From: Adenophora triphylla var. japonica
Taxonomy: Eukaryota > Streptophyta > Magnoliopsida > Asterales > Campanulaceae
Direction: 5' to 3'
Length of the DNA: 64,000 nucleotides
NCBI GenBank assembly: GCA_022495995.1
Contig: JAFEMH010000339.1
Coordinates: 682,001-746,000 of the forward strand
A model generated the notes under the pieces. It did no database searches. It was not told the DNA's origin and saw only the letters and a list, made by a program, of their open reading frames with translations. Positions 1 through 64,000 of the stretch are shown here, piece after piece. A program made the position numbers and the translations under genes. Position 1 is the first letter of the stretch. Every line of letters starts with the position of its first letter.

Positions 1-57
1 ATAATGAAACCAAAACTAGAGACACAAAACGAAAGTTTCAACTGAAAATTTTTATAC

Positions 58-445
58 CTTATGGCATAGGCGTTTGGGTCATATCTCCAAAAGGAGAATT
101 GACAAGCTTGTGTCAGAAGAAATCTTAAATAAACTTGATATTCCGGATAGAAACTTTTGTATTGAATGTCTTAAAGGAAAATTTACAAACTCTAAAGAAA
201 AATTTGAATCATTGAGAGCTTCAGATGTCTTAGAACTAATTCATATGGATATTTGTGGACCGTTCATTACCCCTTCATGGAATGGTCAACAATATTTCAT
301 CACGTTCATAGATAATTACTCTCGTTATGAATACATTTATTTGCTTCATGAAAAGTCTCAATCATTGGACGTTTTCAAGTCTTATAAGGCTGAAGTTGAA
401 AATCAACTTGGAAAGACTATTAAGAATGTTAGATCCGATCGTTGT
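58..445 (+). pseudogene. C1 Ty1/copia pol: GAG-pre-integrase zinc domain and start of integrase core
   Basis: This is the left part of a degenerate Ty1/copia polyprotein. The frame runs from WHRRLGH at about position 61 through a Cys pair (CIECLKGK), giving the HHCC zinc-binding domain. It then enters the integrase core with HMDICGPF and FIDNYSRYEYIYLL, which holds the first catalytic Asp. The family is the TNT1-94-like plant copia group, whose integrase inserts element DNA into the host genome. Coding stops at 445 because a TRIM element is inserted there, and the same protein resumes at 1199. The upstream gag lies outside the window. It is a dead copy. Confidence 0.93.
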
Positions 446-728
446 TGTGGCGCCCCCAAAAATGTGTGTGCCTGATATGTTTGATATGATTTGATTAGTG
501 CTACTCATATCACCAAGATGCATCTTCTTTTCGGAAGCTCATCCTATAAGGACTCCAAGGTTAAGCGTGCTTGACCTGGGGAAATTCTAGGATGGGTGAC
601 CCACTGGGAAGTTTCTCAGTGAGCACGTAAGTGAGGACAACACGTGCTGGAAAGACTTGTGGTGGTTTGTGGGGATAGTCCGTCAAATCGATAGCGTTCC
701 GACCCGGTCTTCGGGCTCGGGCGTTACA
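446..728 (+). repeat. TRIM 5' LTR
   Basis: The LTR starts TGTGGCGCC and ends GGCGTTACA. It is almost identical to 909-1193, with a few single-base changes. The 5S-like segment lies in its middle. Confidence 0.92.
511..632 (+). ncRNA. 5S rRNA-like segment within TRIM LTR (Pol III promoter relic)
   Basis: The segment resembles plant 5S rRNA. It has an A-box-like stretch (GGTTAAGCGTGCTTG, 559-573) and a C-box-like stretch (GGATGGGTGACC at 590, then ACTGGGAAGT). The order and spacing match the internal control region of 5S genes. Outside these boxes the sequence has drifted, so it is not a functional rRNA gene. In Cassandra elements this block is thought to supply RNA polymerase III transcription. 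A second copy lies at about 974-1096 in the other LTR. Confidence 0.85.
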
Positions 729-730
729 AA

Positions 731-742
731 TGGTATCGGGCG
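731..742 (+). promoter_or_regulatory. TRIM primer binding site (iMet tRNA type)
   Basis: TGGTATCGGGCG begins two bases after the LTR. It is close to the usual initiator-Met primer site TGGTATCAGAGC, with mismatches in its second half. Confidence 0.75.
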
Positions 743-895
743 GGACCCGGCCGGAAGTGTGGAGCAAAGTGCTGTGCGGAACAAAGTGCACACCGCGGTG
801 TCGGTGGGAGTCACCTCTTGAATCCGTACGAGCCCCTCTTGGATCCACACCTGCCGGGGTTTCCAAGTAGTCCTTGCCGGGACGGCAAGGATCCT

Positions 896-908
896 AAGTG
901 GGGGAGAT
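896..908 (+). promoter_or_regulatory. TRIM polypurine tract
   Basis: AAGTGGGGGAGAT lies directly before the 3' LTR start at 909. It is the expected plus-strand primer for reverse transcription. Confidence 0.85.
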
Positions 909-1193
909 TGTGGCGCCCCCAAAAATGTGTGTGCCTGATATGTTTGATATGATTTGATTAGTGCTACTCATATCACCAAGATGCATCTTCTTTTCGGAAG
1001 CTCATCCTATAAGGACTCCAAGGTTAAGCGTGCTTGACCTGGGGAAATTCTAGGATGGGTGACCCACTGGGAAGTTTCTCAGTGAGCACGTAAGTGAGGA
1101 CAACACGTGCTGGAAAGACTTGTGGTGGTTTGTGGGGATAGTCCGTCAAATCTGATAGCGTTCCGACCCGGTCTTCGGGCTCGGGGCGTTACA
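909..1193 (+). repeat. TRIM 3' LTR
   Basis: This is the second LTR copy, followed at once by the gttgt target duplication at 1194-1198. Confidence 0.92.
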
Positions 1194-1198
1194 GTTGT

Positions 1199-1470
1199 GG
1201 TGAATACTACGGTCGGAATGACGGTTCAGGTGAATAACGTCCAGGTCCTTTTGCTCGCTATTTGGAAGAGTGTGGGATAGTCCCTCACTACACCATGCCG
1301 GACAAACCTAGCATGAATGATGTAGCTGAGAGACGTAATAGAACCCTTAAGGATATGGTAAGAAGTATGGTCTCTTGTACTTCTTTACCTCACTCGTTAT
1401 GGGGAGATGCATTAAAACGGCAGCTTATATTCTCAATAGAGCACCTTCCATTAGGTTTAGCCCTATTTTG
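1199..1470 (+). pseudogene. C1 copia integrase core, continued
   Basis: The integrase frame resumes after the TRIM with GEYYGRNDGSGE, an in-frame stop, then LEECGIVPHYTMP and VAERRNRTLKDMVRSM, which carries the catalytic Glu of the DDE triad. Reading is open from 1262 to 1483. Compared with intact TNT1-like proteins, the expected run after SLWGDALK is missing: the text jumps from integrase into a region normally well downstream near 1470, which suggests an internal deletion. Confidence 0.9.
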
Positions 1471-2497
1471 TAGGGTATGCTGAGAGATCTATGGGATATA
1501 AATTTTATGATCCGAAAACTATAACCTTTTTCGAGACTGGCAATGCTAGGTTCTTTGAGGATGTTGAATTTAGTGGGAGAAAAGGTAAATTCCCGTAAAT
1601 AACGGACAACATGAAAATGTTGGACATAAGGAAATTCAACAACCTCAAAATGAGGATGAACCGGTGCCCTTAAGGAGATCTACTAGAGAAAGAAGAAGTG
1701 CTATTTCGGATATTTATGATGTGTATCTTGTGGAAAATGAGGACACCTTAGGTTTAGTGGGAGATGAACCAATCACTTTCCATGAAGCCATTAATAATCC
1801 TAATTCTCATAAGTGGATCAATGCCATTAATGAGAAGTAAAAATCAATGAAAGACAATGCCGTTTGAGATCTTGTCCCATTGCCTGAAGGTGTAAAACCT
1901 ATTGGTTGTAAATGGATATTTAAAATCAAAAGGGATTCACAAGGTAATGTGGAAAGATATAAGACACGTCTTGTTGCTAAGGAATTTACTCAAAAGGAAG
2001 GCATTGATTATAAAGAAATATTTTCTCCGGTATCTTCTAAAAACTCTTTTAGGATCATTATGGCATTAGTGGCACATTATGATCTTGAGTTTCATCAAAT
2101 GGATGTTAAGACGACTTTTCTCAATGGAGACATTTAGGAAACCATCTATATGAGGAAACCAGAAACGGTGACTGATTCAGATCAAACTAATCAATTAGTT
2201 TGTAAACTTAAGAAATCCATTTATGGTCTCAAGCAAGCTTCTCGTCAATGGTATTTAAAATTTAATCAAGTTATTCTTTTATTTGGTTTTGAAACGAATC
2301 TTGATGAAGATTGTGTATACCATAAGTTCAGTGGGAGTAGATTTATATTTTTGGTCTTAGATGTGGATGATATTTTACTTGCTAGTAATGATAAGGACCT
2401 TCTAAAGGAAACTAAGAAATTTCTCTCAAACAAATTTGAGATGAAAGATCTTGGTGAAGCATCTTTTATATTGGGAATCCAAATTCATCGTGATCGT
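1471..2497 (+). pseudogene. C1 copia reverse transcriptase
   Basis: The sequence starts with the post-integrase motif GYAERSMGYKFYDP and reaches the RT core: GCKWIFKIKRDSQG, RYKTRLVAKEFTQKEGIDY, then FHQMDVKTTFLNGD. The usual YVDD box reads DVDDILLA, so its first Tyr is changed to Asp. In-frame stops occur near 1840, 1867 and 2136. Open stretches are 1880-2137 and 2150-2503. The protein is cut at IQIHRDR by the insertion of N1 and resumes at 7218. It is inactive. Confidence 0.93.
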
Positions 2498-3803
2498 TGG
2501 TAGGCTTAGTCGCACGCCTACTAAATTAGACCTAAACTCGGACACTAATAATGTAATTAGGGTAAGTCAGGGTCGATCCACGAAGAACAATGATTATTTG
2601 CGAACAGTCACTTGACCAGATTGGGGGTTTAATTGAGATATTTAATTAATTCCTAACATTGGAAAAATAAACTAAGTGTTTGAAATAATAATTTAAAGAA
2701 ACTTCAGACTTGATACTGTCACCGGATTTTAATTCTAATATCACTGATAATTCTTTTCACCTTAAATTTTATTCACATGATTACGAGATGTATTTCAATC
2801 TCTGTCTCTTCTTTCAGTTTAGTTTATAGCAGTGGCACACTTACTATAAACCTTAATTAAAATTAAACCTAAACTGGCACAAAAAAGGTCTAAAGATTAA
2901 TTGATGATGTTTTAAGGGATTAAAATCAAGAACGCTTTCTAAGGTTAATTAGATAATCGTATAATCTTGTCTACTTCCCGAATTGCTATGACACATACAC
3001 AATTCGTGAAGATGCTACAATGAAAACCCTATTTCTAGCACATAATGAGTAATCTAGCAAAGATCAATAAAGAGGACAAGTGAATTGGCCAAATCCACAA
3101 ATCCTAGAAATCAATCTAAATCAATACAAGCAAGATTATGAACAAGAATTAATTAGGAAAAAAGAAATACCCCAATAGAAATAAAAATTCGGATCAAGAT
3201 CTCAAATTCAAAGTAATGGAGTTTAGTTCTCCATAAAAAGCTATGAACTCTCTCTAGAAAAAATAAAAATAAAAGTCTAACCCTAAAATTATTGACAAAA
3301 GAAGTATATATACTCCTCCGTCCAATAAACCTAAACCTAATTAATAAAAGAAAAAGGAAAAACAAAATTAAACCAAAAGCCTTTTTCCTCTAGTCAACCT
3401 CGGATTTCACGCACGGCTGATTCTGTTTCCTAAACTCTTTCTTCCACTTTAGTCATCCAACTTTCCATAAACTCATTCTGGTCACTGACCTTTCATCCTC
3501 TGCAGCTTGGTCCCTGAACTTCACAGATCTTCAGTCTGATCCCCGAACTTCCGAAAATTACAGCTTTACCCTCTATTGTCCTTGACTTGAAGGCTGACTT
3601 TGACTTGTCTTTTGAGCATTAATAATCTTCGCAGGAACATCATAAAATTACTAAAAATATGTCTAAAAATACAATGATTTCCTACTAACTTACCAATTCA
3701 ACATCTACTCAAAATTACATTAAAACTAATCTAGATTACATCAAAATAAGGATAAAATGTCTAGAAAACTAGAGAATTAGATATACTGAAATCCACCACA
3801 TCA
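2498..3803 (-). repeat. N1 LTR (left copy; 3' LTR in element sense)
   Basis: On the minus strand it reads TGATGTGG...CCTACCA over 1306 bp. It matches 5913-7217 with a low level of substitutions. It is AT-rich and has no credible coding potential. Confidence 0.88.
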
Positions 3804-3818
3804 AATTCCCCCACGCTT
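3804..3818 (-). promoter_or_regulatory. N1 polypurine tract
   Basis: On the minus strand the sequence AAGCGTGGGGGAATT directly precedes the LTR start TGATG. This sets the element's orientation. Confidence 0.75.
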
Positions 3819-5522
3819 AGACCATTACTCGTTCCTGAGTAATATCCTAATCCCACTCTAAATCGCCGGCCTAAACAGATAGCATGGAAGGAAAATGACC
3901 CCTAATCTCCTCTAGTCCGTCAACACAAATTACTGAAAAATAATAACCATCGGAGCAATTAGAAACTCCGTCTCCTTATAACACCAAGATATAAACAATG
4001 AAAATAATGACCTTAATTTGATACCACTCCTAATAATAAAACGGTATCCAAACTAAGGGCCACACAAATAAAAATCAAGGGGAACTAAATATGTCTTATG
4101 TTTTCCCCACGCTTGGCTCACACTACATACACCCTCATAATAAGAAATCATTGTTAAGGTTGCGACCCTTAAACAAAGATTTACCTCGTGATAAGCACCA
4201 ACACCCCATATAACTCCAACAGTGAACGAGGGTTTCTAAATTCTAGGCACCACTATCCGAACCTCCTACTCCAAAGTGGTCCTACCCAACACTCCAAACA
4301 TCCCTTATGTCTCCACTCCGGTGAAGAAAAAAATGTTATCTACTCACAATCTCACCTTTTGCCTAAGTGTCGTTTTCGGTTTTCACTTAGCCTCTCAATT
4401 TTTTTTTTAATTAATTTTTTTTTAACTTTTTTTTTTTTCATTTCATTTTTTTCTTTTTTTTTGAAATAAGAAAACAACTATACACAACAAAATGTAGGTA
4501 CCCCACCCCCTCACTAAGCAATGCATAGTCCCAAATGCATTACTGCAAAATAAATAAAAAAGGATAGGGATACCTTTCGGGACAACTGAGGCGGTGGGAA
4601 CCAATCTGGCCCCCATAATGGTTCTTGGCTAGAGCTACTCCCCAATTGTTGCTGATTATGGGTGAATAATGACCCATTTTCTAGAGATTGGAAACTATAG
4701 GGGCTAAAATGAAAATTTGGAAAAATGAGGGACCAAAGCTTGGATTGAAAGTTTAGGGGCCAAAGTGAAATATTGGAAAAATAAGGGACCAAATTGGTTT
4801 TAAAAAGTTTGGGGAGTTAAATTGAAAATTGGGGAAAAAGAGGGGCTGCAGCCGAAAAGTACTCCTGGCCGCATGATTGGAAGGCTTGGCCGGCCAGGAG
4901 CAATACAGTGGCCGAGGCTTTGGGGCCGGGAGTCTGGTCCATTCGTTCGTCTCAAAATTACTTTTTTTTTTCAGGCCTCCTCTATTATTATTTTTTTACA
5001 GGCCCAATTTTTTTTTTCTAAAATGAGGCGTACGCATGGTTTTCTTGAGGCGGCCGCATGGCTTTTCTGAAAACTACCCCAAGTTTCTGTTTTTGAGGCT
5101 GGCGCCTCAAGATTAATGGGGCGGGCGCCTGTTTTTTTTTTCAACGAAGGAATTAGGCACTGTTTTGCTTCCGTCTCTGTCTCCACTGCTTTTAACTGCA
5201 CAACACCACAATTCAAAAACCTCAGTAGCACCAATTCTACACATAAATAAATAAATAAATAAAAAATATACAAAGACATAAAAACAAAGAAATTTTCGGG
5301 TTGCCTCCCGATAAGCGCATTTGGTTAAGGTCGTTAGCCCGATCGAATTCCCACTTCAATGGGGATTCGAGGTGGCCACCTTGTTTTTGGTCTTAACTTT
5401 TCTTCCCTTGGCCCACCTCGCACATTCACGAGTACAAATATCCACAATTTTCCACATATATATACCATTCTTAATTAAATCGGGGGAATTCCAAAAAAAA
5501 ATTGTGGTCTTTTTCTTGGCCC
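3819..5522. other. N1 internal region, non-coding
   Basis: I see no gene here. The stretch holds long T- or A-rich tracts (4390-4470, 4960-5020, 5130-5140). It also has short repeated phrases around 4690-4810 of the form ggggccaaagtgaaaat and gggaccaaa. At 5296-5328 there is TTTCGGGTTGCCTCCCGATAA, a motif that recurs downstream of pol in many plant Ty3 elements. This supports derivation from a Ty3-type element whose coding region was replaced. Confidence 0.6.
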
Positions 5523-5807
5523 TTATCTTCTTTTTCTTTTTCTTGGAAACATTCCAAGAAATGTTTGTGGCCTTTTTCTTGACCTTTTTCTTTTTTTTTT
5601 CTTTTTATTAGGGACCTCTCCCCTTAACTCACTCGGTGTCTTGATCTTACCAACATCAAGCACCTCTGAAAGACTCATTATCGCCTCCTTCATCTCATCA
5701 GAAATATCAAATTCTAACTCTGCACATTCCAAAGCATTCCCCAACACAGATTTCATGTCATCAAAAGCATTAAACTCCATTTGTTGTCCATGACACTCCA
5801 TAGTCAA
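5523..5807 (-). pseudogene. N1 94-residue ORF, possible polyprotein relic
   Basis: An open frame on the element's sense strand, ending in a Lys/Arg-rich stretch. The middle (CAELEFDISDEMKEAIMSLSE) is acidic and resembles, in style only, the linker that precedes RT in some plant Ty3 polyproteins. No catalytic motif is visible. It could be a polyprotein remnant or chance. The C-terminal basic run comes from a low-complexity pyrimidine tract. Confidence 0.35.
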
Positions 5808-5875
5808 ACAAGGTTAAGAAAAAGATGACATAAAAAAACTTAACAAAAAGGAAACAAGAAAAAGAAATATATTAA

Positions 5876-5922
5876 GAACAGTGATTATTTGCGAACAGTC
5901 ACTTGACCAGATTGGGGGTTTA
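5876..5922. repeat. 47-bp copy of LTR-internal sequence at the N1 LTR boundary
   Basis: The 47 bases at 5876-5922 recur at 5999-6045, 123 bp downstream and inside the LTR. The duplicate spans the junction where the primer binding site should be. No normal primer site is recognisable, so the junction was probably remade by template switching or recombination. Confidence 0.75.
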
Positions 5923-7217
5923 GTCGCACACCTACTAAATTAGACCTAAACTCGGTCACTAATAATGTAATTAGGGTAAGTCAGGGTCGATCCACGAAGA
6001 ACAGTGATTATTTGCGAACAGTCACTTGACCAGATTGGGGGTTTAATTGAGATTTTTAATTAATTTCTAACACGGGAAAAATAAACTAAGTGTTTGAAAC
6101 AATAATTTAAAGAAACTTCAGACTTGATACTGTCACCGGATTTTAATTCTAATATCACTGATAATTCTTTTCACCTTAAATTTTATTCACTTGATTACGA
6201 GATGTATTTCAATCTCTGTCTCTTCTTTCAGTTTAGTTTATAGCAGTGACACACTCACTATAAACCCTAATTAAAATTAAACCTAAACTGGCACAGAAAA
6301 GGTCTAAAGATTAATTGATGATGTTTTAAGAGACTAAAATCAAGAACGCTTTCTAAGGTTAATTAGATAATCGTCTAATCTTGCCTACTTCCCGAATTGC
6401 TATGACACATACACAATTCGTGAAGATGCTACAATGAAAACCCTATTTCTGGCACAGAATGAGTAATCTAGCAAAGATCAATAAAGAGGACAAGTGAATT
6501 GGCCAAATCCACAAACCCTATAAATCAATCTAAATCAATACAAGTAAGATTATGAACAAGAATTAATTAGGAAAAAAAAAAACCTCAATAGAAATAAAAA
6601 TCCGGATCAAGATCTCAAATTCAAAGTAATGGAGTTTAGTTCTCCATAAAAAGCTATGAACTCTCTCTAGAAAAAATAAAAATAAAAGTCTAACCCTAAA
6701 ATTATTGACAAAAGAAGTATATATACTCCTCCGTCCAATAAACCTAAACCTAATTAATAAAAGAAAAAGGAAAAACAAAATTAAACCAAAAGCCTTTTTC
6801 CTCTGGTCAACCTTGGATTTCACGCACGACTGATTCTGTTTCCTAAACTCTTTCTTCCACTTTAGTCATCCAACTTTTCAAAAAACTCATTTTGGTCACT
6901 GACCTTTCCTCCTCTGCAGCTTGGTCCCTGAACTTCACAGATCTTCAGTCTGATCCCCGAACTTTCGAAAATTACAGCTTTACCCTCTGTTGACCTTGAC
7001 TTGAAGGCTAACTTTGACTTGTCTTTTGAGCATTAATAATCTTCGCAGGAACATCATAAAATTACTAAAAATATGTCTAAAAATACAATGATTTCCTACT
7101 AACTTACCAATTCAACATCTACTCAAAATTACATCAAAACTAATCTAGATTACATCAAAATAAGGATAAAATATCTAGAAAACTAGAGAATTACATATAC
7201 TGAAATCCACCACATCA
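5913..7217 (-). repeat. N1 LTR (right copy; 5' LTR in element sense)
   Basis: This 1305-bp copy matches 2498-3803. Its inner end reads TGGGGGTTTAG where the left copy reads TGGTAGGCTTAG. Target duplication atcgt follows at 7218. Confidence 0.85.
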
Positions 7218-7810
7218 ATCGTTCACGGGGTAATTTGGGATTATCGCAAAAGAGCTATATAAAGAAGGTACTACAAAGGTTTAGCATGGAAAATTGTAAA
7301 CCACATGACACCCCTATCTCTAAAGAAGATAAATTCAGTTTAAAGCAATGTCCTAAAATAATTTTGAATCCAAGTATATGGAAAATATCCCTTATACACC
7401 GGCAGTAGGAAGCTTAATGTATGCGCAGGTCTGTACTCGTCCAGACCTTGCATTTATTATTAGGATGCTTGGTCGATACCAAAGCAATTCGGAAAGAAGA
7501 ACATTAAGTCGCATCCAAAAGAATGATGAAGTACCTATAAAACATTAAACTACATGCTTATGTATACAAAATCGGATCATTTTGAGATCATTAGGTATTC
7601 CGATTCTGTTTTTACTAGATGCAAAGATGTCGAAAGACATCGTATGATTATGTCTCTTGTTAAAGAGAAATAAGTATAAAATGAACAAATAGATATACAA
7701 CTTATAGGAACAAACTCCATGTTAGCGGATCCGTTTTATAAAGCGTTATCTCTTTTGATGTTTCGTGAGTATACTGCTCATACGGGTGAAACGACTTTTG
7801 ATAATGCATA
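7218..7810 (+). pseudogene. C1 copia end of RT and RNase H, degenerate
   Basis: The copia protein resumes with GLSQKSYIKKVLQRFSMENC and DTPISKEDKFSLKQCP, the region joining RT to RNase H. It then runs through many stops. The C-terminal phrase MLADPFYKALSLLMFREYT is readable near 7720-7776. RNase H catalytic residues are not recoverable in one frame. Confidence 0.85.
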
Positions 7811-7814
7811 ACAT

Positions 7815-7822
7815 AGTGGGAG
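7815..7822 (+). promoter_or_regulatory. C1 polypurine tract
   Basis: AGTGGGAG, just after the end of the copia frame and just before the LTR start near 7825. This is the usual arrangement in plant copia elements. Confidence 0.7.
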
Positions 7823-7824
7823 TT

Positions 7825-8640
7825 TGTGTTGTGCTTTATTTGCTATTTGTTTTTATTGATCTCATTTGGTTAATGAGGACTAGTTGATGGAATATATATA
7901 CATGTTTTAATATATTCATTAAGTTTTCCATGTTACTGTAGGTGTTAGTGTCCTAGGCCTATAGAGATAGACTTATTTGTAATGTCATTATTCATTTATA
8001 TAAGAGATTGTTTCTTTGATTATTATATGTGTTTGCATGTTTACTTTAATAATCGTGTTCCTAGTACTTGTGAAGCACTAGTATGAAGTCTAATGGATAA
8101 TCATATGATGATTATATGCATGGAGATGCACATTAGATTCATGAGTACTTGTTAGAGAACAAGGTACTGGACTTGACCCATTATGAGATTTATGTCATGG
8201 TCTAATGTCATAAATAAATCTCATATAGTTATATCATTGATATCCTTTGACCTGAGATTATCATCGTCTTCCACTCGATGAATATTATGTTTGATATAGT
8301 TTAACGTTGTCTTTAACCGGATAACAATAAGGGCTATTATTGGCATGATATGATTCTTGTTGGGAAGAATGATAAGTCAAGATGGAAATTTGTCCCTCGT
8401 AAAGAGAGATGTTTGCTAGGTCACTCGTAAGTAAGATTGATGTAGTGCATGGCCATGCCCGAATGAATTAATGTGATTAATATCATTCGATTAATCAATT
8501 TACTTAGTAACGAGAAAGCATTGAACAATATGAGTTGACGTAGACCATGACTCATGTTCAATATAGCATCGTGTGACAAAGGGATTGTGATATGTTCTAT
8601 GTAGGAAAATCGAACTTGATATTATATTATTTGGGTAGTG
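7825..8640 (+). repeat. C1 3' LTR, partial
   Basis: An AT-rich non-coding stretch after the purine tract, beginning TGTGTTGTGC. It ends where the Tat-type LTR of E1 begins at about 8641. The C1 LTR's own right end would lie beyond E1, outside the window. No gene is seen. Confidence 0.65.
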
Positions 8641-10337
8641 TGATGAATGTGCCCCGCCGCGATTTTTCTTTTGAAAATCATTAAAAAATGGGAGTCGCCA
8701 CGCCATTTTTATTTTAAGGGCCAAAACTTTGAAAAATGCCCGAGATTAGAGATTTGGGTTCGGAGGTCACGTTACACTCCGGGAAGAACGTTAGGATTCA
8801 CCCGGAATGCCTCGTAAAACGAGTCTTCCTAATTTGAAACCATTTGTATGTGTGTGTGTGTTTCTTTTTAGTTAAAATAAGTGCAAACTGAGAGAACTAA
8901 AAATTGAGAAATCTTTGTAAGACATTAAACAAGTCCCATGATTCTTGGTATGATTTTAGGGTTGAGTTTTGGTACTCAAAAGACTCCTTGAAGTTGAAAG
9001 TCAATTCTGCCAGAATGAAAAAGACTGTGGACACTTGATTTTAAAATGGATTTAAGAGTTTTAAAAATTCATAATCTGAGGAAAGTCAGAGAATAAAAGT
9101 TGTTCAAAACATATTAAATAAGGTGACTGCAAAATATTTTTATGATTGGAGATGATTTGAGGGACCAAAACCTTCTGGAAATCACAGATGTGAAATCTGG
9201 ATTTCCAGAGACTGCTAAACTGACTTTTGGAAAATAATTTTAAAAAGGGAGTTATACTCACGCAAAAAATAAATTAAAAATATTTCTGGAATCCTATGGA
9301 TGTTGGATACAAAACGTATTTTGTAGTTAACACCAAATTCCAAGTTTTTCTGTGTCCAAAAAATTAGACAATGGACAGTGGTCTTAGAGAAAGGCTACTG
9401 GACAGCAACATTCTCAAGAAGGAAAATGTGATTTTAAAGGGGGTTTTGCATCCATGCTTGTCCCCATTTCCTTAGGCTTTGATTAGTGATCACTAAACAT
9501 ATTTATTGGTGATCTACTATATCAAGCCATCCTTAGGGTACATTAGGACTTAAAGCACTTCATTTGCTTGGGATGGGGGAGATTTAACTTGAAATCAAGA
9601 TTTTATGTATGAAAATTGATTTTAGGTTAAGAAAATGCTTTCAAGTAAGTAAAAACAATTTGGAAGGAATGTTGATCCTTATAGAAGATCATTCATGGAG
9701 ATGAACTTCCATGGAGATCCTCTTGGATCTAGGGCAAGAACAAGTTACATCTTTGAAGTATGAGATGCATGCATGGATGAGGGAGGTTTAAAGTAAGGAG
9801 AAGGAGGGTTTACCAATGGTGGTATCCTATCTTCCTTGTGTTTGTGTTTGAGACTTGAATTTAGTGAGTGTTTGGTGAGTGAGATTTGGGAAAATGATTA
9901 AGAAAAAGGTGGCAATTCAAAGGAATTTCCACTGTTTTCTACAATATTTTCGCCAAGGTGCTGTGTGAGTGAGTTGTTGTTCCTTATTTTTCTGAGACTG
10001 AGGGGCTCTATTTATAGGCCTCTGAAAAATTCGATTCCATCCGCGCGGATATGTATGCTAGCGTGCACTGTTCATTAAATGCTGCTGCAGGCTTTGGACA
10101 AGAGGAATATTTTTTCAAATAATCAACCAGCTGTTGTTTTACAGATTTCTATTTTCGAATTTTTCTCTTTTGTGAGATTCTTTCCCTTGTTTAACTCTAA
10201 ATAGCAATTCCCAACTTACCCTTGCTTTGTTAGAAAAGTTAGGTTTTATTAGAAAAGTTAAGGCTTAGGTTAAGAATGTGAAGGCTTTCGTTAGTTTTCT
10301 AACGGAAATGCTAACAACTCAAATTGGAGCACTTACA
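8641..10337 (-). repeat. E1 3' LTR
   Basis: On the minus strand it starts TGTAAGTGCTCCAATTTGAG and is clearly the same family as the E3 LTR at 32680-34420. It contains a TG microsatellite near 8846-8862 and, near its 3' end, GGCGTGGCGACTCC on the minus strand, which echoes the primer site. No reliable ORF. The left end is taken at TGATGAATG (8641), though 8639 is also possible. Confidence 0.85.
10009..10049 (-). promoter_or_regulatory. E1 LTR promoter: CCGNNCGG palindrome and TATA box
   Basis: TCCGCGCGGA at 10040-10049 lies about 24 bp upstream of CTATAAATAG (minus strand, about 10007-10016). The same palindrome and spacing occur at the E1 P1 promoter and the E3 promoters. Confidence 0.75.
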
Positions 10338-10350
10338 GTAGCCCCTCGGC
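10338..10350 (-). promoter_or_regulatory. E1 polypurine tract
   Basis: On the minus strand GCCGAGGGGCTAC abuts the LTR start TGTAAG. The same tract, GCCGAGGGGCTTC, precedes the E2 3' LTR. Confidence 0.75.
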
Positions 10351-10447
10351 GACGGTGCTTTCGAAGGAAGCGGGGTCGTCGATAAGAGTAAGGCTCCATA
10401 TTTGAAAAGGGGTGACCAAAGTGGTCGGATGGCTGGACCTGGTGATA

Positions 10448-10491
10448 GGCTACCTACGTATCCTTAAGAGGAATCAAGCCGGTCGTAGTTC
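10448..10491 (-). other. CTACG/CGTAG hairpin, E1 copy 1
   Basis: Inverted CTACG and CGTAG arms flank a TTCC/GGAT-type inner stem. It belongs to a hairpin set present downstream of pol and before the 3' LTR in this element group. Further E1 copies are at 10677-10720 and 11155-11198. Confidence 0.7.
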
Positions 10492-10676
10492 GGGTCTTTG
10501 ACCCTGGAGTGACTGTTTTAGGGTGTCAACCAGGTAAGCGAGTTCTGCAGTCGATTTCTGAAAGAAACTCTGCTGGGGATAGGACATGACCGTTTTGGTC
10601 TGATGGCCAGAGTTGTATATCTGCACTGCTGGGGAAAGGAATGACCATTTTGGTCTGATGGCTGAACCTAATGATA

Positions 10677-10720
10677 GGCTACCTACGTATCCTTAAGAGG
10701 AATCAAGCCAGTCGTAGTTC
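10677..10720 (-). other. CTACG/CGTAG hairpin, E1 copy 2
   Basis: Near-identical to the copy at 10448, in the same orientation and about 230 bp away. Confidence 0.7.
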
Positions 10721-10759
10721 GGGTCTTTGACCCTGGAGTGACTATTTTAGGGTGTCAAC

Positions 10760-11050
10760 CTGGTAATGATGGCGTTTTAGGTGCCTCGGACCTTGAAGAT
10801 GGCATTTTAGGTGCCTCGAACCTTGATGATGATGGCATTTCAGGTGCCTCAAACCTTGATGATGGCGTTTTAGGTGCCTCAGACCTGGATGATGGCGTTT
10901 TAGGTGCCTCGGACCTTGAAGATGGTGTTTTAGGTGCCTCAAACCTTGATGATGATGGCATTTTAGGTGCCTCAAACCTTGATGATGGCGTTTTAGGTGC
11001 CTCGAACCTGGAAGATGATGGCGTTTTAGGTGCCTCGAACCTTAAAGATT
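10760..11050. repeat. E1 30/33-bp tandem repeat
   Basis: About nine units of the form ttttaggtgcctcggacctt plus gatgatggc, 30 or 33 bp long. Because the units are multiples of three, frames stay open on both strands; a 176-residue frame at 10738-11268 would read DGVLGASDLE-type decamers. It lies in the 3' region of E1 and has no start context or conservation, so I treat it as a non-coding satellite-like array. Confidence 0.85.
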
Positions 11051-11154
11051 TGGGATTGATGGTCCTTTGGTGGACTTCATTTGAAGGGTCCGGTCTTACG
11101 TTTGCTGTCGGAGAAGGGGATGACCGTTTTGGTCGAGTGGCTGGACCTATGGTA

Positions 11155-11198
11155 GGCTACCTACGTATCCTTAAGAGGAATCAAGCCAATCGTAGTTC
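11155..11198 (-). other. CTACG/CGTAG hairpin, E1 copy 3
   Basis: Third copy of the hairpin, between the two tandem arrays. Confidence 0.7.
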
Positions 11199-11204
11199 GA
11201 AAGC

Positions 11205-11560
11205 TGCTGGGAACGGGATTCCGTTAACTTTCGTTGGAGAAATCGGACTTACGTTTTACTGCCGTTGATGATAATGAGGAAAGAAACGGGATTCCGTTAA
11301 CTTTCGTTGGAGAAATCGGACTTACGTTTTACTGCCGTGAATGAAAATGGGAAAAGAAACGGGATTCCGTTAACTTTCGTTGGAGAGATCGGACTTACGT
11401 TTTACTGTCGTTGATGATAATGAGGAAAGAAATGGGATTCCGTTATCTTTCGCTGGAGAAATCGGACTTACGTTTTACTGTCGTGGATGAAAACGGGGAA
11501 AGAAACGGGATTCCGTTAACTTTCGTTGGAGAAATCGGACTTACGTTTTACTGCCGTGAA
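11205..11560. repeat. E1 about 72-bp tandem repeat
   Basis: Five units of about 72 bp, each with ACGGGATTCCGTTAACTTTC, then GAGAAATCGGACTTACG and TTTACTGCCGT. The inverted pieces ACGGGATTCCGT and GTTAAC make each unit partly palindromic. The array lies immediately upstream of the P1 promoter. Confidence 0.85.
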
Positions 11561-11680
11561 GTTCTTTTGGAAGGGGACTAACCTAGGTAGACTTTGGTTA
11601 TCCTCCGTTGAGTTTAGGACTAAACTGCAGAGTCCTGGAATTTTAAAGGGCAAAATAGTCCTTTTGGCACCTCGGTTCTG

Positions 11681-11720
11681 TCCGCGCGGATGGGAAAGCA
11701 TCCCAGACAGGTTTAAATAA
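11681..11720 (+). promoter_or_regulatory. E1 P1 promoter: CCGNNCGG palindrome and TATA-like box
   Basis: TCCGCGCGGA (11681-11690) is followed about 23 bp later by TTTAAATAAAGG (11712 on). The P1 start codon is at 11846, leaving a leader of roughly 100 nt. The element's own LTR promoter has the same palindrome and spacing. Confidence 0.75.
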
Positions 11721-11845
11721 AGGTCGTGGCCTTCCCTCTTCACCATTTTCAGTTTTACGAGAGAGAGACGAGAGAGAAAGGCGCAATCCGCCATTGTTGA
11801 CCCTAGAGCTCCAAAATTCTTTCGATTTTCTTCGATTTTCGAGCA

Positions 11846-12013
11846 ATGGAACACGGGGGAGTTGCCATTCAAGGCCAAGGACGCGGCCCGATCGCGGAGA
11901 GGCGATTAGAACTTGTGAGGATGAGGAGGCATTACTCACTTTCGCAATCGATTGCGGAGGAGCCATATCCCGATGCGTGGCAACATTGGTCCACTGATCC
12001 GAGTCTTCGCACG
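11846..12013 (+). pseudogene. E1 P1 exon 1
   Basis: Encodes 56 residues starting MEHGGVAIQGQGRG. The donor is ACG|GTATAC at 12014. The start was chosen because it is the first ATG downstream of the TATA-like box and keeps frame with exon 2. Confidence 0.75.
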
Positions 12014-12691
12014 GTATACTTCGAATTTCTTCATTTCCTTTGTCGATTTTCATTTGAAATTGATTTTTTGTGATTTTTTCCTCTTTTTTTTTTTTTTTTT
12101 TTTTTCTTGGAAATTCGAAAATTATGGTTCTTGGCATTGAAATTGGACTTTGATGATTTGCATGTTGTAATGATTATATGGGTAATCAAAATATGCATTT
12201 TGTTTAAAAAAAGTATGGGCGATTTGCCATATTTTTTTTTGAAATATGAGATGACGAAAATTTGTCCGAATCCGGGACAGACTTTTTTTGTTGCATGTAG
12301 GATTTTTGCAATGAGATGATGCTTCCATGAATGATATGAATGTATGCATGCATGTTTTTTTGTAAAAATATGATTTTTGTGAAAAATGGGACGGATTTTT
12401 GCTTCCGTTGATTGAATGTATGAATGTGAAAAATTGTTTCTGTATGCTATTTTATGAAAAATGGGACGGAGTTTAGCTTCCGTTGACTCAATGTTATTGA
12501 CATGTCTCTTTATGCATGAATGGATGATGAATGGTGATTGCTGAAAAATCTTTTCTTTTGTGCGAGAAAAATGGGGCTGAGTCCATTATATGCCGTTATG
12601 CTGCCGAATTTTTTCAAAACTTTATGTCTATGATCATGTGTATGCTTTTAAATGCAAATGCAATTTTTTTTTCTTTTTCTTTCAATTGCAG
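12014..12691 (+). other. E1 P1 intron 1
   Basis: A T-rich 678-bp intron with donor GTATAC and acceptor TTCAATTGCAG. It holds repeated phrases such as aaaatgggacgga followed by gcttccgttga (twice), and no gene. Intron 1 of the E3 P1 ends in a matching tract (TTTCAATTGCAG). Confidence 0.75.
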
Positions 12692-13122
12692 GGTGGAGAT
12701 CGTTTTGTGACGGAGCAGCTGAATAAGCTGAAGACTCGGGGATCAGTGGAGGCTGTGATCGGCCTGTGGGATCGGCTTCCAGTCTTGGGCAGAGGAGATT
12801 TGATGAGTCTGAGGCAGATCGCCATTGGGACTGGGTTGTATGAGTTCATCGAGTGTCTGAGGGGGTTGCTCAAGTTCCCCAAGAGTAAGGACCTGATTTT
12901 TGCTTTGGCGCAGCACTGGTGGGACGTGACCCACACATTCCATTTCTTCTGGGGCGAGGCTACGGTCACACCTTCCGATTATGCTGCGATCACGGGCCTG
13001 TCCTTTAAAGGATGGAGCATTGAGTGGAGAGATGGTTATAGTGACCGGGAGCTGCAGGACCTTTTGGGCTTTGTCCCCATTCCCAAAAAGGGGATGGGGA
13101 TGGAGTATGCTGTGGTCCACGG
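12692..13122 (+). pseudogene. E1 P1 exon 2, left half
   Basis: Reads GGDRFVTEQLNKLKTRG through the PMD core to EYAVVHG, where E2 is inserted after cacgg (13118-13122). Confidence 0.85.
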
Positions 13123-13371
13123 TGTAAGTACCCAAATCTGGCTCATGCCTTCCGGTTAAATTTCCCGACAATTTCGGTAAGTTTCCCGGTAATTCCCCGG
13201 ACCTTCCTAGTGTTCCGGAAATATTCCGAAACTGTTCCAAAACAATTAAGGGCTGAAGGGGAAGCTTCCTAATTAAGAAACACGTTTTTCTTAATTAGGA
13301 AATGTTCTAGAATTTGCCACCTTGCATGATTCTAGAAACATGCTGAGTCACAAGGGATAATGCCGCACGAC

Positions 13372-13435
13372 TGCATTAGCCAAGGACCTCTAGCCGCACG
13401 GCCTCATTAGCTATTTTCAGAAAGCCTATAAATAG
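13372..13435 (+). promoter_or_regulatory. E2 LTR promoter: paired CCGNNCGG sites and TATA box
   Basis: GCCGCACGAC (13372-13381, one mismatch; GCCGCACGGC in the 3' LTR) and GCCGCACGGC (13393-13402) precede CTATAAATAGAGCC (13427 on) by about 25 bp. Equivalent pairs lie before P1 and P2 of the same element. Confidence 0.8.
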
Positions 13436-13764
13436 AGCCCTCCTCTACCCATTTTACATACACAATATCATCAACCATTACACAATACACTATACTCAAG
13501 CAAATGCTGCGAAGTTAGGAAGCAAAAAGGGTGCCAAGAAGCCTCCTCCTCCTCCTTGAAGATCTAGAAGTTGGTCCTTCCACCTAGCTCCACCCAAAGA
13601 AGAAGAGGCCACCATTGGTAACCTCTCACTCCCTAAACTTTCATCCTAATTGCTCTATATGATTTAATTGCTCATTGCATTTCATATCTTGTTATTATCT
13701 TTGCTTGGGACTTGGCATTCATAGTTAAAGATCATATCTTTATACCCCCTTTCCCCCTTTTACA

Positions 13765-14140
13765 TGCATTAGGCATCCCTTGCCATTAAAGATGTAATCT
13801 TTTGAATCAAAGGTGCATCCTTTGCACCTAAAAACCCTATTTTTACATAAAAATGTCACCTTCATGCATCCTTTGCATATAAAAATCCAATCTTTATGAT
13901 AAAAATGCATCCTTTGCAAATGAAATCCTTTTTCAAGCATCCTTTGCATTAAAGATCATATCTTTATCCTAAATTAGCATCCCTTGCTTCTTAAAAATGC
14001 AATCTTCATGCATCCCTTGCATATTTGAATCCCAATTTCTTCATAAAAATGCATCCTTTGCATAAAAATCATGTTTTTACATTAAAAAAGCATCCTTTGC
14101 AATAAAGATCACTTCTTTAAATCAAAAAAGCATCCTTTGC
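13765..14140 (+). repeat. E2 LTR array of GCATCCTTTGCA units
   Basis: A dozen or more imperfect units of about 25-35 bp, each with a near-palindromic TGCATCCYTTGCA core and an A-rich spacer. It lies downstream of the TATA box, so it would be in the transcribed leader. The same array is in the 3' LTR (about 29845-30215). Confidence 0.8.
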
Positions 14141-14862
14141 AATCCAAAAATGTCATCTTTTCACTAAAAATGTCATTTTTACATGCATTCCCCCATGTCC
14201 CCATTAGCAACCTTGGAACGGACCGGTGTAAAAGATCCTATCTTTACATCGTTTCTTCCATAAAAGGTTTCATAATTTCTTTAGAAAGGGACAACCTTGA
14301 ACCCTATATCTCTAATTATCGCTTAAGACGAGTATGAAGCATCTATATGAGCTCGACCGTCTTAAAGCGTAGGATTGATGGGCTAAGGACCCTCCTTTTC
14401 TAAAGAACCTCATCTTTGACTATAAAGAGAGTCATTCTCTCGATCACGCAAGTCCCGAGGTTAAAAATGCAATGATCACAAGTCCAAGATGAGGACGGGA
14501 TCAAAATCCCGAATACATAAAATCCAAGAAATCCCGAGCGACAACCAATAAATGGTTTGTACGTCCGGAAGACAACTTGGGACATTCCCCCCCCCTTATT
14601 TTCAAACACATGCACACAAGAAAGCACGCAAGCAAGCACGGTTAATGAAATCTTGGGAGACTTGCTCCGGCAAGGCACCTTGGGTGAACGACGATCCGTT
14701 CTTCCCAAGGGGTAACTTAACCTCCGAACCCATAAAACCTTTTTTTTCAAAGTTTTGAGGTAATCAAAATGGCGTGGCGACTCCGTTTTTCAAATTAAAC
14801 CGGATGTCTTCAAACTCGCGTGAATTTCCAATACACAAAATTTTGGGCACACATTCACAGTT

Positions 14863-14881
14863 TGGCGACTCCGCTGGGGAC
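14863..14881 (+). promoter_or_regulatory. E2 primer binding site, tRNA-Arg type
   Basis: TGGCGACTCCGCTGGGGAC lies 3 nt after the LTR. It is complementary to the 3' end of a plant tRNA-Arg of the ACG type (acceptor end ...CAGCGGAGTCGCCA, from general knowledge). An Arg primer is characteristic of Ogre/Tat elements. Confidence 0.85.
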
Positions 14882-16337
14882 ATCCCAAAGGAGAAAAGCT
14901 TTTATTTTCAAAACAAAAATCGATACTAGGTATATAGGTGGAAACCACTTAACCTTCCTGTATCGCTCCCTAACCCGGGGCTTGGGATAACCGGTGGTTT
15001 AACAATCCCACGTACCAGTATCCCTTTTCGAAAAAAAAATTTGAAAAAATAAAAGAAAGCTTTTCCCTTTGAGCGGGTTAGACTCCCGTCGCTGATTTCA
15101 TTAATCGTGCTTGCTTTCTTTACCTTGCATTGCATCATTTGCATCTTGGGATTTGTGCATACTTTGAACAGGAAATAACCTGAAAATGCAAAGGAGTGGA
15201 ACCTGGAAAATTGATCCATGCAGTCGTACGGCTTAATCCTCCTGGATTACGGCCAGGGCGACCTCGGTGGCAATTCCACCGGGAAAAATCGGGGTTAATC
15301 AGCGATCCTAGCGGCTTGGGGCTACTCGGCTCCATGAGGCCCAGGGCTCCCATAAAATTTACGTGCTTACGTGCTGCATTTTCCCCGTCCCGAAAATCAT
15401 TCCTTTAAAACACATTTCATGAAAATCTCTGTTTTAACTCAAAAATGAACATTTTTAGGAGACCGCACACTACGCGCACCTGATATATCATGTACACTTT
15501 GCACGCACGTCCTTCAAACCCGGGGTGGTTCCAAGCTGCGATCCACGGACAGCCTTACGATGCTCCCGGGCGCGCACGGAATCATTCCAACCTCCCCATG
15601 GCAGCCAGTGTCGACCAATGCACAGTCCGTGTCACACGTTTCAAAAAACCGTGACTTTTGATTGGTTTTTGGTCTAGTCCATGTCATATAGCCCAGTTGC
15701 ATACCCTTGTAAAGGTCAAGCCTTAGTTCATAACGGAAGCCAAGATTTTCGCTCAAGCGGAACTCTGCCAAAATTCCGACAAGGAAAAATTGGTAGGATC
15801 TTGACTCCGACATTGACTTTGACCTTGACCCGCACGGAATGCGTAAGAGTCGAGACCGAGTCTTTGCCAACAAATCAAAAGATCTTTCGCTCAAGCGAAG
15901 CTCTGTCAAAATTCCGACAAGGAAAAATTGGCAAGATCTTGACCCGACATTGACTTCGATTCTGACTCACGCACTACGTATGCAACGAAGTTCAATGTGA
16001 CACTGTGTCATCCGGCTTTTACCGCCTGACCCATACCTATTATCTTCTCGGACATTACCGAAAAGTCGAAACGTCATTCGCTCAAGCGAAACTCTGCCAA
16101 ATTTTCGTTAAGGCAGAAAGACGAGACTTTCTCGGTATTGCCTTGACCATAATTCGCATCGCTCGTGCGTTGAAATTTCCTATGACCCGTTAGGAGCATT
16201 CTTTACTCTCGGTCGGTGGGATCCGCGTGCCCTATAGGACCCTAGCCCGGGGCTGTCCACCCTGGGAGGTCGAAATACAGGTGGAATACGAGGGGCTTAT
16301 AGACGTAGTGACGGAACCCACTGATCCAGGATCTAGA
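14882..16337 (+). other. E2 leader between primer site and gag
   Basis: No supported gene. It contains repeated phrases such as CGCTCAAGCGRA followed by CTCTG(C/T)CAAAATTCCGAC (near 15747, 15890 and 16078), and a block at about 16200-16320 that is nearly the same in E3 at 35508-35640 although their LTRs differ. Confidence 0.7.
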
Positions 16338-16340
16338 GTA

Positions 16341-16377
16341 GTTGCGAAAAAAAGAAGGGCAAATCCCCTTTTCCAAC
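16341..16377 (+). other. E2 pre-gag conserved hairpin
   Basis: An outer GTTG/CAAC stem and an inner AAGGG/CCCTT stem around an A-rich loop. E3, E4 and E5 have the same hairpin with different but still complementary inner stems. Confidence 0.7.
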
Positions 16378-16537
16378 CAAATAGATATTAATAAAAGACA
16401 TTATTTTAAGTAAACTGGAAGATTCTTAATTTGCATATTGCTTGAGCCTTCAGCCTAAACACCTACCCCGAGTCTAAACCTCTCCTATCCCTTTCCCGCA
16501 GCGAGAAAGAAGTGGGTGAGAACATCGGGTCAGCGAC

Positions 16538-18310
16538 TTGTTAGCGCAGAATTCTCAGACAGTTCGCCAGAATCCTCAGTTTGGTCAGTCCATAGAGTCA
16601 GAATGTCCGATTCAACGAGAGAACGATGCTGGTTTGGGTAACCAGATGACTAGGGAAGAAGATCTAGCCTTAGCCTTGGAAAACAGTCGTAAGGCCCATA
16701 AGGAACAGCAGGCCATGCTCATTGATGCGCTCCGCCATCATGGGGTCCAGATAGTGGTAGAGCCCAACAGTTCCTTGGTTATTGTAGAAGATGAAACTCC
16801 AGAAGTAACCATCTCAGCCCCCCTAGCCTATAACCAATGCCCTCCTCCATCCACATATAATCCTTTGCCAAAGACTGTCCATTTTCAGTCTTTTCCAGTA
16901 TCCCAAGCCATCGTGGTCCCGACACCCTCTCCTCCTCGAGATAAGACCCGGCTTTGTTCCCTACCAACAGAGAACAAACGCCACAGCTATCCCTGCAACG
17001 CAGCCTCTGCACTACCCTATGGAATTCGCTCCCTCTCCCCAGTATGGGCCGTCCCAGACAACTTCTAGGCCTCAGAATCAATCAAGTGACCTTTTCAATC
17101 TATTCCCTTCCACGACAGATCTTCCACCCCCAACCTTGCCAATAGGATCCCACGAGGCTCCTTTTTCCTACTTCTGCAACTACGAGCCTAATTCCTATGC
17201 CTCTGGTCAGCCTCAGGGAAACACAGGACCAGGCCAAGTTTACACCTACTTCCCTTCCAAAGACCCCCAAGCCATAGTACCAGCTACCACTGTGCCACCC
17301 ACAGCCCCGCCACTCAAATCGACAAGCACAGCTTGAGAATCGAAACCGTCCCCGACCCCAACATGACTTGGTTGATGGAACAAGTTAAGTCCATGCAAGA
17401 GAAGTTCGGAGAAGCTGAACACCAAAAAGGCGGCATACCGGATTGCGATCCCAGCAAAATTGTCCCTCTTCCTCCAAAATTCCGAATGCCAGAGATTGAA
17501 AAGTTCAACGGCACCGATTGTCCCCGGACTCATATTGAAAGCTACCTTCTTGCCATGAGAGCCAAGGATTGTACACATCAACAAATGGCCGACCATTTTC
17601 AGTTGTCATTAAAGGGTTCAGCTCTTAGATGGTTCTGCATGTAAAACCGAGAGGCCCGAGCCACACGGGACCAAATTAAGGAAGCATTTACGGAGAAGTA
17701 TAAGGCCAACTTGAATTGGGAAACCAGCGGGAATGACCTACAAGGCACTCTACGGCGCCCGGATGAGCCAGTGAGTGAATTTTACAGGAGATGGAATTGG
17801 AAGCTTAGTGAAATGATGACTCCACTGAATGAAGAGGAACAGATGGAGATCTTCCAATCTTGCTTAAAGCCTCAACTAAGGGTCCAAATTGGCAATTATT
17901 ATTATCCTGACCTTCGGGCAATGGTAAATACTGGTACCAAGTTTGAACATGCCTTCAACATGGCCCCGGCAGAGCGACCAATTCCCACCGCTACAAAGCA
18001 CCGGTTCCAAATGCCACAGTTTGTCACTATAAAAGGAAAAGAAACGGTCGGCTGTCAATTATATTCGAGTGAGAGGGTTGGACAAAATTCAAGCCAAGTA
18101 GGCAAAGCCAAGACCTCGCTTCTATACCGCGAAGATTTTGGAATGCCACTAGAGAAGGTCTTTGACGGTTTGGTAGCCGAAGGACTCATCGAGACCTTTG
18201 GAAAGCTGGAAACCCAAAAACCTAGTGTCGAATGGACGAAACCAAGCATTGCCGTTTTCACAAATATCATGGGCATAACACCAATGATTGCACCTATACG
18301 AAGTTCCTAA
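16538..18310 (+). pseudogene. E2 gag (frameshifted)
   Basis: Pieces in several frames: 16538-17068 (N-terminal helical region with NSRKAHKEQQAMLIDALRHH, then Pro-rich), 17019-17336 (Pro-rich), 17333-17644 and 17711-18310 (capsid). The capsid reads PEIEKFNGTDCP, LSLKGSALRWF, FYRRWNWKLSEM and LRAMVNTG. A zinc-knuckle-like CRFHKYHGHNTNDC is readable in another frame at about 18251-18292. A TAG follows RWFCM at 17642. Gag packages the RNA, but this copy needs at least three frame corrections and cannot make full-length protein. Confidence 0.9.
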
Positions 18311-19610
18311 TCTCTCGCTTGATTGAAGAAGGAAAGCTGGAGCCGCCTCGGGGTCCCAATGTGGTCAAGAACCCTCTTCACACTTTAACAATCGAGTCAA
18401 CATGATCGAGTTCGGGAGACGAATGCGGATCAATTTTGGAAATCCGGAGATCATAGACATTACGAAATTCAATGTTCCTTATCTTTGAATTACAAGGAAA
18501 GTGGAAAGATTTGATTAATGCCGCCGCCATGGAAGGACGGTTTGGGCCCATAGTCGGAGCGGATTTCGTTAATGTTGTCGAGCTCGGCCTCTTTTCTATG
18601 ATATCGAACCGGTAACCATGGTCAAGATTACGGAAGAAAGGCTCACTTATGAAGATTGCGAGTTTGAAGTGAAACAAGCCATGTTAATGAAAGTTTCTTG
18701 AGCCCTTCATCACCCATGATGAGCATAATGTATTTGTAATGGCTCTTCTTGCTCCCGGATCGGTCCCATTTTGTTTGGGAAAAGGTGGAAAGAAGAGTGA
18801 ACAAGCCGAGAAGACTTTTGGGATGAAGAAAGTTGTATCTCAAATGCCGAAAGCACAAGCGGGTCTCTTGCCCGGAGGTACGGATGGATAAAGTTAAGTT
18901 CGAAAGGAGATTCCGCCGGATCGGTCGGGTATTTCCCATGGAAATGGTGTCAACAAAGGCAATTATGATCCACGGGATGCACGGCCAAATGAGAACGGCG
19001 ACAAAGGCGCTACTCCCCGGGCAACGGCAAGAAGGAGTGAGATCCCGGTCCAACCCTTGTCAAACACCCTCGAGTCAATAAGTAGTGTAGGGTCCGAGTC
19101 GGTAGCGTCTATACGGTCGAGTCGGGAATCTTTGAATTCCGATCCTACGAGTCATCCGAAGGCCTCACGCTGAGGACTATCAAAATGTAATCGATGTCAT
19201 CTTTCCCCTTATTTTGAATGAAATGACGGATCTTTCGAGTATCCTCTTATTGCCAACTTAACAAATGATAAATTAACTCAAAACTTAACAACGGTTAATA
19301 ATGAATCATTTGAACAAGATGCAAACACACTAAATGAACAATACATTAAAGAAATCTTTAAGCGAGGTTTCGAGAAAAGAGGAAAACCGGGCCCAAGTCG
19401 CCGAGGAGGTTTTGACAAGTGTGAACTTGGGTGCTTGTCGAGGAACCTAAAGAGACACGGATTGGAAACTTCTTCCCGGGGGTTGAACGGGACAGGATTG
19501 ATCGATCTTCTCGAGAGAATACGTCGACGTGTTTGCATGGTCATACGGGGATATGCGGGGCTAGACAGGTTCGATAGTAGAGCACTGAGAATCCCTCTAG
19601 CACCGAGATG
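18311..19610 (+). pseudogene. E2 gag-pol linker, protease not recognisable
   Basis: Only fragments align with E3. Near 18550-18640 there is GPIVGADFVNVVELGLF, and near 19245-19360 TNDKLTQNLTTVN, LNEQYIKEIFK. The DNGSA protease motif of E3 (37340) and E4 (52280) is not found. Many stops and indels occur. Protease is probably lost or beyond recognition. Confidence 0.6.
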
Positions 19611-20480
19611 CTAAGCCGGTAAAGCAAAAAGCGAGGAAGATCAAGCCGGAATGGTCTCTATAGGTCAAAGAAGAGATTGAGAAGCTACTGCGGGTAGGAT
19701 TCATCGAGTCATCGAATATCCGACATGGTTGTCCAATATTGTGACCGTAACCAAAGCCAATGGGAAGGTGCGGCTTTGTGTGGATTTCCGAGATCTAAAC
19801 AAGGCCGGCCCAAGGACGATTACCCTTTGCCAAACATAGACATCCTGATGGACTCTACCGCCAACTACGAAGTCAAATCCTTCGTTGATGGTTTTGCGAG
19901 CTACAACCGAGATCAAGATGGCCGAAGAAGACCAAGAAAAGACAGGCCTTCACCACACCGTGGGAACTTGCTTGCTATACAGTGATGCCGTTTGGGCTTA
20001 AGAACGCCGGGGCTACTTATCAAAGGGCAGCGACCACGCTTTTTCATGACATGATCCACAAGGAGATTGAGGTCTACGTAGACGACATGATAATCCACTC
20101 CAAAGGCGAGGATGGGCGGCACTTTGCGACTGCGAAAGTTCTTTGAGAGGCTGAGACAACATTCCATGAGACTAAACCCTGCCAAATGCACCTTCGGAGT
20201 GACAAGGGGAAAAGTGCTTGGGTATATGGTCACGGAGCGAGGTATCGAAGTTGACCCCCGAAAGATCAAAGCCATTATGGACATGAGGCCACCTCAAACC
20301 CAGACAGAAGTCAAGAGCTTTATGGGCAAGCTGCAGTACATCAGCCGTTTCGTCAATCAGTTGACCACTATGTGCGAGCCCATCTTCAAGCTCATGAAGA
20401 AGAATGTAGACACAGAATGGACCGAAGAATGCCAGGATGCTTTCGATCAGATCAAGGCGTATTTAGTACATCCTCCGGTA
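19611..20480 (+). pseudogene. E2 reverse transcriptase
   Basis: The Ty3 RT is readable in pieces: PTWLSNIVTVTKANGKVR, LCVDFRDLNKA, the catalytic YVDD coded at 20074-20085, then MRLNPAKCTFGVTRGKVLGY and KSFMGKLQYISRF. At least four frame changes fall between 19780 and 20130. The thumb and connection (20112 on) are in one open frame. No full-length enzyme can be made. Confidence 0.93.
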
Positions 20481-20880
20481 CTATGCCCCCCACATAGACA
20501 GAAACCTCTTCTGCTCTATCTCACTGTCGGTGATACGGCAGTTGGGGCTATGCTTGCTCAGGAGAAAAAAGATTCTCGGGTAGAGAATGCCATTTACTTT
20601 GTCAGCCGGAAGCTGCAGGGAAGTGAGCTCAATTACTCAGCATGTGAAAAGACCTGTGCGGGAGCGAGTGCAGGTAGTCGGCAAGTTAAAGCATTATATG
20701 CAAGCCCACCCTGTGAATTTAGTCTCGAAAATGGACCCCATCAAATACATCTTTGATAAGCCTTCCCTCTCGATGCGTCTAGCAAAGTGGTCCTTCTTCT
20801 TAGCAGAGTACGACATCAACTATGTGACCAGAAAAGCCATCAAAGGCCAAGCATTGTCAGACCACTGGCAAATTTTCCCG
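20481..20880 (+). pseudogene. E2 Ty3 RNase H and connection
   Basis: Reads KPLLLYLTVGDTAVGAMLAQ, AIYFVSRKLQGSELNYSACEK, then shifts frame near 20665 and continues VGKLKHYMQAHPVNLVSKMD. This is the original Ty3-type RNase H, which in Tat elements usually acts as a connection domain. Confidence 0.88.
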
Positions 20881-20929
20881 ATAATGAGGACCGTGGGCAC
20901 GAACCCCAATTCCCGAGATGAAGGAATCT

Positions 20930-21357
20930 TCGTGGTTGAGCCCGAGAACCGGTGGCAGTTATTCTTTGACGGAGCTGCTAACAAAAGAGGAAACGACGTC
21001 GGGATACTGCGGTCGATCCGAAAGATGAGCACACGCCAATAGCCCTCAAGTTGAACTTCCACGCCACGAACAATGTCGCCGAGTATGAAGCTTGCATTCT
21101 TTGGTTTGGAGGCCGCCTTAGAAAGGAATGTCAAGGAGCTCGAAGTTTACGGAGACTCGGCCACGATCATCAACCGGGTTTCCAACAAATGGAAGGCTGT
21201 GGACCCTAATCTGCGGCGGTATCATGCCCGTATGGAGGAGTTATTTGGACGGTTCGGAGAAGTGACCTTCCACTACTTGCCAAGGGAAAAGAAACAGTTC
21301 GCGAGATGCCCTAGCTACTCTAGCCTCATTGGTAGAGATCCCGAGGAAAAGCCATAA
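20930..21357 (+). pseudogene. E2 archaeal-type second RNase H
   Basis: Starts NRWQLFFDGAANKRGND (first catalytic Asp), shifts frame near 21005, resumes with ALERNVKELEVYGDSATIIN (third catalytic Asp) and FHYLPREKKQFAR. A frameshift removes the last Asp (E3 reads NRFADALA). A second RNase H marks the Tat/Ogre group. It is inactive here. Confidence 0.9.
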
Positions 21358-21539
21358 AACCCTTCCGAGTGGGTAGAAGAGAAGCCCCGACCTTACATTT
21401 GTGAAGTAGACACAGGACCCGAGCCTATAAAGGAACCACAGTACAATCAAATTTACCGAGTTCCTCAAAGATGGAGAGTCGGCTTTCGAGAGACGAAGAA
21501 GGTAGACCAAAAGAAGGTGTCGAGCCAAGAGCTTACAAG

Positions 21540-22707
21540 CCTGAAAAGGTTGGCCTCCCATTATGTCATTCTAGGAGGCAACTGTACAAAAAGCGGTACC
21601 AAGGACCACTCCTCTTGTGCGTCACTCAAGAAAGGGCCAAAGAGTTGATGGCCAAAGTCCACAATGGTCCCTGCGGTCCTCATATGAATGCGAGCCACGA
21701 TGCAAGTCATCCTCGAGAATGGGTTACTCTTGGATTTCCATGGAAGCAGGCGTGTCGAGCACGTCCGAGCATGCGACAAGTGCCAGCGGTTTGCCAACCT
21801 CAACCATCTCCCGCCTCATGACCTATACTGCATGACGACTCCTTGACCGTTTGCAACTTGGGGTATTGACGTGATAGGGAAGATAGCCCCAGCAGGAAGC
21901 AATGGACACGAATTTGTGCTAGTAGCCATCGACTACTTCACCAAGTGGGTAGAGGCCAAGTCCTACAAGGTCCTCACCTCCAGAAAGGTTGCCCAGTTTA
22001 TCAAAGAAAACATAATGTGCAGATATGGGGTGCCCAACGAGATCATTTCCGATAATGGGTCGCACTTTGAAGGAGACTGCGATAGGTTACTGTCAGAGTT
22101 CAGAATCACTCGCCATAAGTCGTCCCCGTACAGACCTCAGACTAACGGAGCTGTGGAAGCTGCTAACAAGACGCTCGAACGGATCATTTGGAAAATGGCC
22201 ACCCGTGGTCGTGATTGGCCCGAAAAGCTGCACTTGGCACTCTGGGGCTACAGAACGTCTGTCAGAACAGCTACAGGAGAAACTCCTTTTGCCCTAACCT
22301 ACGGGATGGAAGCAGTGTTACCAGTGGAGTTGGAAATCCCGTCATTAAGGGTCCTCCTGGAAAACAGTGTCAATGAAGTAGAATGGTTGCGTAGCCGGCA
22401 TGATGAGTTGGCCCTGCTTGATGAGAGAAGGCTAAAAGCCATGGAACACACCCGAGCCTACCAGAGGCGAATGGCCAGAGCGTTTGACAAAAAGGTCAAA
22501 GCCAGAGACATCAAAGAGGGTGACTTAGTGTTGAAAGTGAATCCCCCTACCAGAGACAACCCCCTGGGAAAATGGGAACCCGTTTGGATCGGCCCGTATG
22601 TGGTGCAGAAGATACTATCGGGAGGAGCCATGAAGCTTGCAGACCTGGACGGCAATCCCTTTGTCCACCCAGTCAACGGTGATAAGCTTCGAAGGTACTA
22701 TGTCTAA
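21540..22707 (+). pseudogene. E2 integrase; zinc domain broken, catalytic core open
   Basis: The HHCC domain (LYKKRYQGPLLLC, KVHNGPCGPHMNA) is frameshifted near 21695. From 21871 to 22707 an open 278-residue frame covers the catalytic core: FVLVAIDYFTKW (D1), ISDNGSHFEG (D2), TNGAVEAANKT (E). It then has the C-terminal region GKWEPVWIGPYVVQKI and ends DKLRRYYV. All three DDE residues are present. It may be the best-preserved part of E2 pol, but has no natural start of its own. Confidence 0.92.
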
Positions 22708-23208
22708 AAGAAAAAAAAAATCTTAGTGCAAAAAGAGTAATGCCCAGCTAGGCTGAAAACCCTAAAAAGGGCGGTCTAGGCAAAAAACAGGGCTGCACAT
22801 AAAAAAATAGTTCACCAGAATGAACTACGAAGACCTGAGCCCCTTAGTCTTTCTTGTAAAAGGGGAACGTAGGCGGCCATTTATGGTTCGGTCTAAACAA
22901 TAAAAAAAGGGCAATCAAGCTTCCATGAAGTGCGTCCTAAACAATAAATAAAAATAAAGGGCATTCCAGTTTTCACGAAACGGGTCCTGAGCAAATCAAT
23001 AAGACATTTGAGTTTTCATAAAACGTGTCTTGATTAATTTCTAAGATAATATTTCTTGTTCATTACAAGTTAAAAACTTCTTGATGAGTTCAAGCACGGT
23101 CTACTCTTGACTCTGCTAACCTGCTACAAAGATCTAAAATACAAAAAATGCCTAAATAAACTAATGTGTTTGCAAAATGGCAATAAGGGAATCCTAAGAA
23201 AAGATCTG
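22708..23208. other. E2 spacer between pol and P2
   Basis: No gene. It holds an inverted phrase (about 22740-22795: GCCCAGCTAGGCTG, then CCCTAAAAAGGGCGG and TCTAGGC) that is shared with E3 at 42100-42155, followed by the hairpin at 22822-22878. The rest is AT-rich with aaataaaaataaagggca-type text. It would include the 3' ends of converging pol and P2 transcripts. Confidence 0.7.
22822..22878 (+). other. CTACG/CGTAG hairpin after E2 pol
   Basis: GAACTACG..GACCTGAGCCCCTT and AAGGGGAACGTAGG form CTACG/CGTAG and CCCCTT/AAGGGG stems. Equivalent copies lie after the pol genes of E3 (42222-42263) and E4 (49421-49470). Confidence 0.7.
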
Positions 23209-24697
23209 TCAGTCGTCATTCGCTGAGTCTTCTTTGGTCTTCATCCCTTTACCTCGACCCCGTCGAGTTTTCTTTCTCTTCTTCTCTATAATGTCAGTAT
23301 CCCTCATTCCGATCTCCGGTATCCTCACTGGAGCCTCCATCAGACCTGTGTCAATAAGTGCCCTCTCTACCCGGGCACGAATCCGTACTTCCTCCCTCTG
23401 AGCCTCAGTCAAAGGAGCGACTTCAGAGAGTCTCTTATATCGAGCCTCCATGTCTCTGATCAGATCACCTGACTGGTTATGGTGACTCACCTTAGCTTCA
23501 GTCTCCCTCAGAGTCCTACTCGAGTCGCAATCAGCCCCCAATAAAGTCTGACGTCTCTCCCCCAGAATGACCTGAGTCGCTCCCATTTCCCTTTCGTACC
23601 AGTCCAAGTAGACAGTGGTCAAGATGGTGCTCTTCCTGCTCCTGAAGATAGCCCTGGGTGGGAAAGCAGTGTATGTCCAAGCCCTCGAGAAGAATGAGAA
23701 GCTGGCTGGATCCCTCATATCCAATGGCATCACCTCCATGGTCCGGATATCATCCCAATCGCTCAATGGCTCCTGTAAGGCCCCGAACTGCCTGGATACC
23801 AAGCAGGGAATGTAGAAGGACGACCAGCAGAACCCTAGAACCCTCACTATATAGGACTCCTGAAATATCCTCACAGTGCAACCTCCAGTGAGGTATCCAC
23901 CAACGGATGTCCGAAGTGGATATCCTAGCCATCATCAGCTCCCAGCTACCCTGGTCCTGTTGCCTTGGTGCACCTCTCCGAGAAATCACCCAAGGGCACT
24001 AAGTCGGCAAAGCCCCGAGCCTCTCCTGCAGCCATAAAGTCAGCACAGCTGGACTCCCAGACCTCATGAAATGGTCTCCCCTAGCCATCCTGTCAATGCC
24101 ATGCAATGTTTCCCCCAAAACCAGTGGGACAATGTCCTTCCCAGCCCTGCAGTCTCTGACCATGTCCAAGAGACCACCATGACAGATCCCCACGGACTCA
24201 GCGGTGAACAGAGAAGAGAATATACAGAGGATAAAGGCATCCATAGCCACCGTGGTCGCAGCCATAGCCGGAGACCCAAACCTGCCTGAGATATCAGAAA
24301 GGTCAATCCTGTCCGGGGCTATCATCATCTCCTCAGCCTCTCCCAGAGAAATTTGCAGAAAAGATGCAAGCTTTGCCGCCATCGACACGTCTTCGATCAG
24401 CGGAATCGATATAGCCTCAATTTCCGGACCCCCAATCAAGGCTCGGAAGTCTTCATGCGTTGGGACAATCTCATTGTAAGAAAAGCAGTAAACGTGTCTC
24501 CGGACGTCCCAAAACTTTGCTGCTGCTCTCAAAAGGTCCCAATTGGGCGGGAGATCCCTCAAATGCCATAAAGACTTGATCTTGAAAGAAGAATCAAGCA
24601 GCCCCTTGTGAAATTGGAAGTTGTGTTTCACCCAAGATTGAAGATCGGACAGAAAACGGTCTCGCTTCCCCCTTTGCAATCTGACGGGCTTCTCCAT
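23209..24697 (-). pseudogene. E2 P2: PMD-like/DUF7745-like gene with two frameshifts
   Basis: A single-exon protein antisense to pol. The start MEKPVRLQRG at 24697 is preferred over the upstream ATG at 24790, which lies at or before the expected transcription start. The core reads FWDVRRHVYCFSYNEIVP then FRALIGGPEIE. It aligns throughout with the intact E3 P2 but changes frame near 24000 and again near 23880, leaving pieces 24697-23999, a middle part (about 23985-23880, SWELMMARIS.. DIRWWIPHWR) and 23874-23209. The C-terminus is very basic (KKRKKTRRGRGK), a likely nuclear signal. Function is unknown; PMD-family membership is inferred from motif style. Confidence 0.82.
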
Positions 24698-24797
24698 TGC
24701 AAAATGACCAAAGATGGTGTCTTTAAGTCCAATATGTGCTCTGGGAACAATTGGGACAAGTCTAGAGTGAAAATGAAATGAAATGGCCAAGCCTTGC

Positions 24798-24876
24798 TTT
24801 TATTCAGAAAATAACCAGTCCAGACAGAACTGTGAGCCGCACGGCCTCATTTGCCCTCAGGTCCATGCCGCACGGC
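24798..24876 (-). promoter_or_regulatory. E2 P2 promoter: paired CCGNNCGG sites and TATA-like box
   Basis: GCCGCACGGC at 24836-24845 and at 24867-24876, then a TGAATAAAAGC TATA-like box (minus strand, about 24797-24807). This matches the two-site layout of the E2 LTR. Confidence 0.75.
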
Positions 24877-25225
24877 TACATTCGCCATCTGCAGAAAAAA
24901 TCTGCAGCAACCAAAGTTGCTGCCCAAGGGAGTTTTCACCCCACTTTCTCAACCAAGACCTGTACAAAAACATGTTCAAAGGTCACCCAAGCATTTATAT
25001 ATCATTATAAATCATTTTGGCCCCGTTTCAGCCCCAATTCCAAGCAAAAAACTGCCCCGAGGCTCAAGTAATATGCAAATTAATAAAAGCATAAATAGAA
25101 AAGCAAATAAATTGTTAATACATTGTCTTCGCCCCATCGGCGCCCAAATAAAGCAAAAAATAAACAAAATGTGCATCAAATTTGTCCATTGTTTGTTTTT
25201 GTTCCTAATCCACTCTAGAGACCTC

Positions 25226-25579
25226 CTAGGCCTCCGATTCTTCTTCTTCTTCATCGCTGCTCAGCTCGTAGACGCTAGCCTCCCTCATCAAATTCTCTGT
25301 ATCGCTCACATCAGACAGATGGACATTATCGTGCCCGTACTCAGCCAGCTGCTCCAGAATGTCAGCATTGGGTCCCCGTCCCCGAGGCATGGCACTGGAA
25401 GAGTACTCCGAGGCCGATGAGGTAGACGTTGTGCCCCCGACATGCCTTCTCTTGCGCCCGAGCTCCCGTGCGTCCGCCGCTGCCTTTGAAGTGCAGGCCA
25501 GTTTCCTCAGAAGGGACCGGCACATGTCCTTCCAGCCCCTGTTCTGCCTGACCAATCTGTCATAGGTGCGAGCTGGAAC
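25226..25579 (-). CDS. E2 P1 exon 4, acidic tail
   Basis: 117 residues plus stop, VPARTYDRLVRQNRGW to SDEEEEESEA, acceptor TTCTCAG. A basic patch (GRKRRH) precedes a Ser-rich linker and the acidic end. Confidence 0.85.
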   Translation of the reverse strand, partial: VPARTYDRLVRQNRGWKDMCRSLLRKLACTSKAAADARELGRKRRHVGGTTSTSSASEYSSSAMPRGRGPNADILEQLAEYGHDNVHLSDVSDTENLMREASVYELSSDEEEEESEA

Positions 25580-27839
25580 CTGAGAAAAAGAGGAGAAAAA
25601 TCTCAGAAAAATCTCAGAATTGCAAAAAGCAAAGAAATCTGAAAGAGGAAAAAGATCCTAAAAGTATACTAACAGTGCTGTCAGGCGGCAAGGTGTACTG
25701 GGGCTCCCTAGTGTCGGGGACAGGAATCCTCAGCCTCCTTGGAACTCCGTGGACCACGTATGAAATGTGCGCAGGAGGGATCGGCGGGTCAGAAGGCTCG
25801 TCCTCCCCATATCCCTGAGTGACCGCCAGCTTCATCAGCTTCTGTGGCGTCCTCAGGCGCTGCTCCACAAACACAGCATAGGGGGTATCCATGTCAAAAT
25901 ACTCCTCTGCGGCTATACCTCCCTGGCACCTAGCAATCTCATCTGCCGGCCAATCCCTGGGCTGTAGCATCCGTGCTGGAGGATCATGGGGAGTAATGGC
26001 GTCCAATAGAGGGACATGGCCATGCTTCCTAGAAAATCGGTCCCCCAAATAGATGACATCATATGTCAGCCCAGTCAGCCATCTCCTCTGCCTCGTCGCC
26101 TCAATGGCCTCTCCTAGCAAAATCTCCAGATACCTGCCCCATGGGTAGAAGTCCACTCCGTCATGTCCATCCCTGTTGATGACCGGCCTAACCATCTTGT
26201 AGTCAAAGGTGATCCGGGTCTTCCCGGTGAACTTATCTCTCGCATCTCCCCTCCAGCGGATCATAGCAGGGAAGATGGTGATATCGCTCTGTTGGTTCCA
26301 AGGAAAGAACCCGATCACCTCACAGAACCAGACCTGCATGTTCAAAACATCAAAAAGGTCATTTCTCTCTCATAAAAGTCTCAAGACAGGAAGAGAAAAG
26401 AGAAAGAGAAGAGGGACTACCTCAAGGGCAAATGAAAAGCAGTCCATGGAGGCAGCCTTGTTCCGGCTGTACATATCCAGAGAGAAGTAGAGCTCCGCCA
26501 ATCCGGCCTCGCCCCACGAGACCGTCCCAATCCCGCCAACATCCTCCAGAGAGTCAAGGAGGCAAGTCATGGCCAAAGTCCCAGAATTTGCGAAGATGGT
26601 GACCGACAGCATCAACCACACAAAGGCTCTAGCAAGCTGGTGGGCAGTCACCTCACTAACGGCAAAGTCCCGTATGCAGTTCTGGACTGCCACCTCGACG
26701 TTCCTCGTCTCCATTCCTAGCCCCTTTGGAATCAACTCAAATCCAACCAAGGCTCTGAACTCCTCCGCTGTGATGTGGTCCCTCCAAGTCACAGGCCTCC
26801 CAGTGAACTGTAGGCCAGTGATAGCTGTAAAATCAGCGGGAGTCACTGTCAGCTCTCCCCAGCTAAGATGAAAGCTGTGGGTAGTGTCCCACCAAAACTC
26901 AGATAGGGCCTGGACCAAGCCCTTGCTCTTAGAGGTGATGTGGATCCCCATGCCGATCGCCTCAATGAATAAATCTAGGCCGGTAGCCCGCACCAGCTGC
27001 TTGGGGTTCGCCCCATTCTTCTCGAAATCGGGCATCCTCTCCCATAGCCTGACAGCAATCTCAGAAGGACCTCTAGACTTGTTCTCCTGTAGACAAGCAC
27101 AGCAAAGAAATGCATCAGTCTTTCATCTCATTTCAAAAGCATGCATATCTTCAAAAGTGCACATATTTTCAAAAGAAAAGCATTCATAAAAATTTTTCTA
27201 GCATCCTTTGCATGAAAAACACGGCTTTCATCACTTGAAACACGTCATGTCAAATCATATTGCTTTCCTAAAAGCACAAAATCACAATTTTCAAAATTCT
27301 TTGCACATAAGCATTATTTTTCAACAGAGTGGCATGCATGAATCCTTTTCATCTTCCAAAATCCTGTTTTCTCATTGATAATCAAAATTTTGACCTAGTT
27401 CTAGCACATGCAAGGGCTTCGTCTCACTTTAGACAATTATCATTCTTACTTTATTATCGAGAAAAAAGTGGGTCATTCTCACTATTTTTGTCAAATAAAT
27501 TGCACATGCATGTTCTTAGCCTCATAGGTTATTCATCAATGTCTCAAAATCATTCAAAAAATCCTAGGAAAATCCTAGAAAATTCTTAAAATTCGGGTCA
27601 AGCCCTAAATCAATCAATACTCAATCAAAATCGACGGAATTGAGCCAAATAAGAATGCTTACCCCAACCGATCGCGGGTTCGTCGATTTGTGCTCCCTTC
27701 TCCCCGGATAGAGCTCCGATGGAGACATAAGAAAGTCATACTTTCTTTCCGTACGGACAATCTCCTTCCTCCTCCTTTGAGCGGCCGCGGAGATGTTTCT
27801 TCTAGCTTGTCTCGGCATAGGATTACCCTCCGGATCCAT
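25226..27839 (-). CDS. E2 P1: intact four-exon plant-mobile-domain gene
   Basis: Exons 27839-27663, 27086-26421, 26333-25674 and 25579-25226 join, all phase 0 with GT-AG introns, into an unbroken frame of 618 residues starting MDPEGNPMPRQ. The PMD core is at about residues 122-160 (FWWDTTHSFHLSWGELTVTP, then FTAITGLQFTG). The tail is acidic (SSDEEEEESEA). No stop or frameshift occurs, although the sense pol of the same element is ruined. Intron positions match E1 P1 despite strong protein divergence. PMD proteins are nuclear and linked to transcription and silencing. The role here is unknown and could include control of the element's own promoter. Antisense placement lets the introns survive in the sense RNA genome. 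Confidence 0.88.
25674..26333 (-). CDS. E2 P1 exon 3
   Basis: 220 residues, VWFCEVIGFFPWN to LPPDST, acceptor CATGCAG, donor ACT|GTTAGT. Shared with E1 and E3: YPWGR, RRWLTGL..YLGDRFSRKHG, RLRTPQ. Confidence 0.87.
26421..27086 (-). CDS. E2 P1 exon 2 (PMD core)
   Basis: 222 residues, ENKSRGPSEIAVRLWERM to CFSFALE, donor GAG|GTAGTC. It corresponds to E1 exon 2 (236 residues), with shared SWGEAGLAELYFSLD near the end. Confidence 0.87.
27087..27662 (-). other. E2 P1 intron 1
   Basis: A 576-bp AT-rich intron with donor GTAAGC and acceptor TGTCTACAG. It contains one GCATCCTTTGCA unit (27203-27214) of the type arrayed in the E2 LTR. Confidence 0.78.
27663..27839 (-). CDS. E2 P1 exon 1
   Basis: 59 residues, MDPEGN to NPRSVG, donor GGG|GTAAGC. 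Rich in Arg and Lys. The upstream ATG at 27946 is in another frame. Confidence 0.8.
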
Positions 27840-27952
27840 TCTTGACCAAAGGAAGCAAGGGAATTGAAGGATTTTCGAATTTTCTCTCCTCTCTCTCTCT
27901 TCCTCGGCGTGTTCTTGGGCGGCAACAATGCCAAATGCCCGTTCAAATCAGA

Positions 27953-28023
27953 TTTTAAATAATCTGGAAAAATTAATCTTCTAGCCGTACGGCTTCTTTT
28001 TCCTCCCTCTCATGCCGGGCGGC
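27953..28023 (-). promoter_or_regulatory. E2 P1 promoter: paired CCGNNCGG sites and TATA-like box
   Basis: GCCGTACGGC (27984-27993) and GCCGGGCGGC (28014-28023) lie upstream of TTATTTAAAATC (minus strand, about 27952-27963), spacing about 21 bp. The start codon follows at 27839. Confidence 0.75.
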
Positions 28024-28234
28024 CTCATTCGCTCTGAGCAGAAATTACAATTTTGCCCCTGGACTTTCCACTTGGGCCTACAATTCCCGTTATCCTTTAA
28101 CTAAGATAACATCCTTTTCAGAAGATATCCCTTATCGCTTAAGTAATTAAGATTTCTTCCCAGTCGCCTCCGTTAATTCCGTTATAACGGGATAACGCTA
28201 GGTGACAACCTCCGAATTGTCGAAATCCGAACTT

Positions 28235-28576
28235 TTGCTACCTCTATCACGAATAGTGAAGTATGCTCAAGTCTTCTAAACTTAAGCTACCTCTTTCACG
28301 AATAGTGAAGTATGCTCAAGTTATCTAAACTTTAGCTACCTCTATCACAGATAGTGACGTACGCTCAAGTTATCCAAACTTTAGCTACCTCTATCACAGA
28401 TAGTGACGTACGCTCAAGTTCTTCCTAACTTTAGCTACCTCTATCTCCTCGATAGTGAAGTATGCTTCAGTTTTCCAAACTTTAGCTACCTCTATCTCCT
28501 CGATAGTGAAGTATGCTTCAGTTTTCTCAACTTCAGCTACCTCTATCACAGATAGTGACGTAAGCTCTAGTTTCTT
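28235..28576. repeat. E2 about 50-bp tandem repeat
   Basis: About seven units with TTAGCTACCTCTATCACAG, then ATAGTGA(A/C)GTA(T/C)GCTC. Each unit has an internal inverted piece (CTATCnnnGATAG). It lies between P1 and the 3' LTR. Confidence 0.85.
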
Positions 28577-28578
28577 CA

Positions 28579-28718
28579 GGTGACAACCTCCATTAATTGT
28601 CAATCAGGTGACAACCTCCATTAATTGTCAATCAGGTGACAACCTCCATTAATTGTCAATCAGGTGACAACCTCCATTAATTGTCAACCAGGTGACAACC
28701 TCCATTAATTGTCAAAAC
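28579..28718. repeat. E2 28-bp tandem repeat
   Basis: Five units of CAGGTGACAACCTCCATTAA plus TTGTCAAT. GTGACAAC and TTGTCA make the unit partly self-complementary. Confidence 0.88.
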
Positions 28719-28761
28719 CTCAAGGATCCTAAACATCGTTCCTAACTATCTAGTGATGCTT

Positions 28762-28805
28762 GAACTACGATCAAGGCTTGATTCCTCCGGGATACGTAGG
28801 TAGCC
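28762..28805 (+). other. CTACG/CGTAG hairpin, E2 3' copy 1
   Basis: GAACTACGATCAAGGCTTGA, then CGGGATACGTAGGTAGCC. Same orientation as the copy after pol at 22822. Confidence 0.7.
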
Positions 28806-29028
28806 TTTCATAAAAGGTCCAGCCATCCGACCACTTTGGTCACCCTGTTCCTTCGTCACTCATCAGTGATGAAGTAGCCCCTCATAGAGGTCTAGATATC
28901 TGACCACATCGGTCACTTCTAGCATATCCCCAGTAGGATCAATTGCTTGACCTCTTAGGTCATTTTCTCTTCTACTTCTCCAGCAAGAGACCAGTTTCTC
29001 TTCTCCATTCCTCAGTGGACCCTATTCC

Positions 29029-29073
29029 GAACTACGGCCTGGCTTGATTCCCACTCGGGATACGTAGGTAGCC
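29029..29073 (+). other. CTACG/CGTAG hairpin, E2 3' copy 2
   Basis: Second copy before the 3' LTR, with CTACG/CGTAG and TTCCC/GGGAT arms. Confidence 0.7.
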
Positions 29074-29180
29074 TTCCAGAGGTTCAGCCACTCGACCACC
29101 TCGGTCTCTCAATCCGTCTCGGCATTCTCGAGATCGGATCCTTTTCTATCGACAACCCCACTCGCCCTGCAAGTGACGTT

Positions 29181-29193
29181 GCCGAGGGGCTTC
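29181..29193 (+). promoter_or_regulatory. E2 polypurine tract
   Basis: GCCGAGGGGCTTC directly precedes the 3' LTR at 29194. It matches the E1 tract. Confidence 0.8.
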
Positions 29194-30918
29194 TGTAAGT
29201 ACCCAAATCTGACTCATGCCTTCCGGTTAAATTTCCCAACAATTTCGGTAAGTTTCCCGGTAATTCCCCGGACCTTCCTAGTGTTCCGGAAATATTCCGA
29301 AACTGTTCCAAAATAATTAAGGGCTGAAGGGGAAGCTTCCTAATTAAGAAACACGTTTTTCTTAATTAGGAAATGTTCTAGAATTTGTCACCTTGCATGA
29401 TTCTAGAAACATGCTGAGTCACAAGGGATAATGCCGCACGGCTGCATTAGCCAAGGACCTCTAGCCGCACGGCCTCATTAGCTATTTTCAGAAAGCCTAT
29501 AAATAGAGCCCTCCTCTACCCATTTTACATACACAATATCATCAACCATTACACAAAATACTATACTCAAGCAAATGCTGCGAAGTTAGGAAGCAAAAAG
29601 GGTGCCAAGAAGCCTCCTCCCTCCTCCTTGAAGATCTAGAAGTTGGTCCTTCCACCTAGCTCCACCCAAAGAAGAAGAGGCCACCATTGGTAACCTCTCA
29701 CTCCCTAAACTTGCATCCTAATTGCTCTATATGATTTAATTGCTCATTGCATTTCATATCTTGTTATTATCTTTGCTTGGGACTTGACATTCATAGTTAA
29801 AGATCATATCTTTATACCCCCTTTCCCCCTTTTACATGCATTAGGCATCCCTTGCCATTAAAGATGTAATCTTTTGAATCAAAGGTGCATCCTTTGCACC
29901 TAAAAACCCTATTTTTACATAAAAATGCCACCTTCATGCATCCTTTGCATATAAAAATCCAATCTTTATGATAAAAATGCATCCTTTGCAAATGAAATCA
30001 TTTTTCAAGCATCCTTTGCATTAAAGATCATATCTTTATCCTAAATTAGCATCCCTTGCTTCTTAAAAATGCAATCTTCATGCATCCCTTGCATATTTGA
30101 ATCCCAATTTCTTCATAAAAATACATCCTTTGCATAAAAATCATGTTTTTACATTAAAAAGGCATCCTTTGCAATAAAGATCACTTCTTTAAATCAAAAA
30201 AGCATCCTTTGCAATCCAAAAATGTCATCTGTTCACTAAAAATGTCATTTTTACATGCATTCCCCCATGTCCCCATTAGCAACCTTGGAACGGACCGGTG
30301 TAAAAGATCCTATCTTTACATCGTTTCTTCCATAAAAGGTTTCATAATTTCTTTAGAAAGGGACAACCTTGAACCCTATATCTCCAATTATCGCTTAAGA
30401 CGAGTATGAAGCATCTATATGAGCTCGACCGTCTTAAAGCATAGGATTGATGGGCTAAGGACCCTCCTTTTCTAAAGAACCTCATCTTTGACTATAAAGA
30501 GAGTCATTCTCTCGATCACGCAAGTCCCGAGGTTAAAATGCAATGATCACAAGTCCAAGATGAGGACGGGATCAAAATCCCGAATACATAAAATCCAAGA
30601 AATCCCGAGCGACAACCAATAAATGGTTTGTACGTCCGAAAGACAACTTGGGACATTCCCCCCCCCCTTATTTTCAAACACATGCACACAAGAAAGCACG
30701 GTTAATGAAATCTTGGGAGACTCGCTCCGGCAAGGCACCTTGGGTGAACGACGATCCGTTCTTCCCAAGGGGTAACTTAACCTCCGAACCCATAAAACCT
30801 TTTTTTCAAAGTTTTGAGGTAATCAAAATGGCGTGGCGACTCCGTTTTTCAAATTAAACCGGATGTCTTCAAACTCGCGTGAATTTCCAATACACAAAAT
30901 TTTGGGCCCACATTCACA
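29194..30918 (+). repeat. E2 3' LTR
   Basis: A 1725-bp copy of 13123-14859, followed by TSD cacgg. Promoter palindromes GCCGCACGGC are at 29443-29452 and 29464-29473. Confidence 0.93.
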
Positions 30919-30923
30919 CACGG

Positions 30924-31200
30924 GAAGATCGTGGAGAGCATTGAGAATTATGAGGCTGGGGATGAGAGAGTGGCTACTGTGCAGATTGCTAGGCCTTTTC
31001 TGTGGTTCGCTTTTTCGAGCACACTTTTTGGACACGCCGAGGGGACGGCGGTATTTGCCCTGCTGCAGACGTTGACTGATGTGGAGATGGCTGGAGAGGT
31101 ATCTTGGGGGGAGGCCGGGCTGGCAGAGCTATATTTTGCTCTGGATCGGTACAGCCGGAAGGCTGTCAGCTCCCTGACGTGCTTTGAGTTCCCTCTGGAG
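30924..31200 (+). pseudogene. E1 P1 exon 2, right half
   Basis: Continues the frame broken at 13122: KIVESIENYEAGDERVATVQ to CFEFPLE, donor GAG|GTATAAG. It joins in frame once E2 and one TSD copy are removed. Confidence 0.88.
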
Positions 31201-31282
31201 GTATAAGCTTCTGCTTTTTCTTTTCCTTAAGCACGCGTTGTTTCTTTCCGTACTTAATTGATGTAATTTTTACCTTTCGCAG

Positions 31283-31906
31283 GTATGGGCTCTGGAGTTC
31301 TTTCATGTCACGATGTGGCGGCAGCCGGCGGAGCACATCGGGGCATATCCGGCTATGCTCTCCTGGACCAAGCATGCTCGGGAGAAGATAGGTTCCAGGG
31401 GGCGCACGACCCTCAAGTACAAGGATTGCCTGCCTCTGATGAGAGCTGAGACGGATGAGGGGATGAGGTTCTACCCCTGGGGCCGCTTCGAGGTGGAGCA
31501 GCTGAAGGGTGCGGAGAGGTGGGCTGTGGAGCGGAGGATTTTGAGGGGTTTGAACTGTGACGCGTATTACTTGGGGGAGAGGGTGACGCGTCAACATGGC
31601 AAGGGTGCGCCTTTGATGACACCGATGGAGCCTCCTGCTGACATGATGCATCCGAGTGAGAGCTCGGAGACCTGGGGTGATTATCGAGGTGGCCAGCACT
31701 TCTCGAGGTTTGTGGCGAGCGAGGATTATTCACGATTTATCTTGAGGAGGCTGAGGACGCCTCAGGTGCTAGAGAGAGAGGGGGAGGAGGTTGTGCGGTA
31801 CCCTTGATCGGACTTTTCATATGTCCAGGATGGGGTTAGATTGAGAGTGCAGATCCCTATCCCTGAGCGGGTCCCACGAGCTTTCCGTCCTCGTCCGGAT
31901 ATGAAG
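31283..31906 (+). pseudogene. E1 P1 exon 3
   Basis: 208 codons from VWALEFFHVTMWRQPAEHIG to RPRPDMK, acceptor TTTCGCAG, donor AAG|GTACGG. A TGA at 31805-31807 interrupts it after VVRYP. Confidence 0.87.
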
Positions 31907-31979
31907 GTACGGCTTTTTACTACTTCTGTCTCCTTTTTTTTTCGCATCAACCATTTCTGACGCTTTTGTTTCCGTGCAG

Positions 31980-32467
31980 TTCCTGGCTGTGGTTGTGGAG
32001 AAGCTGACGAAGCAGGTGATTGGGGCCAAGAGGTTCCTTAGGAGGATGGTTACCTGTGGGGCTGCTCAGGGCAGAGCGAGACAGATACAGCCGGCGCCTG
32101 TAGAGCGGGAGACTTCCCCTATTCCTTCCGAGCATTCTACCGAGACTCCTCTTTCTCCTCTCATAGATCCTGGCATGGAGCTGCCTCCGGACCACGTCAT
32201 CCTCGGGGATTTGCATGGACAGGGACATGTTTGGCGCCACGGTGGATATCTTCGCATGGCCAGGGATCCGATGCGTTCACGTTCGGATATGATTTCTTTG
32301 CGGATCTCGGCTTGCCTTATCGTGGCGTGCCGGTTGATCCAGGCGAGCCTCTCTCTGGAGACGAGGATGACGATCCCGAGCCCGAGATATTCATGACTAC
32401 TGAGGAGGCGGGCCCGAGTCACAAGAGGGACCGGGGGAAAGCGCCAGCCACTGAGGATTCTGATTGA
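31980..32467 (+). pseudogene. E1 P1 exon 4
   Basis: Acceptor CCGTGCAG; starts FLAVVVEKLTKQVIGAKRF. The frame must change near 32235 to reach the C-terminus seen in E3 (SDAFTFGYDFFADLGLP, then an acidic GDEDDDPEPE and KAPATEDSD stop). Confidence 0.82.
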
Positions 32468-32679
32468 TGATTTTGGTTGATTCTGGGACTGTACTTATTT
32501 TGACAGATACAGTTTATTTTTTATGCACACTTTTTTTATATATATATATATATTTTTGGAATGTAATGATCTAGGATTACTGTTATCTACTTTTTTTATT
32601 ATGCATGTGTATGTTGCATGAGCCCGGTTTTTTGGCAAGGGTGTGTATGTTTGGTATATGAACTGTTTGGACAGGCTTT
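32468..32679 (+). other. E1 P1 3' flank and P1-P2 spacer, cut by E3
   Basis: AT-rich text with an AT microsatellite (about 32538-32555). The final 60 bp (GCAAGGGTGTGTATGTTTGG and onward) match E3's own P1-P2 spacer and break at GCTTT, the probable left TSD of E3. Confidence 0.8.
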
Positions 32680-34420
32680 TGTAAGTGCTCCAATTTGAGT
32701 TGTTAGTATTTTCGTTAGAAAATTAACGAAAGTTTTAACATTTCTAACAATTCCTAACATTTCTAACCAAGCAAGGGTAGATTAGGGATTGCCATTTCAA
32801 GATAAACCAAGAAAAAGAATCAAAAAAGCAAAAGAAATAGTCAAAAACCAAAAATAGAAGCTGCTGGAACAAAAACTGGCTGTCTAATTTGAATTTAAAA
32901 AAAAAAATTCCTTGTGTCCAAAGCCTGGAGCTGCATTAAATGAACAGTGCACGCTTCTGGTCTTGTCCGCGCGGATGAAAAAGGAAATTTCAGAGGGCTA
33001 TAAATTGAGGCCTTCAGTCACAGAAAAAAAAAAAAAGAACACATTTCACAACTGCACCTTGGCGAAAATAGGGAGAAAACAGTGAGAATTCTCTAGAATT
33101 GTCACCTTTTTCTCTAAATTATTTTCCCAAATCCCACTCACTCTCAAATTCAAACACTCACACATTCAAGCTTCATACACAAACACAAGGAAGATAGGTA
33201 TAACCTCCCTCTCCTTACCCTAAATCTCTCTCATCCATGCATGCATTTTCAAACTCCAAAATGTAGTTTGCTCATCTTCTTGCCCTAGATCCAAGAAGAT
33301 CACCATGGAAGTTCATCTCCATGGTTGATCTTCTACAAGGATCAACATTCTCTTCAAAGTGTTCTTACTTACTTGCAAATGCATTTTCAAAACCCTAAAA
33401 ACCATTTTCATACATCAAATCTTCATTTTCAAGGATAAAATCCCCCTTCCCAAGCAAATGAAATGCTTAAGTCCTAATGTACCCCAAGGATGGTTTGATA
33501 TAGTTGATTCACCACTAAAATGTCAAGGGATCACTAATCAAAACCTAGGGAAATGGGGACAAGCATGGATGCAAAACCCCCCTTAAAATCATGTTTTTCT
33601 TCTTAAGAAAGTTGCTGTCCAGTAGCAATTTTCTAAGACCTCTGTCCATGGTCTAATTTTTTTGGACACAGATAAACTTGGAATTTGGTATTGACTACAA
33701 AACACTTTTTGTAGCCAACATTCAGATATTTCCAGACATATTTTTATTTCATTTTTTGCGTTAGTAAAACTCCTCTTTTCAAATTTTCTTTTAAAGGTCA
33801 GTTCCTCAGTCTCTGGAAATCCAGATTTCACATCTGAGATTTCTAGAAGGTTTTGGTCCACCAAATCAACTCCAAATGGGAAAGTTCCTTTAAAGAAACC
33901 TTATTTAAGGTGTTTTGAACAACTTTCATTCTCGGACTTTCCCCAGATTCTGGAGTTTTGAAGCCCTTAAGTCCATTTCAAAGTCAAGTGTCCACTGCCT
34001 TTTTCATTCTGGCAGAAATGTTTTTCAACTTCAAAAAATCCTTTGAGTCTCAAAACTCAACCCAAAAATCATACCAAAAATCATGGGATCTGTCCAAAGT
34101 CTAATAAAGAAATCCCAATTTTTACTTTTCTCAGTTTCAATTTATCTTGGCCAAAGTAATACACACACACACACACACACACACACAAATGGTTTCTATG
34201 TTTGGAAGACTCGTTTTACGAGGCATTTCGGGTGAACACTAACGTTCTTCCCGGCGTGTAACGTGACCTCCGAACCCAAATCTCTCATTTCGGGCATTTT
34301 TCAAAGTTTTGGCCCTTAAAACAAAAATGGCGTGGCGACTCCGTTTTTCCGGTTTTATTTGGTTTTCAAAGAAACGAAAAATCGAATTTTTTCCGCGAAT
34401 TGGAATTCAACATCGTTACA
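32680..34420 (+). repeat. E3 5' LTR
   Basis: 1741 bp, TGTAAGTGCTCC...CATCGTTACA, same family as 8641-10337 in inverse orientation. A CA microsatellite is at about 34161-34188 and the primer-like TGGCGTGGCGACTCCG at 34328. No coding content. Confidence 0.92.
32966..33006 (+). promoter_or_regulatory. E3 LTR promoter: CCGNNCGG palindrome and TATA box
   Basis: TCCGCGCGGA (32966-32975) lies 23 bp upstream of CTATAAATTGAGG (32998 on). Confidence 0.78.
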
Positions 34421-34421
34421 G

Positions 34422-34440
34422 TGGCGACTCCGCTGGGGAC
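34422..34440 (+). promoter_or_regulatory. E3 primer binding site, tRNA-Arg type
   Basis: TGGCGACTCCGCTGGGGAC one base after the LTR, identical to that of E2. Confidence 0.87.
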
Positions 34441-35640
34441 AAAATAAGCTTTATAAAAAAAATGATATTTGGTATATCGGTGGAAACCATTAAACTTCCC
34501 GTTATCGTCTCCTAACACGAGTCGGGGATAAATTGTGGTTTAACAATCCCACGTACCGGTATCATTGTTTTCAAAAAAAATGAAAAGCTTTTGAGGGTCA
34601 AGCTTCCGTCCCGGCATTTGAAATCATTTGTGGTGTGTGTTGATTTTTCACATTTTCGTGTTGTTTTGGCCGCCTCAAAAAAGTCAAAATTTTGACTGTT
34701 GGACCCGTTGCCTCGGATTTTGAATTATGTGCTTATGTGTGCATTTACTTTCAAAAAAAAAGATTTTCAAAAAAAAAGATTTTCAAAAAAAAAGATTTTC
34801 AAAAAAAAAAAAGAAAATTTTCAAAAAAAAAAAAAATCATGCATCATACTTTTTAACACACATGAAAAATTTCTATTTTACTCAGAAAAAGAAGATAGAC
34901 TGCTTGCACACTACACGCACGTGACCTTACACTGCACACTACGTCCCTAACCCGGGGAAATCCCTGTCGCGGCCCGTTTGGTCTTATTACGCCTCTCGGT
35001 GCAAGCACGGGACTACCCAAACATCCCATGGATCCTCATGTCGACCATGCACTTGTCCGTGATACACTTTGTCCGAGACCCGGTTGGTTTTTAGTCTGGT
35101 CTGTGTCATGCCCTGTCTGTGTATAGACCTTTCCTTTCAAGCCTTAGTCGGCATACCAAGTCAATGTCTTTCGGGGACCCTAATCAGTCGAAGTTCTGCC
35201 GGTTTTCCGTCACGGACTTTGACCAGATATTGACTGGCGCCTTGACTTTGACTCTGACAGGCACAAATTATACACTGACTCCCAGCATGACACTGAGTCA
35301 TCAAGGATTGATGATTATTCCATGCCTAATTACGGCCTAATTGACGACAAGTCAAGACCAATCGTGGACATTTATCAGTCCAAATCATGCCGACTTTTTG
35401 TCGAGCCCTCAGACATGATCTTGACTTTGACGTCAGCTTTGTCCGTAATTTACATCGAATGCTCGTTAAGACTCGATTACCCGCCAGACTTTTAGGATCG
35501 TTTTTCTTTCGGTCGGTGGGACCCGCTTGCCCTATAGGACCCTCGCCCGGGGCTGTCCACCCTGGGAGGTCGAAATACAGGTGGAATACGAGGGGCTTAT
35601 AGACGTAGTGACGGGGCCCACTGATCCAGGATCCAGAGTA
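34441..35640 (+). other. E3 leader
   Basis: No gene supported. It contains four units of a 16-bp repeat (TTTCAAAAAAAAAGAT) at about 34751-34810. A block at 35508-35640 is nearly identical to E2 16200-16320: ACCCGCTTGCCCTATAGGAC, then CCGGGGCTGTCCACCCTGGG. Confidence 0.75.
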
Positions 35641-35672
35641 GTTTGCGAAAAAGAAGAGCAATCTTTTCCAAC
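35641..35672 (+). other. E3 pre-gag conserved hairpin
   Basis: GTTTGCGAAAAAGAAGA, loop GCAA, TCTTTTCCAAC. The inner AAGA/TCTT stem replaces AAGGG/CCCTT of E2. Confidence 0.7.
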
Positions 35673-35784
35673 CGATTAGGTTAATAAAACATGTTTTAAG
35701 TAAACAGGAACAAATAACTGCATGTTGCATGAGCCCAAGGCCCAAACACTTACCCTCTTTCAATCCCCAAATCTCTGAACCCTC

Positions 35785-36537
35785 GTGCCTTTTCCCCCCG
35801 CAGCTCCTCACAAAGGTTGGTTCCGGACACCGGGTCACCGTTTGATCAGTTGGGAAGAGTCAAGCGCATCATCAGCCTCGCCGTTCGTTCCGACTCCGGG
35901 TTTCAGAATGTCTGCATCAGCCGGTAATGATATGGACAATACTGCTCCGTCTTCCAAAATCCCTCAGACAGACCAGCATTGGATCCAGTTGGTAGAACAG
36001 ATGAGACTTCGACATGAGGCTCAAATTGACGACCTTCTGGGGGTCGTCGTAAGTCATGGTTTGACTATCAGTCTCAATTCCGATGGCACTTTTACCGCAA
36101 AGAAGGAAGAAGGTTCTCCTCCCATTCTTAATCACCCTGGGTATATCAAGATGCCACCACAAGATTCCTATGTTTCCACCGCCGGGACTCCTGCCCGTCG
36201 ACTTACAGGGCAACTGGCCCCCAAACAGCAATTCAAAGGGCCACCATTCCAACAGCAGTCAGGGACGAAACAGTTCGACATACCGTCAGTTGTCCCCTCT
36301 CAGAGTGATACCGATCCCACAAATATCAGCATGGGTAATGAAAGTTGGGAATCAGTGGAGGAAATATGGTCAGCCATCAAAGCTCTTGAGGAACGCCAGA
36401 ACAAACAGCAAGCCTGGATTGAAGAGGCCACACGCCATTTCGGGACATTAGCAATCTCCCAACTGACTGGGGCTCCCCTGAAGGACAAACATGTGCCTGT
36501 TCCCCCGGCTCTTAATACCTCTCATTACCCGGCATAA
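35785..36537 (+). CDS. E3 gag N-terminal protein (capsid missing)
   Basis: A 250-residue open frame. The region WIQLVEQMRLRHEAQIDDLL and ALEERQNKQQAWIEEATRH look helical, perhaps coiled-coil, like the Gag N-termini of E2 and E4. It stops at SHYPA and lacks the capsid (RRWN..LSEM) and zinc-knuckle motifs that E2 and E4 keep. Within the first 45 residues it is unclear which Met is used; MSASAGND at 35908 is an alternative. As it stands it could not form a normal Gag shell. Confidence 0.72.
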   Translation: MPFPPAAPHKGWFRTPGHRLISWEESSASSASPFVPTPGFRMSASAGNDMDNTAPSSKIPQTDQHWIQLVEQMRLRHEAQIDDLLGVVVSHGLTISLNSDGTFTAKKEEGSPPILNHPGYIKMPPQDSYVSTAGTPARRLTGQLAPKQQFKGPPFQQQSGTKQFDIPSVVPSQSDTDPTNISMGNESWESVEEIWSAIKALEERQNKQQAWIEEATRHFGTLAISQLTGAPLKDKHVPVPPALNTSHYPA

Positions 36538-37001
36538 TCCAACCATTCGCTTCTCGATGGGCCCAACGGCAGATCTCCCCGGACCAGTTCAACTCAAAGT
36601 CACTCCAGCACCGCTCAACCTGAGGTCCCAAATCCACCACCAGCCGTAGAACACATTTGGTGGGATATCTGTGACTGCCCCAACTGCCTTGAAAGGGACT
36701 ATCGGGACTGGATACACGAGGACCGTCCTCCTAAGAAAAAGAAAATTTCCTCCCAGCAAAAATTGAAAGAGAGGTTTGAGGCCGGTGATACCAGTGTGGG
36801 TACGCTCGGGGAGCCATCTGGGGGATTTGATTACTATGTACTCTACTCCAGCCAGTCTTCCCCAAAGCAAACAGGGGTAGAAAAGCCGAAAGGTCTTGCC
36901 AGCGATCGAATTGAGACCTTCGGACATCAGGATACTATAGATCTGGGTAATTCTACTGCCAATCAGAAGTCTAACCCCCGCGGGGTCAGCCAAGATTCAG
37001 T
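36538..37001 (+). pseudogene. E3 gag-protease linker, deleted/frameshifted
   Basis: Reading continues in changed frames: VEHIWWDICDCPNC, ERDYRDWIHEDRPPKKKK, then KERFEAGDTSVGTLGEPSGG (36766 on). Acidic and polar, with no capsid fold signature. The capsid-coding segment was probably lost at a junction near 36540. Confidence 0.6.
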
Positions 37002-38078
37002 TTGTCCAGCTCCCGAGTGCATACCGACAAAGAAAGACCAACGCCAGTTTGGCGCTCGCACTCAATCAACATGCTGACTGGGGATGGCAACCGCCACAAA
37101 CGACCTCAATATAACCCAGGTGCTTCAGCAAAGGCACTACCTCGCAAGAAAAAGGCACGAAGTGACTGGCTTGATGACTCTCTTCCTCCAGACAAGGACC
37201 AAATCTATGATCCCCGCCTATATGGTAGCATGATCACCTTCTGCGACGAAGATTTGCCAAGAAATGTCTCCAAACACAATGAAGCCTTGTACATCACTAT
37301 TCGGCTCAACACCGTATCACTCCCGGGGGTATTGGTGGACAATGGATCGGCCGCTAACGTCCTTCCCCTCAGCATGATGAGGGCCCTACGCATCAATGAA
37401 AGGCACATGATCCCATCTACAAGATCAATCAAGGCATATGATGGCACGTCTCGTCCCATCTTGGGGACGGTGGTTCTGGAACTCTGGTACGAAACCCAAA
37501 TGGTGCCAGCAAAATTCCATGTAATGGACATCCCATCCGAATTCACAGCTCTGTTGGGGCGCCCTTGGTTACACCACATGAAAGCCATAGCCTCCACTCT
37601 CCACCAATGTGTCAAGTTCATTAACCGGCAAGGGGACCTTGAAGTCATTAGGGGTGACAGTTTCCTCATAGGGAACGAAGCCGAGACCGTCGCCAAGCAT
37701 GCTCGTAGCCAGACACCGGGGCTACCTCCTCCGAATCGACCAAGGGACTATCGAGACAAGTCTCATCAGAATCCCCCAGAATCCGATAATGCCAACTATG
37801 TCTACGAACTCAAGCGGGCAGACCCTGAAGCAGTTCGATTTATCAAGTTCAATTGCTATTTCCAACATTTGGAGGCAGAATGGAAAGAAACACTGAATAC
37901 CGCCATGATACGAGCACACAAGCCTCCAGTCTCCAATCAGAGATTCGTCAGCGTTCTTCAAACCCGTTCTCTGGCCTCGCCAAGCAAAGAGATTTTCATG
38001 ATAAAAGTCGACAAGTACCGGCAGACTCGAATGTATGAACATCGTATGGGACGTCCTCCTCGAAGAACTACCCGCTAA
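37002..38078 (+). CDS. E3 aspartic protease region
   Basis: A 358-residue open frame. The retropepsin signature is LPGVLVDNGSAANVLPLSMM (active-site DNGSA, coded near 37336-37350) with ALLGRPWLHHMKA downstream. The N-terminal 60 residues are linker. It ends 44 nt into the overlapping next frame (38035), so RT would need a frameshift to be expressed from the same RNA, or the overlap is a mutation. The protease cleaves Gag-Pol. Confidence 0.88.
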   Translation: MSSSRVHTDKERPTPVWRSHSINMLTGDGNRHKRPQYNPGASAKALPRKKKARSDWLDDSLPPDKDQIYDPRLYGSMITFCDEDLPRNVSKHNEALYITIRLNTVSLPGVLVDNGSAANVLPLSMMRALRINERHMIPSTRSIKAYDGTSRPILGTVVLELWYETQMVPAKFHVMDIPSEFTALLGRPWLHHMKAIASTLHQCVKFINRQGDLEVIRGDSFLIGNEAETVAKHARSQTPGLPPPNRPRDYRDKSHQNPPESDNANYVYELKRADPEAVRFIKFNCYFQHLEAEWKETLNTAMIRAHKPPVSNQRFVSVLQTRSLASPSKEIFMIKVDKYRQTRMYEHRMGRPPRRTTR

Positions 38079-41000
38079 GCCTTTCCGCTCGAGCATGGGG
38101 CATGAGATTTTTCCAGCAGCACACCGAGACTCAATGCGTCCTTACATCTGGATTGAGCGGTCAGATTGCGATGAGTTGGAATTCTCCAGAATTGAGGATG
38201 CGGCAGATTCGCAAGAAGATCCCTACCTTCATATGCTCAATTTTCAGGCGCCGGACACAATTGATCCTGGTTCAGATGAAGAGATGATAGCAGTGACTGA
38301 GGAAGGAGAACAGAAACAAGATAACCCCCGAGTCATGAGGTCACTGACAGCAATGCCGCTAAAGAATTGGGAAACTCTCTCAGGCCCGTCCGCGACCAAA
38401 GAAGAAATGATCACCAAGCTTGGATTGGTCCCCCGTCCCTTTGTGTCAACCTTTGTAAAGTCCTCCGAGTCTCTCATTGTTGAGTTCGAGTCTTCCGAGT
38501 TGTCCGATGGCCTCACACCTGAAGACTACGAAATTGTAGCCAATACTGTATTCCCTTTTATTCTCAATGAAATGACGAACCTTTCTGAGTATCCCTTGAT
38601 TGCCACTTTAACTAATGATAAATTAACTAATGACTTAAAAACAGTTAATGATGATTCACTAGATAAAGAAGCAGACACATTAAATGAACAATATATCAAA
38701 GAAATCTTTAAGCAGGTTGTTCGGAAAGAGGAAAATCGAGCCCAAGCTGCCGAAGAGATTTTGACGAGTGTGAATGCAGGAGCTGCGGAAGAGCCTAAAG
38801 AGACGCAGATTGGTAGTTTCTTCGAAGGGACTGAAAGGGACGCTCTGATTGAGCTTCTAAGAGAATTTGTGGATGTGTTTGCATGGTCCTATAAAGATAT
38901 GCCAGGCCTCGATCCTTCCATAGTTGAGCACCGAATACCGCTCGACCCAGAAGTCAAGCCAGTGAAGCAGAAGCTAAGAAGAATTAAGCCCGAATGGTCC
39001 CTACAAGTGAAGGAGGAGATAGAGAAGATGCTCAGGGCAGGGTTCATCAGGGTCATTGAATATCCTACATGGCTTTCCAACATAGTAACGGTGACCAAGG
39101 CCAACGGAAAGATCCGGTGCTGCGTAGATTTCAGAGATTTGAACAAAGCCAGTCCAAAAGATGATTTCCCCCTGTCAAACATCGACATCTTGGTGGATTC
39201 CACAGCCAACCATGAGGTTAAGTCCTTCGTCGATGGTTTTGCCGGTTACAACCAAATCAAAATGGCGGAAGAAGATCAAGCCAAAACGGCCTTCACGACC
39301 CCTTGGGGCACATACTGCTACACGGTTATGCCATTCGGGCTAAAGAATGCTGGGGCTACGTACCAGAGGGCAGCTACAGCTTTGTTCCATGACATGATCC
39401 ACAAAGAAATTGAGGTCTATGTGGACGACATGATAATACACTCCAGAGGATCAGGTGGCCAGCACTTTGTTGATTTGAGAAAATTCTTCGGCCGCCTCCG
39501 AGACCACAGCATGAGACTGAATCCAGCCAAATGCACCTTCGGTGTAAGACGAGGCAAGGTGCTAGGATATATGGTGACAGAACGGGGAATTGAAGTAGAC
39601 CCTCAGAAAATCAAGGCGATAGTTGAAATGAAGCCACCCCGGACACTGACGGAAGTGAAATCCTTCATGGGAAGACTGCAATACATAAGCCGCTTTGTAA
39701 ATCAGCTGACCTCGATCTGCGAGCCGATCTTCAAGTTGATGAAGAAAAATGCCTACACAAAATGGACTCCAGAATGCCAGCTCTCTTTTGAACAGATCAA
39801 GGCGTACCTCGTGAATCCCCCGATTCTTTGCCCACCACATCAGCAAAAGCCGCTATTGCTATATCTAACTGTCACGGATACAGCAATTGGGGCTATGCTA
39901 GCTCAAGAGAAGAAAGATTCCAAGGTCGAAAATGCCATCTATTTCGTGAGCAGAAAGCTTCAGGGAAGTGAACTCAATTACTCTGCTTGTGAAAAGACTT
40001 GCGCAGGTTTGGTCTGGGTAGTGGGAAAGCTGAAACACTATATGCAGTCTCACCCGATACATCTCGTCTCAAAGATAGACCCCATCAAATATCTGTTCGA
40101 CAAGCCTTCCATCTCTATGAGGTTGGTAAAATGGTCATTCTTTTTGGCTGAATACGACATCACTTATGTTTCAAGGAAATCCGTAAAAGGACGCATAATG
40201 GCAGAACATTTGGCCGATTTCCCAAGTGATGAGTCCCGAGGACCTGAACCTCAATTTCCCGATGATGGAATCTTTGCTCTAGAAGGAGAAAATCGCTGGC
40301 AACTCTTCTTCGACGGGGCATCAAACAAAAGGGGGAACGAAATAGGAATGCTTCTGGTCGATCCTACTGACGAACACACCCCCATAGCAGTAAGATTGAA
40401 CTTCGAGGTCACCAACAACGCTGCTGAATATGAAGCTTGCATAGCTGGGTTGGAGGCCGCCCTTGAAAGAAATATCAATGAGTTGGAAGTATACGGTGAC
40501 TCTGCCCTCATCATCAATCAAGTCTCCAATAAGTGGAAGACCGTGGACCCAGGACTACAGAAATATCACACTTACATGGAAGAGCTAGTAACTCAATTCA
40601 AGGAAATCAGCTTTCATTACTTGCCCAGAGATCGCAACAGATTCGCAGATGCTCTGGCAACACTAGCCTCCCTCGTTGAAATACCCGAAGGAAAGTCTGT
40701 CAAACCATTCAGAGTCGGGAGAAGAGAAAACCCCGCTTATCGCTTTGAAATCGAAGCGGAGGCCGAACCGGCCAGTGATCCCTGGTACACTCAGATCTAT
40801 CAGTACCTGAAGAATGGCGAAGCCTCCTTCAAAAATGAAGATGGGGTATATAAAGAAGGAATCAAAGCGAAAAGCCTCTCAGCCCTGAAGCGACTCGCCT
40901 CCCATTATGTTCTTTTGGGAAACATGTTGTACAAGAAGCGTTATCAAGGCCCCCTCCTGCGATGTATCGGAAAACAAGAGGCTACCGAACTCATGAAAGA

Positions 41001-41319
41001 AATACATGGTGGTACCTGCGGCCCCCACATGAATGCTCGAGCCCTGATGCAAATCATACTAAGAATGGGATACTTCTGGATCTCCATGGAAACTGACTGT
41101 ATCCAGTTCGTCAGAAGCTGCGACAAATGCCAGCGGTACTCAAATCTGAATCATTTGCCTCCTCATGAGTTATACTGCATGACGACCCCTTGGCCTTTCG
41201 TCACTTGGGGAATTGATGTCATAGGCAAAATCACACCACCATATGCAGATACGGGTTGCCAGCCGAAATCATCTCCGAATGGGTTGAAGCCAAGTCCTAC
41301 AAAGTCCTCAACTCAATAA
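38035..41319 (+). CDS. E3 pol: RT, RNase H, archaeal-type RNase H, integrase zinc domain
   Basis: An open frame of 1094 residues. An acidic linker spans about 1-300. The Ty3 RT runs from about 305 (KPVKQKLRRIKPEW) with FVDGFAGYNQIKMAEED and YVDD at 462-465. The Ty3 RNase H/connection is at about 600-740 (LTVTDTAIGAMLAQ). The archaeal-type RNase H is at about 755-890 with Asp in FFDGA (760), Glu in NNAAEYEA, and Asp in YGDSA and FADAL, all four present. The integrase HHCC domain is at about 991-1031. The frame ends wrongly at 1060 on because a 38-bp patch replaced the first catalytic segment of integrase. RT and both RNase H domains look competent. Confidence 0.93.
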   Translation: MNIVWDVLLEELPAKPFRSSMGHEIFPAAHRDSMRPYIWIERSDCDELEFSRIEDAADSQEDPYLHMLNFQAPDTIDPGSDEEMIAVTEEGEQKQDNPRVMRSLTAMPLKNWETLSGPSATKEEMITKLGLVPRPFVSTFVKSSESLIVEFESSELSDGLTPEDYEIVANTVFPFILNEMTNLSEYPLIATLTNDKLTNDLKTVNDDSLDKEADTLNEQYIKEIFKQVVRKEENRAQAAEEILTSVNAGAAEEPKETQIGSFFEGTERDALIELLREFVDVFAWSYKDMPGLDPSIVEHRIPLDPEVKPVKQKLRRIKPEWSLQVKEEIEKMLRAGFIRVIEYPTWLSNIVTVTKANGKIRCCVDFRDLNKASPKDDFPLSNIDILVDSTANHEVKSFVDGFAGYNQIKMAEEDQAKTAFTTPWGTYCYTVMPFGLKNAGATYQRAATALFHDMIHKEIEVYVDDMIIHSRGSGGQHFVDLRKFFGRLRDHSMRLNPAKCTFGVRRGKVLGYMVTERGIEVDPQKIKAIVEMKPPRTLTEVKSFMGRLQYISRFVNQLTSICEPIFKLMKKNAYTKWTPECQLSFEQIKAYLVNPPILCPPHQQKPLLLYLTVTDTAIGAMLAQEKKDSKVENAIYFVSRKLQGSELNYSACEKTCAGLVWVVGKLKHYMQSHPIHLVSKIDPIKYLFDKPSISMRLVKWSFFLAEYDITYVSRKSVKGRIMAEHLADFPSDESRGPEPQFPDDGIFALEGENRWQLFFDGASNKRGNEIGMLLVDPTDEHTPIAVRLNFEVTNNAAEYEACIAGLEAALERNINELEVYGDSALIINQVSNKWKTVDPGLQKYHTYMEELVTQFKEISFHYLPRDRNRFADALATLASLVEIPEGKSVKPFRVGRRENPAYRFEIEAEAEPASDPWYTQIYQYLKNGEASFKNEDGVYKEGIKAKSLSALKRLASHYVLLGNMLYKKRYQGPLLRCIGKQEATELMKEIHGGTCGPHMNARALMQIILRMGYFWISMETDCIQFVRSCDKCQRYSNLNHLPPHELYCMTTPWPFVTWGIDVIGKITPPYADTGCQPKSSPNGLKPSPTKSSTQ
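41241..41278 (+). repeat. 38-bp patch copied from downstream integrase sequence
   Basis: These 38 bases are an exact copy of 41349-41386. They replace the roughly 55 bp that in E2 encode NGHEFVLVAIDYFTK, including the first catalytic Asp. The frame is shifted and integrase is dead. Confidence 0.85.
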
Positions 41320-42041
41320 AAGTAGCCCTCTTCATCAAAGAAAACATCATATGCAGATACGGGTTGCCAGCCGAAATCATCTCCGATAATGGGTCCCATT
41401 TTGAAGGGGAATGCGACAGGCTGCTGGCGGAATTCAGAATAACCCGTCACAAGTCATCTCCCTATAGGCCCCAAACCAACGGAGCCGTCGAGGCAGCAAA
41501 CAAGACTTTAGAAAACATCATCCGGAAAATGGCTGTCCGAGGTCGAGATTGGCCCGAGAAGCTACACCTGGCGCTCTGGGGCTACAGAACATCCGTCAGA
41601 ACGGCAACCGGGGAAACACCATTTGCTCTCACCTACGGAATGGAAGCCGTACTCCCAATCGAGCTAGAAATCCCCTCACTTTGAGTGCTATTGGAAAGTC
41701 AAATCAACGAGGTCGAATGGCTTCAGAGTCGCCATGATGAATTGGCCCTGCTAGATGAACGACGATTGAAAGCAATGGAACATATCCGAGCATACCAAGG
41801 GAGAATGGCCAGAGCCTTCGACAAGAAAGTGAAGCATTGGGAGATCCGAGAAGGTGATCTCGTTTTGAAAGAGAAGCCCCCAGTCCGTATCAACCCGCTT
41901 GGAAAATGGGAACCTGTCTGGGTCGGGCCATACGTCGTCCAGAAGATCTTCTCCGGAGGAGCTATGCAATTTGCAGACCTCGACGGAAATCCTTTTGTAC
42001 ACCCAGTGAATGGTGACAAGCTGCGCAGATACTATGCGTAA
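41279..42041 (+). pseudogene. E3 integrase core and C-terminal region
   Basis: Resumes with EWVEAKSYKVLNSIKVALF, then ISDNGSHFEG (second Asp) and TNGAVEAANKT (Glu), and an in-frame TGA after LEIPSL (41682). The C-terminus continues LLESQINEVEWLQSRHDELA to DKLRRYYA. Without the first Asp it cannot catalyse insertion. Confidence 0.9.
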
Positions 42042-42263
42042 AACACTGAGTCAAAAAAAAAGTAAACAAAAAAAAAAGAAGAAAAAGAGTGCTAAAAGAG
42101 TAATACCCAACTAGGTTGAAAACCCGAAAAGGGCGGCCTAGGTAAAAAACAGGGTTGCAAAAAAAAAAAAAAAAACAAAAAAAAAACAAAAAACAAAAAA
42201 AACAAAAAAAAAAGCAGGTCAAACTACGGAGACCTGAGCCCTTTTGTCCGAAGGGAACGTAGG
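42042..42263 (+). other. E3 spacer after pol, left part
   Basis: Poly-A-laced text with the shared phrase CCCAACTAGGTTGAAAACCC and most of the CTACG/CGTAG hairpin (42222-42263, CCCTT/AAGGG inner stem). E4 is inserted inside the hairpin's right arm, after GTAGG. Confidence 0.75.
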
Positions 42264-43753
42264 TGAAATTACCCGGGATCCGGCTCGCGCGCGGAGGAGG
42301 ACCCGAGGCATCTCGCATTCGTCGCTTTTCGGGAATGTTCGCCCGGATCCGAGAGGCAGCGCGTTCGCGCCCCGGCATCTGGCTTTATTCCGCTTCAGCG
42401 ATTAGTTGGAGGTGTCTCGCCGTTTGTTTTCGCATTTGTAGAGTCGCCACGCCGTTTTTATTAAGCCCAAAATATTGAAAAAGGGCATCAGTTTAAAGAT
42501 AATTTTAAACTGTTTTTGTGTGATGAGATTTTGAGTTCGGAGGTCAGATGACTCCTCGGGAAGAGAATATTAGAATATTAGAGCTCACCCGAGTCGCCTC
42601 GTAAAACGAGTCTTTCGGATACCCCTAATATCCTTTAAATGTTGTGTGTGTGTGTGTGTGCTTTTAAAAATACATGCTGTATCGGATGTCTACATTTTAT
42701 ACTATGTATGGAAATGTATTGAAATAGTAACGGAAGGAAGCCTTACCAATGTTGGTTTGTGTCTGTCTTCCGCAGGGGAATAGTGTTTGAGGTCGGAGTA
42801 GCATTCCGGTATGGATCGGGATTGCTTCGGGAGGGGCCGGTTGTCTGCGGACAGAGTTTCGGCGTGAGTTGATGTTGCAGGCTGCGTTCGGGCAGAGGTT
42901 CGGCGTGCGTGAGGATCGTCGGGATCACTCGGGCAGAGGTTCGGCGTGCGTGGAGGTGGCAGGCTGCGTTCGGGCAGAGTTTCGGCGTGGTTTGGGATCG
43001 CGAGTTTGACTCGGAAAGAGCCGGGACACCGTGGAAAGACCAGGCAAGGCCTCGGAGTACCACGAGGGGCCTCAGAGTACCTCGAGAGTGCCTCGGGGCA
43101 GCGCGGGAGCATCGCGGGAGCGCTCGGGGAGGCTTCGGAGCACCACGAGGGGACTCGGAAGGCCTCGAAAGGATCCGAAAGGGGCCGGGAATGCCTCAGA
43201 AGGACTTAGAGGGGAAGCCAGAAGGCCTAGGGAGGAAGAGAGAAGTGGGAGATGTGTGAAAATGAGGAGGGGAGCCCTCTATTTATAGTGCCGAGATTTG
43301 GTGCAAAGAGGTCCGTACGGACCTCCACAGTAATCCAGACTTTTGGTTTTCCTCGATTTGAGGGAATCTGTGATGATGGTGAATATTTTGAAATCATGAT
43401 GTCCCCTGTGCAATAAGGTCCGTACGGACCAACTTGACATGCAAAGAGGTCCGTACGGACCAACTCTGCAGGGGGGTAATCATTTTTCCCGGGATTTGAG
43501 GGAATATTGTGGACTTTAAGAGGATTCGGTAATTATTAAAGCAAAGAGGACCGTACGGACCATTATTGCTTTTCCAATTTTCTGAAAATTCCCAAAAGGT
43601 CCTTTTGTCCCTTTTATCCCGAGAAAGGCTCCTCCCTTGGTTTGGTGGGGGTTTTGAGAGGGTTTTGAGTGCCGGAGGTCGTCGAGGCTGCGTTGATGAG
43701 TCCGCGGTGTTTCCCGTGTGCTTGAAAGGGGTGATCCAGTTGGGGTACTTACA
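42264..43753 (-). repeat. E4 3' LTR (left)
   Basis: On the minus strand TGTAAGTACCCCAACTGGATC...GGTAATTTCA. It has four copies of the GGTCCGTACGGACC palindrome, a TG microsatellite (42642-42660) and, near its 3' end, TGGCGTGGCGACTCTAC. Open frames such as 42909-43259 come from GC-rich text and are not conserved proteins. Confidence 0.92.
43277..43561 (-). promoter_or_regulatory. E4 LTR promoter: four GGTCCGTACGGACC palindromes and TATA box
   Basis: Palindromes at 43310-43323, 43417-43430, 43448-43461 and 43548-43561 (one base changed in the last), upstream on the minus strand of ACTATAAATAGAGG (about 43278-43291). The right LTR has all four at 56799, 56907, 56938 and 57039. Confidence 0.8.
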
Positions 43754-44330
43754 ATCCCTCGACGACGTCACTTATGAAAGAAGTGGGGTCGCCGATAAGA
43801 TAAGGGTCCTAATCTGGATCGCGTCTTTGGGAGATAAAGTGGCCGGGAGGTCAGTGTGAGGACGTGGTGGTGTCCTATTGTGTGACCGTTTAGGTCGGTA
43901 GGCTGGACCCTGTGATAGGATTCCTACGTATCCATGGCGTGAATCAAGCCTGGTCGTAGTTCGGGTGTGGGGTGAGTGTTTTGTGAATGCGGTCGCGGTG
44001 GTGCCCTGTAGTGTAGTGTGACCGCCGAGGTCAGTGGTAAGGACGTGGTGGTGTCTTGGGTGACCGCATGGGTCGATGGCTGGACCCTGTGATAGGATTC
44101 CTACGTATCCCTGGCGGGAATCAAGCCTGGTCGTAGTTCAGAGGTCGTGAAATCGTGAATGCGGGCGTGGTGGTGCCCTGAAGTGTTGTGTGACCGCCGA
44201 GGTCAGTGGTAAGGACGTGGTGGTGTCCTGAAATGTGGTGACCGCCGAGGTCAATTGTGAGGACGTGGTGGTGTCCTGGGATGGAAATTTTACGATTTTC
44301 CTAATCGGGTGGTTTAAGGCCTTCCGGGCC
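43754..44330. repeat. E4 3' region with CTACG/CGTAG hairpins and repeated phrases
   Basis: The purine tract abuts 43753. Repeats of GAGGACGTGGTGGTGTCCT and GTGACCGCCGAGGTCA alternate, and two hairpin copies lie at 43919-43962 and 44099-44139. No gene. Confidence 0.8.
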
Positions 44331-44399
44331 GGAGATAGTGATTTGGGAGGTTTATACGGTCTTCGGCGAGTGGTTTAAAGCCTTAGAGTGGGGGATAGT

Positions 44400-44820
44400 G
44401 TGAGGACTTGAATCGTCTTCTGAATGTGGTTGTGCCACGCGTGAGGACTTTGAATCGTCTTCTGGCGGCGGTGGGTGCCACGCGGGAGGACTTTGAATCG
44501 TCTTCTGGCGGCGGTTGGTGCCACGCGGGAGGACTTTGAATCGTCTTCTGGCGGCGGTTGGTGCCACGCGGGAGGACTTTGAATCGTCTTCTGGCGGCGG
44601 TTGGTGCCACGCGGGAGGACTTTGAATCGTCTTACGGCGGCGGTTGGTGCCACGCGGGAGGACTTTGAATCGTCTTACGGCGGCGGTTGGTGCCACGACG
44701 GAGGACTTTGAATCGTCTTACGGCGGCGGTTGGTGCCACGGCGGGAGGACTTTGAATCGTCTTCTGGCGGCGGTTGGTGCCACGCGGGAGGACTTTGAAT
44801 CGTCTTCTGGCGGCGGTGGT
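44400..44820. repeat. E4 43-bp tandem repeat
   Basis: About ten units with GAGGACTTTGAATCGTCTTC, then TGGCGGCGGTTGGTGCCACG. Open frames on either strand here are artefacts of the repeat. Confidence 0.9.
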
Positions 44821-45400
44821 GGAGGCATGGCTGCCTTGAGTTTCGAGAGGTTTAGATGTCTCGTGCTTGAAATGTTGGGGAGAAGGTTGGACTTACGATG
44901 GCTGCCGGTGCTTGCGTTGCCGTTGAAGTGGGCAATGATGATGGCCGGTGATTGCTTCACCATTTGGCATTTTGGAGGCGCTTCGTGCCTTGGGATTTGT
45001 ATTCGGAGGTGTTGGCTCCTTCTTGTGCTTGTTTTGCCGTTGAGTGGACAAAGTTCGGGCTTACATTGACGGCCGGTGCTGGGGATATGTAGTCTTGTAT
45101 GACTTCCTTTTGACTTGTTGGGGAGGAGCTCGGGCTTACTTTGATGGCCGGTGCTTGCGTTGCCGTTGAAGTGGGCGAGGTTCGAGCTTACACTGACTGC
45201 CGGTGCTTGAATTGCTGGGGATGCGTGACCTTGTAGGGGCCTTTTCTGCTGAGAAGATGACTTCGGACCTCTTTTAAGGGCCGGTGGTTGCGTTGCCGTT
45301 GAGCATTTTGGAGGCGTCTCGTGCCTTGATATTCGTGCTGGGAGGTGTTGGCTCCTTCTTGAATTGCCGTTGAGTGGGCGAGGACCGGTCTTACACTGAC
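44821..45400. other. E4 degenerate repeat and spacer region
   Basis: Scattered copies of the neighbouring 52-bp motif (GCGTTGCCGTTGAAGTGGGC, CGGGCTTAC) mixed with unique text. No gene supported. Confidence 0.7.
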
Positions 45401-45955
45401 GCCCGGTGCTTGCGTTGCCGTTGAAGTGGGCGAGGTCCGGGCTTACGTTGACGGCCGGTGGTTGAATTGCCGTTGAAGTGGGCGAGGCTCGGGCTTACGT
45501 TGACGGCCGGTGCTTGAATTGCCGTTGAAGTGGGCGAGGCTCGGGCTTACGTTGACGGCCGGTGGTTGAATTGCCGTTGAAGTGGGCGAGGCTCGGGCTT
45601 ACACTGACTGCCGGTGGTTGAATTGCCGTTGAAGTGGGCGAGGCTCGGGCTTACACCGGCTAGGTGGTTGAATTGCCGTTGAAGTGGGCGAGGCTCGGGC
45701 TTACACTGACTGCCGGTGGTTGAATTGCCGTTGAAGTGGGCGAGGCTCGAGCTTACGTTGACGGCCGGTGGTTGAATTGCCGTTGAAGTGGGCGAGGCTC
45801 GGGCTTACGTTGACGGCCGGTGCTTGAATTGCCGTTGATGTGGGCGAGGCTCGGGCTTACACTGACTGCCGGTGGTTGAATTGCCGTTGAAGTGGGCGAG
45901 GACCGGTCTTACATTGACGGCCGGTGGTTGAATTGCCGTTGGAGTGGGCGAGGGA
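45400..45955. repeat. E4 52-bp tandem repeat
   Basis: About eleven units of TTGAATTGCCGTTGAAGTGG, GCGAGGCTCGGGCTTACGTT, GACGGCCGGTGG. The array runs directly into the broken P1 exon 3 and appears to have replaced the upstream part of P1. Confidence 0.9.
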
Positions 45956-45956
45956 G

Positions 45957-46689
45957 AGAGAGGCTGGCCCGCAGGTTCCCCCAGAGGTTCCGATGCCGGG
46001 GCCGGATTTCACGTATGTCCGTGGGGACGGATCGAGGAGGAGGGTGTCTGTACCCGTTTCTGAGCAGAGCCCCCGCCGCATACCGAGTGGATCCCGATAG
46101 ATCGGTGAGTGTCTTGACTCTTTTCCATCTTGGCATCTTTTACGTATTTTTCTCTTTTTGTTGTTGAGTATAAGCTGTATTCTTTGGCGTTTCCTTGGCT
46201 GCTTGCTTGTGCGAGTCCCGGGAGAGCCTATGATATGCTTGACTTCGCCGTTATGTGGCGATGAGGTCGTTTGCGAAGAAGATGGCGTCGAAGGCTGTCT
46301 TGCCGGTCTTCCCGACGCGTGCGGCGTACGAGCCCATGCCTTCGAGGCATTCGTAGACGTTCCTCCACCGAGAGCCGAGTCGGAGCCACGCGGCGGGAGG
46401 ACCTTCGAGGGGGCGGCATAGCATGGACGCCGGGACATCTTCGGGAGCTCCGAGGCAGCAGCCCTTTTATCAGTTCTTCCCTCAGCAGGATGCACAGGGT
46501 GAGGGTTCGTCAGAGCCTTCTTTCTTCGATCCATTCGTCGGATTTGATCCTTCGGATTACTTTGAGTGGCAGCCTCCGGCGGGGGCTCGATACTCTGACG
46601 ACGAGGACGTGACGGGCGAGTTCACCGGGATGCCCGACTTCTCTCTGGATGATCTTGGCGAGGATGATGATGCTGAGGAGTCTGATTAG
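45957..46689 (+). pseudogene. E4 P1 remnant: end of exon 3 and exon 4
   Basis: The exon 3 end reads GPDFTYVRGDGSRRRVSVPV up to a donor at about 46106 (ATCG|GTGAGT), matching DFSYVQDG..LRVQIP of E1/E3. Exon 4 begins near 46217 with PGRAYDMLDF, aligning with E2 VPARTYDRL; the acceptor base is poor and a stop follows. The C-terminal piece (46423-46689, MDAGTSSGAP to EDDDAEESD) is acidic like other P1 tails. Exons 1, 2 and most of 3 are gone. Confidence 0.7.
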
Positions 46690-47036
46690 TATTCATTTGC
46701 TTTCCCTCTTTTCATATCTTCTCTCTTTTTTTTTTTTTTTTAGCAACAGACATTTATGGGTACCTGTAATAAAACACTTGTATTTGCACGGCAAACAGCA
46801 TTTTATTTTAAGATGTAATGTCATTTTTGTGATTCCTGGGAATTGTCCTAGAAATGGTTGCTATTATTATTTTTTTTTTATTTTGTGCATGCCACGTGAG
46901 CTGAGAGTGCGTTTGTGGGTAGTGTATGTTCACCGGGAATGGCTTTGGCCAGTGTTTGGGCAGTTTGGAGCAAGGTCCTGCTGAGGACAGTGGTTATTGT
47001 ACTGTTTGCTGGGAAAATGGGTCATGGTTGCAAGGA
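46690..47036 (+). other. E4 P1-P2 spacer
   Basis: T-rich downstream flank of P1, then GC-balanced text up to the P2 promoter. No gene seen. Confidence 0.65.
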
Positions 47037-47108
47037 GGTCCGTACAGACATACTTAGCATGCAAAGTGGTCCGTACGGACCAACCTTGCTTTTGGGAAGG
47101 AGATAAAT
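47037..47108 (+). promoter_or_regulatory. E4 P2 promoter: two GGTCCGTACGGACC sites and TATA-like box
   Basis: GGTCCGTACAGACA (47037-47050, imperfect) and GGTCCGTACGGACC (47068-47081), then AGATAAAT at 47101, spacing about 20 bp. This is the palindrome of the E4 LTR, not the version used by E1-E3. Confidence 0.78.
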
Positions 47109-47199
47109 GCTTGCCAGTGTCTGGTTCTTCCCCATTTCCCCATTTGCAGCCATTTTCGAGCTTTCTTCCCCATTTTCTCTAGGAACCTCCATTTTTGCC

Positions 47200-48716
47200 A
47201 TGGATTCTTCGTACGTTCCTAGAATTTTGCCGAGGCTTTCGCAGGAGAGGCAAGCACACTTCCTTGAGCAGCTGAAAACGTGGATGCGGTGCCGTATGAG
47301 GCATCAGAGACGGGCTTTCGAGGTAAGGTTTCGTCTTTGCTCGATTTGGTCTTTTAAGGAGTTGGTTCTGATTGGGATTTGTTGCGGGCTGCCGCGAAGT
47401 TACAGGATGTTAGGAGGCATGTGTCTTGTTTCTCCTACAATGAAATGGTGCCCACTTTTGAGGATTTTCGGGCTTTGATGGGGGGACCAGGAGGTGGAGG
47501 CCATCTCGCTTCCTTTGATTGGTGGTCTTTGCGGTGAGCGTGAAGCTTGCGGGATTTCTTCGTACTTCGTTGGAAGAAGTGCGGGGCATGATCCTTGATT
47601 CGGGTCATATTGACATTTACGAGCCGCGGATCGGTTCATGGTTGATGATGAGAGTGATGTCTCTTGGGACGCATTTGCCTTGTGCGTGATGGCGACGCTC
47701 TTCATGGTCAGCTCCCTTGGCATTTGCGATGGCGCTTTGCTAGATGTGGTAGGGAAGCTGCAGAGTGGAGAGGATATTGTCCCGTTGGTCTTTGGGGAGA
47801 CTTTTCATGGTATCGACCGTCGCGGCGGGGATCGTTTCATGAGAGGGGAAGCCCCGCTTTGCTCACCTTGTGGGCTGCGAGAGAGACTTCGGGCCATGCC
47901 GAGGCTCAGACGTCGTTTAGTCCGTGGTCATTTGCTCGCCGACCTCTTGTGTTGGATATGGATCGATCCGCTGGGAGAGATGGATGGTACGGCTTGGTAT
48001 GCATCGAATCATTTGGTGGGTTCCGCTGGAGGATTGAGACTAGGAGGATTTTGCGGGAAGGGTCCTACGTTGTCGAGTTCCGGGTTTGTCTTGGTCCTCC
48101 TTCTATATTCCGTCGCTTGTTTCCGGCGGTTTGGGATGAAGCGAGGAGCCTTTGTTGAGGTGGGATGATCTTGCTGCTGCGGAGGTAGTTCCTCTTCGTA
48201 TGGCGGCTTCGGGTGCCTTCTTGTATTTTACGAGGGTATGGAAGTATTCCGCTTTCCCTCTGTGGTACTCCTTAGACGTCGGGGAGTGTCGTATTGACGA
48301 CTCACTACGGCTTTGGTATGAGCGGCGTGTTGGGCGATCCCAAGTGGTCTTGGAGAGCGGCGTGTAGCGATTACGGGACCCGGTTGCCGTAGCGGCTATT
48401 GCCTTAGGAGTGCCGAAGCACAGTCGACCCTTTGGATGTGACGGGAGACACTTTGTTTGACTACGAGACTAGAGTTGACCGGCGACGGGGAGAGGTCCTC
48501 TTTTACGGACTCGCGGGGAGGAGATCCGAGCCGAAGCACGGGCGAATGAAGCCACGAGAGCTCTTGGATTATTTGACTCTACGGGGAGGACCCCTAATCT
48601 CGGGCGAGAGACGCAGAGTTGGTTCACGTGGAGCGAAAGAAGACTTGCCGGGGACGAGGGAAGAAAGGAAAGAATGGCGAGGGGACAAGCGCAGATGGCG
48701 CGGAATGACCTCCTAG
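47200..48716 (+). pseudogene. E4 P2: PMD-like/DUF7745-like gene, broken
   Basis: Starts MDSSYVPRILPRLSQERQAH, then the core is scattered over frames: RRHVSCFSYNEMVPTFEDFR, DVSWDAFALCVMATLFMVSS, GICDGALLDVVGKLQ, IVPLVFGETFHGIDR. It aligns along its length with E3 P2 (57499-59001). Frames change near 47340, 47490, 47850 and later, with extra decay after 48000. The C-terminus is basic, as in other P2 copies. Not expressible as one protein. Confidence 0.82.
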
Positions 48717-49508
48717 GTATCCATTCATTGCATTTGCAAACACATTATTTGTTAAATGTATTAAGCTGTCTTTTAGCATGTTGTGAACTTGAGAGTAGAC
48801 TGTGCTTGAACTCATCAAGAAATGTTGTAACCGTTAGTGATTTGTGATTTACTTTTAAAGCTTTGTCGAGATGCAAGATCTCTTGTTTGCCTTTGTTTCT
48901 TTTGTGCACTTCGTCGGCGTCCGTCCTTGGACTTTTACATTTGCATTTGCGGGTGAAGCGATGCAGGCCATGACGGCAATCCCTTTTGCTGAGGCTTTGT
49001 GCTTGGCTGAGAGGTTGAATGATCTCCTGACAAGTCGTTTTGACGGTCTTTTTCTTAGCTTCCTTGCCTCTTGTTGGCGTCGGGCTCTTGACCTCTTTTT
49101 TGCAGCTTCTTCTTGAGCTTCTTCTTTTTTTTGTGAGCCCTTGCTCGAGCTCTCTTTTTTTTTTTTTTGTGAGCCCTTGCTCGAGCTCTTTTTTTTTTTG
49201 AAGAGCGTGAGGGCGAAGACAAGCCCCTGGCTTGGAAGCAGACATGAGTCAGTCGTTTGATGCTGAGTGACCCTCGGATGTCCTTTGATGTTGCCGCCGT
49301 CGTTTGACTTGGTCAAGGTGACTGTTGGGGCGTGTTCTTGAAAAGTGCGTAGCTTGATGGAGGTCTTGATTGACATTCAAACTTTTGACTTTTTGTGTAT
49401 TTTTAGACCGGACCAATTAAGGTTGCCTACGTTCCCCCGGACTAGAGGGCTCAGGTCTGCATAGTTCGACACTACATGGAGTGCCAAGAGATGCACAGTT
49501 GTTCTTCT
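48717..49508. other. E4 spacer between P2 and pol
   Basis: No gene. It includes two close copies of GTGAGCCCTTGCTCGAGCTC (about 49132-49180) and, at 49421-49470, the post-pol CTACG/CGTAG-type hairpin with a mutated outer arm. Confidence 0.65.
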
Positions 49509-50726
49509 TTAGGCGAAGTATCTACGAAGTTTGCTTCCGTTATTTGGATTCATGAAGGGATTGCCGTCTAGGTGCATCGGCTTCATGGCGCCTCGGAGAA
49601 GATCTTTTGAACCACGAAAGGGCCGATCCATGTGGGTTCCCATTTTCCCAGATGGGTTGGTTCGAGTGGGAGGCTTTTCTTTGAGTACAAGGTCGCCTTC
49701 CACGATGTCTCGGGATTTGACTTTCTTGTCGAAAGCTCTAGCCATCCTGCTTTGATAGGCTCGGACGTGTTCCATGGCCTTTAGTCATCGCTCGTCTAGC
49801 GAGCCAATTCGTCGTGTCGGCCGGAGCCATTCAACTTCGTTGACGTCATTTTCCAGCGGCACTCGGAGTGAGGGAATTTCCGGCTCGATGGGAAGGGCTC
49901 TTCCATCCCGTATGTCGGGGCAAATGGGGTTTCTCCCGTGGCATTCGATTGATGTGCGGTAGCCCCAAAGTGCAAGGTGCGGCTTCTCGGGCCAATCTCG
50001 TCCTCGGGTGGTCATTTTCGGATGATCCGTTCGAGGGTTATGTTTCTTTGCTTCCACGGCGCCGTTTGTTTGTGGCCGGTAGGGAGAAGATTTGTGGCGT
50101 GTGATCTTGAATTCAGCCCGGTGATGGTGTCGAATTCCCCTTCGAAGTGTGAACCATTGTACGATATGACCTCATTTGGGATGCCGTATCGGCGGATGAT
50201 GTTTTCCTTGAGGAAATGCGCGACCTTCTTGGAGGTGAGTACCTTGTAGGACTTGGCTTCGACCCATTTGGTGAAGTAGTCGATGGCTACTAAGATGAAC
50301 TCGTGGCCGATTCTTTGCTGGCGGAGCGATTTTCCCGATGACGTCAATTCCCCAAGTGGCAAATGGCCGAGGTGTAGTCATGCGGTAGAGATCGTGAGGA
50401 GGTAGATGATTGAGGTTGGAGAACCGTTGGCACTTGTCGCGGCTTCGGACAAAGTGGATGCAATCTGCCTCCATGGAGATCCGGTAGTAGCCCATCACGA
50501 GAACGATTTGCATCGGGGCTCGGCGTTCATGTGGGGACCGCAAGCCCCATTGTGGACTTCGTTCATGAACTTGTTTGCTTCTTCTTGGGCGATGCGGCGT
50601 AGGAGTGGCCCATGGTAGCGTTTCTTGTATAGCATGTCCCCGAGGATGACGAAGTGAGAGGCGAGGCGTTTTAGGGCCATGATGCTCTTGGTTTTGACCC
50701 CTTGTGTGTGGGTCTTCCTTGTTCAT
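49509..50726 (-). pseudogene. E4 integrase, frameshifted
   Basis: Pieces 50726-50172 (zinc domain: CIHFVRSRDKCQRFSNLN, then WGIDVIGKIAP), 50362-50012 (HEFILVAIDYFTKW with first Asp; SYNGSHFEG with second Asp changed to Tyr), 50057-49785 and 49775-49509 (AFDKKVKSRDIVEGDLVLKE). At least four frame changes plus a catalytic Asp lost. Inactive. Confidence 0.9.
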
Positions 50727-50883
50727 GAAGGTGGTTTCCCGCTCTTGAGGTATTGAAAGATCTGGTTTGTCTTTGGAAATGGCGTCGAACTTGCGTCTCT
50801 TTGGCTTTTCGGCAATCTTGCAAATCGTTGTGATTAAAACCTTCTCGGCGGCTTGGGCCCGGTTTTCTCTCGTTTGGCAACAT

Positions 50884-51455
50884 GCTTAAATGTTTGCTTG
50901 ATGCATTTATTTAATTAATGTGTTTGCCTTTTGTATAGATGAATTGTTATTAAGCTTGTTTTGATTAGTTAATATCATCATTTGTTAAGGATGCAATGAA
51001 ATGAATTTTTAGGAAGGTCGGACCTTTTATTGAAAGCGTGAAGACTGTACATTGTTGATCAAAGACTCACAATCGTCGGGCGTAAAGCCGTCAAAGACTC
51101 AAAAGATGTGAATTCACGAGACAACAAGACTCGAAGCTAGATTATAGGCGACGAGGATTGGACCGAGCTTCATTACTCTCGGATGGCAGTAGCTCTAGAG
51201 GGAGTGGTCTTTGGTTCGGTGGCCGATCTTCCCTTGGCATGAGTCCGGAAAGTAGCTTGCATGCGGTTCGATTTCAAACCGGATTGCGGAGGTTTTTGGC
51301 TGCTCCACGATGATGTCCCTCCATTAGTGTTGCCACCGAGTCCTTGGGGGTTTTTGATGATAGAAGTCGGCGAGGGCTACTTCTAGGAGGGCGAAGCATT
51401 CGGCGGTCGGAGTTGATTCTTGCGATGTTGATCACTTTCATAGAATACTGCCTCT
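50884..51455. other. E4 replacement of RT/RNase H by unrelated text
   Basis: Where about 2.5 kb of RT and RNase H should lie there are only about 570 bp with no RT motif in any frame. Small minus-strand frames (for example 51483-51274) match nothing I recognise. Either a deletion with filler or residue of an older insertion. Confidence 0.7.
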
Positions 51456-52420
51456 TTATGCAGGATCTTTGCTTGGACGACATTTACAATGTGCGATTCG
51501 ATGGGGCATGCTATATCTCCTTCCCCTGATTAAGCCTTGGAGGAGGTTGCGCCACTGTTCATCCAGTCGGACAGGAATGTTGAATTGAACTAAGGCGTGA
51601 TGGCTGTCCCCGTAAGATCCGAGAGTGTCGGCTAGAGGGTTATCTTGTACCGGGGGATCGGTGATGATCCAGATCGCCAGAGGGTTTTCGGCGAAGTAAG
51701 GGTCTACTCCTCGATCAATCTCCATTAGGGCATCCATCTCTTGATCCTCTCTCAAGCATTCTTCACGATCGCATATATCGAGTTGTCATCGACCCATGAG
51801 TTCTTCGATTTCCGGCTCGTCGCGGCTTAGAGCGTGGATGTAAGGATCCACTTCGTAGCGGGACGGGGTAGGAGAATTATGCAGGGAAGAGTATTCGGTC
51901 ATGTCGGGACCTTCCTGCAGGTCGTAGCTTGCTGGCCAAGCACTTGCCATTACTGCGCTTCCGCGGATCACTTCGATCGCTCCATTGGCATTGATGAATT
52001 TCACGCATTGGTGAAGAGTAGATGATCTTGCTTTCATCGATGTATCCGAGTCGTCCCAACAAAGCGAGAGAAGGTTGGTTTGATTTCCACGACTTGGAAC
52101 TCTACCGACTCCGGTTGTACGTCGAATTGGATCCTCAAATTGATGACTCCTACGATTGGTCGTGCGGTGGAATCGTAGGCTCGGATTACCCGAGGTGAAG
52201 GCCTTATCGAGAGAACGGTCGATGCGGAGTCGTTTCGGTGTGCTCAGCGATGATGTTGGCTGCGGAGCCGTTATCAATCAAGACGTTCGGGAGGAAGAAC
52301 ATCTCTATTTTTATGAGGATGAGGAGGGCTTCGTTGTGCCGATTCTCACATATTGGCAAGTCATCGTCTGTGAAGGCTAAACCGCTTCCCGTGCTACCGT
52401 TTGACTCGATCTCTTACGGT
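51456..52420 (-). pseudogene. E4 protease region
   Basis: DNGSAAN is readable at about 52255-52280 on the minus strand, then STLHQCVKFINANGAIEVIRG (about 52027-51965), which matches E3 protease. Downstream acidic linker YIHALSRDEPEIEELMGR and QEMDALMEIDRGVDPYFAEN (51755 on). Several stops and frame changes. Confidence 0.8.
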
Positions 52421-52539
52421 GAACGTTCGATCCATCCATTTGTATGCCTTGGCTGGGGCAAAGATCGTAGGGAGACGGTTGCCCTTGGGCGTTCTTGTCG
52501 GAATTCCCGGTCACGAGATCTTTTGACTCTGGTTTCACG

Positions 52540-54441
52540 CTCCCGATCATAGCGGGACGGCATGCGACGGTTTCGGAAATTGCGAGGGGCTGCTCTCGCT
52601 TGGAGTTTCATCTAAGGCTATTGAGTTTACCACTGTCGTTCGGGGGAATGGATTTCCGATGGTATTGGGACCACGAGGGCGTTCCAATTTTCCCTCCTTA
52701 ATGAGCCCACTGGACCACTGCTTAAGCACGAAGCAATTGTCGGTGGTGTGGCCGGTGTAGTTGTGGAAGGCGCGGATGCTTGCTCATATCCATGTTGGGT
52801 TTGGGAGTCTTCGGTTGGAAATTCTCGAGTGGTTTGAGAAGATTTCGTTTCACCCAGCTTCAAATACTTGACCCAGGGCATTTCAAGGTTGTCTAAATCT
52901 TTGGGCGTGGGAAGCGAGGGGATTGTTATTCTTTGGGGCGCTTGATCACGGTTTACTTGAGCTCCGTTACGAATGTAGTGTCTTGTTCATTGCTTCCTTT
53001 CCTTTGGTCGGGGCGGGGTTGAAGTTGCCGGGTTTGTTCGATAGCGGTAAGATGAGGCGGGGGTTCTTTGTTGCCTTTTGAAGACTCGAGTCTTTTCAAA
53101 CTTTGTCCGGCGTTGACCATGGCACGAAGATCCGGATAGAAATGGTGGGCGATCAAGGTCCTCAAAGATGGCTTGAGGCGGGAATGGAAGATGTCCATCT
53201 GCTCTTCTTTGGAAAGTGGATCCATTATCTCGCTTAGCTTCCGGTTCCATCTTTTGTAGAACTCGCCCTTTGGTTCGTCATCCTTTTGTTCGGTGGCTTG
53301 CGGGTCATGGTGGTTTTGTCTCCCATTCAAGGTTGGCACGATACTTCTCCGGGAAGATTTCAACGATTTGATCCCATGTGGAGCGGTTTTACGCCTTCAC
53401 GTTGAGGAACCACCTTAGTCTTTGTGGATTTGAGGGAATCTTTGAAAGTGATGCGCCATCTGTTGAGGGGTTGCCCCTTTGGCTCTCATACCTAGAACGT
53501 AGGTGTCGATGTGGGTTTTGGACATTACGTCTGTCAAACTTTTCCATTTCCGGTATCACGAACTTTGGAGGGAGAGGGACCACTTTGTTCGGATCGGTAG
53601 GCGGGAGGGAGTCCTTGAGAACTAGCTAGCTTGTCTTGCATGTCTTTCATTTGTTCGATCAGCCAAGCCATGTGAGGATCGGTGTATGAGGTGGGTTACC
53701 GTTTTCGGGAACGGAAGCGAAGATGGGGGTGGATTGGGCGATGGGATTGCCATTCGGGAGTCTTGGGGAGGTAGTTGAGTGTATACCAACCCATACCACA
53801 GGGTGTTGAAGTTCGGGGCGTGATTGCCGGGTCCGCTAAGGGTTGTGTTTGGGAAGCTGGGGAAATGATTCGTTAGCCTCGATTGGCGGACTAGCGGTGG
53901 CAAGCTTGAGATGTCGGGATATCCGCTCGGGATGCCCGTCCACAGTAAGCATGGGGACTTTTGATTGTGGTTGCGAGGCTCGTATAGAGGCAAAGGATTG
54001 AATCTGGGGATACCGAGATGCATTGGGATGCAGCGGAGCGAGCACGTATGTGTCTTTGTTAGTGCGAGCTTGGTGTGCGGGCGGGAAGTGGCATCTTTGA
54101 GGCGGGCATGTCGGAGCTTCTTGGCCCGCGCACAGGAGCTTTGAGCGAGAGCTGCTTTGCGTTCTTTGGGATCTCGTAGCTTGGCGGAGGCGGAACTTGC
54201 GATAGCTTTGGGAGGCCAGGAGGAGCCGGTATGTCTTCGTCCTCTATGAGAACAAAGGTTCCGTCGGGTTGGGAAGCTGCAGCTTGTTCCTCGAAGACGC
54301 AAGGTGTCTACGATCCGAGGCTTGTTGTTCCTCTTGGCGCTTCTTGATGGTTTCGAAGGCTCGCGGCACCTCCTCCATTGTGCAGAGGTTCCTTAGTGGC
54401 GGGGTTCCGTTTCCCTCACTGTTATACGTTGATCCCGTCAT
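52540..54441 (-). pseudogene. E4 gag, frameshifted
   Basis: The N-terminal helical region (54441-54244, FETIKKRQEEQQASDRRHL), a Pro-rich linker (54302-53622), and capsid pieces 53583-53389 (PPKFVIPEMEKFDRRN) and 53363-52953 (FYKRWNRKLSEIMDPLSKEE, LRAMVNAG). A zinc-knuckle-like FHNYTGHTTDNC is in another frame at about 52740-52775. Capsid is retained, unlike E3, but the frame is broken in several places. Confidence 0.85.
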
Positions 54442-55750
54442 GGGAGAGTAGCGGACGGTGCGGGCCGTTGAAGCTGGAAGGAGCTATCGGACCTTGTGAC
54501 CTCGATGCGAAAAGGCGGCTTCCGGGTATTCTCAACCACTCTCGGTTATTTGGAGGGTGACGGGCAAGGATTTAGACACGGGAATGGCCTAACGGGATAA
54601 AGGGGAAAGCTCACGTGGCATGCGGTTTCCGTTTCTTTTATTTCTTTTTTTTTTGTTGTTTTAATTTACTTAAAACATGTTTTCTCGAGAATCCTAGGTA
54701 GGTTGGAAAAGATTTCTCTTCTTTTTCGCAACTATGCTAGATCTGGGTCGATGGAGACCATACGTGCGGCTATAAGCCCCTCGTTTTGCACTGTATTTCG
54801 ACATCCCGGGGTGGACGGCCCGGGCGAGGGTCCTATAGTGCAAGCGGTTTCCACCGGCCTAAAAGAAAAATCGAACCTAAGGACCGAGCTGTCATGTTCG
54901 TTTTGATGCGTTAGCCATGTGAATAGTGAACCGAGCCGGCCACTAAGTCAAGATCGGAGTCAAGAGTTCGGCATGACCTCTCTTTACCTTGCTTGTGCAA
55001 GGGATGCAGTGACGTTAGGCGTTGGGTGGGTTATATTGTCATGGGCGACGTATCAAAGGCGTGATGACATGGTGTCATGTGAGCATGGATGTATATCGGG
55101 ACGGAACATCGTGCAGGTGTAGCTTGAGGAAATCAAGATCGAGTCAAGATTTTAGCATGACCTTTCATCGCTTTGCTTGCGCGAGGGATCTTGAGTTCCG
55201 AGCCTTGACTCGAGAAAATGGCCGGCATGGTATATGTATCAGTGTATGACACGGGCCAGGTAAAAACCAGCCGAGTGCGGACAGAGTGTGACTCAAGACT
55301 CAAACGTGCAGGGTTGACGCTTGGCTAGGATGGGATGTTTGGAATGATCCCGTGCGCGTCCAAGAGGCCTAGGAAGACCAAACGGACTGCAAGCGAGACC
55401 ACTCCGGGTTGAGGTTTGTAGTGTGCGATGTATCCGAGGCGGCCGGTGCGCGTAGCGTGCGGTGTAACCGAGGCGGCAGTGTGAGTAGAGTGCGGTGTAA
55501 CCGAGGCGGCGGTGCGCGTAGTGTGCGGTCTCTAAATTTCTTTTACGAGTAAAACGAAGTTTTTGAAGAATTTTAAATGTATGCACGAGATGTATATTGA
55601 TGCATTTTTTTTTTTTTTATTATTTTTGTAAAATAAAAAGTAAAGCACGTGCACACACACCTGGCTTGATTAAAGAAGGGGTAAATGAAAGTTTGACCCT
55701 CATCATCGTTTTAAAAATCTTTTGTTTTGTTTAAAAGTTTTAAAACAAAA
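54442..55750 (-). other. E4 leader
   Basis: Non-coding. It contains a diverged copy of the leader block shared by E2 and E3 (about 54760-54850), the hairpin at 54702-54732, and repeated phrases (GTGTAACCGAGGCGGC and variants) at about 55425-55530. Confidence 0.7.
54702..54732 (-). other. E4 pre-gag conserved hairpin
   Basis: On the minus strand GTTGCGAAAAAGAAGA, loop GAAA, TCTTTTCCAAC. The inner stem is like that of E3. Confidence 0.7.
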
Positions 55751-55766
55751 TATTCAGAGTCGCCAA
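55751..55766 (-). promoter_or_regulatory. E4 primer binding site, degenerate tRNA-Arg type
   Basis: On the minus strand TGGCGACTCTGAATA, 2 nt after the LTR. Only the first 11 bases fit the E5-type site TGGCGACTCTGCTGGGG. Confidence 0.65.
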
Positions 55767-55767
55767 C

Positions 55768-57247
55768 CGAAATTACCGGGATCAGGCTCGCGCGCGAGGA
55801 GGCCGAGGCATCTCGCATTCGTCGCTTTTCGGGAATGTTAGCCCGGATCCGAGAGGCAGCGCGTTCGCGCCCCGGCATCTGGCTTTATTCCGCTTCAGCG
55901 ATTAGTTGGAGGTGTCTCGCCGTTTGTTTTCGCATTTGTAGAGTCGCCACGCCGTTTTTATTAAGCCCAAAACAATGAAAAAGGGCATCAGTTTAAAGAT
56001 AATTTTAAACTGTTTTTGTGTGATGAGATTTTGAGTTCGGAGGTCAGATGACTCCTCGGGAAGAGAATATTAGAATATTAGAGCTCACCCGAGTCGCCTC
56101 GTAAAACGAGTCTTTCGGATACCCCTAATATCCTTTAAATGTTATGTGTGTGTGTGTGTGCTTTTAAAAATGCATGCTGTATCGGATGTCTACATTTTAT
56201 ACTATGTATGGAAATGTATTGAAATAGTAACGGAAGGAAGCCTTACCAATGTTGGTTTGTGTCTGTCTTCCGCAGGGGAATAGTGTTTGAGGTCGGAGTA
56301 GCGTTCCGGTATGGATCGGGATTGCTTCGGGAGGGGCCGGTTGTCTGCGGACAGAGTTTCGGCGTGAGTTGATGTTGCAGGCTGCGTTCGGGCAGAGGTT
56401 CGGCGTGCGTGGGGATCGTCGGGATCACTCGGGCAGAGGTTCGGCGTGCGTTGAGGTGGCAGGCTGCGTTCGGGCAGAGTTTCGGCGTGGTTTGGGATCG
56501 CCGGTTTGACTCGGAAAGAGCCGGGACACCGTGGAAAGACCAGGCAAGGCCTCGGAGTACCACGAGGGGCCTCAGAGTACCTCGAGAGTGCCTCGGGGCA
56601 GCGCGGGAGCGTCGCAGGAGAGCTCGGGAAGGCTTCGGAGCACCACGAGGGGACTCGAAAGGATCCGAAAGGGCCGGGAATGCCTCGGAAGGACTTAGAG
56701 GGGAAGCCAGAAGGCCTAGGGAGGAAGAGAGAAGTGGGAGATGTGTGAAAATGAGGAGGGGGAGCCCTCTATTTATAGTGCCAGATTTGGTGCAAAGAGG
56801 TCCGTACGGACCTCCACAGTAATCCGAGACTTTTGGTTTTCCTCGATTTGAGGGAATCTGTGATGATGGTGAATATTTTGAAATCATGATGTCCCCTGTG
56901 CAATAAGGTCCGTACGGACCAAGTTGACATGCAAAGAGGTCCGTACGGACCAACTCTGCCCGGGGAGGTAATCATTTTCCCTGGATTTGAGGGAATATTG
57001 TGGACTTTAAGAGGATTCAGTAATTATTAAAGCAAAGAGGTCCGTACGGACCATTATTGCTTTTCCAATTTTCTGAAAATTCCCAAAAGGTCCTTTTGTC
57101 CCTTTTTATCCCAGAAAGGCTCCTCCCTTGGTTTGGCTGGGGGTTTTGAGAGGGTTTTGAGTGCCAGAGGTCGTCGAGACTGCGTTGATGAGTCTGCGGT
57201 GTTTCCCGTGTGCTTGAAAGGGGGTGATCCAGATTGGGGTACTTACA
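55768..57247 (-). repeat. E4 5' LTR (right)
   Basis: A copy of 42264-43753 with few differences; its terminal CA has become CG on the element strand. TSD gtagg follows at 57248. Confidence 0.92.
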
Positions 57248-57252
57248 GTAGG

Positions 57253-57498
57253 CAGCCGGAAACGGTTCGGTCTAAAGCACAAATAAAAGACATACTTTGT
57301 CATTGACACATTGATCAGACCATGAAAGCGTCTCGAAAAACTCTAAAGCAGTTCACGTATTCATTACAGTTAAAAGCTTTTTGATGAGTCTAAGCCCTAT
57401 TCACTCCTACGAATTACAACCTGCTGAAAGAAACTAAGATACATAATCAAACTAATGTGTCTGCTACAACAAGAAAGAGATACTCGGAAAACTTGAGG
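57253..57498. other. E3 spacer after pol, right part
   Basis: Continues the text interrupted at 42263 (CAGCCGGAAACGGTTCGGTC), equivalent to E2 22870-23208. No gene. Confidence 0.8.
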
Positions 57499-59001
57499 TC
57501 ACTCTAAGCCGCTCGTACTGGCATCTCCCCTCTTCTTCCCCCTTCGGGTCTTCATCCTCTGAACAGGAAAAATGTCGGTCTTCCTCCTACCAAGCTCTGG
57601 TATAGGAACAGGATCTATCAAACCAGCCTCTGTCAGGGCCTTAGTGGCCCTAGCATCATCTCTCATCTCCTGTAGCCTAGCTGGTAGCATAGGAGCCCTC
57701 CTCTCCTGTCTCTTGACATAAGCCTCATAGTCGGTCACAACATCTCCGCTCATGTCGTGAGGGTTGGCCCTCCTCCTCTCCGAAACTGTCAGGTCCTCCG
57801 CACCCACAATGGCCTCACGCCGTCTCAAAATAGCCATCTGAGTCCCCCCCCCCAAATGCCTCTCGTACCAATCCAGGTACCAAGTGGTCAGGAACACAGG
57901 TCTCGGACACCAGAGGATAACCCGAGGAGGAAAGACGTCATACCTCCACACTCGGGAAAGAAATGGAAACACCGAAGGATCATCCATAGAAGCAGAAGCC
58001 ACCACCCTGGTGGCTATATCATCAAAGTCCTCCAAAGGAACCTGCTCCAAACCGAACTGTCTCAGAACCAAAGCCGGAATGTAAAAGCTGGACTGAGAAA
58101 GCCCCGGAAGCATAACTACGGGAGATCCGTCCTGAAGTATTCTCCGAGTCTCCACCCGCCAATGAGGCACCAACCATCTGATATCTTCAGTCTGACGGTC
58201 AGCCATCCAACGCTCCCACGAGCCCTGATCATCAAAATCCACCAAAACCCCTCTCCTGGCGAATGTCCGAGGCTTGATCATATCAGAAGTTTCCCGAAGA
58301 ACCCCCAGGCGCTCCATCAGCCACAAAGTCAAGAGAAACAGGCTGCCCCCGTGCATATACCGCCTCCCGGTAACCAGCCTGTCGAGATCATGAAAAGTCT
58401 CTCCCAAGATCAAAGGCACAACATCTCTGCCCAAGCGACAGTGAACGACTACATCTAGCAGAGCCCGATGACAGATCCCAAAAGAATAAACCATGAACAA
58501 GGTCCCGAACATGCAAAGTGCAAAGGCATCCCAATAGGCATCATCCACCAAGCCTAAGCCCCTAAATCTTTCAGGGAGACCAGAAATGTTAAAATGATCG
58601 GGACCACAGATCATACCTTGTGCTTCCTTCGAGGAAAGATGAAGAAGGTTGCACAGCTTGTCAACAAAAGAGGCTCCTCCGGGCAAAGGAATTGCAATCT
58701 CCTCTACCTCAGGACCACCAAGCAAAGCCCGAAATTCTTCAACAGTCGGGACCATTTCATTGTAAGAGAAGTAAAAAACGTGCCTTCTAGTGTCCCAAAA
58801 TGAGGAAGAAGCTCTCAAAAGATCATAATCCGGAATTAATTCCTTGAGAGACCACAAGCATCGTATCTTGTACCTTTCTTCAAAGAATGGCCTCCTCTCA
58901 TGCAAAATCTCCCGGCACCACTCTTTAAACTTGGTGAAGAATTGCATTTGAGAATTTTGGGACAATTTGGGTGGATTTTGCATGCTCACAATTCTCTCCA
59001 T
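57499..59001 (-). CDS. E3 P2: intact 500-residue PMD-like/DUF7745-like protein
   Basis: A single-exon open frame antisense to pol. Start MERIVSMQNP at 59001, the first ATG after the putative promoter. The core is at about residues 68-105 (FWDTRRHVFYFSYNEMVP, then FRALLGGPEVEEI). Later blocks shared with E2 and E4: AFALCMFGTLFMVYSFGICH, VVPLILGETFHDLDR, IRWLVPHWR. The C-terminus is basic (RMKTRRGKKRG), a possible nuclear signal. It resembles plant mobile/DUF7745-type domains by motif. No enzymatic residues can be named. It is fully open in an element whose Gag and integrase are broken. Likely nuclear; function unknown. Confidence 0.88.
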   Translation of the reverse strand: MERIVSMQNPPKLSQNSQMQFFTKFKEWCREILHERRPFFEERYKIRCLWSLKELIPDYDLLRASSSFWDTRRHVFYFSYNEMVPTVEEFRALLGGPEVEEIAIPLPGGASFVDKLCNLLHLSSKEAQGMICGPDHFNISGLPERFRGLGLVDDAYWDAFALCMFGTLFMVYSFGICHRALLDVVVHCRLGRDVVPLILGETFHDLDRLVTGRRYMHGGSLFLLTLWLMERLGVLRETSDMIKPRTFARRGVLVDFDDQGSWERWMADRQTEDIRWLVPHWRVETRRILQDGSPVVMLPGLSQSSFYIPALVLRQFGLEQVPLEDFDDIATRVVASASMDDPSVFPFLSRVWRYDVFPPRVILWCPRPVFLTTWYLDWYERHLGGGTQMAILRRREAIVGAEDLTVSERRRANPHDMSGDVVTDYEAYVKRQERRAPMLPARLQEMRDDARATKALTEAGLIDPVPIPELGRRKTDIFPVQRMKTRRGKKRGDASTSGLE

Positions 59002-59090
59002 GGTTTTTCTCTCCTTCCCGAAAATGGCTGTTTGAACTGGTGGTTGAAGAAGGTGTTTGAATTTGAAATAAAGGAAAACCAGATCTGAAG

Positions 59091-59134
59091 CAAAATTAAA
59101 GGACAGTGTCAGAAAGCTGTCCTATCCGCGCGGA
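59091..59134 (-). promoter_or_regulatory. E3 P2 promoter: CCGNNCGG palindrome and TATA-like box
   Basis: TCCGCGCGGA (59125-59134), then CTTTAATTTTG (minus strand, about 59091-59101), spacing about 24 bp. Same palindrome as the E3 LTR. Confidence 0.7.
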
Positions 59135-59442
59135 CATAAATGCCATCACCAGAAAAAAATCTGCAACAGTCCAAACTGCTGCACCACGGAGGAATATTTC
59201 ATCCCGGTCACTCGAAACCTGTGCAAAGCCTGCCCAAACAGTTCACATACCAAACATTCACACCCTTGCCAAATAACCAGGGCTCATGTAACAGTGCATT
59301 TCATTCATGATAGATAAAATAAAATAAGATCCTAAATTATTACATTCCAAAAAAAAAAAGAGAGAGTGTGCATAAGAAAAAAAAAACTGTATCTGCCAAA
59401 AAAAAAATAGGTACAATCTCAGAAGTCGGTCTCAGAAAATCG
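59135..59442 (-). other. E3 P1-P2 spacer
   Basis: No gene. Its text around 59215-59285 is what E1 shows just before the E3 insertion at 32679. A/T-rich near the P1 stop (about 59350-59410). Confidence 0.75.
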
Positions 59443-61453
59443 TCAGTCAGAATCCTCGGTGGCCGGTGCTTTCCCCCGACCCCTCTTGCGGCTCGGGCCC
59501 GCCTCCTCGGTAGCCATGAATGTCTCGGGCTTAGAATCATCGTCCTCGTCTCCGGAAGAAGGCTCGTCAGGACCAACCGGCACGCTCTGATACGGCAAAC
59601 CAAGATCTGCTAAGAAGTCATATCCGAAGGTGAATGCGTCGGACTCCTAGACGTGTGAAGAAGACCCACCATGATGCCAGACATGCCCCTGCCCGTACGG
59701 ATCCCCGAGAATGACGTGGTCCGAAGCGGCACCTGGCCCAGGATCTATGAGAGGAGAAAGAGGAGTCTCAGAAGAACGTTCAGAAGGCTCAGGGGAAGTC
59801 TCCCGCTCGACAGGCGCCGGCTGTGCTCGCCTCGCTCTAGCCTGAGGGGCTCCACAAGCCACCATCCTCCTGATGAATCTCTTAGCCCCGATCACCTGCT
59901 TCGTCAGCTTCTCCACGACGACCTCCGGAAACTGCACGGAAGCAAAAGTGTCAGAAATAGTTGAGACGAAAAATGATGACAGGAAAGAAAGGAAAAGACA
60001 GAAGCAAAAAAAAAAAGGGGTGGGAAGGAGAAGCCGTACCTTCATACCCGGACGAGGCTGAAAAGCTCGTGGAAGCCGCTCAGGCTGAGGGATCTGCACC
60101 CTCAATCAGACCCCATCCTAGACATATGAAAAGTCCATCCGCGGGTACCGTACGATCCCTACCCCCTCTCTCTCAAGGACCTGGGCCATCCTCAACCTCC
60201 TCAAGATAAATACCGGATACTGCTCAATCGCCACGAATGCCGAGAAGTGCTGGCCACCGCGGTAATCGCCCCAGGTCTCCGACCTCTCGCTCGGATGCAT
60301 CATGTCGGTGGGAGGCTCCACTGGAGCCATCAAAGGCGAGTTCACGCCATGCTGACGCGTCACTCTCTCTCCCAAATAATACAAGTCGCAAGTCAAGCCC
60401 CTCAAAATCCTCCGCTGCACGGTCCATGTCTCAGCACCCTTCAGCTGCTCTACATCGAAGCGCTCCCAGGGATAAAATATCATCCTCTCATCTGTCTCAG
60501 CCCTCGTCAAAGGCAGGCACTCCCTGTACTTAAGGGTCGTGCGCCCCTTAGAACCTATCTTCTCCCGGGCATACTTGGACCAGGAGAGCATGGCCGGATA
60601 AGCCCCGATGTACTCCGCCGGCTGCCGCCACATCGTGACGTGAAAGAACCTCGAGCCCATACACCGAAAGGGAAAAATCCCATCAATCCGGTGCAAAAAA
60701 AAAAAAAGAGGAATACGAAAAGAGAAAGCAAAAGAAAGCTTGTACCTCCGGAGGAAACTCGAAGCATGTCAAAGAGGCGCGGCCTTCCGGCTATATCGAT
60801 CCAAGGCAAAATAGAGCTCTGCCGGCCACTGCCTCTCCCAAGAGACCTCCCGGCCATCTCCACATCCTCCAAACTCCTCAGCAAAGCAAACATCGCCGTC
60901 CCCTCGGCGTGTCCAAAAAGTGTGCTCGAAAAGGCAAACCACAAGAAAGCCCTGGCAACCTGCACCGCACCCACTCTCTCGTCCCCAGCCTTGTAATTCC
61001 CGATGGTCTCCACGATCTTTCCGTAGACCACGGCATACTCCATCTCCATCCCCTTTTTGGGAATGGGGGTAAAGCCCAGAAGCTCCTGCAGGTCCCGATC
61101 ACTGTAGCCGTCTCTCCACTCAATGCTCCGTCCTTTAAAGGACAGACCAGTAATCGCAGCGTAATCGGAGGGTGTAACCGTGGCCTCCCCCCCCAGAAAA
61201 AATGGAATGTGTGGGTAGCGTCCCACCAATGATGTGCCAAAGCAAAAATCAGACCCTTGCTCTTGGAGAACTTGACCAGCCCCCTCAGGCACTCGATAAA
61301 GTCATACAGCCCGGTCCCAATGACGATCTGTCTCGGACTCATCAAAGTTCCTCGGCCCAAGACTGGAAGCCGGTCCCACAGGTCAACCACAGACTCCACT
61401 GATCCTCGAGTCTTCATTTTGTTCAGCTGCTGCGTCACGAAGCGATCTCCACC
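59443..61453 (-). pseudogene. E3 P1: plant-mobile-domain gene, exons 2-4, decayed
   Basis: Exon 2 is 61453-60746 (acceptor TTGCAG), exon 3 about 60668-60040 and exon 4 59931-59443; exon 1 lies beyond E5. Close to E1 P1: THTFHFFWG, WRDGYSDRDLQELLGF, MWRQPAEYIGAYPAMLSWS. Lesions: one extra base in a run of eight G (about 61192) and a compensating loss near 60855, the exon 3 acceptor AG destroyed (about 60668), one base missing soon after, TAG after DFSYV (about 60119) and TAG after SSSHV (59649). The tail is acidic (SGDEDDDSKPE). Not functional, unlike P2 next to it. Confidence 0.85.
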
Positions 61454-61601
61454 CTGCAATTGAAAAAAAAAAAGAGTCAAAAAAAAAATTTGCATTAAAA
61501 AAAAATTGCATTCAAAAAATTAGCATTCAAAAAAAATTGCATTAAAAAAAAAAGAAGAACATACACATGCATCATAGACATAAAATTTTGAAAAAAAAAA
61601 T
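61454..61601 (-). other. E3 P1 intron 1, proximal part
   Basis: A- or T-rich repeats (AAAAAATTGCATT-type phrases) up to the E5 insertion. No gene. Confidence 0.75.
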
Positions 61602-62640
61602 TGTTAGTACCCGGCCCGAAAAAAAGCATTTTTAATGTCTGGCTCGGTTTAATTAATGAGAAACCCTAATAATCCCTCAAACCCTTCATCCGTACCTGCG
61701 CCGTCATTGTTGGCGTGGAAGGTACGCCAGATCGAAGTGCCGATCGGCCCTTTACCCGTGGTATGGCCGATCGACCCTTTTTTATAGTGCCGATCGACCC
61801 TTTAACCCTAGTGCCGATCGACCCTTCAGTCGGCCCAGCCCAGATACCGAAGCACTATAAATAAGTGTGCCCGGCTCCCCATATACACACACAATTCATT
61901 CGGGAGAAGCGAGATTACACTTGCTTTACCCGTATTTCTTCCTACTCTCTTCGAATCGCCCTAGATTCGACCCCAAAGTCTTGCTACAATTGGTAAGACT
62001 CTTTTTAATATTTTTGTTCCCTATTATTATTGTCTTATTATATTTGCATGCTTATTATATTTTAATTGTTCCTTTATGCTAGATTTAGGACTGTTTTAAT
62101 ATATTTAAATATGCAATAGCCGAGGATGATCTAAGGTTTCGCCCAAGAAACCTAATGGATCTAGGAACTATTTCTTACCTTCCACCTTAGTTATAATTAT
62201 CCCATGATCAACAATCCCCCAAGGATGAACGTTGATTAGTGCACCTTCCGAGGGCCTAACTCAAAGGTTCTAGGGTGTGATCATCAATTAATTCTTTCTC
62301 TCCCCTCCTCCTTATGCATGATCCCGTTTCTTCTATCTATTCCTGTAAACACCGCACACAACCAACACCCCACATGCTAGAAAGACCGATTCGTCGGGCA
62401 ATAGGAGTGATAACGTTTCTTCTTCTGTTGTAACTTGACCCCCGAACCCAATTAACTGTTTAGCCTTTTTTCAAAGCTTTGGGCTATATCAAAGTGGCGT
62501 GGCGACTCTCGAAATTAAACTAATATTTTAATATGATTTAAAGCGAGTGTCACTAAATTAATATCCCATTTCGGTCCGACTTCCATAATTATTTATTTCA
62601 AACCTCCGAATGCGCGTTGCATCGGGACGGGGTATTCACA
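61602..62640 (+). repeat. E5 5' LTR
   Basis: 1039 bp, TGTTAGTACCCGGCCC...GGTATTCACA. Like the other LTRs it contains a CGTTTCTTCTTCTG..AACTTGACCCCCGAACCC block and AGTGGCGTGGCGACTCTCG (62492 on). Confidence 0.88.
61739..61862 (+). promoter_or_regulatory. E5 LTR promoter: four GCCGATCGRC sites and TATA box
   Basis: GCCGATCGGC at 61739-61748 and GCCGATCGAC at 61766, 61789 and 61813, then CTATAAATAAG at 61854. The first is a perfect CCG-NN-CGG palindrome; the others have one changed base. Confidence 0.75.
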
Positions 62641-62641
62641 G

Positions 62642-62661
62642 TGGCGACTCTGCTGGGGAAC
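62642..62661 (+). promoter_or_regulatory. E5 primer binding site, tRNA-Arg type
   Basis: TGGCGACTCTGCTGGGGAAC, one base after the LTR; differs from E2/E3 by CTCTG for CTCCG. Confidence 0.85.
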
Positions 62662-63305
62662 TGTTTTGAAATTTTTTCAAACTAAGTGGGTCAGACTTTC
62701 GTTTTCTTGTATGGTGTTGTATTTTACTTCCTTTTTCTTTTTCTCCTATTCTTAACTGCTGCATTGCATGCATGCATCTCATAAAAAAAATCTTTCTCTT
62801 TTTTCCTTAAAAAAAAGAATTAGACTTTTACCTCACACTACCACTAGAGTCCGTGTCACCTTTGCCACGGCTACCCCTTAACCCTTCGGAGAAGCCAAAG
62901 TGCGGAAAGTGTAGTGATCATGTTGCCTCCCTTAGGAGTCTCACTTGGCCATCCACTCATCGGTGCGCTTCGGTGCACGGTGGGAGCTGAAATCTAACCC
63001 TTGTGTCACCCACTTTGCTAAGAATACACTCCTTGTGATCGGTTGGTTTGACTAGCTTTTTCATGTAGACAATTAATAAGGTCTTTATGTTGAGTCACTA
63101 CGAATCAGTGATATCTCAAGATCTATAGAGAGAAAAGAGCACAAAAAATTTGATTTCCTTTTAAAAGGATGTGCCATGTAAGGTCGAGTGCTTGTTAAAA
63201 GATCTTGTCTTATCATAGGTCTGTAGTACTTCCCATAAATATCATCTTAAATGTCTATATGAGACGGTTAGTCGTTAGGATCCACCACTTTAGGACCTTT
63301 AGTTA
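62662..63305 (+). other. E5 leader, left part
   Basis: Non-coding T-rich text; no gene or clear repeat. It lacks the leader block shared by E2, E3 and E4 in recognisable form. Confidence 0.65.
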
Positions 63306-63333
63306 GTTGCGAAAAAGGGGTATCCCTTCCAAC
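63306..63333 (+). other. E5 pre-gag conserved hairpin
   Basis: GTTGCGAAAAAGGGG, loop TA, TCCCTTCCAAC. The inner AAGGG/CCCTT pairing differs from E3/E4 but stays complementary. Confidence 0.7.
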
Positions 63334-63393
63334 CAAGAGTAGGTTCTATAAAATAGAGGGCTTTTTGTAAATAAAGTGCTTAACTATCCCTCA

Positions 63394-64000
63394 TTTCTAG
63401 GACCCCAGGGTCCGCTCTTCATTTCTAGGACCCTCAGGAGTCCGCTCTTCATTTCTAGGACCCTCCGAGGTCCGCTCTTCATTTCTAGGATCCTCCGAGG
63501 AGTCCGTTCTTCATTTCTAGGACCCTCAGAGGTCCGCTCTTCATTTCTAGAACCCTCAGGAGTCCGCTCTTCATTTCTAGGACCCTCAGGGTCCACTCTT
63601 CATTTCTAGGACCCTTCGAGGTCCGCTCCTCATTTCTAGGACCCTCAGGAGTCCGCTCCTCATTTTAGGACCCTTCGAGGTCCGCTCCTCATTTCTAGGA
63701 CCCTCAGGAGTCCGCTCCTTATTTCTAGGACCCTCCGAGGTCCGCTCCTCATTTCTAGGACCCTCCGAGGTCCGCTCTTCATTTCTAGGACCCTCCGAGG
63801 TCCGCTCCTCATTTCTAGGACCCTTCGAGGTCCGCTCCTCATTTCTAGGACCCTCCGAGGTCCACTCCTTATTTTTAGGACCCTCCGAGGTCCACTCCTC
63901 ATTTCTAGGACCCTCCGAGGTCCACTCTCCATTTCTAGGACCCTCCGAGGTCCGCTCTTTACTTCTTGGACCCTTCAAGGTCCACACCCTCTACTGCGGA
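63394..64000. repeat. E5 30-bp tandem repeat array
   Basis: About 20 units of CATTTCTAGGACCCTCCGAG GTCCGCTCYT, with small indels early on, continuing past the window end. Frames remain open on the minus strand (PEGPRNEERTS-type decamers) because the unit is a multiple of three. No sign of a real protein. Confidence 0.92.

Follow-up and report, generated by a model that had tools for sequence, protein, structure and literature searches.

Family-specific CG-NN-CG palindromes as predicted operators in the LTR and antisense promoters of Tat-type retrotransposons

The 64,000-nt stretch of Adenophora triphylla var. japonica DNA analysed here (the window) holds large LTR retrotransposons, E1-E5, and antisense accessory genes of two kinds, P1 (PMD) and P2 (DUF7745). 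A preliminary description had noted that a short palindrome, CCGNNCGG, stands both in the LTR promoters and in the promoters of the antisense genes, which raises the question of whether these sites are operators of the whole element and, if so, what reads them. The elements can be placed in the Tat lineage of Ty3/gypsy. The E3 pol region (38005-41319) matches RVT_1, RT_RNaseH, RVT_3 and Integrase_H2C2 in that order (Pfam), with an extra RNase H domain before the integrase; gag-pol lies inside long LTRs, and antisense PMD ORFs lie between pol and the 3' LTR (Pfam, E2 and E3). LTR pairs were recognised for E2 and E4. The LTRs of E1 and E3 are ~81% identical, and these two are therefore not independent families. 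Relatives of P1 were found by tblastn in the E4 copies L077 and L078 and in copies L041 and L042 of a further family of the same genome, F6. A genome search with PF10536 returned 149 matches of 57-389 bits, mainly from other PMD groups since most score above the 77 bits of E2 P1 itself.

The palindrome is enriched in the window, with 26 occurrences against a mean of 8.27 and a largest count of 17 in 100 dinucleotide shuffles. The earlier observation is confirmed and extends beyond the window; the coordinates given at the time were also correct, each being that of the opening letter of a flanked form. Seventeen of the 26 sites fall inside 3,799 bp of promoter windows (binomial p 2.6e-15), taken as 150 bp from TATA boxes and, from gene starts, 300 bp for P2 and 1,000 bp for P1, widths that were set after the sites were known. 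With the windows so drawn, CCG-N2-CGG tops the promoter enrichment among 448 palindromes with three-base arms. The nine remaining sites lie further upstream in the E4 LTRs (43451, 43551, 56941 and 57042), in the E5 LTR (61740) or without a promoter place (747, 15830, 53923 and 59693); site 27749 is within a P1 window yet away from the P1 promoter pair. An equally high frequency elsewhere, which would have spoken against the earlier reading, is not seen in the rest of the window.

In the LTRs, the position of the site relative to the TATA box is nearly invariant. The preliminary description had given a range of 20-31 bp upstream; for E1-E4 the spacing is tighter, and a gap of 24-25 nt to TATAAA is found in all ten measured E-type LTRs having an intact proximal site (E1, E2 twice, E3, E4 twice, C2317, C1917, E2b and E4b), including all four that lie beyond the six window LTRs. 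Thirteen TATAAAT words occur in the window, and the six with CCGNNCGG 24-25 nt before them are the six E1-E4 LTR promoters. The range does not hold for E5, where the TATA box is at 61856, the perfect site 108 nt away and the nearest degenerate site ~34 nt away; like the E5 LTR, F6 LTRs lack the 24-25 nt gap. The C1917 LTR carries an operator pair 31 bp apart, one site having a single changed base. Coordinates are collected in Table 1.

Table 1. Predicted operators and antisense genes of the window (window coordinates).
Feature	Position	Strand	Description
E1 LTR operator	10041-10048	-	TCCGCGCGGA; 24 nt before TATAAA (TATA starts 10016, minus strand)
E1 P1 promoter operator	11682-11689	+	TCCGCGCGGA; antisense PMD gene
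E1 P1 gene pieces	12670-13122 and 30920-31915		
E2 5' LTR distal operator	13363-13370	+	degenerate, CCGCACGA; 31 bp to next site
E2 5' LTR proximal operator	13394-13401	+	GCCGCACGGC; 25 nt before TATAAA 13427
E2 P2 gene	23209-24799	-	DUF7745-like, antisense; two reading-frame pieces
E2 P2 promoter, gene-proximal operator	24837-24844	-	GCCGTGCGGC
E2 P2 promoter, distal operator	24868-24875	-	31 bp from proximal
E2 P1 gene	25614-27122	-	antisense PMD (PF10536); two pieces
E2 P1 promoter, proximal operator	27985-27992	-	GCCGTACGGC
E2 P1 promoter, distal operator	28015-28022	-	GCCGCCCGGC; 30 bp from proximal
E2 3' LTR distal operator	29434-29441	+	
E2 3' LTR proximal operator	29465-29472	+	25 nt before TATAAA 29498
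E3 LTR operator	32967-32974	+	TCCGCGCGGA; 24 nt before TATAAA 32999
E4 3' LTR, four operators	43313-43558	-	CCGTACGG at 43313 (25 nt before TATAAA), 43420, 43451, 43551; GGT/ACC arms, one arm altered at 43551
E4 P2 promoter operator pair	47040-47078	+	47040 (degenerate, CCGTACAG) and 47071; 31 bp apart
E4 P2 remnant	47179-48709	+	DUF7745-like; frameshifts and stops
E4 5' LTR, four operators	56802-57049	-	at 56802 (24 nt before TATAAA), 56910, 56941, 57042
E3 P2 gene	57499-59001	-	open DUF7745/PMD-superfamily antisense gene; 500 aa, in-frame ATG 59001
E3 P2 promoter operator	59126-59133	-	TCCGCGCGGA; invariant in 31/31 superfamily P2 promoters
E3 P1 gene	60118-61519	-	PMD; overlapping frame pieces; promoter side appears cut by E5
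E5 LTR array	61740-61821	+	GCCGATCGGC at 61740; three GCCGATCGA at 61767, 61790, 61814

The same sites recur, as had been described, in the antisense promoters of E1 P1, E2 P2 and P1, E3 P2 and E4 P2, where the copy at 47040 is degenerate. Across the E3 superfamily, TCCGCGCGGA is intact in all 31 P2 promoters read, whereas upstream columns 21-40 average 0.51; this 10-mer contains three CpGs and its flanks are variable. Pairs of CCGTACGG at 30-31 bp are kept in 12 of 14 E4 P2 promoters, the C1917 P2 promoter has a pair 33 bp apart, and C2317 has one site each in LTR and P2. Across a set of 25 internal promoters, which includes 20 related ones, 8-mer AT content peaks at 0.92 at a gap of 26; in seven the word closest to TATAAATA stands 56-57 nt from the site, and in most of the others a word near gap 25 shares just five of the eight letters of TATAAATA.

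Each intact core, as read from the sequences, carries at least two CpGs in a short symmetric form. The sites could accordingly be methylation or hairpin signals (paired CG/CHG targets or cruciform-forming palindromes) instead of protein operators. We consider this highly improbable: conserved yet non-palindromic letters flank the P2 operators, the TATA gap is fixed, family-specific arms would have no relevance to such a signal, and cruciforms generally take palindromes longer than 8-14 bp.

We compared LTR and internal sites by family. Similarity is 0.84 within families (slightly lowered by a one-base offset in the L074 coordinate) and 0.31 between them, and the true pairing is the best of 24 permutations of four family groups, a number of groups with which p cannot fall below 1/24. 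The comparison leaves aside the degenerate sites 13363 and 47040, the E4 5' LTR and E2 5' LTR copies, the F6 sites 3857, 6652 and 6671 of L041, and all of E5, E2b and E4b. No P1 or P2 was found in the E5 pieces examined, which makes E5 unusable for this purpose; E2b is the solo LTR of an E2 relative, and in the adjoining E4b (C2190), a candidate case of centre-dinucleotide covariation, no P2 was found and no P1 promoter was identified. The common part across families is CG-NN-CG, and the arms are family-specific and match between LTR and internal promoters. The preliminary description had extended this match to the centre and, for E2, to copy number. The centre is not always matched, being TA and GG in E2 P1 and CA in the E2 LTR. 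Copy number agrees in E2 (pairs at 31, 31 and 30 bp in LTR, P2 and P1) and disagrees in E4 (four LTR sites versus two in P2). Most further family members keep matched sites, the mismatch being C2317 P1, where the site is CCGCGG, shorter by two bases. What stands overall is a cis site shared by sense and antisense promoters, with family-specific arms and agreement within elements.

Such agreement would arise without any coevolving reader if LTR and antisense promoters had been copied from one ancestral cassette by recombination or strand switching. Possible traces of copying are present: in E4 the pair region of the LTR resembles that of P2 at 85% across 55 bp, in E2 at 73% across 64 columns, a 53-bp stretch of the C1917 LTR nearly duplicates the P2 operator pair, and similarity is still 0.63 at +-10 bp around the sites. 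In E1 and E3, however, the likeness is limited to 13-20 bp at the palindrome, and in F6 to 17-36 bp. The invariance of the P2 10-mer amid variable flanks and the rigid LTR gap point towards selection, albeit among copies that are young and related to one another. Descent as the sole cause therefore appears improbable to us.

Family F6 offers a harder test, since it carries its own version of the site at the same three promoters. The LTR, P1 and P2 promoters of F6 have TCTCG-NN-CGAGA and no CCGNNCGG; the palindrome, TCTCGNNCGAGA, forms pairs at 19 bp in P1 and P2, and a blind scan recovered it in one of two copies. A palindromic CGNNCG site is found in 27 of 30 F6 P2 promoters and the 19-bp pair in 17 of 30. 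That CCGNNCGG is universal can be ruled out, as it is missing from 28 of 30 F6 P2 loci and occurs in the remaining two as a single stray site each. An extra GCCGNNCGGC lies outside the LTR, ~80 bp from the LTR start, in both long F6 copies. F6 P2 has a dN/dS of 0.17 among nine intact genes, and is under constraint.

These differences bear on the nature of the reader. The palindrome might be read by a transcription factor of the host, or by a small group of paralogues, exploited by the elements in all their promoters, P1 and P2 being otherwise employed. All E families share CCG-NN-CGG, and GC stands eight bases outside the palindrome in 16 of 19 sites against a background of 0.09, so that one host reader could serve them; moreover, LTR sites are kept in E5 and E4b even though, as noted above, P1 and P2 (E5) or P2 (E4b) were not found. 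However, the arms differ consistently between families, and in the same genome F6 has TCTCG arms. We therefore regard a host reader as possible but doubtful. The motif as a written word was absent from the literature texts searched, which says little about known factors.

The family-specific sequences suggest instead one family-specific regulator for the whole element, and several operator words per genome are more easily explained by element-encoded readers than by one host factor. We propose that each site serves as an operator within a promoter module of these Tat-type elements, at which a symmetric, likely element-encoded PMD-superfamily factor would tune genomic and antisense transcription, a reading for and against which we find the present evidence evenly balanced. 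A symmetric, probably dimeric, sequence-specific protein would bind the CG-NN-CG-centred palindrome through its family-specific arms, often at paired operators separated by 19 bp or by 30-33 bp, the latter roughly three turns of the helix. At its distance from the LTR TATA box in the E families, the factor would be near enough to contact the basal machinery or to protect this stretch from silencing. Since the LTR and both antisense promoters carry the site, one factor could set the expression of genomic RNA and accessory genes together. The likeliest candidate is one of the element's own antisense PMD-superfamily proteins, P1 or P2, which may activate transcription or counter silencing under positive autoregulation.

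A homologous-protein search with P2 gave two relatives. P2 relatives also match the PMD model, which makes a single superfamily of P1 and P2 likely. A sequence search of PDB gave no solved relative (no hits for P2, and for P1 just antibody fragments, E 0.6-1), and the P2 structure model, with a mean pLDDT of 32.3 (five-row alignment), was useless for a fold search; neither points to a DNA-binding fold. An operator in sense and antisense promoters gives work on antisense accessory genes, and on PMD proteins, whose molecular function is only partly known, a concrete, testable target. If P1 or P2 binds it and opens the LTR, this would explain why the antisense genes are retained and how thousands of related elements in one genome keep their regulation separate.

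HBZ acts on the sense LTR promoter and works with host factors, and we know of no homology between it and P1 or P2. This product of HTLV-1, a deltaretrovirus and thus an animal retrovirus, resembles the proposed factor in being antisense, nuclear and regulatory, in the account available to us (via PMC11963269). Retand and Grande also carry antisense genes between pol and the 3' LTR; the Grande gene has its own promoter and a guessed regulatory role, and the portions of these reports at hand mention no motif shared by LTR and antisense promoters (PMC11963269, PMC7264820). The domain usual in Retand, according to the same portions, is TRP28 (PF04195), whereas the present elements have PMD and DUF7745; this antisense hallmark was absent from the P1/P2 proteins and nine further long ORFs, part of the 21 ORFs listed for the window.

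Among host proteins, MAIN, MAIL1 and PP7L are PMD proteins linked to a promoter motif, DOWN, not necessarily by direct recognition, as the available excerpts put it (PMC7156037, PMC9899485). The DOWN motif given there for MORC1, CATGCAGTTT, differs in sequence from the present palindromes, and a search of the window with this single written form gave no exact and nine one-mismatch occurrences, none in promoter windows; in this form, the host DOWN motif is ruled out. Element-encoded readers, if real, would hint at a possible ancestry of host PMD proteins such as MAIN.

A further parallel is VANC, the anti-silencing proteins of VANDAL (MULE) transposons in Arabidopsis (PMC5735166, PMC10398659). 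VANDALs are DNA transposons, and the sections of these reports available to us describe one-directional YAGTATTAY motifs in tandem repeats whose binding is demonstrated; the present sites, predicted operators, are palindromes in sense and antisense promoters with a fixed TATA distance in E1-E4. The VANC-type domain DUF1985 had no match in seven P1/P2 proteins at E-values up to 10, the matches being DUF7745, PMD and one chance hit. As far as those sections go, both systems nonetheless combine a protein that the element encodes and that is specific to its family with a short motif, likewise family-specific, in the element's own non-coding DNA (such a motif is present here), and VANC protein and motif diverge together. 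It is a reasonable, if tentative, prediction that the antisense PMD-superfamily proteins are sequence-specific regulators that read the CG-NN-CG palindromes of their family, both at the LTR and at the promoters of their own genes. They would then form a self-contained switch, orthogonal between families and under positive autoregulation, that activates or counters silencing and coevolves with its operators as a retrotransposon counterpart of VANC.

We asked where the putative operator lies in relation to the genes of the elements. E1-E4 are nested Tat-type Ty3/gypsy retrotransposons, the nesting being read from the placement of the pieces, and the E1 and E3 LTRs are about 81% alike, marking related elements. 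Between pol and the 3' LTR, the elements of the window carry two antisense genes, P1 with a PMD domain (PF10536) and P2 with a DUF7745 domain (PF24924). The PMD cut-off is also passed by P0001, a relative from another source used as query for P2 loci, and by two P2 proteins of F6, another family of the same genome; E3 P2 matches PMD below the cut-off. P1 and P2 therefore look like one superfamily. Nine intact F6 P2 genes (36 pairs) from among loci L009-L038 show purifying selection with a dN/dS of 0.17, and 46 of the 80 best-scoring E3-like P2 copies are stop-free across the matched region. A first-pass count gives 69,738 candidate places for E3 P2 in the genome.

The preliminary description had placed the palindrome core CCGNNCGG at both LTR and antisense promoters and proposed a count against shuffled sequence. 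The excess is borne out: the 64-kb window has 26 sites, whereas 100 shuffles average 8.27 ± 2.67 and never attain that number. Seventeen of the 26 fall inside promoter windows totalling 3,799 of 64,000 bp (p = 2.6e-15), windows drawn from TATA boxes and gene starts with widths chosen when the sites were already known. The E4 and E5 LTRs hold five of the nine sites outside.

A site close upstream of the TATA box had been claimed for every LTR. This holds for E1-E4. TATAAAT occurs 13 times in the window, and in six of these cases, which are the E1-E4 LTR promoters, CCGNNCGG precedes it by exactly 24-25 nt (p = 5e-16 against a background of 0.0008 per position; the effective n is three or four, since in E2 and in E4 the two LTRs of the element are copies of each other and E1 and E3 are related). 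The same gap in the LTRs of copies C2317 and C1917 and of E2b and E4b, relatives of E2 and E4, brings the count to 10/10 E-type LTRs measured. The claim fails for E5, with its perfect site at 108 nt and the nearest degenerate one at about 34 nt; the F6 LTR also lacks the gap, its site lying about 150 nt from TATA. Of the 25 internal promoters compared, 20 belong to P2 genes in related elements; across the set, the AT content of 8-mers tops out at 0.92 at gap 26 and is 0.90 at gap 24. Their TATA words are weak: the best TATAAATA match lies at 56-57 nt in seven, and most of the remainder agree with it at 5/8 positions around gap 25, tied with words at other distances.

Sites often come in pairs, spaced 31 bp in the E2 LTR, E2 P2, E4 LTR and E4 P2 and 30 bp in E2 P1 and one further LTR (L077). 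Six of 20 E3-superfamily P2 promoters also have a pair, with a spacing of 31 or 33 bp. A GC lies eight bases outward of the core at 16 of 19 sites of E1-E4 relatives (background 0.09); only its C is invariant in 31 E3-superfamily P2 promoters. These 31 comprise the window copy, 10 of 80 listed E3-like matches and 20 of 86 listed P0001 matches, and TCCGCGCGGA is intact in all of them, with flank conservation averaging 0.51 in columns 21-40 upstream and 0.67 in columns 3-10 downstream. For E4, 14 P2 promoters were read from 40 listed matches: the proximal CCGTACGG site is intact in all 14, and 12 keep both sites, with a spacing of 31 bp in 11 cases and 30 bp in the other. All eight E2 LTRs, including the window's own (L001, L005), have two sites 31 bp apart, four with one base altered in one site. 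The sites of the window are mostly retained in further family members, in counts that are not independent, the copies surveyed being best-scoring, young and related.

Two elements stand apart. E5 is short, and none of its pieces that were read matched the P1, P2, gag or pol sequences of the window. Four GCCGATCG sites lie in the E5 LTR, and the element may depend on a factor from another family. E4b, a derivative, keeps P1, while P2 and pol matches were looked for there and none found; nested in it is a solo LTR of an E2 relative with operators GCCGGGCGGC and GCCGGATGGC.

Positions of elements, putative operators and repeats (window coordinates unless a contig or locus is named)
Feature	Position	Remarks
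E2 LTRs	13123-14859 and 29194-30918	98% alike; E2 within E1
E4 LTRs	42265-43753, 55769-57247	E4 within E3
E4 LTR site pair	43420/43451	
Tandem repeats	10729-11558, 28225-28715, 43847-44821, 45358-45953, 63389-63985	in or near the LTR-to-antisense-gene stretch
E5	61603-64000 and C339:746001-752169	LTR starts about 8 kb apart
E4b	C2190:164000-173500	L075, L076, L041
Second operator pair, C1917 LTR	C1917:133200-134400 (L112 924-962)	31 bp; antisense, P2 direction
F6 L042, TCTCG-NN-CGAGA	2799; 3925, 3944; 6748	LTR; P1 promoter; P2 promoter (reverse complement coordinates)
F6 L041, TCTCG-NN-CGAGA, at most one mismatch	2715, 3857, 3876, 6671	same places as L042
F6 GCCGNNCGGC	L041 3012, L042 4899	about 80 bp outside 3' LTR start in both long copies

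We then compared LTR and internal sites in four groups (E1/E3, E2, E4, F6), excluding the four CG letters from the score and leaving out degenerate sites 13363 and 47040, the E4 5' LTR and E2 5' LTR copies, F6 L041 3857, 6652 and 6671, and all of E5, E2b and E4b. As described, the flanks are family-specific: similarity over two flanking bases is 0.84 within groups and 0.31 between, over ten bases 0.63 and 0.32, and the true pairing ranks best among 24 permutations, the limit of a four-group test. By BLAST of 300-bp stretches around the sites, likeness covers 13-20 bp in E1 and E3 and 17-36 bp in F6; E2 aligns over 64 columns (73% alike) and E4 over 55 bp (85%), lengths that correspond to the site pairs. 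Agreement extending to copy number stands for C2317 (single sites in LTR and P2) and C1917 (pairs in LTR, 31 bp, and P2, 33 bp), but not throughout: E2 P1 centre dinucleotides differ from the LTR, E4 has four LTR sites against two in P2, and the C2317 P1 site is two bases short. A reading by descent only, in which promoter cassettes were copied within elements with no coevolving reader, seems to us unlikely. It is kept alive by the C1917 LTR: the second operator pair there, downstream of the promoter, lies in a 53-bp stretch that the P2 promoters of sister copies L097/L102 share almost base for base, showing that an element can copy such cassettes internally.

The strongest test comes from the top DUF7745 matches of the genome, which form a separate family in one cluster, F6 (118 matches listed, 30 loci taken). 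Its P2 shares 30-36% identity with E2/E3 P2. CCGNNCGG was not found at F6 promoters, with two stray sites among the 30 loci, and GCCGNNCGGC of the long copies stands apart from the F6 operators. A distinct palindrome was seen first by reading the promoters, then by a blind scan (arms of four and five bases, gaps 0-6, at least three occurrences), where TCTCG-NN-CGAGA was the sole five-base-arm word in L042. At the same strictness the scan did not return it in L041, because several sites there carry an altered base. With up to two mismatches the two copies hold 6 and 7 places, within the random range (means 2.9 and 2.5, maxima 9 and 7), so the F6 evidence lies in position and perfect copies, not in count. 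At F6 P2 promoters, a palindromic CGNNCG site occurs in 27/30 and a 19-bp pair in 17/30. Since a different word occupies the same promoters, the part common to all families is, at sequence level, CG-NN-CG with family-specific arms. The F6 operator TCTCGCGCGAGA resembles TCTCGCGAGA, a vertebrate promoter palindrome, with two extra central bases; the likeness is probably coincidence.

A dimeric promoter-proximal regulator would need a symmetric site at sense and antisense promoters and a rigid LTR TATA distance, and a pair spacing of about three helical turns would set both sites on one face. Each family would encode its own reader, a view favoured because arms differ by family within one genome. 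Judging from sequence, there is roughly an even chance that P1 or P2 reads the operator, with activation or anti-silencing as output; repression of the element itself is a possible output instead.

Among the papers listed, at the level of titles and abstract openings and with subscription journals and preprints thinly covered, no shared LTR/antisense operator of this kind is reported. Antisense genes with a possible regulatory role have been published for Retand and Grande (PMC11963269, PMC7264820), and PMD within Gypsy elements likewise (PMC9289625). Like the window elements, Retand is described with tandem repeats at a comparable location. The closest working model for the proposed element-encoded reader is VANC (PMC5735166, PMC10398659).
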